The notes under the pieces were generated by a model. It saw nothing but the letters and a program-made list of their open reading frames with translations, was not told where the DNA came from and did not search any database. A stretch of DNA of 64,000 bases from Sabellastarte sp. h YS-2021 (Eukaryota; Annelida; Polychaeta; Sabellida; Sabellidae), in NCBI GenBank assembly GCA_964017235.1, contig OZ024930.1, positions 25,300,614-25,364,613 of the forward strand. Direction: 5' to 3'. Every line of letters starts with the position of its first letter. The stretch's first letter is position 1. Made by a program: the position numbers and the translations under genes. Shown here in pieces: positions 1 to 64,000 of the stretch.

Positions 1-142
1 ATGGCAGCATTGTGTGTATAACTACTCACTTTACAGGCTTTACACAGGTTCAGTATATTTTTGAAGTATGAATTGATGCTCTGGGGCCGGAATCGGAATG
101 ATTTTGCATTGTGGCCTCCTGATTACATATTTTGTTACGGAC

Positions 143-919
143 TAGGGCAGGGTCGGTAGTAGTGGTGGGATTGCCAGCTTAAATGGCAGATTGAGCATCA
201 CTTGTTAGAAGCGAGTTGAACTCGAGTTAAACTCGAGTAATTTTCGGGATAAAGTTTTTCGTTTGTTAGCCATTAATATGGAAAATGTTTTACATAACCA
301 TAAGTGAGCCAAAACTTTGACCTGGAAATGGCTTTACAATATAATATTTAAGTTAAATCTTCATTGATTTAAGCCAGAATAAAGTAAAAATGCAATATAT
401 TTTAAAAATTCAGATCTATCTATTTTTTGGTGAAGCCTAAGATGGTGAAAATATTGACGTTTTCAAAAACCTGAGTTTCACTTGCACAGATCAATGTCAC
501 CCCCAATTGTCGCTCATCGAGTTACAACTCGAGTTTCAGTCAATTCATCCCAGCACTAGTCGGTAGCATATTTTTCATTTCGGTATCCCGCCAGTGTAAA
601 ACCGTACTGATTCTGGGATACCGAAAGAAGAAATTGTGTTCTAGCATATCCCCAATCGAATAGGCCCCCCAAACCGGAAGTAGGATTCGCAAAAAGAAAA
701 CAAAACAGTTCTGAAAGAAATCACTATAAAAGTGCAAAATATACAAAAATATGGGATAAAAGTTTAAAATTTCTTACGATTTGAGGTTTGTTTCTAATAC
801 TTTACATTTTCTCACAATATTATACACTGACATTTAAAATACCGGCTGTAAAGTGTTGCCACGGTGTTAAAATGAATTGGTCTCGATACTGAAATACAGG
901 TGTTAACAACCCTGCCCAA
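143..919. mobile_element. Non-autonomous hAT-like element (outer)
   Basis: The ends TAGGGCAGGGTCGG and (inverted) TTGGGCAGGGTTG form imperfect terminal inverted repeats. They are flanked by a perfect 8-bp direct repeat TTACGGAC (135-142 and 920-927), the target-duplication length of hAT transposons. No coding capacity is seen. A second hAT-like element is inserted at 160-558, so the original was about 370 bp. Confidence 0.82.
160..558. mobile_element. Non-autonomous hAT-like element nested inside the outer hAT
   Basis: Ends TAGTGGTGGGAT and ATCCCAGCACTA are inverted repeats of each other with one mismatch. A perfect 8-bp direct repeat GTCGGTAG flanks the 399-bp insert (152-159 and 559-566). 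This TSD lies within the left arm of the outer element, showing the order of insertion. It carries GAGTT/AACTC-rich palindromic stretches (near 215-240 and 518-535) but no gene. Confidence 0.85.
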
Positions 920-1140
920 TTACGGACCCATTCCTAGCTAGAAGTAGCGTTGAGGTAAATATCAATAATTTTCCAAGATTCTTTGGTCTTAAAGTGTATC
1001 ATCCTCAAAATATGTTCTTTGGATCGATCTTTCAACAGTTTCATACTTAAAACCAATTCATGAAAAATGCTTTGAATATTTCATTACAAGTGCTCACTGT
1101 TTCCAGAATTTATGTGTCTACATCATTGTTCTTTCACCAG

Positions 1141-1268
1141 GTATCTGGTTGAAAGTCACTGGTTTAAGCAATGGAAGAAGTATGTGGGCTATGATAGCTG
1201 GGACACTGGGTATGTTGGGGATAAGACAGCTCACCCAGGTCCAATTGATAACAGTTTGTTATTACAAG
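1141..1268 (+). CDS. USP4/USP15: USP gene, exon a: DUSP domain, first part
   Basis: Encodes [18 protein letters not shown] followed by a segment ending [11 protein letters not shown], the signature of the DUSP domain of USP4/11/15, a protein-interaction module before the catalytic domain. The acceptor is the AG at 1139-1140 after a pyrimidine run; the first base is the third base of a split codon, fitting a Trp (TG|G) as in the family. The donor is GTAGGT at 1269, leaving a phase-1 G that completes Asp with the next exon. The preceding exon carrying the start codon is not in the window. Confidence 0.92.
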
Positions 1269-1411
1269 GTAGGTTTTACATCATTATCACTAGTTCTCAC
1301 AGTTTATAGTAACTTATACCATATACACAAGTAAACAGAAAATACTGTTTTTTTCCCTAATCAGGATACACTTTGAAGAAAAGCGAAGATAATGTACAAG
1401 GAAAGCAGGTA

Positions 1412-3419
1412 CAGTAGACTCTGCATATTTTGAACCATGAAAATCCTGTCAAAATAGTTTGAATTGTACCAAGTTTGAGTAATATTTTTACTATTTTCGG
1501 CTCCGTGAATCGGCCCGAATGGACAATAAAGGCATTTCAGAGGTGATGAGCTCATCATCTACTTCAGTGTACAGGCTGAATTCCTCACATGGAAGGCCTG
1601 GTTGGTCACTGACTGGTGGGATGACTTCATGGTGGGATGACTTCATGTGCAGCCAGCAGTTAGAGATTGTCTCAGGGGTCACTTTGTCCCAAGCATTCTG
1701 GGCTTCTCTCAGGGCATCTAACATGGTCAGTTTAAACTCAATCCCACTGTCCAGTGCCTCAGTGTTTCTCTTGTTGATTGTGGACCAATAATGGTGTTTG
1801 AAGCATCTGATTATTCCCTGATCCATGGGTTGGAGAATACTGGTGTAGTTGGGGGGCAGGAAAAACATCTTCACTGACTTCAGCCCACTGATGGATTTAG
1901 GGTGGACAGAGCAGTTGTTTAACAGGAGGGCAATCTTCCTATTCTGAAGGGACATTCTGCTGTCAAATTTTTGTATCCACTCAGTGAAAATATCTCTAGT
2001 CATCCAGGCCTTGGAGTTAGCTCTATACTCAGTAGGCAGAGTGAGGTGACCTCTGAGTGACCTTGAATGCACAAGAGTGGCACCCGGTCAGATCCATCCA
2101 TGTTGGCACAGAAGAGGACAGAGATCCTCTCTTTTGACATCTTGCCCCCAGAACACTTCTGGTCTTTGAATGCTAGGGTTCTGTTAGGAAGAACCCTGTA
2201 GCACAGCCCTGACTCGTCACAGTTGTAAATGTTCTTGGCTTCATTTTCCTGAAGAATCTCAGTCCAGACGGTCTGATGCCAGGCATCCACATCTGATTAA
2301 TTTACAGCCCTCTCTTCACCCTGAATGGAATGCAGCTTATTGTTGTATCTCTCCTTGAAGCTTGTAAGCTAGCCCTGTGAACACTTGAAATCTTCATAGC
2401 TCATGTCTTCAGCAAATTTTTGGGCCTTCTCTATCATCAAAGGTTCACTTATGGCAGCTCGTTGATCCATCTTATTGGTGAACCATTTCAACAGAGCTGC
2501 ACTGACATCCTCATATTTCCCTAATTTGACTCTTTTCCTAGCTAAATTTTGGTCTCCACTTTGAAATGTCTGTTTAATTTTTGAAGAATTTTTAATCCAA
2601 GTACTTATTGTATTCAAACGAACACCATATTTTTCAGTAGTATCCTTTTTTCCCCACCTCCTTCTACTTCTAACAGTGCCTGGTACTTCTCATGTAGTGG
2701 TTTAGAAGTTACTTTCCTCTTTGTTGCCATATTTTAATCCAGTTTATGCGTATGTATAGAAGTTTGAAAACTCAATGAATCTGACATATTTTGACTCAAC
2801 TTATATAGACCCTGGCCAACTTCTGATTGCATTTAATAAATTTTGAATAAATCCCAGAGATTAACACAGCTTTCTGTAATATGACAGATCACAGAAAACT
2901 GTTGTGTCTTTGATATACAGATGAAAAGAGATTGTTGCATACCTTAATTGCAATCAGTCGAATTAGGGAGAGAATAAGGAATGGGGTTTATTAATCTCGC
3001 CAGAGAGATCAAACATGGCGGCACCCATGTAATCATAAAACCACTGGATTAACAATTAAAATTTGAGAATATTATGTACTTTGATGTTGTGAAAGTGTGT
3101 CTGGTGAGTGGCTGTATTGTAAAAATGTATTTGTGACACGCCTATTGTTATCCATTGGTATCATTATGTATCCCCATTGAATTACAGTGTGCACTTAATC
3201 CCCTTTCAAATATTTGCATCAATGTGTTTCACTGAGGGTTGGTTCGAGTAATCCCTTTAAAATCATAGTGATACATAAAATATGTTTTTGTGACCCCAAT
3301 TTAAGTTCGAATAATACCGAAAACGTACATTCGAGTAATTCCGTGAATTTCAACAGTAAAATGTTGGTACATGAGAAATTGTTCGAATAATTGTGAATCG
3401 AGTTACACAGAGTCTACTG
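1412..3419 (-). mobile_element. Tigger-like (pogo/Tc1-mariner) DNA transposon, decayed
   Basis: Both ends carry the terminal inverted repeat CAGTAGACTCTG (1412-1423 and inverted at 3408-3419), directly flanked by the TA target duplication (1410-1411, 3420-3421). The 2.0-kb length is usual for Tigger elements. It contains a minus-strand transposase relic and sits in the intron after exon a. The boundary call is strong because TIR and TA agree at both ends; beyond 12 bp the two ends diverge. Confidence 0.92.
1491..2730 (-). pseudogene. Tigger transposase pseudogene (CENP-B-like HTH plus DDE domain)
   Basis: Would cut and paste the surrounding element. The start Met codon is at 2728-2730 (MATKRKVTSKPLHEKYQ), followed by a helix-turn-helix segment (KYGVRLNTISTWIKNSSKI) and a CENP-B-like half ending near 2369. 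The DDE domain follows: YNCDESGLCYRVLPNRTL with the first Asp, LLLNNCSVHP where the family has Asp-Asn so the second catalytic Asp is Asn, and QPMDQGIIRCFKHHY with the third acidic position. The frame shifts near 2650 and near 2060, and a TAA interrupts near 2295. Several breaks plus a lost catalytic residue make it inactive. Confidence 0.9.
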
Positions 3420-3488
3420 TATAGGGATTACCAATTTGTAATAATTGCTTGTCCATTGCTTATTATTAACAAACTTCTAAGCAGTTAA

Positions 3489-4328
3489 TTAAGCGTCCCT
3501 GAAAAGGGCGCTTATTTGTTTTCGCTTCACTTTCCTCACCGTCGTTGCCGCATTATGGTCTCCCTTGAATATCTCCCTTATTATTGCAAGCTTTTTAACC
3601 ATATTTGGCAGTTATATACCTTAGGCGTGGGGAAATTTCTCCACATGCTTAAATTTGATCTTTATCAAGGTCACATGATCAAAAAATAATGTTTTGAGTA
3701 CACCCCTACCCCCCTGTCATCGCCGCTCAGCAAAATCTGCTGACCGCAGAGGCTTGTAATTTTACACCCATGTTCATACTATCATCGGCAATCCAATGAA
3801 AATTGACTGATTATGAGCGATTTTCTCATACTTACCAACCAGAAAGCTTAAAATTCATGTGAACCCCCAATTATCTTCTTAAGTATTGCAGTTAGAGCCG
3901 TAAAATGCATTGGGAGGTAGTAGGAAACCATATGTGGAGAGTCTAGAAAGCAAGTCAATTTCCTCACCCCCCTGTAGGGGTCAAACTGGGGTCATAAAAT
4001 AGCTGATTTTGACATTTTCCCTTATATCTCCTTTATTATTGCTTTTAGAGCTTTAGAATGTATTAAGAGGTTTTGGGAAACTATATTCGGAGAGTCTAGA
4101 TAGCCAATCAAATATACCCCCTGACCCCCCCTATGAGTTAAACTGGGGTAATAAAATAGCCAATTTTGTGTTTTTGCCTCATATGTCCTTTGGATTTTTG
4201 GTTTTACAGCATTAAAATGGATTAACAGGTAGTTGGAATCTGTGGAGAGTCTAGGTAACTGGTCAAATTAGCCCTCTGACCTCCTGTTATGAGTCAAACG
4301 GGGGTAATAAAATATCAATTTTTCTGTT
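3489..4328 (+). mobile_element. 5' part of array-bearing element E1 (GCGTCCC family)
   Basis: Begins with TTAAGCGTCCC and a hairpin (GCGTCCCTGAAAAGGGCGC), the 5' terminus also seen at 32492. After about 450 bp of unique sequence it enters a tandem array of about 157 bp units whose marks are TCAAACTGGGGTCATAAAAT, CTTATATCTCC and GGAGAGTCTA. The array is interrupted at 4329 by another element and resumes at 5581 and 8461. No coding. Confidence 0.7.
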
Positions 4329-5580
4329 TTTCTGCGGGAAAAGTTTGTCCAGGCTGTATCTCAGAAACCGTAGGGACATTGGTTCGGAGGTGTATGTGTG
4401 CAACGTCATGGTGTGACCTTGATTTGACCTTTGACCTTGCCGTAGTGACCTTGAGTTTGAAAATCTTGTCCGGGCTATATCTTGGAAACAGTAAGGTGTA
4501 GGAAGGTGATACTTGGTAGGGATATTGGTTAAGGGGGTGTAGGTGTGCAACGTCATGGTCTGACCTTGATTTGACCTTGCCGTAGTGACCTTTACCAATA
4601 AAATCTTGTCCGGGCTATATCTCGGAAACCGTAAGGTGTAGGAAGTTGATGCTTGGTAGTGATATTGGTTAAGGGGGTGTAGGTGTGCAACGTCATGGTC
4701 TGACCTTGATTTGACCTTTGACCTTGCCGTAGTGACCTTGACCTATAAAATCTTGTCCGGGCTATATCTCGGATACTGTAAGGTGTAGGAAGTTGATACT
4801 TGGTAGGGACATTGGCTAGGGTGTGTAGATGTAAAACGTCATGGTGTGACCTTGATTTGACCTTTGACCTTGCCGTAGTGACCTTGACCTATAATGCCTT
4901 GTCTGGGTTTATAGTTTGGAAACCATAAGGTGTATGAAGTTGATATTTGGTAGGGACATTGGTCAAGGGTTATATATGTGTAACGTCATGGTGTGGCCTG
5001 GATTTGACCTTTGATCTTGCATATCTGATACTATTTTATGTCTCTACGAGGATATCTGATACTATTTATCTCTCTTATATCTCTCTTATATCTTTTTACT
5101 TGAATCTTGGTTGTTGCACCTTTGGGTGTCTTTTGGTGTAGATTAAGCACTGTTAAAGTCATATTAGAAGTCATTAACTGTTTTACTTTTGCAACTTCCC
5201 ATTGTAACAGATGGTATTGCATCAAGTGAGCCACAGGTTTTGCCCCAATTCCACATAAAAACATGTATTGCTACATCTGTGTGTATGGGTAATATTCAAA
5301 ACATCCAAACCATAATTCGACCATACAAATGAAAATCAAAATGGGAGAAGTCTTAAAGCTTCATAATTTTTAGTTTACTGAATTGTGTTGTTTTAATACT
5401 TATTCTTTACATGCTATTTCTTTCTCTTAGATGTTATTTTCTCTACTTAAACATTATTTAGACACTGACACTGCTCTGAAAGTATCCCAATCTGTGTACT
5501 GTTTCACTGCTTCTATATCTCATGGTGTTGAAAACTATTCTCCCAGGCTGTGGGGTACGGGCATCTCTGATGCTATTTTT
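4329..5580 (+). mobile_element. 5'-truncated F-type element with 147-bp tandem repeats (ACCCCACAG family)
   Basis: Interrupts a repeat unit of E1 between its TTTTT and GCCCCATATC parts. It starts inside the F-family head (compare 11640) and contains about 4.5 units of 140-147 bp marked by CTTGTCCGGGCTATATCTC, GACCTTGATTTGACC and TAGTGACCTTGACC. It ends with the family 3' module: GTGGGGTACGGGC, the small hairpin GCATCTCTGATGC and TATTTTT. The full-length relative at 11583-13397 shows that the 5' hairpin is missing here. Confidence 0.7.
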
Positions 5581-5989
5581 GCCCCATATCTTCTTTATTA
5601 TTGGTTTTACAGCTTTACAATTTTTATGTCGTCACTCTGTGGCGTGGGCGTACGCGTCCGCACGCGTCCGCATACGCATGAACATCTTCTCCTCCAAAAC
5701 TACAAGGCCTAGAGACATGCTGTTTTTTTTAAAAGATACCTTATCTATCGAGGATGAAAAATTGTTCAAGGCATGCAAATCTGTCTGTTCGTCTGTTTGC
5801 TAGAGACATTATAAGGGAGGTACCCCTACCAAAAGTGTGAAAATTTCAACACTTTATCACAATTTTCTCAGTGACTATTGCAGGGATTTCTCTCATATCT
5901 TGCATATATGTACTAGGCCAGAGGTAGATTCTCTTGTGTGAGTGTGAGACCTGGATCTGTCTTATTATTTTTTTAATAAATTTTTTTAA

Positions 5990-6835
5990 TAATTTTTAAT
6001 GCATTAAAATTCATGAAATCATGCACTAAATCACTTATAACTTGAAAAGTGTTGCATTTAGAGCATTTTGTTAAAATATGTTATTCAGCTACTTTTTTCA
6101 GAGCTACAAGATGGTGAGTAACTTGGATGTCTGTCTCAATAGCTAAGTGAGTAATAGCTACTTTTGGGCTTTTCAGTAACTTCCATCATGAGTAGAATCA
6201 CTTGTAACTTAAAAACTATTGCATTTAGAGAATTTCGTATAAATATGTTATTCAGCTACTTTTGGATCAGCTATAACATAGTGAAATTACAGACCTGTAG
6301 CTCATGGCACAACTGAGCAATAGCTATTTTCAGGTACTGCCTGTTGAGTAAATCAGTTGTAACTTGAAAAATATTGCATTTGGAGTATTTTGTTAAAATA
6401 TGTTGTTCACCTACTTTTGGGTCAGCTATAACATAGTGAAATTACAGACCTGTAGCTCATGGCATAGCTGAGCAATAGCTACTTTGAGGTTCTCACTATT
6501 GAGTAAATCAGTTGTAGCTTGAAAAATATTGCATTTGGAGTATTTTGTTAAAATATGTTGTTCACATACTTTTGGGTCAGCTATAACATAGTAAAAATTC
6601 AGATATATATCTCATTGCATAGCTGAGTAATAGCTACTTTGAGGTTATCACTGTTGAGTAAATCAGTTGTAACTTGAAAACTATTGCATTTAGAGTATTT
6701 TGTTTAAATATGTTATTCACGTAATTTTTGGTCAGCTATAACATAGTGAAATTGCAGACCTGTATGTCATGGCATAGCTGAGCAATAGCTACTTTCAGGT
6801 TCTCACTGTTGAGTAAATCATTGTATCCACTGGAT
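5990..6835 (+). repeat. 155-bp tandem array in copy A
   Basis: About 5.5 diverged units, marked by GTCAGCTATAACATAGTG, ACTATTGCATTTAGAG and GAGTAAATCAG. It belongs to the same repeat as the arrays at 17640, 37425 and 59240. Confidence 0.88.
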
Positions 6836-7009
6836 AGCCGCAGTGTGTAGAGAGATTTCACCATTACTGCTCTAACGAAAAAAAAATATTATAGCTAGCC
6901 TTCTCAACTTGCAGGATATATTAATAACCATAAAATGTTGCCTGGGAATATTTTTGGCCTCATTTTGAAAAACAAGATGGCCGCCACAGGTGTTTCTTTG
7001 TCAGTCATG

Positions 7010-8170
7010 AAAAGTGCTTCTATCTCTTATTATTGGTCCTAGAGGTTTGGGATGGTAAACCAACCTGTAGGAAATCATGGGATGTGAATCTTTTGGTGTG
7101 GTCAGATTTGATCTTTGACCCCTTCTTCAAGGTCAAACAAGGATAGCCAAACTTGAAAGTGCTTATAACTCGCTTATTATTGGTCCTAGAGGTTTGGGAT
7201 GGTAAACCAACATATAGGAAATCATGGGCTGGGAATCTGTTGATGTGGTCCGATTTGACCTTGGACCCCTCCTTCAAGGTCAAACGAGGATACCCCAACT
7301 AAAAAGTGCTTATAACTCACCTATTATTGGTCCTAGAGGTTTGGAATGGAAAACCTACCTATAGAAAATCATGGGCCGGGAATCTTTTGGTGTGGTCGGA
7401 TTTGACCTTGGATCCTGCCTTCAAGGTCAAACGAGGATAGCCAAACTTAAAAGTGCCTATAACTCACTTATTAATGGTCCTAGAAGTTTGGGATGGCAAA
7501 CCAACATATAGGAAATCATGGGCTGGGATTCTTTTGGTGTGGTCAGATTTGACCTTGGACTCCTCCTTCAAGGTCAATTGAGGATAGCCAAACTTAAAAG
7601 TGCTTATAACTCACTTATTATTGGTCCTACAGGTTTGGGATGGTAAACCAACCTACAGGAAATCATGGACTGGGAATCTTTTGGTGTGGTCGGATTTGAC
7701 CTTGGACCCCTCCTTCAAGGTCAAACAAGGATAGCGAAACTTAAAAGTGCCTATAACTCGCTTATTATTGATCCTAGAGGTTTGGGATGGTAAACCATCC
7801 TATAGGAAATCATGGGCTGGGAATCTTTTGGTGTGGTCAGATTTGACCTTGGACCCTGCCTTCAAGGTCAAACGAGGATAGCCAAACTTAAAAGTGCTTA
7901 TAACTCGCTTATTAATGGTCCTAGAAGTTTGGGATGGTAAACCAACATATAGGAAATCATGGGCTGGGATTTTGTTGGTGTGGTCAGATTTGACCTTTGG
8001 ACCCCTCCTTCTAGGTCAAATGAGGACAGCCAAACTTAAAAGTGCTTATAACTCGCTTATTATTGGTCCTAGAGGTTTGGGATGGTAAACCAACCTATAG
8101 GAAATCATGGGCTGGGAATGTTTTTGTGTGGTTGGATTTGACCTTGGACCCCTTCTTCAAGGTGGAACGA
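7010..8170 (+). repeat. 147-bp tandem array in copy A
   Basis: About 8 units; GGTCCTAGAGGTTTGGGATG recurs at exact 147-bp steps (7035, 7182, 7329, 7476). Each unit holds the inverted pair TTTGACCTTGG and TTCAAGGTCAAA. Confidence 0.9.
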
Positions 8171-8460
8171 GGATATTGCATTTCCAGTATTTCTTTAAAT
8201 ATGTTTTAATCTACTTTTTACACTTAAACAGTTACCTTGTTACTTTCCTTCATAATACCATTTGCAGGGCACAACTTTTTTGTCCTTTTCTTCTGTCAGC
8301 TTCGGAATTTCTTTCAAACATGCTGTTCAATTACCATTTACTGTACTTCTGTACAGCACTTTCCCTGATAATTATGCTTTCCTCTCATTATCACTTTCAC
8401 AAATCAAAAACACTCAGTCAGCTGATACAGTGCCCGTTCACGGGCACTCTCCTCTTGTTT

Positions 8461-8610
8461 AAGAGTTAGTGGGAAACCACATGTGGAGAGTCTTAATAGC
8501 TGGTCACAGTGGGGTCATAGATTGCAATTTCTACTTTAATATTTCAATATTTATGATCTCATTATCTTAATGTTATTTTCATATCTTAGTGCAAAGGATG
8601 TAACTTTTTG
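8461..8610 (+). mobile_element. Continuation of E1 after copy A
   Basis: The sequence AGTGGGAAACCACATGTGGAGAGTC resumes the 157-bp unit that was cut at 5620, proving that copy A is inserted. Similarity to E1 fades after about 8530 into AT-rich sequence in which nothing else is recognised. Confidence 0.6.
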
Positions 8611-8699
8611 AAATTGCACTCACGACTTATACTATTAAAACAGGCAAAATACATTCCTATTTTGTTCTCATCATCTAAAATTATGATATGCATCGAATT

Positions 8700-9836
8700 C
8701 AGCGTCCCGCTCTGCAAATGATTAGATTTTGGTAGACGACCATTAAAAAATGGCTAATTAATTAATTTCCTAACAAGGAAATACAAATCCCTTAATAACT
8801 TCTAAACCTTGCGAGATAGAGTGATTTCGACGAAATTTTTGGCCCACTGGGTATCTCTGCTAAGTACTCTGCTCAATTCCAAAAAAATTTCCTCTCTCCA
8901 AAAATGGCGGCTATTTTGAATTTTGTAATTTTTGACAAAAATGGTAAAACTTAAAATTGCTTGTATCTCCTAAACCGTGCGAGATAGAGCGATTTTGGCG
9001 AAATTTTTGGCCCGTAGGGTATATATGCAAGATAACCTGCTCAATTTTCAAAAAATTTTCCTCCTTCCAAAAATGGCGGCCATTTTGAATTTTCGAATTT
9101 TTGACAAAAATGGTAAAACTTAAAATTGCTTGTATCTCCTAAACTGTGCGTGATAGAGCGATTTCGGCGAAATTTTTGGCCCACAGGGTATATATGCAAG
9201 ATACCCTGCTCAATTCTCAAAAATTTTTCCTCTTTCCAAAAATGGCGGCCATTTTGAATTTTCGAATTTTTGACAAACATGGTAAACCGTAAAATTGCTT
9301 GTATCTCCTAAACCGTGCGAGATAGAGCGATTTCAGCGAAATTTTTGGCCCGTAGGGTATATATTCAAAATACTCTGTTCAATTTTCAAAAATTTTTCCT
9401 ACTTCCAAAAATGGTGGCCATTTTGAATTTTTGACAAAAATGGTAAAACTTAAAATTGCTTGTATCTCCTAAACCGTGCGAGATAGAGCGATTTTGGCGA
9501 AATTTTTGGCCCATACCCATAGGGTATATATGCAAGATACTCTGCTCAATTTTCAAAAATTTTTCCTCTTTCCAAAAATGGCAGCCATTTTCAACTTTCG
9601 AATTTTTGACAAAAATGGAAAAACTTCAAATTGCTTGTATCTCCTAAATCATGCGGTATAAAATGATTTCAGCAAAAGTTTCGATCCACAGGGTATCTAA
9701 GCAAGATACTCTGCCCAATTTTCAAAAATTTTTCCTCTTTTCAAAAATGTCAGCCATTTGAAATTTTCAAATGTTTGCCAAAAAACTTAAAATTGCTTGT
9801 ATCTCCTAAACCATTTTAAATTTCCCAATTTTTTTT
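8700..9836 (+). repeat. 169-bp tandem array (ATGGCGGCCAT family)
   Basis: After a short head resembling the one at 32760 (GCGTCCC, ATTAGATTTTGG, ATTAATTAATT), about 6 units follow at 169-bp steps (8971, 9140, 9309). Unit marks are CGTGCGAGATAGAGCGATTT, CACAGGGTATATATGC, AAAATGGCGGCCATTTTG and GAATTTTCGAATTTTTG. The last units are shorter and diverged. Similar arrays lie at 32880 and 40380. Confidence 0.88.
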
Positions 9837-11580
9837 TCGACTGATCACTGCCGCCGCAGGATTATGGTCTCCCTTGAATAACTTCTTGGGCTTTCAAATT
9901 TTTCTTTCCTTCTTATCTGTCTTTAAAACTATAGGGGCGGGAAAAATTTTTGGCATACTTTGTGCACACCTTAAGCTCTACTTAAGGTAACCTTAAGCAT
10001 TTTTCAAAAACACCCGTCATCGCGTTTCGGAAAAAAAACACACACATACCAGTACTATAAAATTTACCAGGTACATTGTAGACCAAATTTCATAGGTCAG
10101 AAAGGATTTTCTGATCAATCGGACCATAGATGCCTAGATGGGAGGCGTTTCATTTTCGTAAATTTTTAAAAATGGGTAATTTGTCTGCATCTCAGGATTT
10201 CGGCGTTTTGTTAGAATAACTTATTAAGCTACTTTTTGATAATCTTTCACATGCCGAAGTTTTTAGCCCTGTATCTGCAATCTTAAGGTCACCTTAATGT
10301 CAAAAAAGGGGGTTTTAGCCCTCCAATTCACTTAGTTTTTCACTTTTTTCAACCAAACTTGGCATATATATTAAGATTTACCAAAGGATTATCCTGACTT
10401 TATGGTGACCTTAAACTGTTAATATAATTGGAGCTATGGTCCCCCTAAAGTCATAAAATTGGAATAAAACCGTCTGGCCCCTTTATTTTTTCTATTTTTA
10501 AAGAATCCATCTTATATTGATATTGAGGTTGATCAAAAGAAGACATTAACTACCGTATGATTTAAATATTAATAATGTTATGGCCATCTTAAACTTAAAA
10601 TGTAGGGTTTTTCAGCCCTAAGTTCGGTTAATGTTTAAATTTTTAGAATAAAACTTGGAACATTTATAAAGGTTGCCAGAAGGGATATTCTGATTTTATG
10701 GTCACCTTAAAGTCCCAATATCAATGAAGTTATGGTCACCTTACAGTGAAAAAGGGAAGTTTTCAGCCTTCAGCTATCTTATTGTTCTACTGAACTTCTA
10801 CTTGAGTTATTTTGTGTTACATGTTAACTTTAAAAATATTTTATTTACAATTACAAAACCAGTTTACAACACTGCTCTAAATTCACATTTAATGGAGAGG
10901 GGTTGCAATATGCATGTAGTTGAATATTTTGACAAATTACCGAGAAAAAATGTTTCTTTAAGTAAAAAACAAAGCTTGTTATGGTCAGCCTTACTTTATG
11001 GAAAGTCAAAATAAATGCATTAGCAAAGAAAATCCATAAAGATTCCTTATTACATGCACAATTGGTATATGATCAATGAAGAGTATTTTAAATTCAGTTT
11101 TTAACATATTCAGAAATATTAGCCTATACTAATATCTGTTCTCATAACTACCATAAGGAAGTTATGTTTTGGATGTGTTTGTCTGTATCTGTGTTTCTTA
11201 ATACTCAAAAGGACATGAACAAATCTTTATGAAATTTTCTATGTACGTAGGGCCCGACTGAAGGAAATGAAATTAAATTTTGTGAAAAAATCCAGATCAC
11301 ATTCTGGATACAAAAACCCTGAATTTTCAAATTTCAAATTTTAATGTATTTTTTTCAAATAGTTTTGCTTTATTATGGTATCACTCTGCGGCGTCTTGTC
11401 TGTTTTGAGAGAATGGAAAAAGCCTGAAATATATCCTGGAAACAATTTACGATTCCACATTTACAGCTACAGTTTCTCTTCAGCCAACCTCTAGCAAAAA
11501 TGATTCGTAAAAAATATTACTTTACGAACACAATAAAGCTCACATTTTTCTTACAGTTTAATACTGTAACTGCTACAGTT
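9837..11580 (+). mobile_element. Degenerate array-bearing element with GGTGACCTTAA repeats
   Basis: The head (GCCGCAGGATTATGGTCTCC) resembles 3546, so it is probably another GCGTCCC-family member. Between 10220 and 10790 diverged units of about 150 bp share TTTTCAGCCCT and TGGTCACCTTAAA. No gene is recognised in 10800-11580, which is AT-rich; ATCACTCTGCGGCGTC near 11380 resembles the 5' head of copies A to D. Confidence 0.45.
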
Positions 11581-11582
11581 TT

Positions 11583-13397
11583 TACCCCACAGCCCTTAAG
11601 GGCTGTCGGGGTATTGTTTTCACCATGGTGTCCAGGCGGGCGGGCGGCGGGAAAAGGTTGTCCGGCCAGTATCTCAGAAACTGTAAGGTGTAGGAAGTTG
11701 ATACTTGGTAGGGACATTGGTTAGGGGGTGTACATGTGCAACGTCATGGTGTGACCTTGATTTGACCTTGCCATAGTGACCTTGAGTTTGAAAATCTTGT
11801 CCGGGCTATATCTCGGAAACCGTAAGGTGTAGGAAGTTGATACTTGGTAGGGATATTGGTTAGGGGGTGTAGGTGTGCAACGTCATGGTGTGACCTTGAT
11901 TTGACCTTTGACCTTGCCGTAGTGACCTTGACCTATAAAATCTTGTCCGGGCTATATCTCGAAAACTGTAAGGTGTAGGAAGTTGATATTTGGTAGGGAC
12001 ATTTGTTAGGCGGTGTAGGTGTGCATCGTCGTGGTCTGACCTTGATTTGACCTTTGACCTTGTCGTAGTGACCTTGACCTATAAAATCTTGTCCGGGCTA
12101 TATCTCAGAAACCGTAAGGTGTAGGAAGTTGATACTTGGTAGGGATATTGGTTAGGGGGTGTAGGTGTGCAACGTCATTGTGTGACCTTGATTTGACCTT
12201 TGACCTTGCTGTAGTGACCTTGACCTATAAAATCTTGTCCGGGCTATATCTTGGAAACCATAAGGTGTAGGAAGTTGATATTTGATAGGTACATTGGTTA
12301 GGCGTGTAGGTGTGCAACATCATGGTGTGACCTTGATTTGACCTTTGACCTTGCCGTAGTGACCTTGACCTATAAAATCTTGTCCGGGCTATATCTCAGA
12401 AACCGTAAGGTGTAGGAAATTGATACTTGGTAGGGACATTGGTTAGGGGGTGTAGGTGTGCAGCATCATGGTCTGACCGTGATTTGACCTTTGACCTTGC
12501 CATAGTGACCTTGACCTATAAAATATTGTCTGGTCTATATCTCAGAAACCGTAAGGTGTAGGAAGTTGATACTTGGTAGGGACATTGGTTATCGGCTATA
12601 GGTGTGTATTATCATGGTGTGACTTTAATTTGACCTTGTCGTAGTGACCTTGACCTTTAAAATCTTGTTGCACCTTTGGGTCTGTCTTTTGATGCAGATT
12701 AAGCACTGTTAATTCATATTAGAATTTATTAAGAATTTTACTTTCATAACTTTCCATTGTAAGAGATAGAATTTCATCAAGTGAGCCACAGATTTTGCTC
12801 CAACACCGCACATAAGCATTCATTAAATGTATTACACTTCTGTATGCATGGTAATATTCAAAACATCTAAACCATAATTCGGCCATGCAGAAGTAGATAA
12901 AGAGTGTTGAATTTTAGTTTACTGATTAATGCTGTCATCTTGTTATTGAATTATCTTGTTTTAATACTTCATCTTTACATGCATTATCTTTCTTTTAAAC
13001 ATTATTTTCTCCATTTAAACATTGTTTGGAACTTTATATAACTGAAAGTAACTGAAAGTATCCTGAAGTTTGTACTGGTACAGTACTTCTATATCTCATG
13101 GTGTTGAAAATATTTCCCTATTCTGTGGGGTACGGGCATCTCTGATGCTATTTTTTTTAGTTTACTGATTAATGCTGTCATCTTGCTATTGAAATGTCTT
13201 GTTTTAATACTTTATCTTTGCATACATTTTGTTCTTAGATGTTGTTTTCTCTACTTAAACATCATTTAGACCTTAATATAACTGACACTACTCTGAAAGT
13301 ATCCCGATCTTTGTACTGTTTCACTACTTCTATATCTCATGGTGTTGAAAACTATTTCCCTAGGCAGTGGGGTACGGGCATCTCTGATGCTATTTTT
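11583..13397 (+). mobile_element. F-type array-bearing element, fullest copy
   Basis: The 5' end has TACCCCACAG and the hairpin ACAGCCCTTAAGGGCTGT. About 7 units of 140-147 bp (11645-12660) follow, then a module beginning GCACCTTTGGGT. The 3' end has CTGTGGGGTACGGGC, repeating the 5' arm in inverted form, then the hairpin GCATCTCTGATGC and TATTTTT. The 3' module is present twice (ends at about 13155 and 13397), a tandem duplication of about 240 bp. No coding; short open frames over the repeats are not genes. Confidence 0.78.
11645..12660 (+). repeat. 147-bp tandem array of the F family
   Basis: Units share TATCTCGGAAACCGTAAGG, AGGAAGTTGATACTTGGTAG, GTGCAACGTCATGGTGTGAC and TTTGACCTTTGACCTTGCC. 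Some units are 7 bp shorter through loss of one TTTGACC. Confidence 0.9.
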
Positions 13398-13469
13398 AAA
13401 TCATCCACTTTTCGATCAGATACAAAACACAGTAAAGCTTACGTTTTGCTTACAGTCTCATACTGCAGC

Positions 13470-13522
13470 TCTCCATCCGGCCGCTCGTTTTTTTTTTTGT
13501 TAGCAAAAACCTTTTTCTAGTT
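13470..13522 (+). mobile_element. Isolated 3' terminus of the GCGTCCC family
   Basis: TTTGTTAGCAAAAACC followed by TTTTTCTAGTTG matches the 3' hairpin and end seen at 15216, 43148 and 35687. Its body is not recognisable, so it is a fragment. Confidence 0.5.
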
Positions 13523-15216
13523 GTGTCCTTGTTTTGGAAACAAAATGGCCACCATATCACATCTTTAATGCCAAATAGGAGGGTCATCATATCAAAAAGG
13601 CCTTATATCCCCCTTATAATTGTTTCTTTGGCTTCAAAATATGAAAACTACTTGTAAGAAATCATGGCCTGTGAATCTTTTGTAGAACATCTCGTGGGTT
13701 TTCTATACTTCTTACAACAGAAGTTGTTCCTAAGATTTTCCCAAATCTCAATGTTGTTGGCCATTTAACTGTACCTGCGGGCTGGGGTTCTTGCCTGCCG
13801 AGGCTGGCTATTTTTGATGCACAGTGTCATGGCAAATTTTCAGAGCTGTAGGTCCATAGCTAACCGAGTAATAGCTACTTTGACAGTTCACCATTGAATA
13901 AATCACTTATAGCTGGAAATCTTTTGCACCTATCCTTACCAAAGTTTCAAGATATCTTCCCTGCTATGAAATCTTGCATGGCTAACATTTGGTCCAGTTT
14001 GTTCAATTTGGTTGGTTGCTATGGCAATGAATTTAAAAATCTGAGGTGACCAAACTTAAAGAAGCCTAAATCTCCCTTATTATTGGTCGTAGAGGTTTTG
14101 GATGTGAAGACAACTAATAGGAAATCATGTGCCCCGAATATTTTGCTGGTTTCAGATTTGACTTTGGACCCCTCCTTCAAGGTCAAATGTGGTTCTTCAT
14201 ACCTATAATGACCTATATCTCCTTGTTATTGGTCATATAGGTTTTGAATGTGAAGACAACCTATAGGAAATCATATGCCCCGGATCTTTTGTTGGGGTCA
14301 GATTTGACCTTAGATCCCTCCTTCTTCAAGGTCGAATATGGTCCTTGATACCTCTAATGGTCTATATCTGCCTTATTATTGGTTGTAGAGGTTTTGGATG
14401 TGAAGACAACTTATAGGAAATCATGTGCCCCGAATCTTTTGGTGGGGTCAGATTTGACCTTGGACCCCTCCTTCAAGGTCAAATGTGGTTCTTCATACCT
14501 ATAATGGACTATATCTCCCCTATTATTGGTCGTAGAGGTTTTGGATGTGAGGACAACTTATATGAAATCATGTGCCCCGAATCTTCTGGTGGGGTCAGAT
14601 TTAACGTTAGATCCCTCCTTCAAGGTTGAATGTGGGCCTTGATACTAGTTATAATGGCCTATATCTCCCTTATTATTGGTCGTAGTGGTTTTGGCGCTAA
14701 AGACGACTTATGGGAAATCATCTGCCCTGAATCTTATGATGGGGTCACATTTGTCCTTGGGCCCTCCTTCAAGGTTGAATGTGGTCCTTGATTTGACCTT
14801 CAACCCCTCCTTTAAGGTTGAAGGTGGTACTTAATACTTGTAATGACCTATATCTCCCTTATTATTGGTCGCACCGTATAATTTGGCATAGGGGTTTGGG
14901 ATGTTAAGACAACTTACAGGAAACCATCTGCCCCAGTTCTTGTGGTGGGGTCAGATTTGAGCTTTGACTCCTTCTTGAGAGTCACATTTAGTCCCTGATA
15001 TCTATAATGGCCTGTGTCTCACTTATAATAGGTCGTAGCTTTTTTGGTTGTGGAGACAACTTATAGGAAATTGTGTGTTAACATAATTCTCTGTATGTCA
15101 CTCTTCAACCATGTCCCGTGCGGAGATACACTGCATCTAGACGCAATATGTAATATTATATTGCATTTAACCTTTGAGACACTTTGTTTTTGTTAGCAAA
15201 AACATTTTTCTAGTTT
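13523..15216 (+). mobile_element. Array-bearing element with diverged 147-bp units and a TAGCAAAAAC 3' end
   Basis: About seven units of 146-150 bp (14050-15080) share TTATTATTGGTCGTAGAGG, TCATGTGCCCCGAATC and CCTCCTTCAAGGTC. They are related to, but distinct from, the 147-bp unit of copies A to D. The 3' end is GTTTTTGTTAGCAAAAAC (hairpin) then ATTTTTCTAGTTT. The 5' end is not clearly seen. Confidence 0.65.
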
Positions 15217-15518
15217 TGATGGGTATCAAATTCTAAGGTGCAATAAAACATAAGGGGTAGTGGAATAATCGAAAGTCCAAGGGCAGAAAAATGGTAACAA
15301 ATTTATTTTGTGTATTCTAAATGGTCTTTAAATGGAAAAGACTTTTCATCTCAAATTTGTCGCAATGTTACAGTTTGGAGGCTATCTATTAATATTTGTG
15401 ATTTCTTTAACTGAACATTTTGTCTGTGACTGACATTTTCAACAAGAAATATTTAAATGCTGAAATTTGTTTAGATGGCAATTGTTGAATTAATTAGACT
15501 TCACCTTTACCCTTGCAG
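15217..15518 (+). other. Intron sequence before exon b
   Basis: AT-rich, with nothing recognisable apart from the acceptor CCTTGCAG ending at 15518. Confidence 0.6.
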
Positions 15519-15658
15519 ATGGGACTGGTAATCTCAAAGAAAACCTGATAGATGAACTGGACTACTACCTGGTGCCTCAGGAGGCCTGGGATCTGCTCAC
15601 TACAGCATACTCACTGGCAGAGGGCCAGCAGCCACTAGCCAGGAAAGTAATTGAACAG
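15519..15658 (+). CDS. USP4/USP15: USP gene, exon b: DUSP domain, second part
   Basis: Encodes (D)[20 protein letters not shown] followed by [20 protein letters not shown] and RKVIEQ. The split Asp (G|AT) joins exon a. The family has DGD..LKEHLIDELDY and IARKVVEQ at this place. The acceptor is CCTTGCAG before 15519 and the donor GTAGAA at 15659; it ends in phase 0 after 46 full codons. It finishes the DUSP domain, and the intron in front is 14.2 kb, almost all mobile DNA. Confidence 0.93.
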
Positions 15659-15724
15659 GTAGAAACTTTATAGGTCATTGAAAGATTTCAAACTTTACAG
15701 CAAGCAGACACTATGGTAGTAAGT

Positions 15725-16165
15725 AAGGTTCAGGGAGTGCGATAAATCGAATGGTAAGGAAAATCATTGAATAGGTTGTATTGTGGAAATCATTTGGCTG
15801 TGTGGATGTCGATATTGAACGTAAAAATATTTCAATATTGGCCAATTTCGGGGATTGATATTGTCTACCAAATAGTCCAAATCCAAGATACCCAAAATGC
15901 TTTATTCTAGCCTATCCCCAACCGCTTAGACGAAGCAAAATCAATAAAAAACCATTGCAGTTTTCATTTAAAAAAAACACATTGAAAACTGCAAATATAT
16001 GAGAAAGTGTACAATTTCTTCGGATTTAGCCTTTACTTCAAATATTTGCAGTGTAAGTTTACAGTTTTCCTGAAAATGGCGATATTGATATGCTTCTTTA
16101 GACATCGATGTTGGCAAGCCTGTCCCGAAACAATCAATATTGGCACTATCAATAAACCCACTTAT
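15725..16165. mobile_element. Possible diverged hAT-like element
   Basis: The stretch with TTCTAGCCTATCCCCAA and a T/A-rich core (15890-16050) resembles 640-800 of the outer hAT at 143-919. No clean TIR or TSD is seen, so boundaries are approximate. It may be a relic of the same family. Confidence 0.3.
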
Positions 16166-16766
16166 AGGTTGGACTATATATAACAGAAGAAAGTTCATTG
16201 TGGTCTACTTAGTGGCACGACATAAGCAAGGATGGTCATAAACGTAACAGCAAAGAGAAAACCAACTATATTGGAAACGAATGTCATTGAATGGGTTTTC
16301 TTCAAATTAAACAGCAAGGAAATGATTGAGTTGTTATTGCTCTGCAGAGGGTAATGGTGAGCAAATTCATTACATAAATATTTCTGCAAATTTAACTGTC
16401 ACTGGAAAACCCTTACTGTATAAATTTTACTGCAAATGTAAAGTTGTTGATCTGAGTTATTTGTCTGTTATTACTCTAGTCTTTACAGTAGCAAGGTAGT
16501 CAATACTAGTCATAAAACCTATGTTGCTGAAAATTTAAGAGGGACAGTTGCCATAAAAATGTTGAGCTATACTTCTTAAAATGGTAAAATTATCTTGGTG
16601 TTACTGTTACATAAGTCTTTCAGAAAATAAATAGTTTTCAAATAGAAACATGATTAACTGTCCATTTCATCATCATTTCTCCAGCAGTGAAAGCTGTTAA
16701 ATATATTATACAAGATAATAAAATATGTTACATAGAAGTGACATAGTTTTGCATTGTCTGTTGAAG
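16166..16766 (+). other. Intron sequence before exon c
   Basis: AT-rich sequence without recognised repeats or genes. The acceptor is the AG at 16765-16766. Confidence 0.5.
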
Positions 16767-16881
16767 GGCATGTTTGTGAAGCACTGCAAGGTAGAAGTCT
16801 ACCTCATGGACCTGAAACTAACCAGAAACTCACAGCTAGAAAACACTGTCACCAAGCAATTCAGTCGTGCTGACACAATAG
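16767..16881 (+). CDS. USP4/USP15: USP gene, exon c: first ubiquitin-like domain, first part
   Basis: Encodes [20 protein letters not shown] followed by [18 protein letters not shown]. The family has [15 protein letters not shown] and FSKADTI here, the beginning of the ubiquitin-like domain between DUSP and the catalytic core. It starts in phase 0 and ends with one base (G) of a split Glu codon. The donor GTTGGT at 16882 is weaker than the other donors of this gene. Reading on past the donor meets a stop after about 16 codons, so the splice is needed. Confidence 0.92.
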
Positions 16882-17273
16882 GTTGGTGGTGTCATCATTC
16901 TAATTTATCAACGACTGGTTTGCAACTGTAAAATAATTGATAAAGCTGAGAGTTGTATATATCACTATAATTGCAAATGTAGTCTTATTTACAAGTACAC
17001 ATGAGGCAACAATAGACATGCTCTTGTAGTTAACAGTTTTCATTAAAGGTGTGTCATCTGGAATTCTAGGTGATGTGTTAGAATATAATCAATCACTTAT
17101 GTATAATGTTCTTCTCAGTATTATAATATACTTATGTTATGAAATTATGAAACTTTTGTAAAATTAGTTTGGCGTTCAGTCATTGCTGTTTTATATTTTG
17201 TGTACACCAAATGGAAAAACTGTGTATTAACACCATCACAGGTAAGGGTGCGACCAAGCAGTCGACACTAGCC
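16882..17273 (+). other. Intron sequence before copy B
   Basis: AT-rich with no recognised element. The last 40 bases (GCGACCAAGCAGTCGACACTAG) are GC-richer and precede the truncated start of copy B. Confidence 0.5.
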
Positions 17274-17834
17274 GTACGTGGGCGTCCGCGTCCGCGTGAA
17301 CAACTTCTCCTCCAAAACTACAAGGCCTAGAGACGTGCTGTTTTTTTTAAAAGATACCTTATCTATCGAGGATGAAAAATTGTTCAAGGCATGCAAATCT
17401 GTCTGTTCGTCTGTTTGCTAGAGACATTACAAGGGGGTACCCCCACCAAAAGTGTGAAAATTTCAACACTTAATCACAATTTTCTCAGTGACTATTGCAG
17501 GGATTTCTCTCATATCTTGCATATATGTACTAGGCCACAGGTAGATTCTCTTGTGTGAGTATGAGACCTGGATCTGTCTTACTTTTTTTTTAATAAATTT
17601 TTTTAATAATTTTTAATGCATTAAAATTCAGGAAATCATGCACAAAATCATTTATAACTTGAAAAGTGTTGCATTTAGAGCATTTTGTTAAAATATGTTA
17701 TTCAGCTACTTTTTTCATAGCTACAATATGGTGAGTAAGTTGGGTGCCTGTCTCAATAGCTAAGTGAGTAATAGCTACTTTTGGGCTTTTCAGTAACTTC
17801 CATCATGAGTAAAATCACTTGTAACTTAAAAACT

Positions 17835-20800
17835 ATTGCATTTAGAGAATTTCGTATAAATATGTTATTCAGCTACTTTTGGGTCAGCTATAACATAGTA
17901 AAATTTTAGACCTGTAGCTCATGGCATAGCCGAGTAATAGCTACTTTTAGGTTATCACTGTTGAGTAAATCGCTTATAACTTCAAAACTATTGCATTTAG
18001 AGAATTTCGTATAAATATGTTATTCAGCTACTTTTGGGTCAGCTATAACATAGTAAAATTTCAGCACTGTTGCTCATGTCATAGCTGAGTAATAGCTACT
18101 TTTAGGTTATCACTGTTGAGTAAATCGCTTATAACTTGGAAAGTATTGCATTTACAGTATTTTGTTTCAATATCTTATTCACCTATTTTGGGATCAGCTA
18201 TAACATAGTGAAGTTTCAGATCTGTGGCTCATTGCATAGCTGAGTAATAGCTACTTTGAAGTTCTCACTATTGAGTAAATCACTTGTAACTTAAAACCTA
18301 TTGCATTTAGAGAATTTCGTATAAATATGTTATTCAGCTACTTTTGGGTCAGCTATAACATAGTAAAATTTCAGACCTGTAGCTCATGGCATAGCTGAGT
18401 AATAGCTACTTTTAGGTTATCACTGTTGAGTAAATCGCTTATAACTTGGAAACTATTGCATTTACAGTATTTCGTTTCATATGTTATTCAGCTACTTTTG
18501 GGTCAGCTATAACATAGTAAAATTTCAGACCTGTAGCTCATGGCATAGCTGAGTAATAGCTACTTTTAGGTCATCACTATTGAGTAAATCAGTTGTAACT
18601 TGAAAACTATTGCATTTACAGTATTTTGCTTAAATATGTTGTTCACCTACTTTTGGGTCAGCTATAACATAGTAAAATTTCAGACCTGTAGCTCATTGCA
18701 TAGGTGAGTAATAACTACTTTGAGGTTGTCACTATTGAGTAAATCAGTTGTAATTGCAAAACTATTGCATTTAGAGAATTTTGTATAATTATGTTATTCA
18801 GCTACTTTTGGGCCAGCTATAACATAGTGAAATTTCAGATCTGTAGGTCATGGCATGGCCGAGTAATAGCTACTTTGAAGTTCTCACTATTGAGTAAATC
18901 AGTTGTAATTGGAAAACTATTGCATTTAGAGAATTTCGTATAAATATGTTATTCAGCTACTTTTGGGTCAGCTATAACATAGTAAAATTTCAGACCTGTA
19001 GCTCATGGCATAGCTGAGTAATAGCTACTTTTAGGTCATCACTATTGAGTAAATCAGTTGTAACTTGAAAACTATTGCATTTACAGTATTTTGCTTAAAT
19101 ATGTTGTTCACCTACTTTTGGGTCAGCTATAACATAGTAAAATTTCAGACCTGTAGCTCATTGCATAGGTGAGTAATAACTACTTTGAGGTTGTCACTAT
19201 TGAGTAAATCAGTTGTAATTGCAAAACTATTGCATTTAGAGAATTTTGTATAATTATGTTATTCAGCTACTTTTGGGCCAGCTATAACATAGTGAAATTT
19301 CAGATCTGTAGGTCATGGCATGGCCGAGTAATAGCTACTTTGAAGTTCTCACTATTGAGTAAATCAGTTGTAATTGGAAAACTATTGCATTTAGAGAATT
19401 TCGTATAAATATGTTATTCAGCTACTTTTGGGTCAGCTATAACATAGTAAAATTTCAGACCTGTAGCTCATGGCATAGCTGAGTAATAGCTACTTTTAGG
19501 TCATCACTATTGAGTAAATCAGTTGTAACTTGAAAACTATTGCATTTACAGTATTTTGCTTAAATATGTTGTTCACCTACTTTTGGGTCAGCTATAACAT
19601 AGTAAAATTTCAGACCTGTAGCTCATTGCGTAGCTGAGTAATAACTACTTTGAGGTTCTCACTATTGAGTAAATCAGTTGTAATTGCAAAACTATTGCAT
19701 TTAGAGAATTTCGTATAAATATGTTATTCAGCTACTTTTGGGTCAGCTATAACATAGTAAAATTTTAGACCTGTAGCTCATGGCATAGCCGAGTAATAGC
19801 TACTTTTAGGTTATCACTGTTGAGTAAATCGCTTATAACTTCAAAACTATTGCATTTAGAGAATTTCGTATAAATATGTTATTCAGCTACTTTTGGGTCA
19901 GCTATAACATAGTAAAATTTCAGCACTGTTGCTCATGTCATAGCTGAGTAATAGCTACTTTTAGGTTATCACTGTTGAGTAAATCGCTTATAACTTGGAA
20001 AGTATTGCATTTACAGTATTTTGTTTCAATATCTTATTCACCTATTTTGGGATCAGCTATAACATAGTGAAGTTTCAGATCTGTGGCTCATTGCATAGCT
20101 GAGTAATAGCTACTTTGAAGTTCTCACTATTGAGTAAATCACTTGTAACTTAAAACCTATTGCATTTAGAGAATTTCGTATAAATATGTTATTCAGCTAC
20201 TTTTGGGTCAGCTATAACATAGTAAAATTTCAGACCTGTAGCTCATGGCATAGCTGAGTAATAGCTACTTTTAGGTTATCACTGTTGAGTAAATCGCTTA
20301 TAACTTGGAAACTATTGCATTTACAGTATTTCGTTTCATATGTTATTCAGCTACTTTTGGGTCAGCTATAACATAGTAAAATTTCAGACCTGTAGCTCAT
20401 GGCATAGCTGAGTAATAGCTACTTTTAGGTCATCACTATTGAGTAAATCAGTTGTAACTTGAAAACTATTGCATTTACAGTATTTTGCTTAAATATGTTG
20501 TTCACCTACTTTTGGGTCAGCTATAACATAGTAAAATTTCAGACCTGTAGCTCATTGCATAGGTGAGTAATAACTACTTTGAGGTTGTCACTATTGAGTA
20601 AATCAGTTGTAATTGCAAAACTATTGCATTTAGAGAATTTTGTATAATTATGTTATTCAGCTACTTTTGGGCCAGCTATAACATAGTGAAATTTCAGATC
20701 TGTAGGTCATGGCATGGCCGAGTAATAGCTACTTTGAAGTTCTCACTATTGAGTAAATCAGTTGTAATTGGAAAACTATTGCATTTAGAGAATTTCGTAT

Positions 20801-23475
20801 AAATATGTTATTTAGCTACTTTTGGGTCAGCTATAACATAGTAAAATTTCAGACCTGTAGCTCATGGCATAGCTGAGTAATAGCTACTTTTAGGTCATCA
20901 CTATTGAGTAAATCAGTTGTAACTTGAAAACTATTGCATTTACAGTATTTTGCTTAAATATGTTGTTCACCTACTTTTGGGTCAGCTATAACATAGTAAA
21001 ATTTCAGACCTGTAGCTCATTGCATAGGTGAGTAATAACTACTTTGAGGTTGTCACTATTGAGTAAATCAGTTGTAATTGCAAAACTATTGCATTTAGAG
21101 AATTTTGTATAATTATGTTATTCAGCTACTTTTGGGCCAGCTATAACATAGTGAAATTTCAGATCTGTAGGTCATGGCATGGCCGAGTAATAGCTACTTT
21201 GAAGTTCTCACTATTGAGTAAATCAGTTGTAATTGGAAAACTATTGCATTTAGAGAATTTCGTATAAATATGTTATTCAGCTACTTTTGGGTCAGCTATA
21301 ACATAGTAAAATTTCAGACCTGTAGCTCATGGCATAGCTGAGTAATAGCTACTTTTAGGTCATCACTATTGAGTAAATCAGTTGTAACTTGAAAACTATT
21401 GCATTTACAGTATTTTGCTTAAATATGTTGTTCACCTACTTTTGGGTCAGCTATAACATAGTAAAATTTCAGACCTGTAGCTCATTGCGTAGCTGAGTAA
21501 TAACTACTTTGAGGTTCTCACTATTGAGTAAATCAGTTGTAATTGCAAAACTATTGCATTTAGAGAATTTAGTATAAATATGTTATTCAGCTACTTTTGG
21601 GTCAGCTATAACATAGTAAAATTTTAGACCTGTAGCTCATGGCATAGCCGAGTAATAGCTACTTTTAGGTTATCACTGTTGAGTAAATCGCTTATAACTT
21701 CAAAACTATTGCATTTAGAGAATTTCGTATAAATATGTTATTCAGCTACTTTTGGGTCAGCTATAACATAGTAAAATTTCAGCACTGTTGCTCATGTCAT
21801 AGCTGAGTAATAGCTACTTTTAGGTTATCACTGTTGAGTAAATCGCTTATAACTTGGAAAGTATTGCATTTACAGTATTTTGTTTCAATATCTTATTCAC
21901 CTATTTTGGGATCAGCTATAACATAGTGAAGTTTCAGATCTGTGGCTCATTGCATAGCTGAGTAATAGCTACTTTGAAGTTCTCACTATTGAGTAAATCA
22001 CTTGTAACTTAAAACCTATTGCATTTAGAGAATTTCGTATAAATATGTTATTCAGCTACTTTTGGGTCAGCTATAACATAGTAAAATTTCAGACCTGTAG
22101 CTCATGGCATAGCTGAGTAATAGCTACTTTTAGGTTATCACTGTTGAGTAAATCGCTTATAACTTGGAAACTATTGCATTTACAGTATTTCGTTTCATAT
22201 GTTATTCAGCTACTTTTGGGTCAGCTATAACATAGTAAAATTTCAGACCTGTAGCTCATGGCATAGCTGAGTAATAGCTACTTTTAGGTCATCACTATTG
22301 AGTAAATCAGTTGTAACTTGAAAACTATTGCATTTACAGTATTTTGCTTAAATATGTTGTTCACCTACTTTTGGGTCAGCTATAACATAGTAAAATTTCA
22401 GACCTGTAGCTCATTGCATAGGTGAGTAATAACTACTTTGAGGTTGTCACTATTGAGTAAATCAGTTGTAATTGCAAAACTATTGCATTTAGAGAATTTT
22501 GTATAATTATGTTATTCAGCTACTTTTGGGCCAGCTATAACATAGTGAAATTTCAGATCTGTAGGTCATGGCATGGCCGAGTAATAGCTACTTTGAAGTT
22601 CTCACTATTGAGTAAATCAGTTGTAATTGGAAAACTATTGCATTTAGAGAATTTCGTATAAATATGTTATTCAGCTACTTTTGGGTCAGCTATAACATAG
22701 TAAAATTTCAGACCTGTAGCTCATGGCATAGCTGAGTAATAGCTACTTTTAGGTCATCACTATTGAGTAAATCAGTTGTAACTTGAAAACTATTGCATTT
22801 ACAGTATTTTGCTTAAATATGTTGTTCACCTACTTTTGGGTCAGCTATAACATAGTAAAATTTCAGACCTGTAGCTCATTGCATAGGTGAGTAATAACTA
22901 CTTTGAGGTTGTCACTATTGAGTAAATCAGTTGTAATTGCAAAACTATTGCATTTAGAGAATTTTGTATAATTATGTTATTCAGCTACTTTTGGGCCAGC
23001 TATAACATAGTGAAATTTCAGATCTGTAGGTCATGGCATGGCCGAGTAATAGCTACTTTGAAGTTCTCACTATTGAGTAAATCAGTTGTAATTGGAAAAC
23101 TATTGCATTTAGAGAATTTCGTATAAATATGTTATTCAGCTACTTTTGGGTCAGCTATAACATAGTAAAATTTCAGACCTGTAGCTCATGGCATAGCTGA
23201 GTAATAGCTACTTTTAGGTCATCACTATTGAGTAAATCAGTTGTAACTTGAAAACTATTGCATTTACAGTATTTTGCTTAAATATGTTGTTCACCTACTT
23301 TTGGGTCAGCTATAACATAGTAAAATTTCAGACCTGTAGCTCATTGCGTAGCTGAGTAATAACTACTTTGAGGTTCTCACTATTGAGTAAATCAGTTGTA
23401 ATTGCAAAACTATTGCATTTAGAGAATTTAGTATAAATATGTTATTCAGCTACTTTTGGGTCAGCTATAACATAG
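17835..23475 (+). repeat. Higher-order repeat: 1859-bp unit of twelve 155-bp monomers, about three copies
   Basis: The motif CGCTTATAACTTCAAAAC occurs at 17971, 19830 and 21689, exactly 1859 bp apart twice. Monomers step by 155 bp (TCAGCTATAACATAG at 17884, 18039, 18194, 18349), so twelve monomers make the unit. Copies differ at only a few positions (for example ATTCAGC/ATTTAGC near 20811 and TTTCGTAT/TTTAGTAT near 21570), while monomers within a unit differ much more. A 466-bp, 3-monomer sub-block is itself repeated inside the unit (18571 and 19037). Confidence 0.93.
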
Positions 23476-24329
23476 TAAAATTTCAGACCTGTAGCTCATG
23501 GCATAGCTGAGTAATAGCTACTTTTAGGTTATCACTGTTGAGTAAATCACTTATAACTTGGAAACTATTGCATTTAGAGTATTTTGTTTCAATATGTTAT
23601 TCACCTATTTTGGGGTCAGCTATAACATAGTGAAGTTCCAGACCTGTGGCTCATTGCATAGCTGAGTAATAGCTACTTTGAAGTTCTCACTGTTGAGTAA
23701 ATCAGTTGTAATTGGAAAACTATTGCCTTTACAGAAATTTGTGCAAATATGTTATTCAGCTACTTTTGGGTCAGCTATAACATAGTGAAATTACAGACCT
23801 GTAGCTCATGGCACAACTGAGCAATAGCTATTCTCAGGCACTGACTGTTGAGTAAATCGGCTATAACTTGAAAAATATTGCATTTGGAGTATTTTGTTAA
23901 AATATATTGTTCACCTACTTTTGGGTTAGCTATAACATAGTGAAATTACAGACCTATAGCTCATGGCATAGCGGAGCAATAGCTATTTTCAGGTTCTCAC
24001 TATTGAGTAAATCAGTTGTAACTTGAAAACTATTGCATTTACAGTATTTTGCTTAAATATGTTGTTCACCTACTTTTAGGTCAGCTATAACAGAGCAAAA
24101 ATTCAGACTTGTAGCTCATTGCATAGCTGAGTAATAGTTACTTTGAGGTTCTCACTCTTGAGTGAATCAGTTGTAACTTGAAAACTATTACATTTAGAGT
24201 ATTTTGTTAAATATGTTATTCACAGACGTTTTGGTCAGCTATAACATAGTGAAATTGCAGACCTCTATGTCATGGCATAGCTGAGCAATAGCTTCTTTCA
24301 GGTTCTCACTGTTGAGTAAATCATTGTAT

Positions 24330-25150
24330 CCAACCTGTAGGAAATCATGGGCTGGGAATCTGTTAATATGGTCCGATTTGACCTTGGAACCCTCCTTCAA
24401 GGTCAAATGAGGATAGCCAAACATAAAAGTGCTTATAACTCGCTTAATATTGGTCCTAGAGGTTTGGAATGAAAACCAACCTATAGAAAATCATGAGCTG
24501 GGAATTTTTTGGTGTGGTCGGATTTCACCTTGGACCCATCTTTCTTCAAGGTCAAATGAGGATAGCCAAACTTAAAAGTGCTTATAACTCGCTTATTATT
24601 GGTCCTAGAGGTTTGGAATGGAAAACCAACCTATAGAAAATCATGGGCTGGGAATGTTTTGGTGTGGTCAGATTTCACCTTAGACCCCTCCTTCCAAGTC
24701 AAACGAAGATAGCCAAACTTAAAGTGCTTCTAACTCGCGTATTATTGGTCTTGGAGGTTTGGGATGGTAAACCAACATATAGGAAATCATGGGCTGGGAT
24801 TCTTTTGGTGTGGTCAGATTTGACCTGGGACCCCTCCTTCAAGGTCAATTGAGGATAGCCAAACTTACAATTGCTTAGAACTCGCTTATTATTGGTCCTA
24901 CAGGTTTGGGATGGTAAACAAGCTACAGGAAATCATGGGCTGGGAATTTTTTTGTGTCATCGGATTTGACCTTGGACCCCTCCTTCAAGGTCAAACAAGG
25001 ATAGCCAAACTTACAATTGCTTATAACTCACTTATTATTGGTCCGAGAGGTTTGGGATGGTAAACCATCCTAAATTCTTTGGCTGGGAATCTTTTGGTAT
25101 GGTCAGATTTGACCTTTGGACCCCTTCTTCATGGTCGAACGAGGATATTG
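24330..25150 (+). repeat. 147-bp tandem array in copy B
   Basis: About 5.5 units marked by TTATTATTGGTCCTAGAGG, GGAAATCATGGGCTGGGAAT and CTTCAAGGTCAAA, following directly on the 155-bp array. Confidence 0.88.
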
Positions 25151-25433
25151 CATTTATAGTATTTTTCTAAATATTTTTAACCTACTTTTTACACTTAAAC
25201 AATTACCTTGTTACTTTATTTCATAATACCATTTGCAGGGCACAACTTTTTTGTCCTTTTCTTCTGTCAGCTTCGGAATATCTTTCGAACATGCTGTTCA
25301 GTTACCATTTACTGTATTTCTGTACAGCCCTTTCCCTGATAATTATGCTTTCCTCTCATTATCACCATCACAAATCAAAAACATTCAGTCAGCTGACACA
25401 GTGCCCGTTCACGGGCACTCTCCTCTTGTTTAG

Positions 25434-25646
25434 TTTACTGATTAATGCTGTCATCTCGCTATTGAATTTTCTTGTTTTAATACTTTATCTTTTCATACAT
25501 TTTCTTTCTCTTAGATGTTATTTTCTGTACTTAAACATTATTTAGACCTTAAAAAAGTGACACTGCACTGAAAGTATTCTGGTCTTTGTACTGTTCCACT
25601 ACTTCTATATGTCATGGTGTTGAAAAGTATTAGATGCTATTTTTAA
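25434..25646 (+). mobile_element. 3' module of an F-type element (fragment)
   Basis: AGTTTACTGATTAATGCTGTC to CATGGTGTTGAAAAGTATTAGATGCTATTTTT matches the F-family 3' module at 13156-13397, but the GGGGTACGGGCATCTCT part is deleted. It follows copy B without a gap. Confidence 0.65.
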
Positions 25647-25649
25647 CAT

Positions 25650-26088
25650 AATATTATTGATGATATTATGTGCTGACAATAACTAATTCAAGCGGTTCAA
25701 AGCTTTTATCTTTATATTTTTTTCGTTTACCGGAGCCCGCAATATTGGATGTTGTTTTCTGTTGAGGTGAATACTAAGCTTCGCAAGGGCACGATGTCGA
25801 GTAGAGTTTTTATCTACGAGCAATCAACCCGAATTATTTGTACTCATCACACCCCTAATCACAGGTAGATATCAGATATTCTGGCGTTCATGGATTCTGA
25901 CCTTTCATTAACAATTCAGTGAGCAGAAATGTTTAATGCATTTGATTGTGATATTTATATCCACAGATGAAAATTGGTGACATGTTGGTCTAGAGTTCGT
26001 CCTGCTGCTTTCAGATGCTGTAATTAAAAAAAACTAGAGCTATTAGATTTGGAATGTAGGTTTTATACAGGTAAGAGTAAGAAGCAGG
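25650..26088 (+). other. Intron sequence without recognised features
   Basis: AT-rich. A short GC-richer stretch lies near 25730-25800. Nothing supports a gene. Confidence 0.45.
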
Positions 26089-26490
26089 GTCTTCACACAG
26101 ATGGTGTCCTCATACCAAGAAGGCCTTATCTCACTGTTACATATAAGGGTACTTTACCAGTGTGCCTTTTAACAAGGACAATGTTTGGCAGTGCAGAGTT
26201 CTGTTACCATATATCTGTGGACCGTAACACTCCACTATTGTTGGTCCTAGGGCCATGAAATGTCAAAACCACTCATTGAAAACAGTGGGCTTCGACTCTG
26301 TTGACTAGTTAACCTTTTCCCCCTGTTTCAAGGTAAAATTAATTGGATTTAACAGAGAAAAGGCCTTATATCTCTTTATTGATTCAAATTGTTTCGATTC
26401 TGAAACATCTCGATAGGGTTGTCAATGTTTGGGAAATGTCAGGTTTGACCTGTGACCTCTCTTTCAAGGTCAAATGAGATTGACATACCT
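26089..26490 (+). repeat. Relic of 147-bp-type tandem units
   Basis: Two or three strongly diverged units with AGGCCTTAT, TTGTTGGTCCTAGGG, GGTTTGACCTGTGACC and TTTCAAGGTCAAATGAG, resembling the 147-bp repeats elsewhere in the window. No element ends are seen. Confidence 0.45.
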
Positions 26491-26618
26491 GGGATTCCTG
26501 GTACCAGAAGTTATTTATGAATTCATATATGTTCATTATATCACACTGAGAATTTTTGTGAGCTTATTTCCTCTTTTAGAAAATGAAACTCTTGTATTTT
26601 ACTTTTCCTGACTTACAG

Positions 26619-26823
26619 AAGACATAGCTAAAGTGATGCGGGAAGAGTTTCACATCAGTCAGGACACAGAGGTACGGCTGTGGAACAAGTACATGAGCAA
26701 CACATATGAACCTCTTACCAAGCCAGACAACACCATACAAGATGCCGGCCTCTATCAGGGTCAGGTCATTGTCATAGAGGAGAAGGCAGAGGATGGGACC
26801 TGGCCTAGGCAGCTGCCTAAAGT
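26619..26823 (+). CDS. USP4/USP15: USP gene, exon d: first ubiquitin-like domain, second part
   Basis: Encodes (E)[20 protein letters not shown] followed by [20 protein letters not shown] and [20 protein letters not shown] then WPRQLPKV. The family has [32 protein letters not shown] and NEDGTWPRG here, the end of the ubiquitin-like domain. The acceptor is TTACAG ending at 26618 and completes the split Glu from exon c. The donor is GTGAGT at 26824, leaving phase 2 (GT) for a split Val. The similarity here is among the highest in the gene. Confidence 0.94.
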
Positions 26824-26914
26824 GTGAGTAGGAGCTCTCTTGAGTGGGTGAAGTTGAGGTAGATTTGTGATGTTAGGGTGGATTTAATGCAGGATGGACC
26901 AAAAAAAGAACAAG

Positions 26915-27036
26915 GGTTGAGTATTGTATCAGCGAATAAAGCACAAACTTCGGAACAATGGACTCGGCCCTATCAGGTTTCATCTATTATTCCGTCCAGA
27001 AGTTTGTGGTTTATTCGCCGATCAAATACTCAAACC
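26915..27036. mobile_element. Short foldback (palindromic) element
   Basis: About 122 bp in which GGTTGAGTATTGTATCAGCG at the left is matched in inverted form by CGCCGATCAAATACTCAAACC at the right; the arms continue through GAATAAA and CACAAACTTC with few mismatches. It is a miniature inverted-repeat structure about 90 bp after exon d. No target duplication was identified and its family is unknown. Confidence 0.6.
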
Positions 27037-27793
27037 AAATCCTTTATTGCTATTATAAAGACCGGTATGATTTTAACCCAAAAATGTCTTAATTCAATCA
27101 ATAAATGTAGTTGTTGTAGGAACTATAACTGTTGGTTTCCGTAAAATTATGTGTTTCGTACTTTAACAGTAAACAGTCTGTGGAACTACTTTTACAATCA
27201 GAGCCCTCGCACTATGATGTATGCTAGCAATGATGCGTACTGGTGAGTTTTCGTCCACTGCACATATCTGGTCTTTATAACATAGGATAAGTGCCAAAAT
27301 GTTAGTGTGTATGCAATTAATGGGCTGAATCAATACATTGTACATAAAGCATGACAAGAAAGAATCAGTTAGTGAGTTTGATGTAGAGTAGATGCCTAAA
27401 CTAGAAATAACTGGTAAAAGGAGCAGTTACAGGTAATTACGCAGGAATGGCTAGAAACATTCAAGTAATGGGACAGATGTAGGGTAACAGCCTTAAGTGT
27501 TACTCAAAATGATTTTTCATGCGCCGATTCCTGCTTGAGGTTTCGACTCAGTAAGTTTGTGTTATGTCCCATTTGCTATGTTATGTTTCAACTCCCTAAG
27601 TTAACTGTCTCTGTCTACACAAATGCATCATAGTAGATCTTCGTTCTTGTTGGGAAAATCAGAAATGGTTTTCTAGTTCACAAGTAATTTCAGGTATCAA
27701 GACCTGATATTTGCTTCAACATAAAATTAATTTTGCTGAAGAGATTTTCGCTGTTAAGTTTTGACTTTATTTGTGACTGTCTTTTCCCCATAG
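27037..27793 (+). other. Intron sequence before exon e
   Basis: No repeat or gene recognised. The acceptor TTTTCCCCATAG ends at 27793. Confidence 0.5.
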
Positions 27794-27883
27794 ATCATCG
27801 GTGTCTAGTACAGCCAGCCAGTCACAGAGCACAAGCAATGGAGTTGTTAAAGATGAGGCAGAAGACAAAACAGCGAGCACAAA
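27794..27883 (+). CDS. USP4/USP15: USP gene, exon e: Ser/Thr-rich linker
   Basis: A 90-bp exon encoding (V)SSVSSTASQSQSTSNGVVKD then EAEDKTASTK, a low-complexity acidic and Ser-rich linker between the ubiquitin-like domain and the catalytic core. The split Val (GT|A) joins exon d and the split Lys (AA|A) joins exon f. The acceptor is CCCCATAG and the donor GTAAGT at 27884. Linkers at this place vary in USP4/15 proteins, so support comes from splice sites, phase and position rather than conserved residues. It could be alternatively spliced: its length divides by three and both flanking introns are phase 2. Confidence 0.8.
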
Positions 27884-28462
27884 GTAAGTCCAAAAACAAT
27901 GGTTTTCATGGCATGTGGGTTAGGTATTGGTTGGACCAGTTCTGTAATCAAAACTGTTTTCTAGGGCTTTGAAACTGATCAAAATCTAGGATTTTGTTTG
28001 CTTGCCACTGATATGGTGAAAATTTACTGCACGTGTACATTTCATCCTTTTCTACCTAAATGAAATGTGGTATACCAGTTTACCGTTCATATCCCTAATG
28101 TAACGGTATCAAAAATTAATTGTTTGGAATTAAAAATATAAAATTACCCATTTAGGTTGTTTCACTTTTTTTCCAGCAGCCTGCTTCAATAGTTAATAAT
28201 ATAAGGCCATATTAGAAAAGAATGCAAGAAAGCCTAGCTGTGAAACTACTAATAGTTAGAGGTACCAGTGAACATAAAAACTACAATCTTTAATTTGAGT
28301 TTTCTCCGCCATATCTGCACAGATTTTGGTCCAACAAAAAAAGAACAGAAGCTCTGTAACAGAACTTTTCAAGTAATGCACCTCATACTTACAGGTAACA
28401 TAGTTAAAAAAAAATTTTTACACATGACCAGCACTTGTTGACAAATTATCTATGGTAAGTGG
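27884..28462 (+). other. Intron sequence before a hAT-like element
   Basis: AT-rich with no recognised features. Confidence 0.45.
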
Positions 28463-28964
28463 TAGTGCTGGGAGATCGCTGTGATTTTACCTGTCGATAT
28501 TCGAATCAAAATAATGTGTACAAAGATCAAACATTGCCAATTATGGAGTCAGAAGTGTGAACCAGACCAAAAATATCAAATATTAAATAAAAACAAGGAA
28601 AATGGATACAAATTTTCACAAGTATAACCTAAATATAACGTAAAAGTTTTTTTACAAATGTCTACCTCACTCCATGCCATGCTTTATCTGTCCTCGCTTG
28701 TGATTGATTGATTTTATAACCACTGTGATAACAGTGGGAAAACCCACAGGTGTTTTCTGTTACCTTTAATTTTTTTGTGATTTTAACTTATGAATATTTC
28801 AGATTTTTGCAAAATATTATTCCGTTTGGTGCTTTATTATCATCAAAAGGCTACAAACATATGAGTTTGGCAAATATCACTTGTACTTAAATGTGACCGA
28901 TCATTGATCGGCATTGAGCCAGCGAGCGATAATACCGAAGATTGCAAACATCTTCCCGGCACTA
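28463..28964. mobile_element. Non-autonomous hAT-like element, older copy
   Basis: Ends TAGTGCTGGGAGA and TCTTCCCGGCACTA are inverted repeats similar to those of the nested hAT at 160-558. The flanking 8-bp sequences GTAAGTGG and GATAGTAG match at five positions, as expected of an old target duplication. About 500 bp, no coding. Confidence 0.6.
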
Positions 28965-29976
28965 GATAGTAGCACCAGAGAATAAATAGTAATGTTCTCC
29001 AGTCTATATTTCTCCCTGTTTAGGGAAAATACACATCTGACTGAATCATAGAATTAGGAATAAACGCAAAATTTCTTGTCATTGAGCTTGTAGTAATAGG
29101 TTAATTCATATGAAAGCAATGAAGTCAATTATATGTTTTTGCATTTTTTTTTACAATCTGTTTTAATGTAAACCTAGGTGAGAATGTACTTTGCTCTGAT
29201 ATTACTCCTTGTGATGTCACCACAACTCTCAATCTGTGGTCGTGGGTTTGAATCCAGTACATGTCAGCATGAGGCCTATCCAAATTTGACATCCTTTGAA
29301 AGTATGATTATGCTCACATCAGTTACCTTTGACCTAGTTGTGCAGTGTTCTTGGATTAATAATGAAATATCTAGAACTCCCTCAAAATCTCAAGTGGCAT
29401 GATTCAGATTAAATTGGCCCTGTGGTCATGCCCAATATTATATAAGCAGACTTTTTTAGTGCTTGATCTTTTTGTGAACAGACTTGAAGATGCATAAATT
29501 AAAAGTGCATTATAAAATCATACAAGCATTGAACAGAAAGATGTAAGGCAAACACCAGATATTTCCTTATTTCTTTATCAGCAGTTTAAATATCCTTTGA
29601 CTACAGCCAATATTTAGTAAATTTTAAATACCAAAAAAAATCCATGCAGCCAAAGTGACTTTCTTCAAGTTTATATATTTCTTGGTAACTAACTTATCCT
29701 ACTAGTTTCACACTAAAATATCAGTGGAAGTTAGAGGTGAAGTTGAGCTGTCTATGGTGTAGCTGTTAAAATGTCTTTAAAAAGTTTAATTTATGTTTAG
29801 TGATAAAATTTCTCATGTATGTGAGATACAGTAGACAATACATAATTTTCAAAAGAATACAGACACCAAATGTTTGAATGTTTGCGCAATACCCTGACCA
29901 AGCATTCAAGTAGTGGTTAGCTTTTGGTTTTCAGCCTTATTAGATACATGATATAATCTCAACCTTGTGTTTTCAG
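28965..29976 (+). other. Intron sequence before exon f, with a SINE-like fragment
   Basis: Mostly AT-rich unique sequence. At about 29200-29300 GGTCGTGGGTTTGAATCC resembles a tRNA-type B box, followed by CTATCCAAATTTGACATCC; the same order recurs diverged at 30155-30230. It is probably a worn tRNA-derived SINE. The acceptor TGTGTTTTCAG ends at 29976. Confidence 0.4.
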
Positions 29977-30130
29977 ATGGAACTCCAATTCTTCATCTGG
30001 TAGCTATGGAAACAACTCCCGTTACTATAGCAGTAACTATGATAATAGTTATGGTAGCAAATCTGTCAAGTCTGGATTGTGTGGTCTCAGTAATTTGGGA
30101 AACACTTGTTTCATGAACTCTGCTCTACAG
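29977..30130 (+). CDS. USP4/USP15: USP gene, exon f: linker and catalytic Cys box
   Basis: Encodes (K)WNSNSSSGSYGNNSRYYSSN then YDNSYGSKSVKSGLCGLSNL and GNTCFMNSALQ. GLCGLSNLGNTCFMNS is the Cys box that opens the USP catalytic domain; the nucleophile Cys codon is at 30107-30109. Before it runs a segment dominated by Ser, Asn, Tyr and Gly. The acceptor is TTTTCAG ending at 29976 and the donor GTGAGT at 30131; it ends in phase 0. All residues expected in the Cys box are present, so this half of the active site looks functional. Confidence 0.95.
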
Positions 30131-30848
30131 GTGAGTTACTTGTACATACAGTGTAAATGACCACTTGACTCTGACCTCTATGGTTGTGGGTTTGAATACA
30201 TCTCCTGCCCTACCCAATCTGACACCAGCTGTTAACACATTGACTTTGAACATGTACTTGTTAGTTGTGTGTACCACACTAGAACTAGTTTAAAGTAGGA
30301 TGTTAAACTGGAACTACTTATGCTTTCACACAGCATGGGCGCAGCCATGTTTGATATGACTATCATAGATCTACGGGAGAAAAAAAAAACATCTCACTTT
30401 CTTCGAAGAAGCTTTTTAACCAGAATATTTATTTTAAGATTTAAGAAGTGGAAATAAAATTCAATTTAAAAAGACCAAGATTGCTAAGTACAACTTAAAC
30501 TCAATAACTCAGACCTTCATATGAAGATGTAGTTTTGAGGGAAGTCTGTAACACCCATGTTTATGTGTTTTTTTTCCTTTCTGTGAGACGAGAATTACAA
30601 AATTTGCAAAAGAAAAATGCTCATAAATGAAGTAATTAATAAATTTATATGGTGAACTAAATGTTTTTCTCCATTTTTAGAAGATTATTTTAGCACAATA
30701 TACCAGAACTAGTTGAACTTAACTTCCTTTCTTTCACACACAGAATATACACTCTCTCTGTAAATGGGGAATAAAGACCTTGGCTATCAATCCAGGGAGA
30801 GATCAGATATCAAGTCATAGAAGTCACCCATGTACTGTAAAACTTTAA
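30131..30848 (+). other. Intron sequence with a second SINE-like fragment
   Basis: At 30155-30300, TGTGGGTTTGAATAC, CTACCCAATCTGACACC and AAAGTAGGATGTTAAACTGG form a diverged tRNA-derived SINE relic related to the one near 29230. The rest is AT-rich with nothing recognised. Confidence 0.4.
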
Positions 30849-30994
30849 TTTATTTATTTGGGGTTTAACGTCGCTTTCAACACTGTACAGGTCATATCAC
30901 GACGGGTAGTTGGAAGGGCAGAGGAAACCAGTACATAGAGTTCGCTAGGGTTGTGTACTGTAAACTGCCGACCAACGGCAAGCAACTACCAGCT
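30849..30994 (-). mobile_element. 5'-truncated SINE copy
   Basis: Minus-strand copy of the SINE at 55569-55803, lacking the tRNA-like head and keeping the body (GGTAGTTGCTTGCCGTTGG, ACCCGTCGTGATATGACC) and the AAAT tail. A 13-bp perfect direct repeat TGTAAAACTTTAA flanks it (30836-30848 and 30995-31007), showing target-primed insertion. Confidence 0.88.
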
Positions 30995-31007
30995 TGTAAA
31001 ACTTTAA

Positions 31008-31640
31008 AAGTTTGCCATGAATATTTTAAGCTCATTTTATGGAATAAGTAAAAGTTAATGTTTTCGGCATTATCACTCCCTGAATTGTAATGCATTCAAA
31101 TTACCTGTTTGCGTAAAATAAATAGAACATATAGATTAGCTTCAAGAAAAAATTATTTCATGAAATTTGTTTCAGAATAAGACAAATTAAATGGAATTAA
31201 AGACAAATACCTTACAGTAAACATTTTTTTACACATAAATAAAACATGGAGAAACTTTTTCACTGCCTACAGTTGGGTAGGTAAAAGTGAGATGTTTTTA
31301 GTTTGAAGTAATGTTTACGAAAGAAACCAGAAAAAAAGAAAACAATCAAAACATGGCCATTATGTTTTATAAAAGAAGTAATGTACAAAGCCACTGAACA
31401 AAACTGGTGTAATTATGTGATTTAATCACTTGAAAAAGGTTTGATGAATGAAATAAATGAAAACTTTAGCTGTTAAGTTCACCTTAATAATGTTCTAAAT
31501 TATCGCTCACAAACATACCGGTACTTTACGACAGTTTTTTCCTTCAATGCTATTTCAACAGAGACCTCCGTACCCCCCTCCTCCCCCTCCCCCCAGCACC
31601 ACCACCACCACCAAGATATAACTCGAATTTGGTGTAACTC
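31008..31640 (+). other. Intron sequence with a C-rich and CAC-repeat patch
   Basis: AT-rich apart from 31565-31612, which has runs of C and about six CAC/ACC triplets (a simple repeat). No gene. Confidence 0.5.
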
Positions 31641-31688
31641 GAACCTAATTCCCTGGATTTTTGACATTCAACTTACACAGAGTCTACT
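31641..31688. mobile_element. Solo Tigger-type terminal fragment
   Basis: TTACACAGAGTCTACTG followed by TA matches the right end of the Tigger element at 3403-3421, with GTAACTCGAA motifs just inside, also as in that element. The other end is not found, so it is a truncated copy or a worn MITE. Confidence 0.55.
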
Positions 31689-31916
31689 GTATAAGCAGTC
31701 CTGTCTCAAAACAATAAATATCACCAATATCTGTTGGTCAGTGAAGTGTTTTAAACCTACCTGTTGGAACATTTTTAAACCCACAGTACAACCAAGTTTC
31801 CCTCATTTATGGACAGTATTTTCAACTGTAGGGTTTCTCTTGTTATACCATTTAGGGAAGTCTCGTCTGGTCTGCTGTGTACATGATTTCTCTCTTCATG
31901 CTTAAACTGCAGTGTA

Positions 31917-32095
31917 CAGTAGAACCTCTAGTTTGTGGACAGGTTGGGAGAATATTTTGTTTGGAAAATAGAAGGTTCATAAAATAGAAGAGGTGTTTAA
32001 GTACAAAACAACAGGGACATACAAATTCGGAAGAGTGGAAATCAGTTCATAAAATAGAATATTCAGTAAACATAAGGTTGTACAATAGAGGTTTT
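31917..32095. mobile_element. Possible pogo/mariner-type MITE
   Basis: The left end TACAGTAGAACCTCTAG and the right end TAGAGGTTTTGTTATA share an inverted AACCTCTA. Inside, TTCATAAAATAGAA recurs. The TIR match is short and imperfect. Confidence 0.35.
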
Positions 32096-32148
32096 GTTAT
32101 ACTAGTTATATATGGTTTGTCTTTTAACTGTTTGCACTTTCATTTCAG

Positions 32149-32322
32149 TGTATGAGCAATGTGCCGCAACTGACCCGTTACTTCCTGTCTGACAAGTGGC
32201 AGAGTGAACTCAACAAGGACAATCCACTGGGAATGCACGGACAGATTGCCAGCTCCTATGCTGACCTCATACACTCAATGTGGTCTGGAAAGTACAGCTA
32301 CACTGTGCCCCGAAATTTTAAG
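32149..32322 (+). CDS. USP4/USP15: USP gene, exon g: catalytic domain
   Basis: Encodes [20 protein letters not shown], then [20 protein letters not shown] and [18 protein letters not shown]: 58 codons, phase 0 at both ends. The family has CLSNTPPLTEYFLND, DNPLGMRGEIAKSYAELI and MWSGK here, directly after the Cys box. The acceptor is CATTTCAG and the donor GTTAGA at 32323. The next exon is 19.2 kb away across the largest intron seen. Confidence 0.95.
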
Positions 32323-32879
32323 GTTAGAAAACCACAACTGGTGTAATATTTGGTGAATATTACCAAGTTCACAGCGGGACAGGTGTTTAGACTGTTGCAC
32401 TCTAATTTAAATCAATGTGGACTTTTATAGCGCTTAATCTCCATCAATTAACAAACTCTCAGGTGCAGGTGAATATACAACCCCCCCTTAGTTAAGCGTC
32501 CCTTACGGGACGTTTGTTTGTGTATGGGAGACCTTCAGGCTCCGCATTTTGTTTTCCTTATAACTCTGTAACCGTTAGGCGGATTCTTTTCAAATTTGTC
32601 AGGTTTAGGCAGTAGCCTTGGGGAATTTTTTTGAATATGCTGCAGTGACATTTCAACCAATCAGAGAGGTCACATGACCAAAAATGTCTTTTTTCGATGG
32701 GGAAGCTTGTCCGGATGATAACTTGAAAGGAATTTTATCAATTCACCTGAAACCTGGCAAATACATTCATTCTATTAAAATCTGAAAATCATTAGATTTT
32801 GGCATTGATTGGTTAAGAAATGGCCGAATAATTAATGATTAATTAATCATTATGAATTTTCCAAATAAGGAAAACACAA

Positions 32880-33960
32880 AAATGCTTATATCTGGAAAAC
32901 CGTGCTAGATAGAGCGATTTCGACGAAATTTTTGACCCACAGGGTATCTCTGTGGAGTAGTTATCCCATTTTTGAAAAAAATTTTGTCTCGCCAAAAATG
33001 GCGGCCATTTTGAATTTTCGAATTTTTCACAAAAATTGCAAAACATAAAAATGCTTATATCTCGAAAACCGTACTAGATAGAGCGATTTCGACGAAATTT
33101 TTGACCCACAGGGTATCTCTGCGGAGTAGTTATCCCAGGTTTGAAAAAAATTTTGTCTCGCCAAAAATGGCGGCCATTTTGAATTTTTCGCAAAAATTGC
33201 AAAACATAAAAATGCTTATATCTCGAAAACCGTACTAGATAGAGCAATTTAGACGAAATTTTTGACCCACAGGGTAGCTCTGCAGAGTAGCCATGCCTAT
33301 TTTCAAAAAAATTTTATCTTGCCAAAAATGGCGGCCATTTTGAATTTTCGAATTTTTCGCAAAAATTGCAAAACATAAAAATGCTTATATCTCGAAAACC
33401 GTGCTAGATAGAGCGATTTCGACAAAATTTTTGACCCATCGGATATCTCTGCAGAGTAGCCATGCCAATTTTCAAAAAAAAAATTTCTCGCAAAAAATGG
33501 CAGCCATTTTGAATTTTCGAATTTTTCGCAAAATTACAAAACATAAAAATGCTTATATCTCGAAAACCGTGCTAGATAGAGCGATTTCGACGAAATTTTT
33601 TACCCATAGGGTATCTCTGCAGAGTAGCCATGCCAATTTTCAAAAAAAAAAATTCTCGCAAAAAATGGCAGCCATTTTGAATTTTCGAATTTTTCGCAAA
33701 ATTACAAAACATAAAAATGCTTATATCTCGAAAACCGTGCTAGATAGAGCGATTTCGACGAAATTTTTGACCCATCGGGTATCTCTGCAGAGTAGTTATC
33801 CCAATTTCAAAAAAAAAATTTTCTTGCCAAAAATGGCGGCCATTTTGAATTTTCGAATTTTTGCGCAAAAATTGCAAAACACAAAAATGCTAATATTTCG
33901 AAAACCGTGCTACATAGAGCGATTTCGACCAAATTTTTAATCTTCAGGGTATCTCTGCAG
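32880..33960 (+). repeat. 169-bp-type tandem array (ATGGCGGCCAT family)
   Basis: About six units of 160-170 bp with CTCGAAAACCGTGCTAGATAG, CACAGGGTATCTCTGC and AAAATGGCGGCCATTTTG, each ending GAATTTTCGAATTTTTCGC. Some units carry a G-to-A change giving AAAATGGCAGCC. Confidence 0.9.
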
Positions 33961-33973
33961 AGCAGCTATCCCA

Positions 33974-35180
33974 AAGAGCTTTCACTTGGTGAAGTTTCAG
34001 ACCCATAGCTAATTACTCACCTACTCAAAATGAGTAAATGCGAATTACCTCTAAAAGTATTGCAGATGGCCAATTTTTCTCAAATAACTCATTCACCTAC
34101 TTTTGGAAGAGCTTTCACTTGGTGAAGTTTCAGACCCGTAGCTTATTACTCACCTACTCAAAATGAGTAAATGCTAATTATCTCAAAAACTATTGCGGAT
34201 ACCCAATTTTTATCAAATAACTCATTCATGTACTTTTGGGAGAGCTTTCACATGGTGAAGTTTCAGACCCATAGCTAATTACTCACCTACTCAAAATGAG
34301 TAAATGTGAATTATCTCTAAAAGTATTGCAGATAGCCAATTTTTCTCAAATAACTCATTCACCTACTTTTGGGAGAGCTTTCACTCAGTGAAGTTTCAGA
34401 CCCATAGCTAATTATTTACCTACTCAAAATGAGTAAATGCTAATTATCTGTAAAAGTATTGCGGATACCCAATTTTTATCAAATAACTCATTCATCTACT
34501 TGTGGGAGAGCTTTCACATGGTGAAGTTTCAGACCCATAGCTAATTACTCACCTACTCAAAATGAGTAAATGCGAATTATCTCTAAAAGTATTGCAGATA
34601 GCCAATTTTTCTCAAAGAAATCATTCGTCTACTTTTGGGAGAGCTTTCACTTGGTGAAGTTTCAGACCCATAGCTAATTACTCACCTACTCAAAATGAGT
34701 AAATGTGAATTATCTCTAAAAGTATTGCAGATAGCCAATTTTTCTCAAATAACTCATTCACCTACTTTTGGGAGAGCTTTCACTCTGTGAAGTTTCAGAC
34801 CCATAGCTATTTATTCACCTACTCAAAATGAGTAAATGCGAATTATCTGTAAAAGTATTGCGGATACCCACTTTTTATCAAATACTCATTCATCGACTTG
34901 TGGGAGAGCTTTCACATGGTGAAGTTTCAGACCCATAGCTAATTACTCGCCTACTCAAAATGAGTAAATGCGAATTATCTCTAAAAGTATTGCAGATAGC
35001 CAATTTTTCTCAAATAACTCATTCACCTACTTTTGGGAGAGCTTTCACTTGGTGAAGTTTCAGACCCATAGCTAATTATTCACCTACTCAAAATGAGTAA
35101 ATGTGAATTATCTCTTAATAGTATTGCAGATTGCCAATTTTTCTCAAATAACTCATTCACCTACTTTTGGAAGAGCTTTC
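33974..35180 (+). repeat. 133-bp tandem array
   Basis: About nine units; AGCTTTCAC recurs at 33977, 34110 and 34243, exact 133-bp steps. Unit marks are GAAGTTTCAGACCCATAGC, CTCAAAATGAGTAAATG and ATCAAATAACTCATTC. Alternating subtypes (CAGATAGCC and CGGATACCC) suggest a two-unit order. Confidence 0.92.
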
Positions 35181-35689
35181 ACACACGAAAATGAAAATTT
35201 GTGAATATCTCAGAAAAGCTATTTCTTCTCCTTTAATGCTCGGCGGGAGATACACACCGCGGCAGTGGTCTTGACAAAAATTTTTGTCTCCCCAAAAATG
35301 GTGGCCATTTTGAATTTTCAAAGTTTTTGCAAAACACAAAAATGCTTATATCTCGAAAACCGTGCTATATGGAGCGAACTCAACAAAATTTTTGACCTGC
35401 TGGGTATCTGCAGAGTAGCCATGCCAATTTTCCAAATATTTTTGTCTCGCCAAATATAGTGGACATTTTTAATTTTTTAATTTTTGGTAAAACACAAAAA
35501 TGCTTATATCTTGAAAACCGTGCTAGATAGAGCAGACTGCGCTGACTTTGGTTGCCACAACAGTATAAGGCTAGAAACGAAGCATTTTCTTAATAATTTA
35601 GCACTCACCTTTATATCCTTTTCGGGACGCTTTGTTTTTGCATAGCAAAAACATTATCTTTTTTTTTTGCGAGCGATCCTCTAGTTTGG

Positions 35690-36765
35690 TTATTGGTACA
35701 AAGGAGTAAAGTTTCATTGTTATGCAGATTACACTCAAGTCTATATCCATCTATCCCAGAAAAATTCACCTGCTTTCGAAAAGTTGAACAGGTGCCTGGA
35801 TGATATAAAGGAGTGGATGTCAGCCAATAAACTCAAACTTAATCTAGATAAAACTGAGTTTATTGTATTTGGTTCAAAAAGACAGGGGGACAAATTGGGG
35901 ACAAATTGAAAGTATATTTTCCATCTACCATCTTGGGTAGTCCTCTTTGCCCTGCTGAGTCAGTCAAGAATCTGGGTGTGTGGTTCGATTCTGATTTTTC
36001 CTTGTCCAAACATGTTCAGAATGTCTGCAAAAGTTGTTTTTTGCAACTCCGTGACTTTAGACATGTCAGGCGGTTTCTTACTCATGATGCTTCTGTACTT
36101 GTGGCCAATGCTCTTGTTAGTAGTCGGCTGGATTATTGTAACTCACTTTTCAGGAGTCTCTCTAAGTTCAATCATCGTAAATTTCAGTGCTTCCAAAACA
36201 GTGCAGCTAGAATCGTATCAGATACAAGTAGATACACTAGTATAACTCCTGTTCTTAAGAAACTGCATTGGCTTCCTGTTGAACATCGCTCAGTCTTTAA
36301 AACAGCCACCCTTGTTTATAAGTTTCTCCACACTGGTTTTCCCAAGTATTTTGCTCCATACATCTCTTCCTACAGCAGTTCCTACAGTACCAGGCGCAGT
36401 CAGAGTGGTGGTAATTTCCTTGTCATTCCCAAGTTTCTACCCTCAGTACATAAACCCGTCAAACAGTTTGGTTATAGTTTTGCTTTTGATGCTCCCACTG
36501 TTTGGAATGCTCTTCCTGAGGAGATTTGTGCGTCCCCCTCTCTTGCCTCCTTCAGAAAACGCCTCAAAACCTACCTTTACACCAAGGCATACCCTCCTTA
36601 GTCTTACTTACCCCTGACGTTCTCTGTGGTACTCGGACTCTTTTCTATCCCTGGATATTGAAATGGGTTGACTGTTTTTGTTTTGTTACGCCTTAGAGTC
36701 CCCTTTGAATAGGGGAGATTAAGCGCTATAACAGTCCAATTAGAATTAGAATAAACAAGGTGAAT
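35690..36765 (+). pseudogene. 5'-truncated non-LTR retrotransposon (LINE) reverse-transcriptase fragment
   Basis: Carries only the C-terminal part of a LINE reverse transcriptase and the 3' UTR. The catalytic motif reads YADY (35721-35732) instead of YADD, so the second Asp is changed. A frame break near 35890 coincides with a local direct duplication of GGGGACAAATT. The downstream frame (35906-36601) is open for 231 codons with VKNLGVWFDSDFSLSKHV, SRLDYCNSLF, LHWLPVEHR and FRKRLKTYLYTKAYPP, typical of CR1/I-group LINEs. It ends with an ATTAGAATTAGAATA tail. Non-functional. Confidence 0.88.
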
Positions 36766-37424
36766 AATTGTAATACAAAGCAGTTAGATCTGCTGATTGT
36801 GCTTGTCAGACAAATTACAGCTGCACAGTGCCCAGGAATTTAAGTTAGAAATGCTGAAAATCCTGTGTTTTGTGGTGAGTAAAAATATTATCAAACTGTT
36901 GTAAACCCAAACCTTTTTGGAGCTAAAGATTTGGGTTTAGGTTTTATAAATGGTTACCAACGCTAGTTGAGAGCATAAACCTGCAATAGACTGGCATCTT
37001 TTTATGTCAGCTGACTTGTCAGTCAGCTGACATTATGTCATCACTCTGCGGCGTGGGCGTACGCGTCCGCGTGAACAACTTCTTCTCCAAAACTACAAGG
37101 CCTAGAGACATGCTGTTTTTTTTAAAAGATACCTTATCTATCGAGGATGAAAAATTGTTCAAGGCATGCAAATCTGTCTGTTCGTCTGTTTGCTAGAGAC
37201 ATTACAAGGGGGGTACCCCCACCAAAAGTGTGAAAATTTCAACTTTTTATCACAATTTTCTCAGTGACTATTGCAGGGATTTCTCTCATATCTTGCATAT
37301 ATGTACTAGGCCAGAGGTAGATTCTCTTGTGTGAGTATGAGACCTGGATCTGTCTTACTGTTTTTTTTAATAAATTTTTTTAATAATTTTTAATGCATTA
37401 AAATTCATGAAATCATGCACTAAA

Positions 37425-38850
37425 TCACTTATAACTTCAAAAGTGTTGCATTTACAGCATTTTGTGAAAATATGTTATTCAGCTACTTTTTTCATAGCTA
37501 CAATATGGTGAGTAAGTTGGGTGTCTGTCTCAATAGCTAAGTGAGTAATAGCTACTTTTGGGCTTTTCAGTAACTTCCATTATGAGTAAAATCACTTGTA
37601 ACTTGAAAACTATTGCATTTAGAGAATTTCGTATAAATATGTTATTCAGCTACTTTTGGGTCAGCTATAACATAGTAAAATTTCAGACCTGTAGCTCATG
37701 GCATAGCTGAGTAATAGCTACTTTTAGGTTATCACTGTTGAGTAAATCACTTATAACTTGAAAAGTGTTGCATTTAGAGCATTTTGTTAAAATATGTTAT
37801 TCAGCTACTTTTTTCATAGCTACAATATGGTGAGTAAGTTGGGTGTCTGTCTCAATAGCTAAGTGAGTAATAGCTACTTTTGGGCTTTTCAGTAACTTCC
37901 ATCATGAGTAAAATCACTTGTAACTTAAAAACTATTGCATTTAGAGAATTTCGTATAAATATGTTATTCAGCTACTTTTGGGCCAGCTATAACATAGTAA
38001 AATTTCAGACCTGTAGCTCATGGCATAGCTGAGTAATAGCTACTTTTAGGTTATCACTGTTGAGTAAATCACTTATAACTTGAAAACTATTGCATTTAGA
38101 GTATTTTGTTTCAATATGTTATTCACCTATTTTGGGGTCAGCTATAACATAGTGAAGTTTCAGACCTGTGGCTCATTTCATAGCTGAGTAGTAGCTACTT
38201 TGAAGTTCTCACTGTTGAGTAAATCAGTTATAATTGGAAAACTATTGCATTTACAGAAATTTGTGCAAATATGTTATTCAGCTACTTTTGGGTCAGCTAT
38301 AACATAGTGAAATTATAGACCTATAGCTCATGGCACAACTGAGCAATAGCTATTCTCAGGTACTGACTGTTGAGTAAATCAGCTATAACTTGAAAAATAT
38401 TGCATTTGGAGTATTTTGTTAAAATATATTGTTCACCTACTTTTGGGTCAGCTATAACATAGTGAAATTACAGACCTATAGCTCATGGCATAGCGGAGCA
38501 ATAACTATTTTCAGGTTCTCACTATTGAGTAAATCAGTTGTAGCTTGAAAACTATTGCATTTACAGTAGTTTGCTCAAATATGTTGTTCACCTACTTTTG
38601 GGTTAGCTATAACATAGTAAAATTTCAGACATGTAGCTCATTGCATAGCTGAGTAATAGTTCCTTTGAGGTTCTCACTGTTGAGTAAATCAGTTGTAACT
38701 TGAAAACTATTACATTTAGAGTAATTTGTTAAATATGTTATTCATAGAATTTTTGGTCAGCTATAACATAGTGAAATTGCAGACCTCTATGTCATGGCAT
38801 AGCTGAGCAATAGCTACTTTCAGGTTCTCACTGTTGAGTAAATCATTGTA
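37425..38850 (+). repeat. 155-bp tandem array in copy C
   Basis: About nine monomers of the same repeat as in copy B; the first monomers, with TTTTTTCATAGCTACAATATG, are duplicated as a two-unit block (37430 and 37740). Confidence 0.88.
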
Positions 38851-39039
38851 TCCACTGGATAGCCGCAGTGTGTAGAGAGAGATTTCACCATTACTGCTCT
38901 GATGAAAAAAAATATTATAGCTAGCTTTCTTAAGTTTGCAGTATATATTAATAACCATAAAATGTTGTCTGGGAATATTTTTGGCCTCATTTTGAGAAAC
39001 AAGATGGCCGCCACAGGTGTTTTTTGTCAGTCATGAAAA

Positions 39040-39610
39040 GTGCTTATATCTCCCTTATTATTGATCCTAGAGGTTTGGGATGATAAACCAACCTGTAGGA
39101 AATCATGGGGTGAGAGTCTTTTGGTGTGGTCAGATTTGACCTTCAATGACCCCTCCTTCAAGGTCAAACAAGGATAGCCAAACTTAAAAGTGCTTATAAC
39201 TTGCTTATTATTGGTCCCAGAGGTTTGGGATGATAAACAGACAGGAAATCATGGGCTGTGAATCTGTTGATATGGTCCGATTTGACCTTGGAACCCTCCT
39301 TCAAGGTCAAATGAGGATAGCGAAAATTGAAAGTGCCTACAACTCGCTTATTATTGGTGACAGAGATTTGGGATGGTAAACCATCCCATAGGAAATCATT
39401 GGCTCGGAATCTTTTGGTATGGTCAGATTTGACCTTTGGACTCCTCCTTCAAGGTCAAATGAGGACAGCCAAGCTTAAAAGTGCTTATAACTCATTTATA
39501 ATTGGTCCTAGAGGTTTGGAATGGTAAACCATAGGAAATCATGGGCTGGGAATGTATTTGTGTGGTTAGATTTGACCTTGGACCCCTTCTTCAAGGTCGA
39601 ACGAGGATAT
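39040..39610 (+). repeat. 147-bp tandem array in copy C
   Basis: About four units with ATTATTGGTCC, GGAAATCATGGGCTG and CTTCAAGGTCAAATGAGGA. One unit is shortened. Confidence 0.85.
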
Positions 39611-39891
39611 TGCATTTGTAGTATTTCTTTAAATATGTTTTAACCTATTTTTTACACTTAAACAATTACCTTGTTATTTTCCTTCATAATACCATTTACA
39701 GGGCACAACTTTTTTATCCTTTTCTTCTGTCAGCTTCGGAATTTCTTTCGAACTTGCTGTTCAGTTACCATTTACTGTATTTCTGTACAGCCCTTTTCCT
39801 GATAATTATTCTGTCCTCTAATCACCTTCACAAATCAAAAACACTCAGTCAGCTGACACAGTGCCCGTTCACGGGCACTCTCCTCTTGTTT

Positions 39892-40379
39892 AGAGGAGTA
39901 GAAAGATTCTCGTAATAATCTAGCATCAGTGGATCAGGTTGTGAATTCTATAGCACCTTCTGTTTTTGCCTCATCAGTTGTTCCTCCAAATAAATATTTT
40001 GGCATTATATTTTAATTTTGTGGACATATTATTTTTGCTTTTTCCGGCGTCCGGCGTCCCACTTGGTTTCCAGACATTTTAGGCACCAGTTCTTATCCTA
40101 TCTTTACCAAATTTGGCATGCAGTTTATTGGGTTAATAGGTTGTATGGGATTGCTTTTGGTGATGATAGCTCTATAGCTAACTGAGTAATAGCTACTTTG
40201 CTACTTTTGAGTATCTCTTTGGTTTCCAGACATTTTAAGGAATGCTATTAAGCCTAGCTTTCTGAAATTTGGTATGGAGGTTCATTGGGTTAATAGGTTG
40301 TATGGGATTGCTTTTGGGGGTAATTGCTTCATAGATGAGTGAGTAATTAATTAAATAAATGAGTAATTGGCTATTTTGA
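39892..40379 (+). other. Array-poor head of the next element
   Basis: No gene. GGCGTCCGGCGTCCCACTTGG near 40046 and two copies of TTAATAGGTTGTATGGGATTG (about 40133 and 40290, 157 bp apart) suggest the head of the array-bearing element that follows. Confidence 0.45.
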
Positions 40380-42215
40380 ATACTGATAAAGGCAAACGTG
40401 CTCATATCTCCTAAACTGTGCGAGATAGAGCGATTTCGTCAAAATTTTCAATCCCCAGGGTATCTAAGGAATGTAATCTTTGCAGTTATGAAAATATTTT
40501 CCCCTCCCCAAAAATGGCGGCCATTTTGAATTTTCGAATTTTTGCCCAAAATGGCAAAACACAAATTTGCTTCTATCTCCTTAACCGTGCGAGATAGAGC
40601 GATTTCATCGAAATTTTCAAGCCACAGGGTATCTAAGGAATGTACTCTTTGCAATTTAAAAAAAAAATTTCCCCTTCTCAAAAATGGCGGCCATTTTGAA
40701 CTTTCGAATTTTTGCCAAAAATGGCAAAACACAAATTTGCTACTGTCTCCTTAACCATGCGAGATAGAGCGATTTCGTCGAAATTTTCAACCCACAGGGT
40801 ATCTAAGGAATGTACTCTTTGCAATTTTCAAAAAATTTTCCCCTCCCCAAAAATGGCGGCCATTTTGAATTTTGAATTTTTGCCAAAAATGGGAAAACAC
40901 AAATTTGCTTTTATCTCCTTAACCATGCGAGATAGAGCGATTTCATCAAAATTTTCGACCCACAGGGTATTTGAGCATTGTACTCTTGGCAATTTTTAAA
41001 AAATTTTCCCCTCCCCAAAAATGGCGGCCTTTTTGAATTTTGGCCAAAAATAGCAAAACACGAATTTGCTTCTATCTCCTTAACCGTGTGACACAGAGTG
41101 ATTTCGTCAAAATTTTCAACCCACAGGGTATCCGAGCAATGTACTCTTGGCAATTTCAAAAAATTTTCCCCTCCTCAAAAATGGCGGCCATTTTAAATTT
41201 TCGAATTTTTGCCAAAAATGGCAAAACACAAAATTGCTTCTATCTCCTTAACCGTGCGAGATAGAGCGATTTCGTCGAAATTTTCGACCCACAGGTTATC
41301 TCAGAAATGCACTCTTAGCAATTTTGAAAAAAAGTTCTCCGCATAAATGGCGACCATTTTGAATTTTCGAATTTTTGCCAAAAATGGCAAAACACGAATT
41401 TGCTTCTATCTCCTTAACCATGTGAGATAGAGGGATTTCGTCGAAATTTTTGACCCACAGGGTATCTGAGCGATGTACTCCTGGCAATGTTCAAAAATTT
41501 TCCTCTTCCCACATATGGCGACCATTTTGAATTTTCGAATTTTTCCCCAAAATGGCAAAACACAAAATTGCTTCTATCTCCTTAACCATGCGAGATAGAG
41601 TGATTTCGTCAAAATTTTCGACCCACAGGGTATTTGAGCAATGTACTCTTGGCAATTTTGAAAAAAATTTCCCTCCCCAAAAATGGCGGCCATTTTGAAT
41701 TTTCGAATTTTTGCCAGAAATAGCAAAACACGAATTTGCTTCTATCTCCTTAACTGTGTGACACAGAACGATTTCGTCGAAACTTTCAGCCCACAGGGTA
41801 TCCGAGCAATGTACTCTTGGCAATTTCAAAAAATTTTCCCCTCCTCAAAAATGGCGGCCATTTTAAATTTTCGAATTTTTGCCAAAAATGGCAAAACACA
41901 AAATTGCTTCTATCTCCTTAACTGTGTGAGATAGAGTGATTTCGTCGAAATTTTCGACCCAAAGGTTATCTCAGAAATGCACTCTTAGCAATTTTCAAAA
42001 AAATTTCCCTTCCCCAAAAATGGTGACCATTTTGAATTTTCGAATTTTTGCCAAAAATGGCAAAACACGAATTTGCTTCTATCTCCTTAACCGTGTGAGA
42101 TAGAGGGATTTCGTCGAAATTTTCGACCCAAAGGGTATCTGAGCGATGTACTCTTGGCAATTTTCAAAAATTTTCCTCTTCCCACATATGGCGGCCATTT
42201 TGAATTTTCGAATTT
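40380..42215 (+). repeat. 169-bp-type tandem array (ATGGCGGCCAT family), longest copy
   Basis: About 11-12 units of roughly 155-170 bp with CTTAACCGTGCGAGATAGAG, GGTATCTAAGGAATGTACTC and AAAATGGCGGCCATTTTG, each followed by GAATTTTCGAATTTTTGCC. A multi-unit block is repeated (near 41040-41490 and 41700-42160), hinting at a higher-order order here too. Confidence 0.88.
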
Positions 42216-43040
42216 TACCCCCCCGGCGCCCCCCTTATGGGTCAAACTGGGGTTATAAAATAGCTGATTTTGAGTTTTTGCCTTATATCTCCTTTATTGT
42301 TGCTTTTATAGCTTTAGAATGTATTAAGAGGTATTGAGAAAGAATATGTGGAGAGTCTAAATAGCCGGTCAGTTTTACCCCCCGACGCCCCCCCCCCCCC
42401 CCCCCCTTATGGGCCAAACTGGGGTCATAAATAGCTGCTTTGGAGTTTTTGCCTTATATCTCCTTTATCGTTGCTTTTATAGCTTCAGAATGTATTAAGA
42501 GGTATTGGGAAAGCATATGTGGAGAATCTATATAGCCGGTCAGTTTTATCCCCCGACCCCCCTTTATGGGTCAAACTGGGGTCATAAAATAGTTGCTTTG
42601 GAGTTTTGCCTTATATCTCCTTTATTGTTGCTTTTATACCTTCAGAATGTATTAAGAGGTATTGGGAAAGCATATGTAGAGAGTCTAAATAGCCGGTCAG
42701 TTTTACCCCCTGACCCTCTCTTATGGGCCAAACTGGGGTCATAAATAGCCGGTAAGCTTGTAGCTTATAAAAGCTACATTTAAGTAATTAAAATTTTCAA
42801 TTTTGAGTTTTTGCCTTATATCTCCTTTATTGTTGCTTTTATAGCTTCAGAATATATTAAGAGGTATTGGGAAAACATATGTGGAGAGTCTAAATAGCCG
42901 GTCAGTTTTACCCCCCCGACCCTCCCTTATGGGCCAAACTGGGGTCATAAATAGCTGCTTTGGAGTTTTTGCCTTATATCGCCTTTATTGTTGCTTTTAT
43001 AGCTTCAGAATGTATTAAGAGGTATTGGGAAAGCATACAG
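42216..43040 (+). repeat. 157-bp tandem array with poly-C tracts
   Basis: About five units with GCCTTATATCTCCTTTATTG, GTATTAAGAGGTATTGGG and GAGAGTCTAAATAGCCGG, then a C-rich segment and TATGGGTCAAACTGGGGTC. The C-rich segment varies from a few bases to a run of 19 C (42388-42406), changing unit length. Confidence 0.88.
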
Positions 43041-43148
43041 TGCAGCTTTGTGCATTCTTAACTTTACAGCATGTTCATTAAAACCACAAAGCATTTTAAA
43101 CTTTAAGGGACGCTTCGCTTTTGTTAGCAAAAGCATTCCTCTAGTTTC

Positions 43149-44204
43149 CAACTTCTTTATAGCCAGGGTGGATCAGACCCCTGCTTGAATCTGAAGCCAG
43201 ATTCGATTTTAGTTCATCCGAATTTTTAATGCACCCGAGAATCGGATGCAGTATTCCCAACTGCTATTCACCCAAGTATGATTTGATACTCGGTTTTCAT
43301 CGCATCTCTCGGATCATCTAATCTGAAATCCACTGCTCGGTTGATTGTATATAGATCTGATCCTCGGATGATTGGATCATCTAATCTGATGTTCGGATGA
43401 TGATCCCAGATCAGAACACTGAACAATCCTAACATCCTAACTTGGACTAAGAGTTCACCAGCCGGGCAGTAAATATCACTTATTGGAGGCTTTGGTCCAA
43501 GCCCAAGTCCTCAAGCCCAAGAGGGCTTCTAAACAAGGTCCTTCATTCAGTCCTGACTGTATTTTTAGGGAAGTAGGTTGCCTGACTTCACCCTAACCAT
43601 TTTTCGAGGACATTGAAACTTAGGCAGTTTTTTAACCTCCCTGCCCCCAGGGAATTTATGCCTAGATCCCCCACAGTCTGGACTCTGAATGATTTACTAG
43701 GCCAACAGGAACTTGGGCTATCAATTTCCCTTAAAATGAACAACCTTGTTTTGAACACAAATTACAAGTTTTCAAATCTGTATCTCCCTAGGGGCCTCCT
43801 TGGGTAAGCCCCCTCCCCCTTCTGGTCAGCAAGAGTTGAGCTTCAGGCTGCTCTTCACTAGGTTCTTCTGAATACAACCTGGTTATGGATATATGTTAAA
43901 GACAGTAGCAAGGCTACTACCAGACAGGTCAAACTCAATTTCATGGTGCATATAAGTAGTCAGAAGGGGTATGGTGAATTCAGGTGAGATCCCTCAAGGC
44001 ACCTGTAATAACACTTAGGGTTTAGGCCCTATTAATCAACCCTTTCCAATTCCCCACATCTAGAGGCTCCTACAGGAACCACCCCAATGGGGGTCATTCC
44101 ATCCCAAGCAGTATCCATCGTTTTCCCCAGGTAGGGGGAAATCGAGTAGCCGAGGCTCCAAGGTCTTTTCGACCCACTCCAGGGGACGAGGGCATGAAAA
44201 CCCT

Positions 44205-44240
<36 letters not shown>

Positions 44241-44419
44241 ATATGACTCCTCCAGTCTCCCTCAGTCCACAGTAGGTCGCTTCCGTTCTTTCAGATAAGA
44301 CTGGCAAACAAATCCTGCCAATCCTGTCAAGTCCAGCCAGACTCCTGATCCAGTCAGAATACAAGACCCTTCAAAGACCATGTTCTGGCCACTTGTATCC
44401 AGTCTCTTCTGTCAAGAAC
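43149..44419 (+). other. Upstream part of the DIRS-like element or unassigned repeat DNA
   Basis: No intact gene. 43190-43430 repeats CGGATGAT/ATCATCTAATCTGA motifs. 43450-44360 is more GC-rich and may hold the remnant ORF1 of the retrotransposon that follows, but no domain is recognised. A run of 35 C occupies 44206-44240. Confidence 0.4.
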
Positions 44420-46217
44420 GCAATAGAAAGGGTGGAAAATATAAAATCTCTCAGGTTTTACCGTCGCCTGTTCCTAGTACCAAGCCTCACCAAAGGTGGA
44501 GGCCAGTCATAGACCTAACCAGGCTCAACACTTTTCTACATGTAGAAAAGTTCTAACTGGAAACCCCAGAGTCCATCAGGACGTCCCTGTTTCCAGGGGA
44601 ATGGGTATCGTCGATAGATTTGTCGGACGCTTACCTACATATTCCCACCCATCCAAACTCAAGGAAATACCTAAGGTTTTTGCTACAAGTCTCGGGTGTT
44701 CCAGTTCACCTCCCTCCCATTCGGACTAGCCACAGCCCTGCCAGGTCTTTACAATGATTGTAAAGGAAGTGAAACTAATGGCCCTCTCTGGAGGACTCAG
44801 TCTTCACCAATACCTGGACGACTGGCTGATCAGGTCCCAGTCTCAGGAGGAAGCCCAAGTGAACACTCAGGCAGTAGTAGACCTAACCCAGTCCTTGGGA
44901 TGGATAATAAATCAGAAAAAATCAGAACTGAAGCCTACTCGGGTGTTTTTCGTTCGTGAGACTACGAATACCATCTAGATTCAGCCCTTGTAAAACCCAC
45001 TCAAGAGAGATGGCTCAAACTTCAGGATTTGATCCCACGACTCAAGTCAAAACGTGTTTTGACTGCAACATGTTTGATGTCACTAATTGGGTTGCTAGCC
45101 TCAACGGAGAAAATGGTCCCGGAGGAACTCCTTCACATGAGGCCCTTTCAGTTTCATCTCAAGGAGCACTGGAGATATCCTCAGTTGCTGGACAACCTCC
45201 TTCCTTGGACAGAATCCATTGCAGCCCACCTAGATTGGTGGCAAAATCCCTCAAACATGATGAAAGGTGCAGACCTTCATCCCAAGGACCACAGTATCCA
45301 ACTCTTTACCAACACCTCAAACGAAGGTTGGGGTGCTCACTTAGATCAAAATCCTACAAAGGGTCTGTGGTCAGATCGGGAAAAAAGGCTACACATAAAT
45401 GTCCTAGAATTGAAGGCGGTCTCCCTGGCCCTTCGAGACTTCAAGGACCAGTGCCAGAACCAAACAGTGCTAGTTGCGACGGACAACTGAACAGTGGTAG
45501 CCTACATCAACAAACAAGGAGGAACTCACTCAGCAGAAATGTGTGCTCTCCTGTGGAAGATCATGACCTGGTGCCATCACTACCACAAAACATTGAAAGC
45601 CAGGCACATCCCAGGGTGCCTGAATGTGATGGCCGACCTACTGTCCAGGTCCAATCAAGTGCAGTCAACAGAATGGTCTCTGCACCACAGTTGTTCAAAC
45701 AGATCTGCCAGAAGTGGTTCACACCTCATGTAGACTTATTTGCCACTCACCTGAACCACAAACTTCTACTGTACGTATCTCCTGTCCCAGACCCAAAGGC
45801 TTGGTACATAGATGCTCTAAACATAAACTGGACGAACCTCACGGCCTATGCTTACCCTCCTATGGCTCTCCTTCACAAAGTGATCCAAAAGATCAAGCAA
45901 TGCCATTGCCTGATCATTGTAATAGCCCCAGGCTGGCCAGGGACGCCCTGGTTTTGGGACCTAGTGCAGCTCTCAACAGAGATCCCACTACAACTCCCAG
46001 TGTCAACGACCCTACTCAAACAGTCCCACAACTATGTGTTCCACAACAACCCACAACAGCTGAACCTCCACGCCTGGTGTCTAGGAGCAGACAACTCCAA
46101 GAACAAGGCTTCTCTGTGGAGGTGGCAGAGAGAATTGCTGCTCCTCAGCGGTCATCAACAAGGACCATCTACTAGTCAAAGTGGGCCCTATTTGAAAAAT
46201 GGTGCAGAGAAAATTCG
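44420..46217 (+). pseudogene. DIRS/Ngaro-like retrotransposon: reverse transcriptase and RNase H, decayed
   Basis: Would copy the element's RNA to DNA. Motifs in order: RWRPVIDLTRLNTFLHVEKF (near 44490), SIDLSDAYLHIP (44611-), FTSLPFGLA (near 44700), the catalytic QYLDDWLIRS (near 44805), then an RNase H with LFTNTSNEGWGAHL, ELKAVSLAL, VATDN, VAYINKQGGTHS and MADLLSRSN. The first RNase H Asp (usual TDAS) is replaced by Asn. A further region, WFTPHVDLFATHLNHK to APGWPGTPWFWDL, is typical of this group. Reading needs at least three frame changes, and a TGA follows the ATDN motif at 45488. Inactive. Confidence 0.88.
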
Positions 46218-47200
46218 GTGGATTTCTCCACTCCATCTGTGAAACAAATCTCAGATTTTTTCATGTACCTGTACCAAGACCTAAACAGGCGCCCCTCGAC
46301 CATTGATGGTTACAGGACTGCAATCGTTGACACTTTGGGCCCAACGGCCCTCCATATTGCACATAATGCAGACCTTCATAGGTTACTCTCCAGTTTTCAC
46401 AGGGATCATCCCAAAAGTTCCAGAAATTTACCTAAGTGGAACCTTTCTGTTGTCCTCAACGAGCTCACAAAAGCACCCTTTGAGCCCATGAAAGACACAG
46501 ACCTCAAACATCTTACTCTCAAAACTGCTTTCTTGCTAGCTTTGGCCTCCAGCAAACACCGCAGCGAAATCCATGCCTGGGTCGCAAACAAAGTATCTAA
46601 TCTAGGCCAATGGGAAAAGGTCGCCTTGTTCCCTTCTTCTGATTTCATAGCCAAAAACCAACTAGCAAGAGAAGGTTCTCAAAGTGTGTCTCCGGTGACT
46701 ATTCCTGCTTTGACTACCATTGTAGATAGACAATTTAAAGAAGACAGGACCCTGTGTCCAGTGCGGGGCCTGAGGTATTATCTGGACCGAACCAGAGACC
46801 TGAGAGGGTCTCGTTCCCTCCTTTTCATCTCCTTTAAGAAAGGACATACCTCAGACATCAGACCCACTACTCTCTCTTCCTGGTTGAAACAAACCATCCT
46901 ACTTTGTTACAAACAAGCAGATCAACAAGCCTTGGACTTGGTCCAAGTCAAAGCGCATGACATCTGGGCCTTCACGGCCTCTAAGGCCTTTAATGGTGGG
47001 GTATCGGTGGACCAAATCATGCAAGCCTGTCACTGGAAAGATCACAACACATTTACACATTTTTACCTAAAAGACCTTACTTGGTCAGACACCAACAACA
47101 ATATGTATCTGGGACCCGTAGTGGCGGCACAACAAGTCCTAGATCCTTCCCCTCAGACCTGTTGCCCTCAGAAAGAAAAAAGGGGGGGGGGGCACATCCG
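46218..47200 (+). pseudogene. DIRS/Ngaro-like tyrosine recombinase, catalytic residue lost
   Basis: Integrates circular DNA of DIRS-type retrotransposons, in place of a DDE integrase. An N-terminal SAM-like half (VKQISDFFMYLYQDLNRRPS) precedes the catalytic part: first Arg in KHRSEIHA, then AHDIWAFTASKAF where the family has H-x-x-R so the second Arg is Trp, and the Tyr in THFYLKDLTW. The frame is open from 46218 for over 300 codons. It continues in frame from the upstream region. No separate methyltransferase domain is visible between RNase H and this domain. The open frame runs on past a G-run (47183-47193) into unrelated repeat DNA. Confidence 0.88.
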
Positions 47201-47275
47201 CTACAACCAAGTCTTCAGGAGTCTCCCAGGATCTAAGTATTCCTTTACCTTCAAGATGTTACGGGTAAGGTCATT

Positions 47276-48588
47276 TTTAGGCGGGTTGCGTGTAACCAAC
47301 CCGCCTATTAGATTGATGTGTCCGACGTCCGTCTGTCTGTCTGTCCGTCTGTCGGTCCACATTTTTCGTTTCCGGACTCTAACTTTAAAACGGTTTGACC
47401 AATCAAATTCAAACTTCACAGGGAGATAGATCACCATCATAGCTAGGTTCCTTTCGAAATTGGTGAAATTCCGTGTGTTCGTTTGTCCGTTTTTCGTCCG
47501 TTTGTCTGTCCATCCATCTGTTTGTCCACATTTTCGTTTCCGGACTCTAACTTTAAAACGGTTTGACCAATCAAATTCAAACTTCACAGGGAGATAGATC
47601 ACCATCATAGCTAGGTTCCTTTCGAAATTGGTGAAATTCCGTGTGTTCGTTTGTCCGTTTTTCGTCCGTTTGTCTGTCCATCCATCTGTTTGTCCACATT
47701 TTCGTTTCTGGACTCTAACTTGAAAACGGTTAGACCAATCAAATTCAAACTTCACAGGGAGATAGATCACCATCATAGCTAGGTTCCTTTCGAAATTGGT
47801 GAAATTCCGTGTGTTCGTTTGTCCGTTTTTCGTCCGTTTGTCCATCCATCTGTTTGTCCACATTTTCGTTTCCGGACTCTAACTTTAAAACGGTTTGACC
47901 AATCAAATTCAAACTTCACAGGGAGATAGATCACCATCATAGCTAGGTTCCTTTCGAAATTGGTGAAATTCCGTCTGTTTGTTTGTCCGTTTTTCCGTCC
48001 GTTTCTTCGTTTTTGTCCGTTTTTCTGTCCATCCATCTGTCCGTCCACATTTTTGTTTCCGGACTCTAACTCGAAAACGGTTACTCCAATCTAATTCAAA
48101 CTTCACAGGGACATACATCACCATCATAGCTAGGTTCCTTTCGAAATTGGTGTAAATCCGTCCGTTCATTTGTCTTGTTTTTCTGTCCATTTGTTCGTTT
48201 TTAGGCGGGTTGCGTGTAACCAACCCGCCTATTAGATTGATGTGTCCGACGTCCGTCTGTCCGTCCACATTTTCCATTTCCGGACTCTAACTTGAAAACG
48301 GTTTGACCAATCAAATTCAAACTTGACAGGGACATAGATCAACATGATAGCTAGGTTCCTTTCGATATTGGTGAAATTCTGTCCGTTCGTTTGTCCGTTT
48401 TTCGTCCGTATGTCTGTCCATCCGTCTGTTTGTCCACATTTTCGTTTCCGGACTCTAACTCGAACACATTTACCTTAAGTGGGTAACCTAACATTTCTTT
48501 CCTTGTTCCTAAATTTAATGAGAGCAGTTGCTAACCTTGTTTCCTGCGTGCGCAACCCGCCTTTTGGGGCACCTCTGACCCTCTTGTT
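47276..48588 (+). mobile_element. GGCGGGTTGCG-family array-bearing elements (two 5' ends, one 3' end)
   Basis: Two copies of the 5' head (near 47278 and 48203) carry the hairpin GGCGGGTTGCGTGTAACC with ACCCGCC. The body is a minisatellite of about 168 bp (GACTCTAAC at 47375, 47543, 47711) rich in CTGTCCGT and GTTTGTCC. The 3' end at 48546-48588 has GCGCAACCCGCC, repeating the 5' arm inverted, then ACCCTCTTGTT. The second copy begins in a T-run of the first copy's repeat, so it is nested or tandem, and only one 3' end remains. Open frames on the minus strand come from the array and are not genes. Confidence 0.75.
47330..48480 (+). repeat. 168-bp minisatellite of the GGCGGGTTGCG family
   Basis: Units share TTAAAACGGTTTGACCAATC, AACTTCACAGGGAGATAG, CACCATCATAGCTAGG and TTTCGAAATTGGTGAAATTC. 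Length varies (164-187 bp) through the CTGTCCGT-rich part. Confidence 0.9.
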
Positions 48589-49009
48589 GTTTTTTAGTTT
48601 ATCAAGTAATTTCTATTAAGGACTTATTAAGTTGTCATTAATCTCATATTCAGGTGGCAAAATATTTATGAGATTTCCAACCATTGGGCTGGTCTGTCAC
48701 TCGTGAAGGGCCCTTAGGGACCCTTAGACCTCGAAGTGAGCACTGCTGCACTTCTGTCCTACAATCAAACATCTAGACAGTTTTTAGCACTGTCCCTCAT
48801 TCTACTTAGGTTTTTGGCTCTTTACAGGCCCGGTCTTCGGGATCGGGGCACTGTAAATGGGACTCAGACTGGTATTTCTAACACTATTTCTATATATATT
48901 AATTCAAATCTTAGAAAAAATGACATATCTTCCAGTCTCAGCTGTAATCCCGCCATCAGGCAGTTGAATTCAGCATTAAGTCCCACATGGTAAGCTATTG
49001 TAGCGCAAA
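48589..49009 (+). other. Probable 3' part of the DIRS-like element
   Basis: No gene. GCATTAAGTCCCACATGG (48974-) recurs at 49258- and inverted near 49055, as would fit terminal repeats of a DIRS-type element split by the minisatellite element. The assignment is inference. Confidence 0.35.
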
Positions 49010-49327
49010 AAATTGAAAATTTTAATTACTTAAGTGTAGCTTTTATAAGCTACAAGCTTACCATGTGGGACTTAGAAGAGTCCCACCCTGCCTCCCCGCT
49101 GTTTACAGCTGAGGGGTAGGTTTTAGAAAATTTCAACGAGAAAGTGGGGCGATTGGTCAGAAGTTATCACGTGACGACAACTACCACTATATCCTGCGGC
49201 TAACAAGAACTGTCTTTTTTTCTAAGACGTTGGCCCGGGTGTGGCAACCCGAGAACAGCATTAAGTCCCACATGGTAAGCTTGTAGCTTATAAAAGCTAC
49301 GTTTAAGTAATTAAAATTTTCAATTTT
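49010..49327. mobile_element. Inverted-repeat structure with 65-bp arms (TAGCTTATAAAAGCTA motif)
   Basis: The stretch 49010-49075 (GAAAATTTTAATTACTTAAG to CCATGTGGGACTTA) is the inverted complement of 49258-49327. The arms contain AAGCTTGTAGC and TTATAAAAGCTAC. About 180 bp lie between them. It may be a MITE or the inverted terminal repeats of the neighbouring DIRS-like element. Confidence 0.6.
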
Positions 49328-50316
49328 GAGTTTTTGCCTTATACCTCCTTTATTGTTGCTTTTATAGCTTCAGAATGTATTAACGGGTATTGGGAAAGCA
49401 TATATGGAGAGTCTAAATAGCCGGTCAGTTTTACCCCCCGACCCCCCCTTATGGGTCAAACTGGGGTCATAAAATAGCCGATTTTGAGTTTTTGCCTTTA
49501 TCTCCTTTATTGTTGCCTTTATAGCTTCAGAATATATTAAGAGGTATTGGGAAAACATATGTGGAGAGTCTAAATAGCCGGTCAGTTTTACCCCCCGACC
49601 CCCCCCCCCCCCCCTTATGGGCCAAACTGGGGTCATAAATAGCTGCTTTGGAGTTTTTGCCTTATATCTCCTTTATTGTTGCTTTTATACCTTCAAAATG
49701 TATTAAAAGGTATTTGAAAGCATATGTGGAGAGTCTAAATAGCCGGTCAGTTTTACCCCCCCCCCCCCCCCCCCCCCCCTTATGGGTCAAACTGGGGTCA
49801 TAAAATAGCTCATTTTGAGTTTTTGCCTTATATCTCCTTTATTGTTGCTTTTATAGCTTCAGAATGTATTAAGAGGTATTGGGAAAGCATATGTGGAGAA
49901 TCTAAATAGCCGGTCAGTTTTATCCCCCGACCCCCCTTTATGGGTCAAACTGGGGTCATAAAATAGTTGCTTTGGAGTTTTGCCTTATATCTCCTTTATT
50001 GTTGCTTTTAGACCTTCAGAATGTATTAACAGGTATTGGGAAAGCATATGTGGAGAGTCTAAATAGCTGGTCAGTTTTACCCCCCGACCCTCTCTTATAG
50101 GCCAAACTGGGGTCATAAATAGCTGCTTTGGAGTTTTTGCCTTATATCTCCTTTATTGTTGCTTTTATAGCTTCAGAATATATTAAGAGGTATTGGGAAA
50201 GCATACAGTTCAGCTTTGTGCATTCTTAGCTTTACAGCATGCTTATTAAAACCACAAAGCATTTTAAACTTTCAGGGATTTTTCGCTTTTTTTTAGGCAA
50301 AGCATTCCTCTAGTTT
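49328..50316 (+). mobile_element. Second 3' half of a GCGTCCC-family element: 157-bp array and 3' end
   Basis: The array units (GCCTTATATCTCCTTTATTG, GAGAGTCTAAATAGCCGG) and the 3' end closely match 42216-43148, including ACCACAAAGCATTTTAAAC and ATTCCTCTAGTTT. The hairpin is partly worn (TTTTTTTTAGGCAAAGC). C-runs lie at 49599-49614 and 49756-49779. The 169-bp part is absent. Confidence 0.78.
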
Positions 50317-51672
<1,356 letters not shown>

Positions 51673-51678
51673 TGAAAC

Positions 51679-52404
51679 TATAGTTGTAACATAGAATGTA
51701 TTATAAAAAAAAGAGCTCAGTGGTGTATTGTGCATAGATTATACATCAAATGAGGTCAATGTGTGGAGAGGTGGATAGGATGGGAAAACAATTCTACATG
51801 CCTACTTTAAGATTTGAAAACAATTGCTTTAATGTGTGTGATACTAATAATGAAAGGAGGTCTTTATGAACAGGGGTTTAGAAAGAGCAAGGATATAATA
51901 TTCAAGTATAGACTTGTGAAAAAAAGAGAGTAAATACAAAAACTGCTAGCAAGGCAGAAATTGAGCCTCAACCCTTTGCTTACTTATCACCCATGAAATA
52001 AACTGCCTCATATGACATTGTATGAAATGCATAAATCATTCAAGAATATTAAAGATTCATTCAGCTATGAGATTAAGACTGTTACTGTGGTAAATATGGG
52101 AAATTATAGGCCAAATGATGATATTGTGTGATTTGAGGGGTCTTCTAAATACGTTACATAAAAATATGTATCAATATTAATATTCTCAGAAAAATTTACA
52201 AAAATGAGTACAACAATATGCTAACAGAAACTATTCAATTTAAAAACTATAGTCGTATAATCAGTGATATATAAACAAAACATCAAATTATGTCGGTTGT
52301 TTCCTATCTGGTTTCACTTGCTTTTGAAAAATTGGTTCGCCTTCTTTGAAGGTTTTAAATTAATTGCAGCGTTAGCGATTAACCAATGAATTATTGCAAC
52401 CCTA
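51679..52404. mobile_element. Possible hAT-like element next to the exon h donor
   Basis: The right end GCAACCCTA (inverted TAGGGTTGC) with AATTATT inside is typical of hAT. The candidate left end TATAGTTGTAAC at 51679 matches it in about nine of thirteen positions, with flanks GTGAAACT/GTGAAAAC. If correct, it starts 16 bp after exon h. Confidence 0.35.
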
Positions 52405-54325
<1,921 letters not shown>

Positions 54326-54329
54326 TTAA

Positions 54330-54716
54330 GTTGAAACTTAACATCATCAGAACAATACTTCTACTTAAACCAGATAACAAGCAGAGAAAAAGACCAAGAA
54401 CTTTGTTATAATTTGATGCAGTTATGCTATATGTGTCTCTTTTGGTGTTAATGTTGATAAAATTAACTGATTACGGTACAGTTCACTGTCAAACCCTATT
54501 TCATCAAATCTCAAGGCATGAGAACAGAAGTTGATGCGGAATTCTGAATAATGTGAACACTTCAGGCAATCTAAAATGGAGGAGACATTGTATTTCGAAT
54601 GAATAGGAAAATGTAAAAATGTGAGAGAGTAAGAGTGGAATTTTGCAACTTTGAGTATTAATAACGATCCAGGTGAGTTTGAGTTTTACTCATGGATGAG
54701 CATATATCTGTTTCAG
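54330..54716 (+). other. Intron sequence before exon j
   Basis: Nothing recognised except the acceptor TCTGTTTCAG ending at 54716. Confidence 0.5.
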
Positions 54717-54800
54717 TACAAACTCACAGTTCCCAAGCATGGCCATGTGAAGGACTTGTGCAAATCACTAGCTTGCAAAACTGACGTCAACTACAAGCGT
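54717..54800 (+). CDS. USP4/USP15: USP gene, exon j: catalytic domain insert
   Basis: A short 84-bp exon encoding YKLTVPKHGHVKDLCKSLAC then KTDVNYKR. The family has YKVVVPKIGNILDLCTALS here, the start of the large insert that splits the catalytic domain. Phase 0 at both ends. The acceptor is TTTCAG and the donor GTGAGT at 54801. Sequence match is moderate, but position, phase and splice sites agree. Confidence 0.88.
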
Positions 54801-55553
54801 GTGAGTATAGTACACACAAAAGTACATCCCATGGACTTTATAGTTTCCTTGAAAAAAGGTTAACCACAGATACACATTTGCGTGTGTAGTAGTTTCCACA
54901 TGTAGAAATTCTAAATCTTAAAATTACATTCTGTGATACTGTAAGAGTCTCAGATGTGTAAATTAATGTACAAATTTCATTAAAGTACATAGAAATGGTA
55001 CATTAAGTCAGGTCATGTCATGTAATACCATGTGAGAGTATGCTGTTTTGTTCCCAGATACATGTTGCAGTCACCTGTTTGGGGGACAGTACTTCTCTTG
55101 TCCAAATTAGGTTTTCAGTGATGATAATTAGATGACATTCAGACGTTTAAATTAAGTACAGTAGGACCCTTTAAATTGAATCAGAAATATATTTTCACTC
55201 ACTTAAATAGGATTGCAGCAAGGTTGGGTTTTTCCTGACAAAACCTATTTTTTCCGGGACAGCGAATAAAACTGGATGAAACCCCGTTTTTTCCAGATAA
55301 AACCGGGAAAAACTGGAAAAAACTAACTTTCATGAAATTTAATAGAACATAAAATGCCTTATATAGTAGACAAGTTACAATCATTGCAGAGAATTTCACT
55401 CGAATAACGGGATTGTATCATACTTTTGTGTAAAAAGTAATTCTGCAGAATTTAACGAAAAAGGGGGTCCAAACAAAGTCACTTTCTGATTTACTGCTGT
55501 TCAGTTTGTTCACTGTTCATCCATTTTCTCTCATCACAAAAATTGCATTTTAT
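54801..55553 (+). other. Intron sequence
   Basis: AT-rich. 55240-55320 repeats TTTTTCC/GGGAAAAAC and AAAACTGG short motifs. CAGTAGGACCC near 55159 could be a Tigger-like end, but no partner is seen. Confidence 0.45.
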
Positions 55554-55568
55554 TTTATGTTGTATGTA

Positions 55569-55803
55569 GGGGGCCACGGTGGCAGAGTGGTAACACTCTT
55601 GTCTCCCACCTCTGAGGCCGGGGTTCGATTCCCGGCACGGCCTCAAGTGGGAAAGCTGGTAGTTGCTTGCCGTTGGTCGGCAGTTTACAGTACAGAACCC
55701 TGACGAACTGTATGTACTGGTTTCCTCTGCCCTTCCAACTACCCGTCGTGATATGACCTGTACAGTGTTGAAAGCGACGTAAAACCCCAAATAAATAAAT
55801 AAA
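55569..55803 (+). mobile_element. Full-length tRNA-derived SINE
   Basis: The 5' part is tRNA-like: A box TGGCAGAGTGG, B box GGTTCGATTCC, and a loop CTCCCAC that resembles tRNA-Gly(CCC), so a Gly-tRNA origin is plausible. A body (GGTAGTTGCTTGCCGTTGG, TACTGGTTTCCTCTGCCC, GTGATATGACCTGTACAG) follows, then an AAATAAATAAAT tail. The flanking repeats TTTATGTTGTATGTA and TTTATGTCATATGTA (55554-55568, 55804-55818) match at 13 of 15. The pol III boxes look intact. Confidence 0.9.
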
Positions 55804-55818
55804 TTTATGTCATATGTA

Positions 55819-56406
55819 ATTTGTGACGTAGTGGGGATTTTGCTATATTTTCCTTAATCCATGTGGTATATATTAACAGACATTGAGCATGAAATCATGT
55901 GAATCGGGCATGAAACATGTCAGTCAGGCATGGAAACATGAATTGGGCATGGATCTAGTGATAGTCACACTAAATTCTGCTGTGTTAACTTTGAAAACTT
56001 GCCAGTTACCCATAGTACAATAGTCAACTTCAATCCAGGTTTTAACAGTTATAACCAAATGGAGGTACCAGTAAGGTAAAAAAGGGGCAGATGACATAAA
56101 CAAATTTATCAGGACAAAAAAATGTCAAAGATCTATGAAAATTAAGATTTTTATGCTAAAAATAAATATTGGGTTAAAATATCCATGTTATACATAGTAA
56201 GCTACAATATTTTAATAGTTTTGCTTGTTTTTGGTTTGCTACTTTGCACTTGATTTGTCAATATAAAGGACTCTCGAGAATATCCATGCACCCTGCCCTA
56301 GCCCTAGTAAGTTGTAACATTTAGGGTTCATGCTAAATTCTACCTGTTTCCTGACACTAATCAGGCCTATCTCAGCCCCACAAAAAACTGTTATTTGATA
56401 TTATCA
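55819..56406 (+). other. Intron sequence
   Basis: A small run of CATGAA/GGGCATG motifs lies at 55880-55950. Otherwise nothing recognised. Confidence 0.5.
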
Positions 56407-56414
56407 ATTAAATG

Positions 56415-56772
56415 TAAGGTTGTGACTTTGTCAGAAAAATGACACTGGGTATTCACCTCGAAAGAAACGATATGAATTCGGGTAACTGTGTTTTAGTTGT
56501 CACCCAGTGGAGGTAGCATAGACGCAAACATGGCGGATGATGTAAACAAACCATTATGAAAAATACTGTTAAATATTGGTATAAATAAGGAATATTATGT
56601 GGAAAACTAATGTAAGTTAAAGAAATCTGTCAGAATACTAATGTTTGTCCAAGTATTTCATTAATTTACGCTATATTTAATATTTTTTCAGTTACCCACT
56701 TCACCAGTTTGTACTCGGTTTCTTAAAAATTCGAACTGTTTTCGGGTAACCGGGTAACCTATCGCAGCCTTA
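56415..56772. mobile_element. Non-autonomous hAT-like element just before exon k
   Basis: The ends TAAGGTTGTGA and TCGCAGCCTTA are inverted repeats with two mismatches. A perfect 8-bp direct repeat ATTAAATG flanks the 358-bp insert (56407-56414 and 56773-56780). The interior has ATGGCGGATGATGTAAAC and two GGGTAAC motifs. Its right edge is 33 bp before exon k. Confidence 0.85.
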
Positions 56773-56805
56773 ATTAAATGTGTAAATTTGTGTCTGTGTT
56801 TATAG

Positions 56806-56900
56806 CTGGTTGTGACAGATGTGTACAATCACAAGTTCCACAAAGTGTTCTCAAACGATGACAACCTCAGCCACATCATGGAGAGAGACGACATCTTCAT
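56806..56900 (+). CDS. USP4/USP15: USP gene, exon k: catalytic domain insert
   Basis: Encodes [20 protein letters not shown] then [11 protein letters not shown] and a split Ile. The family has MIVTDIYNHRFHRIF and NLSSIMERDDIYV here. The acceptor is GTTTATAG ending at 56805; the donor GTGAGT at 56901 leaves phase 2. The polypyrimidine stretch between the hAT element and the exon is short, so the insertion must have kept just enough of the acceptor. Confidence 0.94.
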
Positions 56901-57146
56901 GTGAGTAGGTCACACAGCACATTGAAATAATGGGATTTATAGTAACAATTGGAGGAAGATATTTTGATTAAAATTGAAAGTGGTAATAAATGGAGTAAAA
57001 ATGTAAAGATTGAAAGCCTGAGTCAAACAAATGTAACAACATTTATATCTTGAATTATGATATTTCAGAACCTTGTATTTTGACCTTTAAAAGAAGGGAA
57101 AGTAAAGTAACAAGTACAGTGTGTGATGTAGTTTTGTGTGTTGTAG

Positions 57147-57218
57147 CTATGAGGTTCCTGTGGAAGGGGCTGATGACCCAGACACCTTGATACTACCAAT
57201 CTACAGTCGGGTGATGAA
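57147..57218 (+). CDS. USP4/USP15: USP gene, exon l: catalytic domain insert
   Basis: A 72-bp exon encoding (I)YEVPVEGADDPDTLILPIYS then RVMK. The family has FEIN...EHVIIPVCLREK here, so this is the variable part of the domain. The split Ile (AT|C) and split Lys (AA|A) keep frame with neighbours. The acceptor is TGTTGTAG ending at 57146 and the donor GTATGT at 57219. Length divides by three and both boundaries are phase 2, so it could be skipped without a frameshift. Confidence 0.88.
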
Positions 57219-57777
57219 GTATGTACGCAGTAATACAGGCAGTGCTTGCTTGAATGCCTTTTTTTCTCACATGTTTATATTGTGATGTAAAGTATTTTTG
57301 GGATATCTGTAATTTTATTAAGAGTACATGGAAAATAATCAGACAGCCACACATGGATTTTGCCAGTGTAGGTGGTATTAAAAAAGGGACATGTATTTAT
57401 TCGTGAAGAAAATTCCTTTGCATAGGTGAAAGTGGGATACCCTCTAACCACACTTTTCACCCATAAATCTTGTAATTGTCTCATTAATTTTTAAAAAAAA
57501 TTTTTTCTACACAAAATCCTCCGAGTTTTGAGGGGTTTTCTTGTGAAGTTTTAAAAGGACTAAGCTCAAAGTATTGTCCTGCCTTGTAGTTTTTGAAGAT
57601 AATTTAACTCTTAAAAGAAACACTGAAACAACTTTTTGAAAGATTTTCTCATCATCAAGAATACAGTTAGTTTTAAAGGGTTTTCTGGTTAATTTCAAAG
57701 ACTAATTTATAAGGCCTTCAGTTAACAGCAATAAAAAACCCTCGTGATACAGAGTCTTGTGGTGTTTAATTTGCCAG
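57219..57777 (+). other. Intron sequence before exon m
   Basis: AT-rich, no repeat recognised. The acceptor AATTTGCCAG ends at 57777. Confidence 0.5.
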
Positions 57778-57906
57778 ACTAAGCAATGAAGGCTCTAGTT
57801 ATCAGCACTCCGCCCACCACTTGTTTGGGACCCCACTACTGGTGCCTGTACCCAGAAAGAACTGCACCTACAAGACTCTCTACAACTGTGTGCTGGACAG
57901 GATGAG
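57778..57906 (+). CDS. USP4/USP15: USP gene, exon m: catalytic domain insert, last exon in window
   Basis: Encodes (K)LSNEGSSYQHSAHHLFGTPL then LVPVPRKNCTYKTLYNCVLD and RMR. The family has SSLFGQPFLMAVPRNN and LYNLLLLRM here. The acceptor is TTTGCCAG and the donor GTGAGG at 57907, phase 2. Later exons (second ubiquitin-like domain, second CxxC, His box) must lie beyond 64000: at least 6 kb of intron follows, mostly mobile DNA. Confidence 0.92.
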
Positions 57907-59239
57907 GTGAGGCAGCTTCTGCATTACGCTCGACATTTAGTCTAAAATTTAACTTAATGGACCGTTCTATAGGCCACGCCCACTTCCTGGTTTACGGTAT
58001 TTTAGTTGTCTCCATGTCAGGCCTTGTCTGACAAACAAATGGCGAAAATGGTGGGAAATTAAACATAAACATTGAGTATTTCAAGATATAAGAATAAATA
58101 ACACGTACTATAAATGATTGGATGTAGCATATAATAAGCAATTATGTAATAAAGTATTTTTGCTTTATTGTGACAAAAATTGGAAAATAAATAAATAAAC
58201 AATTTATTGATCAAAACAAATCCTCGTGTATTGCAGTAAAATGTAAACAATGGCAGCTTGGGGACATATATATGTTACAGGCAATCTGTGTAACCATGCT
58301 ATGAAGGCACACTAATACTCTGTAATCAGTTTACAATACAAGTATTTAATATGGCAATACCAATGTCACAACTGTAGTACAGTTGAAATTAACAGAACAA
58401 TAGTCTGTGACAGTTTGCAGTGCAAACTGAAAATGATCCTGCAATGAACACAATTATCCCACAATGAACATAATTATTATATCACTATTATATCACCAAT
58501 GCAATACTCCAATGAACAGAATATCCACTGAATTGTTATCCTCAGAATTAACACACATACACACATGCAGAAAAACAAAACACACATCTGCACTGGGCAA
58601 CAACAAACCAGAAAACTGACTGGGTTACCAACATTCCTTATCTCATGTAATCCGTAGTGACTGTTTGGGATGAGTAGAACCAGGCATTATGCGTAATGAC
58701 TGAACATTTCAGTCATTTCGCAAAATGCCTAAACAGTTTAGCCATTACGCGAAATGCCTAGGCATTTCATGTAATGACTGAAAATGAGCTCTAGGCATTA
58801 CACGTAATGCCTGAACATAGTTTTTATGTCAGCTGACTTGTCAGTCAGCTGACATTATGTCGTCACTCTGAAGCGTGGGCGTCCGCATCCGCGTGAACAA
58901 CTTCTTCTCCAAAACTACAAGGCCTAGAGACATGCTGTTTTTTTTAAAAGATACCTTATCTATCGAGGATGAAAAATTGTTCAAGGCATGAAAATCTGTC
59001 TGTTCGTCTGTTTGCTAGAGACGTTACAAGGGAGGTACCCCCACCAAAAGTGTGAAAATTTCAACACTTTATCACAATTTTCTCAGTGACTATTGCAGGG
59101 ATTTCTCTCATATCTTGCATATATGTACTAGGCCAGAGGTAGATTCTCTTGTGTGAGTATGAGACCTGGATCTGTCTTACTTTTTTTTTAATAAATTTTT
59201 TAAATAATTTTTAATGCATTAAAATTCATGAAATCATGC

Positions 59240-60970
59240 ACTAAATCACTTATAACTTGAAAAGTGTTGCATTTAGAGCATTTTGTTAAAATATGTTATT
59301 CAGCTACTTTTTTCATAGCTACAACATGGTGAGTAACTTGGGTGTCTGTTTCAATAGCTAAGTGAGTAATAGCTACTTTTGGGCTTTTCAGTAACTACCA
59401 TCTTGAGTAAAATCACTTGTAACTTGAAAACTATTGCATTTAGAGAATTTCGTATAAATATGTTATTCAGCTACTTTTGGGTCAGCTATAACATAGTAAA
59501 ATTTCAGACCTGTAGCTCGTGGCATAGCTGAGTAATAGCTACTTTTAGGTTATCACTGTTGAGTAAATCACTTATAACTTGAAAACTATTGCATTTACAG
59601 AAATTTGTGTAAATATGTTATTCAGCTACTTTTGGGTCAGCTATAACATAGTGAAATTACAGACCTATAGCTCATGGCCCAACTGAGCAATAGCTATTTT
59701 CAGGTACTGTATTTTGAGTAAATCAGTTGTAACTTGAAAAATATTGCATTTGGAGTATTTTGGTAAAATATGTTGTTCACCTACTTTTGGTTCAGCTATA
59801 ACATAGTGAAATTACAGACCTATAGCTCATGGCATAGCTGAGCAATAGCTATTTTGAGGTTCTTACAATTGAGTAAATCAGTTGTAACTTGAAAACTATT
59901 GCATTTACAGTATTTTGCTAAAATATGTTGTTCACCTAATTTTGGGTCAGCTATAACATAGTAAAATTTCAGACATGTAGCTCATGGCATAGCTGAGTAA
60001 TAGCTACTTTTAGGTTATCACTGTTGAGTAAATCACTTATAACTTGAAAACTATTGCATTTAGAGTATTTTTTTCATATGTTATTCACCTATTTTGGGGT
60101 CAGCTATAACATAGTAAAATTTCAGACCTGTAGCTCATGGCATAGCTGAGTAATAGCTACTTTTAGGTTATCACTCTTGAGTAAATCACTTATAACTTGA
60201 AAACTATTGCATTTAGAGTATTTTGTTTCAATATGTTATTCACCTATTTTGGAGTCAGCTATAACATAGTAAAATTTCAGACCTGTAGCTCATGGCATAG
60301 CTGAGTAATAGCTAGTTTGAGGTTATCACTGTTGAGTAAATCATTTATAACTTGAAAACTATTGCATTAACAGAAATTTGTGTAAATACATTATTCAGCT
60401 ACTTTTGGGTCAGCTATAACATAGTGAAATTACAGACCTGTAGCTCATGGCACAACTGAGCAGTAGCTATTTTCAGGTACTGACTGTTGAGTAAATCAGT
60501 TGTAACTTGAAAAATATTGCATTTGGAGTATTTTGTTAAAATATGTGGTTCACCTACTTTTGGTTCAGCTATAACATAGTGAAATTACAGACTTATAGCT
60601 CATGGCATAGCTGAGCAATAGCTATTTTCAGGTTCTCACTATTGAGTAAATCAGTTGTAACTTGAAAACTATTGCATTTACAGTATTTTGCTTAAATATG
60701 TTGTTCACCTTACTTTTGGGTTAGCTATAATATAGTAAAAATTCAGACATGTAGCTCATTGCATAGCTGAGTAATAGCTACTTTGAGGTTATCACTGTTG
60801 AGTAAATCAGTTGTAACTTGAAAACTATTACATTTAGAGTATTTTGTTTAAATATGTTTTTCACATAATTTTTGGTCAGTTATATCATAGTGAAATTGCA
60901 GACCTCTATGTCATGGCATAGCTGAGCAATTGCTACTTTCAGGTTCTCACTATTGAGTAAATCATTGTAT
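59240..60970 (+). repeat. 155-bp tandem array in copy D
   Basis: About eleven monomers of the same repeat as in copies A to C, with moderate divergence between monomers and no long near-identical block of the kind seen in copy B. Confidence 0.88.
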
Positions 60971-61299
60971 CCACTGGATAGCCGCAGTGTGTAGAGAGAT
61001 TTAACCATTGCCGCTCTAATGAAAAAAATATTATAGCTAGCCTTCTCAAGTTTGCAGAATATATTAATAACCATAAAATGTTGTCTGGGAATATTTTTGG
61101 CCTCATTTTGAAAAACAAGATGGCCGCCAGGGACGTTTATTCGACTTTAAAAAGGACTTTTGTTGACCCTCTAGAGCAAAGGGTATTATAAGTAGAGATC
61201 TCAAATTCGCAGGATATGTTCCTCATTATAAAATCTTGACTGGGAATATTTTTGGGCTCATTTTGAAAAACAAGATGGCCGCCACTGGTGTTTCTTTGT

Positions 61300-61880
61300 C
61301 AGTCATGAAAAGAGCTTATATCTCCCTTATTATTGGTCCTAGAGGTTTGGGATGGTAAACCAACCTGTAGGAAATCATCGGCTGGGAATCTTTTGGTGTG
61401 GTCAGATTTGACCTTTGACCCCTCCTTCAAGGTCAAACGAGGATAGCCAAACTTAAAAGTGCTTATAACTCGCTTATTATTGGTCCTAGAGGTTTGGGAT
61501 GGTAAACAGACATATAGGAAATCATGGGCTGGGAATCTGTTGATGTTGTCCGATTTGACCTTGAGCCCCTTTTTCAAGGTCAAACAAATATAGCGAAACT
61601 TAAAAGTGCCTATAACTCGCTTATTATTGGTTCTAGAGGTTTGGGATGGTAAACCATCCTATAGGAAATCATGGGCTGGGAATCTTTTGGTGTGGTCAGA
61701 TTTGACCTTTGGATCCCTCCTTCAAGGTCAAATAAGGACAGCCAAACTTAAAAGTGCTTATAACTCACTTATTATTGGTCCTAGAGGTTTGGGATGGTAA
61801 ATCAACCTATAGGAAATCATGGGCTGGGAATATTTTTGTTTGGTCAGATTTGACCTTGGACCCCTTCAAGGTCGTACGAG
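61300..61880 (+). repeat. 147-bp tandem array in copy D
   Basis: About four units with TTATTATTGGTCCTAGAGG, GGAAATCATGGGCTGGGAAT and the inverted TTTGACC/GGTCAAA pair. Confidence 0.88.
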
Positions 61881-62581
61881 GATACTGCATTTGCAGTATT
61901 TCTTTAAATATGTTTTAACCTACTCTTTACACTTAAACAGTTACCTTGTTACTTTCCTTCATAAAACCATTTGCAGGGCACAACTTTTTGGTCCTTTTCT
62001 TCTGTCAGGTTCAGAATTTCTTTGAACATGCTGTTCAATTACCATTTACTGTACATCTGTACAGCACTTTCCCTGATAATTATGCTTTCCTCTCATTATT
62101 ACCTTCACAAATCAAAAGCACTCAGTCAGCTGACACAGTGCCCGTTCACGGGCACTCTCCTCTTGTTTATCATTGTTGATGATTATTCATAGTTATTTTG
62201 ATATGTTTCTTGAATAGCTGAGTTTAAATTTCTCTTCAAAAGTTTTACTGAGCATTATATCAGTAACCTGTCTTGTCAAAAAATATATCAGTTATTTAAA
62301 CTAAAAGACTGCCCACAAGTGAGTTTTAACTCATTAAATCCTAACTCAGGTTCTTGTACCTTTGATGTTTTCACATAAAATATTTTGTCATACATCAAAG
62401 CTGCCAGTACCTTTTATTGGGGGAATTTGTGCAGAATACTCACTTTTGTCAAACAAACTCAGGCTGAGTGACTGAATGCTAAAATAGGCTGTGGAGTCCT
62501 AATTGCAGTTAAGCTTGTTTCATCAAACAGGATTAACATCAAAGTTTTCTGCATTTGTTTCATGTAATTAATGAAGCGCCA

Positions 62582-62600
62582 CCCCCCCCCCCCCCCCCCC
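62582..62600 (+). repeat. Poly-C tract
   Basis: A run of 19 C, then G and five C, in AT-rich surroundings. Confidence 0.9.
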
Positions 62601-62699
62601 GCCCCCATAACAAGATCAGAAAACAAACTCTCCTGAAAAAAAAAATTTTTAAAAATGAACTGGACCTATCTGCCCTTCTTACAACTAAATTTAAAAAGT

Positions 62700-63260
62700 T
62701 ATAGAATATATGACTATTATTGATCACATTGCAAAACTGCTCATTATTTATTCAATTATACAAAAAAGTACAAGACATATCAAAATGTACCTTAATTACA
62801 TGTCATACAGTTAAAACTACAACTTGAATTGCTTCTATTGGCAAAAAATAAAACTTCCTGTCAATAAAATTTTTGAAAAGATAGTCACACAGACTGCTTG
62901 AAAACTCAAACCATAGTTTAAGTATTTGATATAGTTAAACAAACCACATAATAACATTAGATGATATACTAAGAACTAAAAAATGATTTGAATGTAGTAC
63001 CCTTCTTATTAGTTAAATAAGACTAAGTATGAAATGTATCATTATGAATGATTATATATAGTAAAACTGTTTCTTTAATAATTTATGCAAAAATGTACGA
63101 GATATATCAAAATATATCTTCATTAATTTTCATATAGTTAAAACTACATCATGAATTGCTCATAGCAAGAAAGAATCAGTTTCTATCAAAAAGACACTTT
63201 AAAAAGATGATTACACAGATTGCCTGAAATCTCAAATACTTGTTTAGGCAATCTGTGTAA
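62700..63260. repeat. Diverged tandem duplication of 327 bp within the TIR element
   Basis: AGTTAAAACTAC occurs at 62809 and 63136, and CACACAGACTGCTTG/TACACAGATTGCCTG also 327 bp apart. The two copies are diverged. The TIR-like motif belongs to the unit. Confidence 0.65.
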
Positions 63261-63405
63261 CACTGAACCTTATATTTCAGTCATTATGTGAAATGCCTAG
63301 GCATTTCGCGAAATAGCTAAACTGTTTAGGCATTTCGCGAAATGACTGAAATGTTCAGTCATTATGCGTAATGCCTGGTTACACAGATTGCCTGTAACAT
63401 ATATA

Positions 63406-64000
63406 CATTTCATACATTTTAAAGTAGGTGGGATTGATGATATAATTTTTTTATTAAATTATACTTTGGTTTTATTTTGTTCCATTATCAGAATACAATA
63501 ATATTTATAAATATGTCCCTAAAAGTGGCCACGTTTTTATAATTCAAAATGGCGCCGATGAAAACCGGAGGAAATGATTGGTTGTTGCTATTGTAGTAAA
63601 CAGGATATTTGCCGATTTGCGGTATTTTGATTGACACCGTGGAAAGGTCCATAGTACTATAGAGTGAATAAATACTAATTGAAATGTGACACTGAAGAAA
63701 AGTTGGACGAAGCTGTTCAAAATGTATGCTTAATAGTTGGTACAGGTTAGAGTTTACGATAAATTTACAGCTGAATTTAAGTTAAGATATGAGTCAGCTT
63801 AAATATGCAAACAATAAGTTTTAATTGATACAAATCTCAAATGGATATTACACAAAGACACAATAAATACTGCACATGCAGGAAACTATAAAATTCTATT
63901 TTACTAGTGTTTTTGTAACGCTTTATCTCCCTCTAAAGAAAAAAAGGGATAGATTCTAAGTTTCTTTCTGAATGAGTGGAGAGGACGAACGTACATCATC
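63406..64000 (+). other. Intron sequence at the window end
   Basis: AT-rich. ATGGCGCCGATGAAAACCGG near 63549 and GGTATTTTGATTGACACC near 63621 loosely resemble 57964-58045 (ATGGCGAAAATGG, GGTATTTTAGTTGTC). No gene or clear element is seen. Confidence 0.4.

Follow-up and report, generated by a model that had tools for sequence, protein, structure and literature searches.

The window analysed here, a 64,000-nucleotide stretch of contig OZ024930.1 from the sabellid annelid Sabellastarte sp. h YS-2021 (assembly GCA_964017235.1), contains 19 tandem arrays with periods of 133-169 bp and 13 element copies, whose family ends were located by local alignment (Table 1). The 13 copies counted all have the same orientation, sense to a USP4/15-like gene on the + strand, and all lie within its span. 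Directly after element F, at 13156-13397, stands a second F 3' end that is 85% alike, and the array of C2 has a higher-order period of 1859 bp. Among the 29 of the window's 93 ORFs that were searched, we found no Rep/helicase and, inside the elements, no proteins of other transposon types; a DDE transposase relic lies on the - strand at 1491-2689.

Table 1. Elements recognised in the window, with their positions in it
Element	Family	Positions	Strand	Features
G1	G	3489..9845	+	5' hairpin AAGCGTCCC at 3491; arrays of 157 and 168 bp; F1 and C1 interrupt the element; own 3' end not found; right limit approximate
F1	F	4332..5580	+	no 5' hairpin; F 3' end intact; nested in 157-bp array of G1
C1	C	5626..8459	+	no 5' hairpin; 3' end intact; nested in 157-bp array of G1; empty site clean
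F	F	11582..13155	+	5' hairpin; 146-bp array; 3' end
X		14064..15216	+	C-like 150-bp array; G-like 3' end finishing in TTTCTAGTTT; no 5' end identified; left limit set at start of array
C2	C	17261..25430	+	no 5' hairpin; 42-copy 155-bp array; 3' end intact
G2	G	32493..35687	+	both ends; 168-bp and 133-bp arrays
C3	C	36999..39890	+	both ends; 155-bp and 143-147-bp arrays
G3 (originally '40380')		40000..43147	+	arrays and 3' end of G type; AAGCGTCCC arm missing at 5' side; left limit approximate
H	H	47274..48588	+	two 5' ends; 168-bp array; single 3' end
G4		49324..50316	+	157-bp array; G 3' end decayed
F 3'-end fragment	F	51222..51470	+	~245 bp; stops 34 bases short of host exon
C4	C	58821..62167	+	both ends; 155-bp and 147-bp arrays

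The original prediction described four families with unrelated bodies and a shared terminal design, and the design itself is borne out: in families C, G, H and F, the element starts with a hairpin whose first arm returns, reverse-complemented, just before the 3' end. The ends of family C are as claimed, with TGTCAGCTGAC at 37005 and 58827 and GTCAGCTGACA at 25388, 39848 and 62125 (at 8417 with one mismatch); GTCAGCTGACA immediately precedes AGTGCCCGTTCACGGGCACT and CTCCTCTTGTTT, and the 3' hairpins lie at 8429, 25400, 39860 and 62137. Equally as predicted, GGCGGGTTGCG at 47280 pairs with CGCAACCCGCC at 48551, followed by CCCTCTTGTT, in the element reported at 47276 (H), and TACCCCACAG at 11583 pairs with CTGTGGGGTA at 13123, followed by GCATCTCTGATGC and TATTTTT, in the F element. 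The two 5' ends of H, at 47274 and 48198, are identical and 39 bp each. For the G family, a pairing had been proposed at 32492 and at 40380. It is present in the first of these (G2), where AAGCGTCCC at 32494 pairs with GGGACGCTT at 35624 and is followed by a TTTTG..TAGCAAAA hairpin, with CCTCTAGTTT only about 20 bases further on; the second has only the 3' part (43107-43147) and no AAGCGTCCC on its 5' side. On the + strand, exact copies of this arm are confined to 3491 and 32494.

Exact subterminal inverted matches extend over 12 bases in C3, C4 and H, 10 in F and 9 in G2. Among 40000 random pairs of non-array positions, inverted matches of at least 9, 10 and 11 bases occurred 217, 58 and 13 times, respectively, figures to be read as a guide rather than a corrected probability, the end positions having been picked in the original prediction. 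The inverted pairs are absent from the copies without a 5' end (C1, C2, F1, G3, G4 and X), and the 5' hairpin is missing from C1, C2, F1, G3 and G4.

Folding analysis supports the hairpins at most of these ends. All five 5' hairpins fold better than every one of 200 shuffles (z from -4.9 to -8.2), and at the 3' ends the number of shuffles that fold as well or better is 0/200 for C and for F, 1/200 for G2, 3/200 for X and 8/200 for G3. These counts favour a 3' hairpin in C, G and F and not in H, where 57 of 200 shuffles fold at least equally well and no convincing 3' hairpin was found. A short 3' stem is by itself weak evidence, stems of at least 5 being present in 18353 of 40000 random 45-mers; the G-type 3' stem shows a compensatory change from T-A to C-G. 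De novo scanning for hairpins whose second arm lies far away gave 70 matches on the + strand and 37 on the - strand, against 1-8 in ten shuffles, and was dropped as evidence because most matches fall in tandem arrays and only C of the four families was recovered.

Support separate from the hairpin argument comes from the boundaries of the C repeat. Alignments between C copies start at 36999 and 58821 (TTTTTATGTCAGC) and, in four copies, stop 2-3 bases beyond CTCTTGTT, so that in independent insertions the limits of the C repeat coincide with the hairpin-bearing ends. Moreover, since C1 and F1 are nested in the tandem array of another element, other units of that array serve as empty sites. When C1 is excised in silico, the array unit regains its unchanged full length, with a joint between T and T (placed at ATGTC...CTTGTT, with no gap), and this empty site bears no target duplication at all. 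Two of the refuting outcomes named in the original prediction, ends that miss the hairpins and target duplications of fixed length, thus failed to appear at the C boundaries and at the C1 site, respectively. At the F1 site the joint lies at a T run and is compatible with no duplication, an ambiguous outcome, since F1 is flanked by T5 on both sides and a TTTTT duplication would be indistinguishable from element-borne T. In the other copies, T-rich or TT insertion was judged from the flanks alone, and the 3' flank of H starts with G.

The description of the bodies as unrelated proved only partly right, since diverged pieces of array are common to C and G. The 133-bp array of G2 is 63-65% alike to the 155-bp arrays of C, and 47 bp close to where the '40380' element begins align with C at 83%. 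The 150-bp array of X is 71-75% alike to the 147-bp arrays of C. Central tandem repeats are optional among HINEs in general. Near its 5' end, H carries a microsatellite of TGTCCGTC units at 47319-47357, and C has a short CTGTCTGTTCGTCTGTTTG stretch.

A terminal 9-mer, CCTCTWGTT, is common to the C, H and G ends; it occurs nine times on the + strand and not at all on the - strand of the window, and eight of the nine occurrences are at family ends. At the level of sequence, this common tail favours a related machinery that would act on C, H and G, and the different tail of F does not support extending it to that family; that one machinery mobilises all the families remains an inference. We weighed whether CCTCTAGTT at 31925 marks another G end and decided against it, no subTIR or hairpin being visible by eye in the preceding stretch; we take it to resemble a pogo-type terminal repeat. 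The C 3' end had no matches in viral contigs, and the five matches of an 18-mer from this end in genome contigs, all of them bacterial records, were taken as chance.

We conclude with high confidence that these elements are HINEs, non-autonomous Helentron-type rolling-circle transposons, here of at least four end-sequence families with satellite-like central arrays. The features tested fit this reading: subterminal inverted repeats pair the ends in C, G2, H and F, 5' hairpins and central arrays are present, insertion sites are flanked by T, and the clean empty site of C1 indicates TT insertion without duplication. By the mechanism that we envisage, an autonomous Helentron located elsewhere would provide a Rep/helicase in trans; this enzyme would nick the element at its 5' end, which the subTIR/IR hairpin marks, and displace one strand, displacement would halt at the 3' subTIR, palindrome and tail, and the displaced strand would insert between T residues with no target duplication. 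The enzyme, the strand chemistry and the use of the same or related machinery by C, G and H are the parts of this scheme that we infer.

Two other transposon classes have some of these features. Inverted repeats near both ends, together with the DDE relic within the window, could point to MITEs of a DDE transposon, whose short inverted repeats a transposase would cut on either side, leaving a target duplication; the original prediction itself named a DDE transposase in an autonomous partner as a refuting outcome. However, the ends are asymmetric, the 5' repeat being part of a hairpin and the 3' repeat being followed by a second hairpin and a tail; no duplication is present at the C1 empty site, and none of the 13 elements contains the relic. 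We regard this explanation as very improbable. Canonical Helitrons (Helitron1), with 5'-TC and 3'-CTRR termini and A/T insertion, are more improbable still. They would account for a 3' hairpin near the end, and CTAG in the G tail fits CTRR, although it is the only tail that does: C and H have CTTG in their tails, there is no 5'-TC start, and C1 inserted between T and T. Furthermore, excerpts of PMC5148889 assign the combination of subterminal inverted repeats and a 5' hairpin to Helitron2/Helentron elements.

This anatomy is already published for HINEs, including DINE-1 and Cg_HINE, and the present elements add a member. One close likeness is to Cg_HINE of Crassostrea gigas, which in excerpts of PMC7492417 has a 5' subTIR and IR hairpin, a microsatellite and a 3' subTIR with palindrome, as well as central arrays of ~140-180 bp units, a resemblance judged from the description of modules. 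The same excerpts describe insertion without target duplication at T-rich sites that favour TT, several families whose modules are unrelated, arrays that differ although the ends are related, and two-array elements, all as here; the GTCC/GTCY repeats of Cg_HINE resemble the H microsatellite, whereas H differs in having no 3' palindrome. They also report ten autonomous oyster Helentrons, none of which could be tied to the oyster HINEs, and ~160 bp central repeats between conserved flanks in Pearl, CvE, MgE and DTC84 of bivalves, alike by description. Mite and fly HINEs and DINE-1 (excerpts of PMC4067079 and PMC2374699) share subTIRs, a 5' IR or palindromic subTIR, a 3' stem-loop, TT sites bordered by T runs of variable length and, in some, tandem repeats; they belong to other hosts and were matched there to autonomous Helentron partners. 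Finally, composite FoHeli elements of Fusarium (excerpts of PMC5148889), which have Helitron2-type ends, have, in the manner of H, a single 3' terminus for two 5' termini, although FoHelis are fungal and include autonomous copies, and H is non-coding.

The end design is therefore ordinary; less ordinary is the uniform direction of all recognised copies inside one gene. Excerpts of PMC7492417 describe no such one-way orientation in a gene and, unlike here, place oyster HINEs in both orientations genome-wide. A literature search found no study of orientation for HINEs, which is not proof of absence. We lean towards selection or chance, rather than insertion chemistry, as the probable cause; antisense intronic copies would be purged for bringing poly(A) signals. 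The confinement of all 13 copies to the span of a single + strand gene agrees with this explanation, as do the two-way orientation of oyster HINEs across their genome (PMC7492417) and the count of AATAAA plus ATTAAA in 11 elements (22 sense versus 39 antisense). The excess is modest, however: AATAAA accounts for 8 sense and 17 antisense, with 11 of the 17 from G3 and G4, and in the remaining 33021 bases, mostly intron, the hexamers number 78 sense versus 56 antisense, which does not suggest strong counter-selection.

It is also conceivable, if rather unlikely, that insertion is strand-specific over long stretches, a single-stranded DNA intermediate entering one exposed strand and thereby aligning HINEs of different families in one orientation through a gene. 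The exposed strand could be the non-template strand during transcription of the gene or, at replication forks, one of the template strands. By analogy, IS200/IS605 elements follow replication in bacteria. A T-rich target was rejected as the cause of the orientation outside the elements, where T-runs of length at least 4 number 274 and A-runs 304 in 26765 bases; inside the elements, T-runs outnumber A-runs (507 versus 387), an excess that may contribute to the orientation of the nested copies.

Our findings extend a pattern already known, in which HINEs that carry satellites have one end design, and the CCTCTWGTT tail offers a practical handle for finding an autonomous partner of C, H and G. 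The one-way orientation, if it is genome-wide, would reveal which strand HINEs enter.

Our analysis upholds the Helentron-type reading: judged by their testable modules, the elements are non-autonomous Helentrons (HINEs), and the 'one terminal architecture' that the original prediction ascribed to four families is the already published HINE architecture. We located the quoted motifs and then mapped the ends by alignment on both strands. The paired ends of C, H and F, end-sequence families of non-coding elements, and of the G element at 32492 are as described, whereas the element placed at 40380 and ending at 43147 (G3) has the 3' part but lacks the exact 5' AAGCGTCCC arm, which occurs only at 3491 and 32494. 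The start of C1 (5617-5635) reads TTTTTATGTCGTCAC, against TTTTTATGTC-hairpin-ATGTCGTCAC in its C3/C4 counterpart (in C3 ATGTCATCAC), and the C1 hairpin seems to have been lost by deletion between ATGTC repeats. Two F 3' ends stand in tandem (12912-13155 and 13156-13397, 85% alike), each closed by the F terminal hairpin; duplication at T runs may be the route by which they arose.

Gene pieces, element copies and element ends in the window
Feature	Position	Strand	Detail
USP4/15-type gene piece	1141-1268	+	DUSP
USP4/15-type gene piece	ends at 30130	+	Cys-box, found by motif
USP4/15-type gene piece	51505-51663	+	
USP4/15-type gene piece	52722-52946	+	
G1	3489-9845	+	
F1	4332-5580	+	
C1	5626-8459	+	
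F	11582-13155	+	
X	14064-15216	+	C-like 150-bp array, G-like 3' end
C2	17261-25430	+	
G2	32493-35687	+	
C3	36999-39890	+	
G3	40000-43147	+	
H	47274-48588	+	
G4	49324-50316	+	
F fragment	51222-51470	+	3' end
C4	58821-62167	+	
C ends			5' hairpin in 2/4 copies; 3' end in 4/4
F ends			one 5', four 3'; one fragment, hairpin lost, 25429-25650
H ends			two 5', one 3'
G ends			two 5'; three 3', one decayed
G-related 3' ends	15216 (X); near 13524		two

The inverted end matches in the five elements measured are 12, 12, 9, 12 and 10; among 40000 random non-array position pairs, at least 9 occurred in 217, at least 10 in 58 and at least 11 in 13, a comparison that is only a guide because the element positions had been picked beforehand in the original prediction. 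Folding supported all five 5' hairpins; for a 3' hairpin it gave support in C, F and G2, weaker support in X and G3, and none in H. One compensatory change occurs in the G-type 3' stem: G2 and X have T-A at a pair that is C-G in G3. Judged from the alignments, the C boundaries are support for the element ends separate from the chance and folding tests: the C3/C4 alignment sets in at 36999 and 58821, the match among the four C copies ends 2-3 bases beyond CTCTTGTT, and the outer sequences flanking C3 show no match to those flanking C4.

Since C1 and F1 are nested in the 157-bp array of G1, other array units display the pre-insertion site. With C1 limits of ATGTC...CTTGTT, the joined flanks (...ACAATTTTT-TAAGAG...) align without gaps to G3/G4 array units and, with one 2-base gap away from the joint, to the G1 array. 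Comparison of the joined flanks with array units thus bears out a T/T joint, with no bases lost and no target duplication. The joined F1 flanks, CTGTTTTT-GCCCCATATC, are likewise continuous, as in other array units; because T5 borders F1 on each side, element-borne T and a TTTTT duplication are indistinguishable there. Helentron border T runs are described as part of the element and variable in number in the available text of PMC4067079.

The bodies, thought unrelated, are not wholly so across the 19 arrays compared. The C 147-bp array has a diverged version (71-75%) in X, whose 3' end is G-like; between the G2 133-bp array and the C array of 155 bp, likeness is 63-65%; G3 has 47 bp (40170-40216) that match C at 83%; and shorter matches (32-40 bp) connect C with F, and C arrays with G1. 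For H the original description stands, no match to other families having been found in this array comparison. Nor did different arrays match on opposite strands, the sole minus-strand match (44 bp) lying inside one array. Similar module mixing is reported for oyster HINEs in PMC7492417, and the combination in H of two 5' termini with a single 3' one recalls composite elements in the accessible part of PMC5148889. The C2 155-bp array (17645-24328) holds about 42 copies and shows a 1859-bp higher-order period, with 92.7% identity at that shift and blocks up to 100%; the longest array in PMC7492417 has 29.3 monomers, and arrays in the available text of PMC8268682 reach 48.

We searched 29 of 93 stop-to-stop ORFs in Pfam (all 12 of at least 130 aa and 17 of the 81 of 75-129 aa), and none encodes a Rep or helicase. 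Above the cut-off were UCH in one host exon and DDE_1 with HTH_Tnp_Tc5 in a Tc5/pogo-type DDE transposase relic (1491-2689, minus strand). Below it, a second host exon gave UCH, two translated arrays gave five scattered families, and RVT_1 with RT_RNaseH lay around 44.7-45.5 kb. These reverse transcriptase and RNase H traces belong to a retroelement (44675-47278), at a guess a DIRS-type candidate; H is inserted in this retroelement or next to it. Two roughly 148-bp inverted repeats (58678-58825 and 63234-63380, 86%) carry 29-bp tandem units, and C4 starts where the left-hand repeat ends on its inner side. A 151-bp repeat in opposite orientations (30845-30995 and 55653-55803, 96% identity) seems to be a dispersed element of a different type and recent origin.

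The window also holds plus-strand pieces of a USP4/15-type deubiquitinase gene with splice-like borders; a crude motif scan of the window found no His-box piece further downstream, so the gene may run past it. All 13 tabulated HINE copies (3489-62167) are sense to this gene, 12 lying between its first and third pieces and C4 past the fourth. Three fragments left out of the count (13156-13397, 13484-13524, 25429-25650) are also on the plus strand. Assuming equal odds and independence, the two-sided probability is 2.4e-4, or 9.8e-4 for 11 of 11 without the G1-nested pair, figures from a test conceived after seeing the data, on copies that are not fully independent. The F 3' end at 51222 lies 34 bases 5' of a host exon, adjoining the splice acceptor.

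Base composition as a cause of this orientation was ruled out for DNA outside the elements. Selection is an alternative, in line with poly(A) hexamers in 11 elements (22 sense, 39 antisense), but the remaining window has the opposite bias (78 sense, 56 antisense). Strand-directed insertion is described for IS200/IS605 in the available text of PMC5371812. We found no study of HINE orientation in the literature searched. Oyster HINEs occur genome-wide in both orientations (PMC7492417), and many DINE-1 copies, the fly HINEs, lie in introns in the accessible text of PMC2374699, where the word 'orientation' is absent.

CCTCTWGTT occurs nine times on the plus strand of the window and never on the minus. 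Eight of these occurrences lie at element ends (C four, G three, H one) and the ninth at 31925; the ends of X type carry TTTCTAGTT, and F ends in GATGCTATTTTT. Sharing this tail favors a related machinery, or descent from a common ancestor, in the case of C, G and H but not of F.
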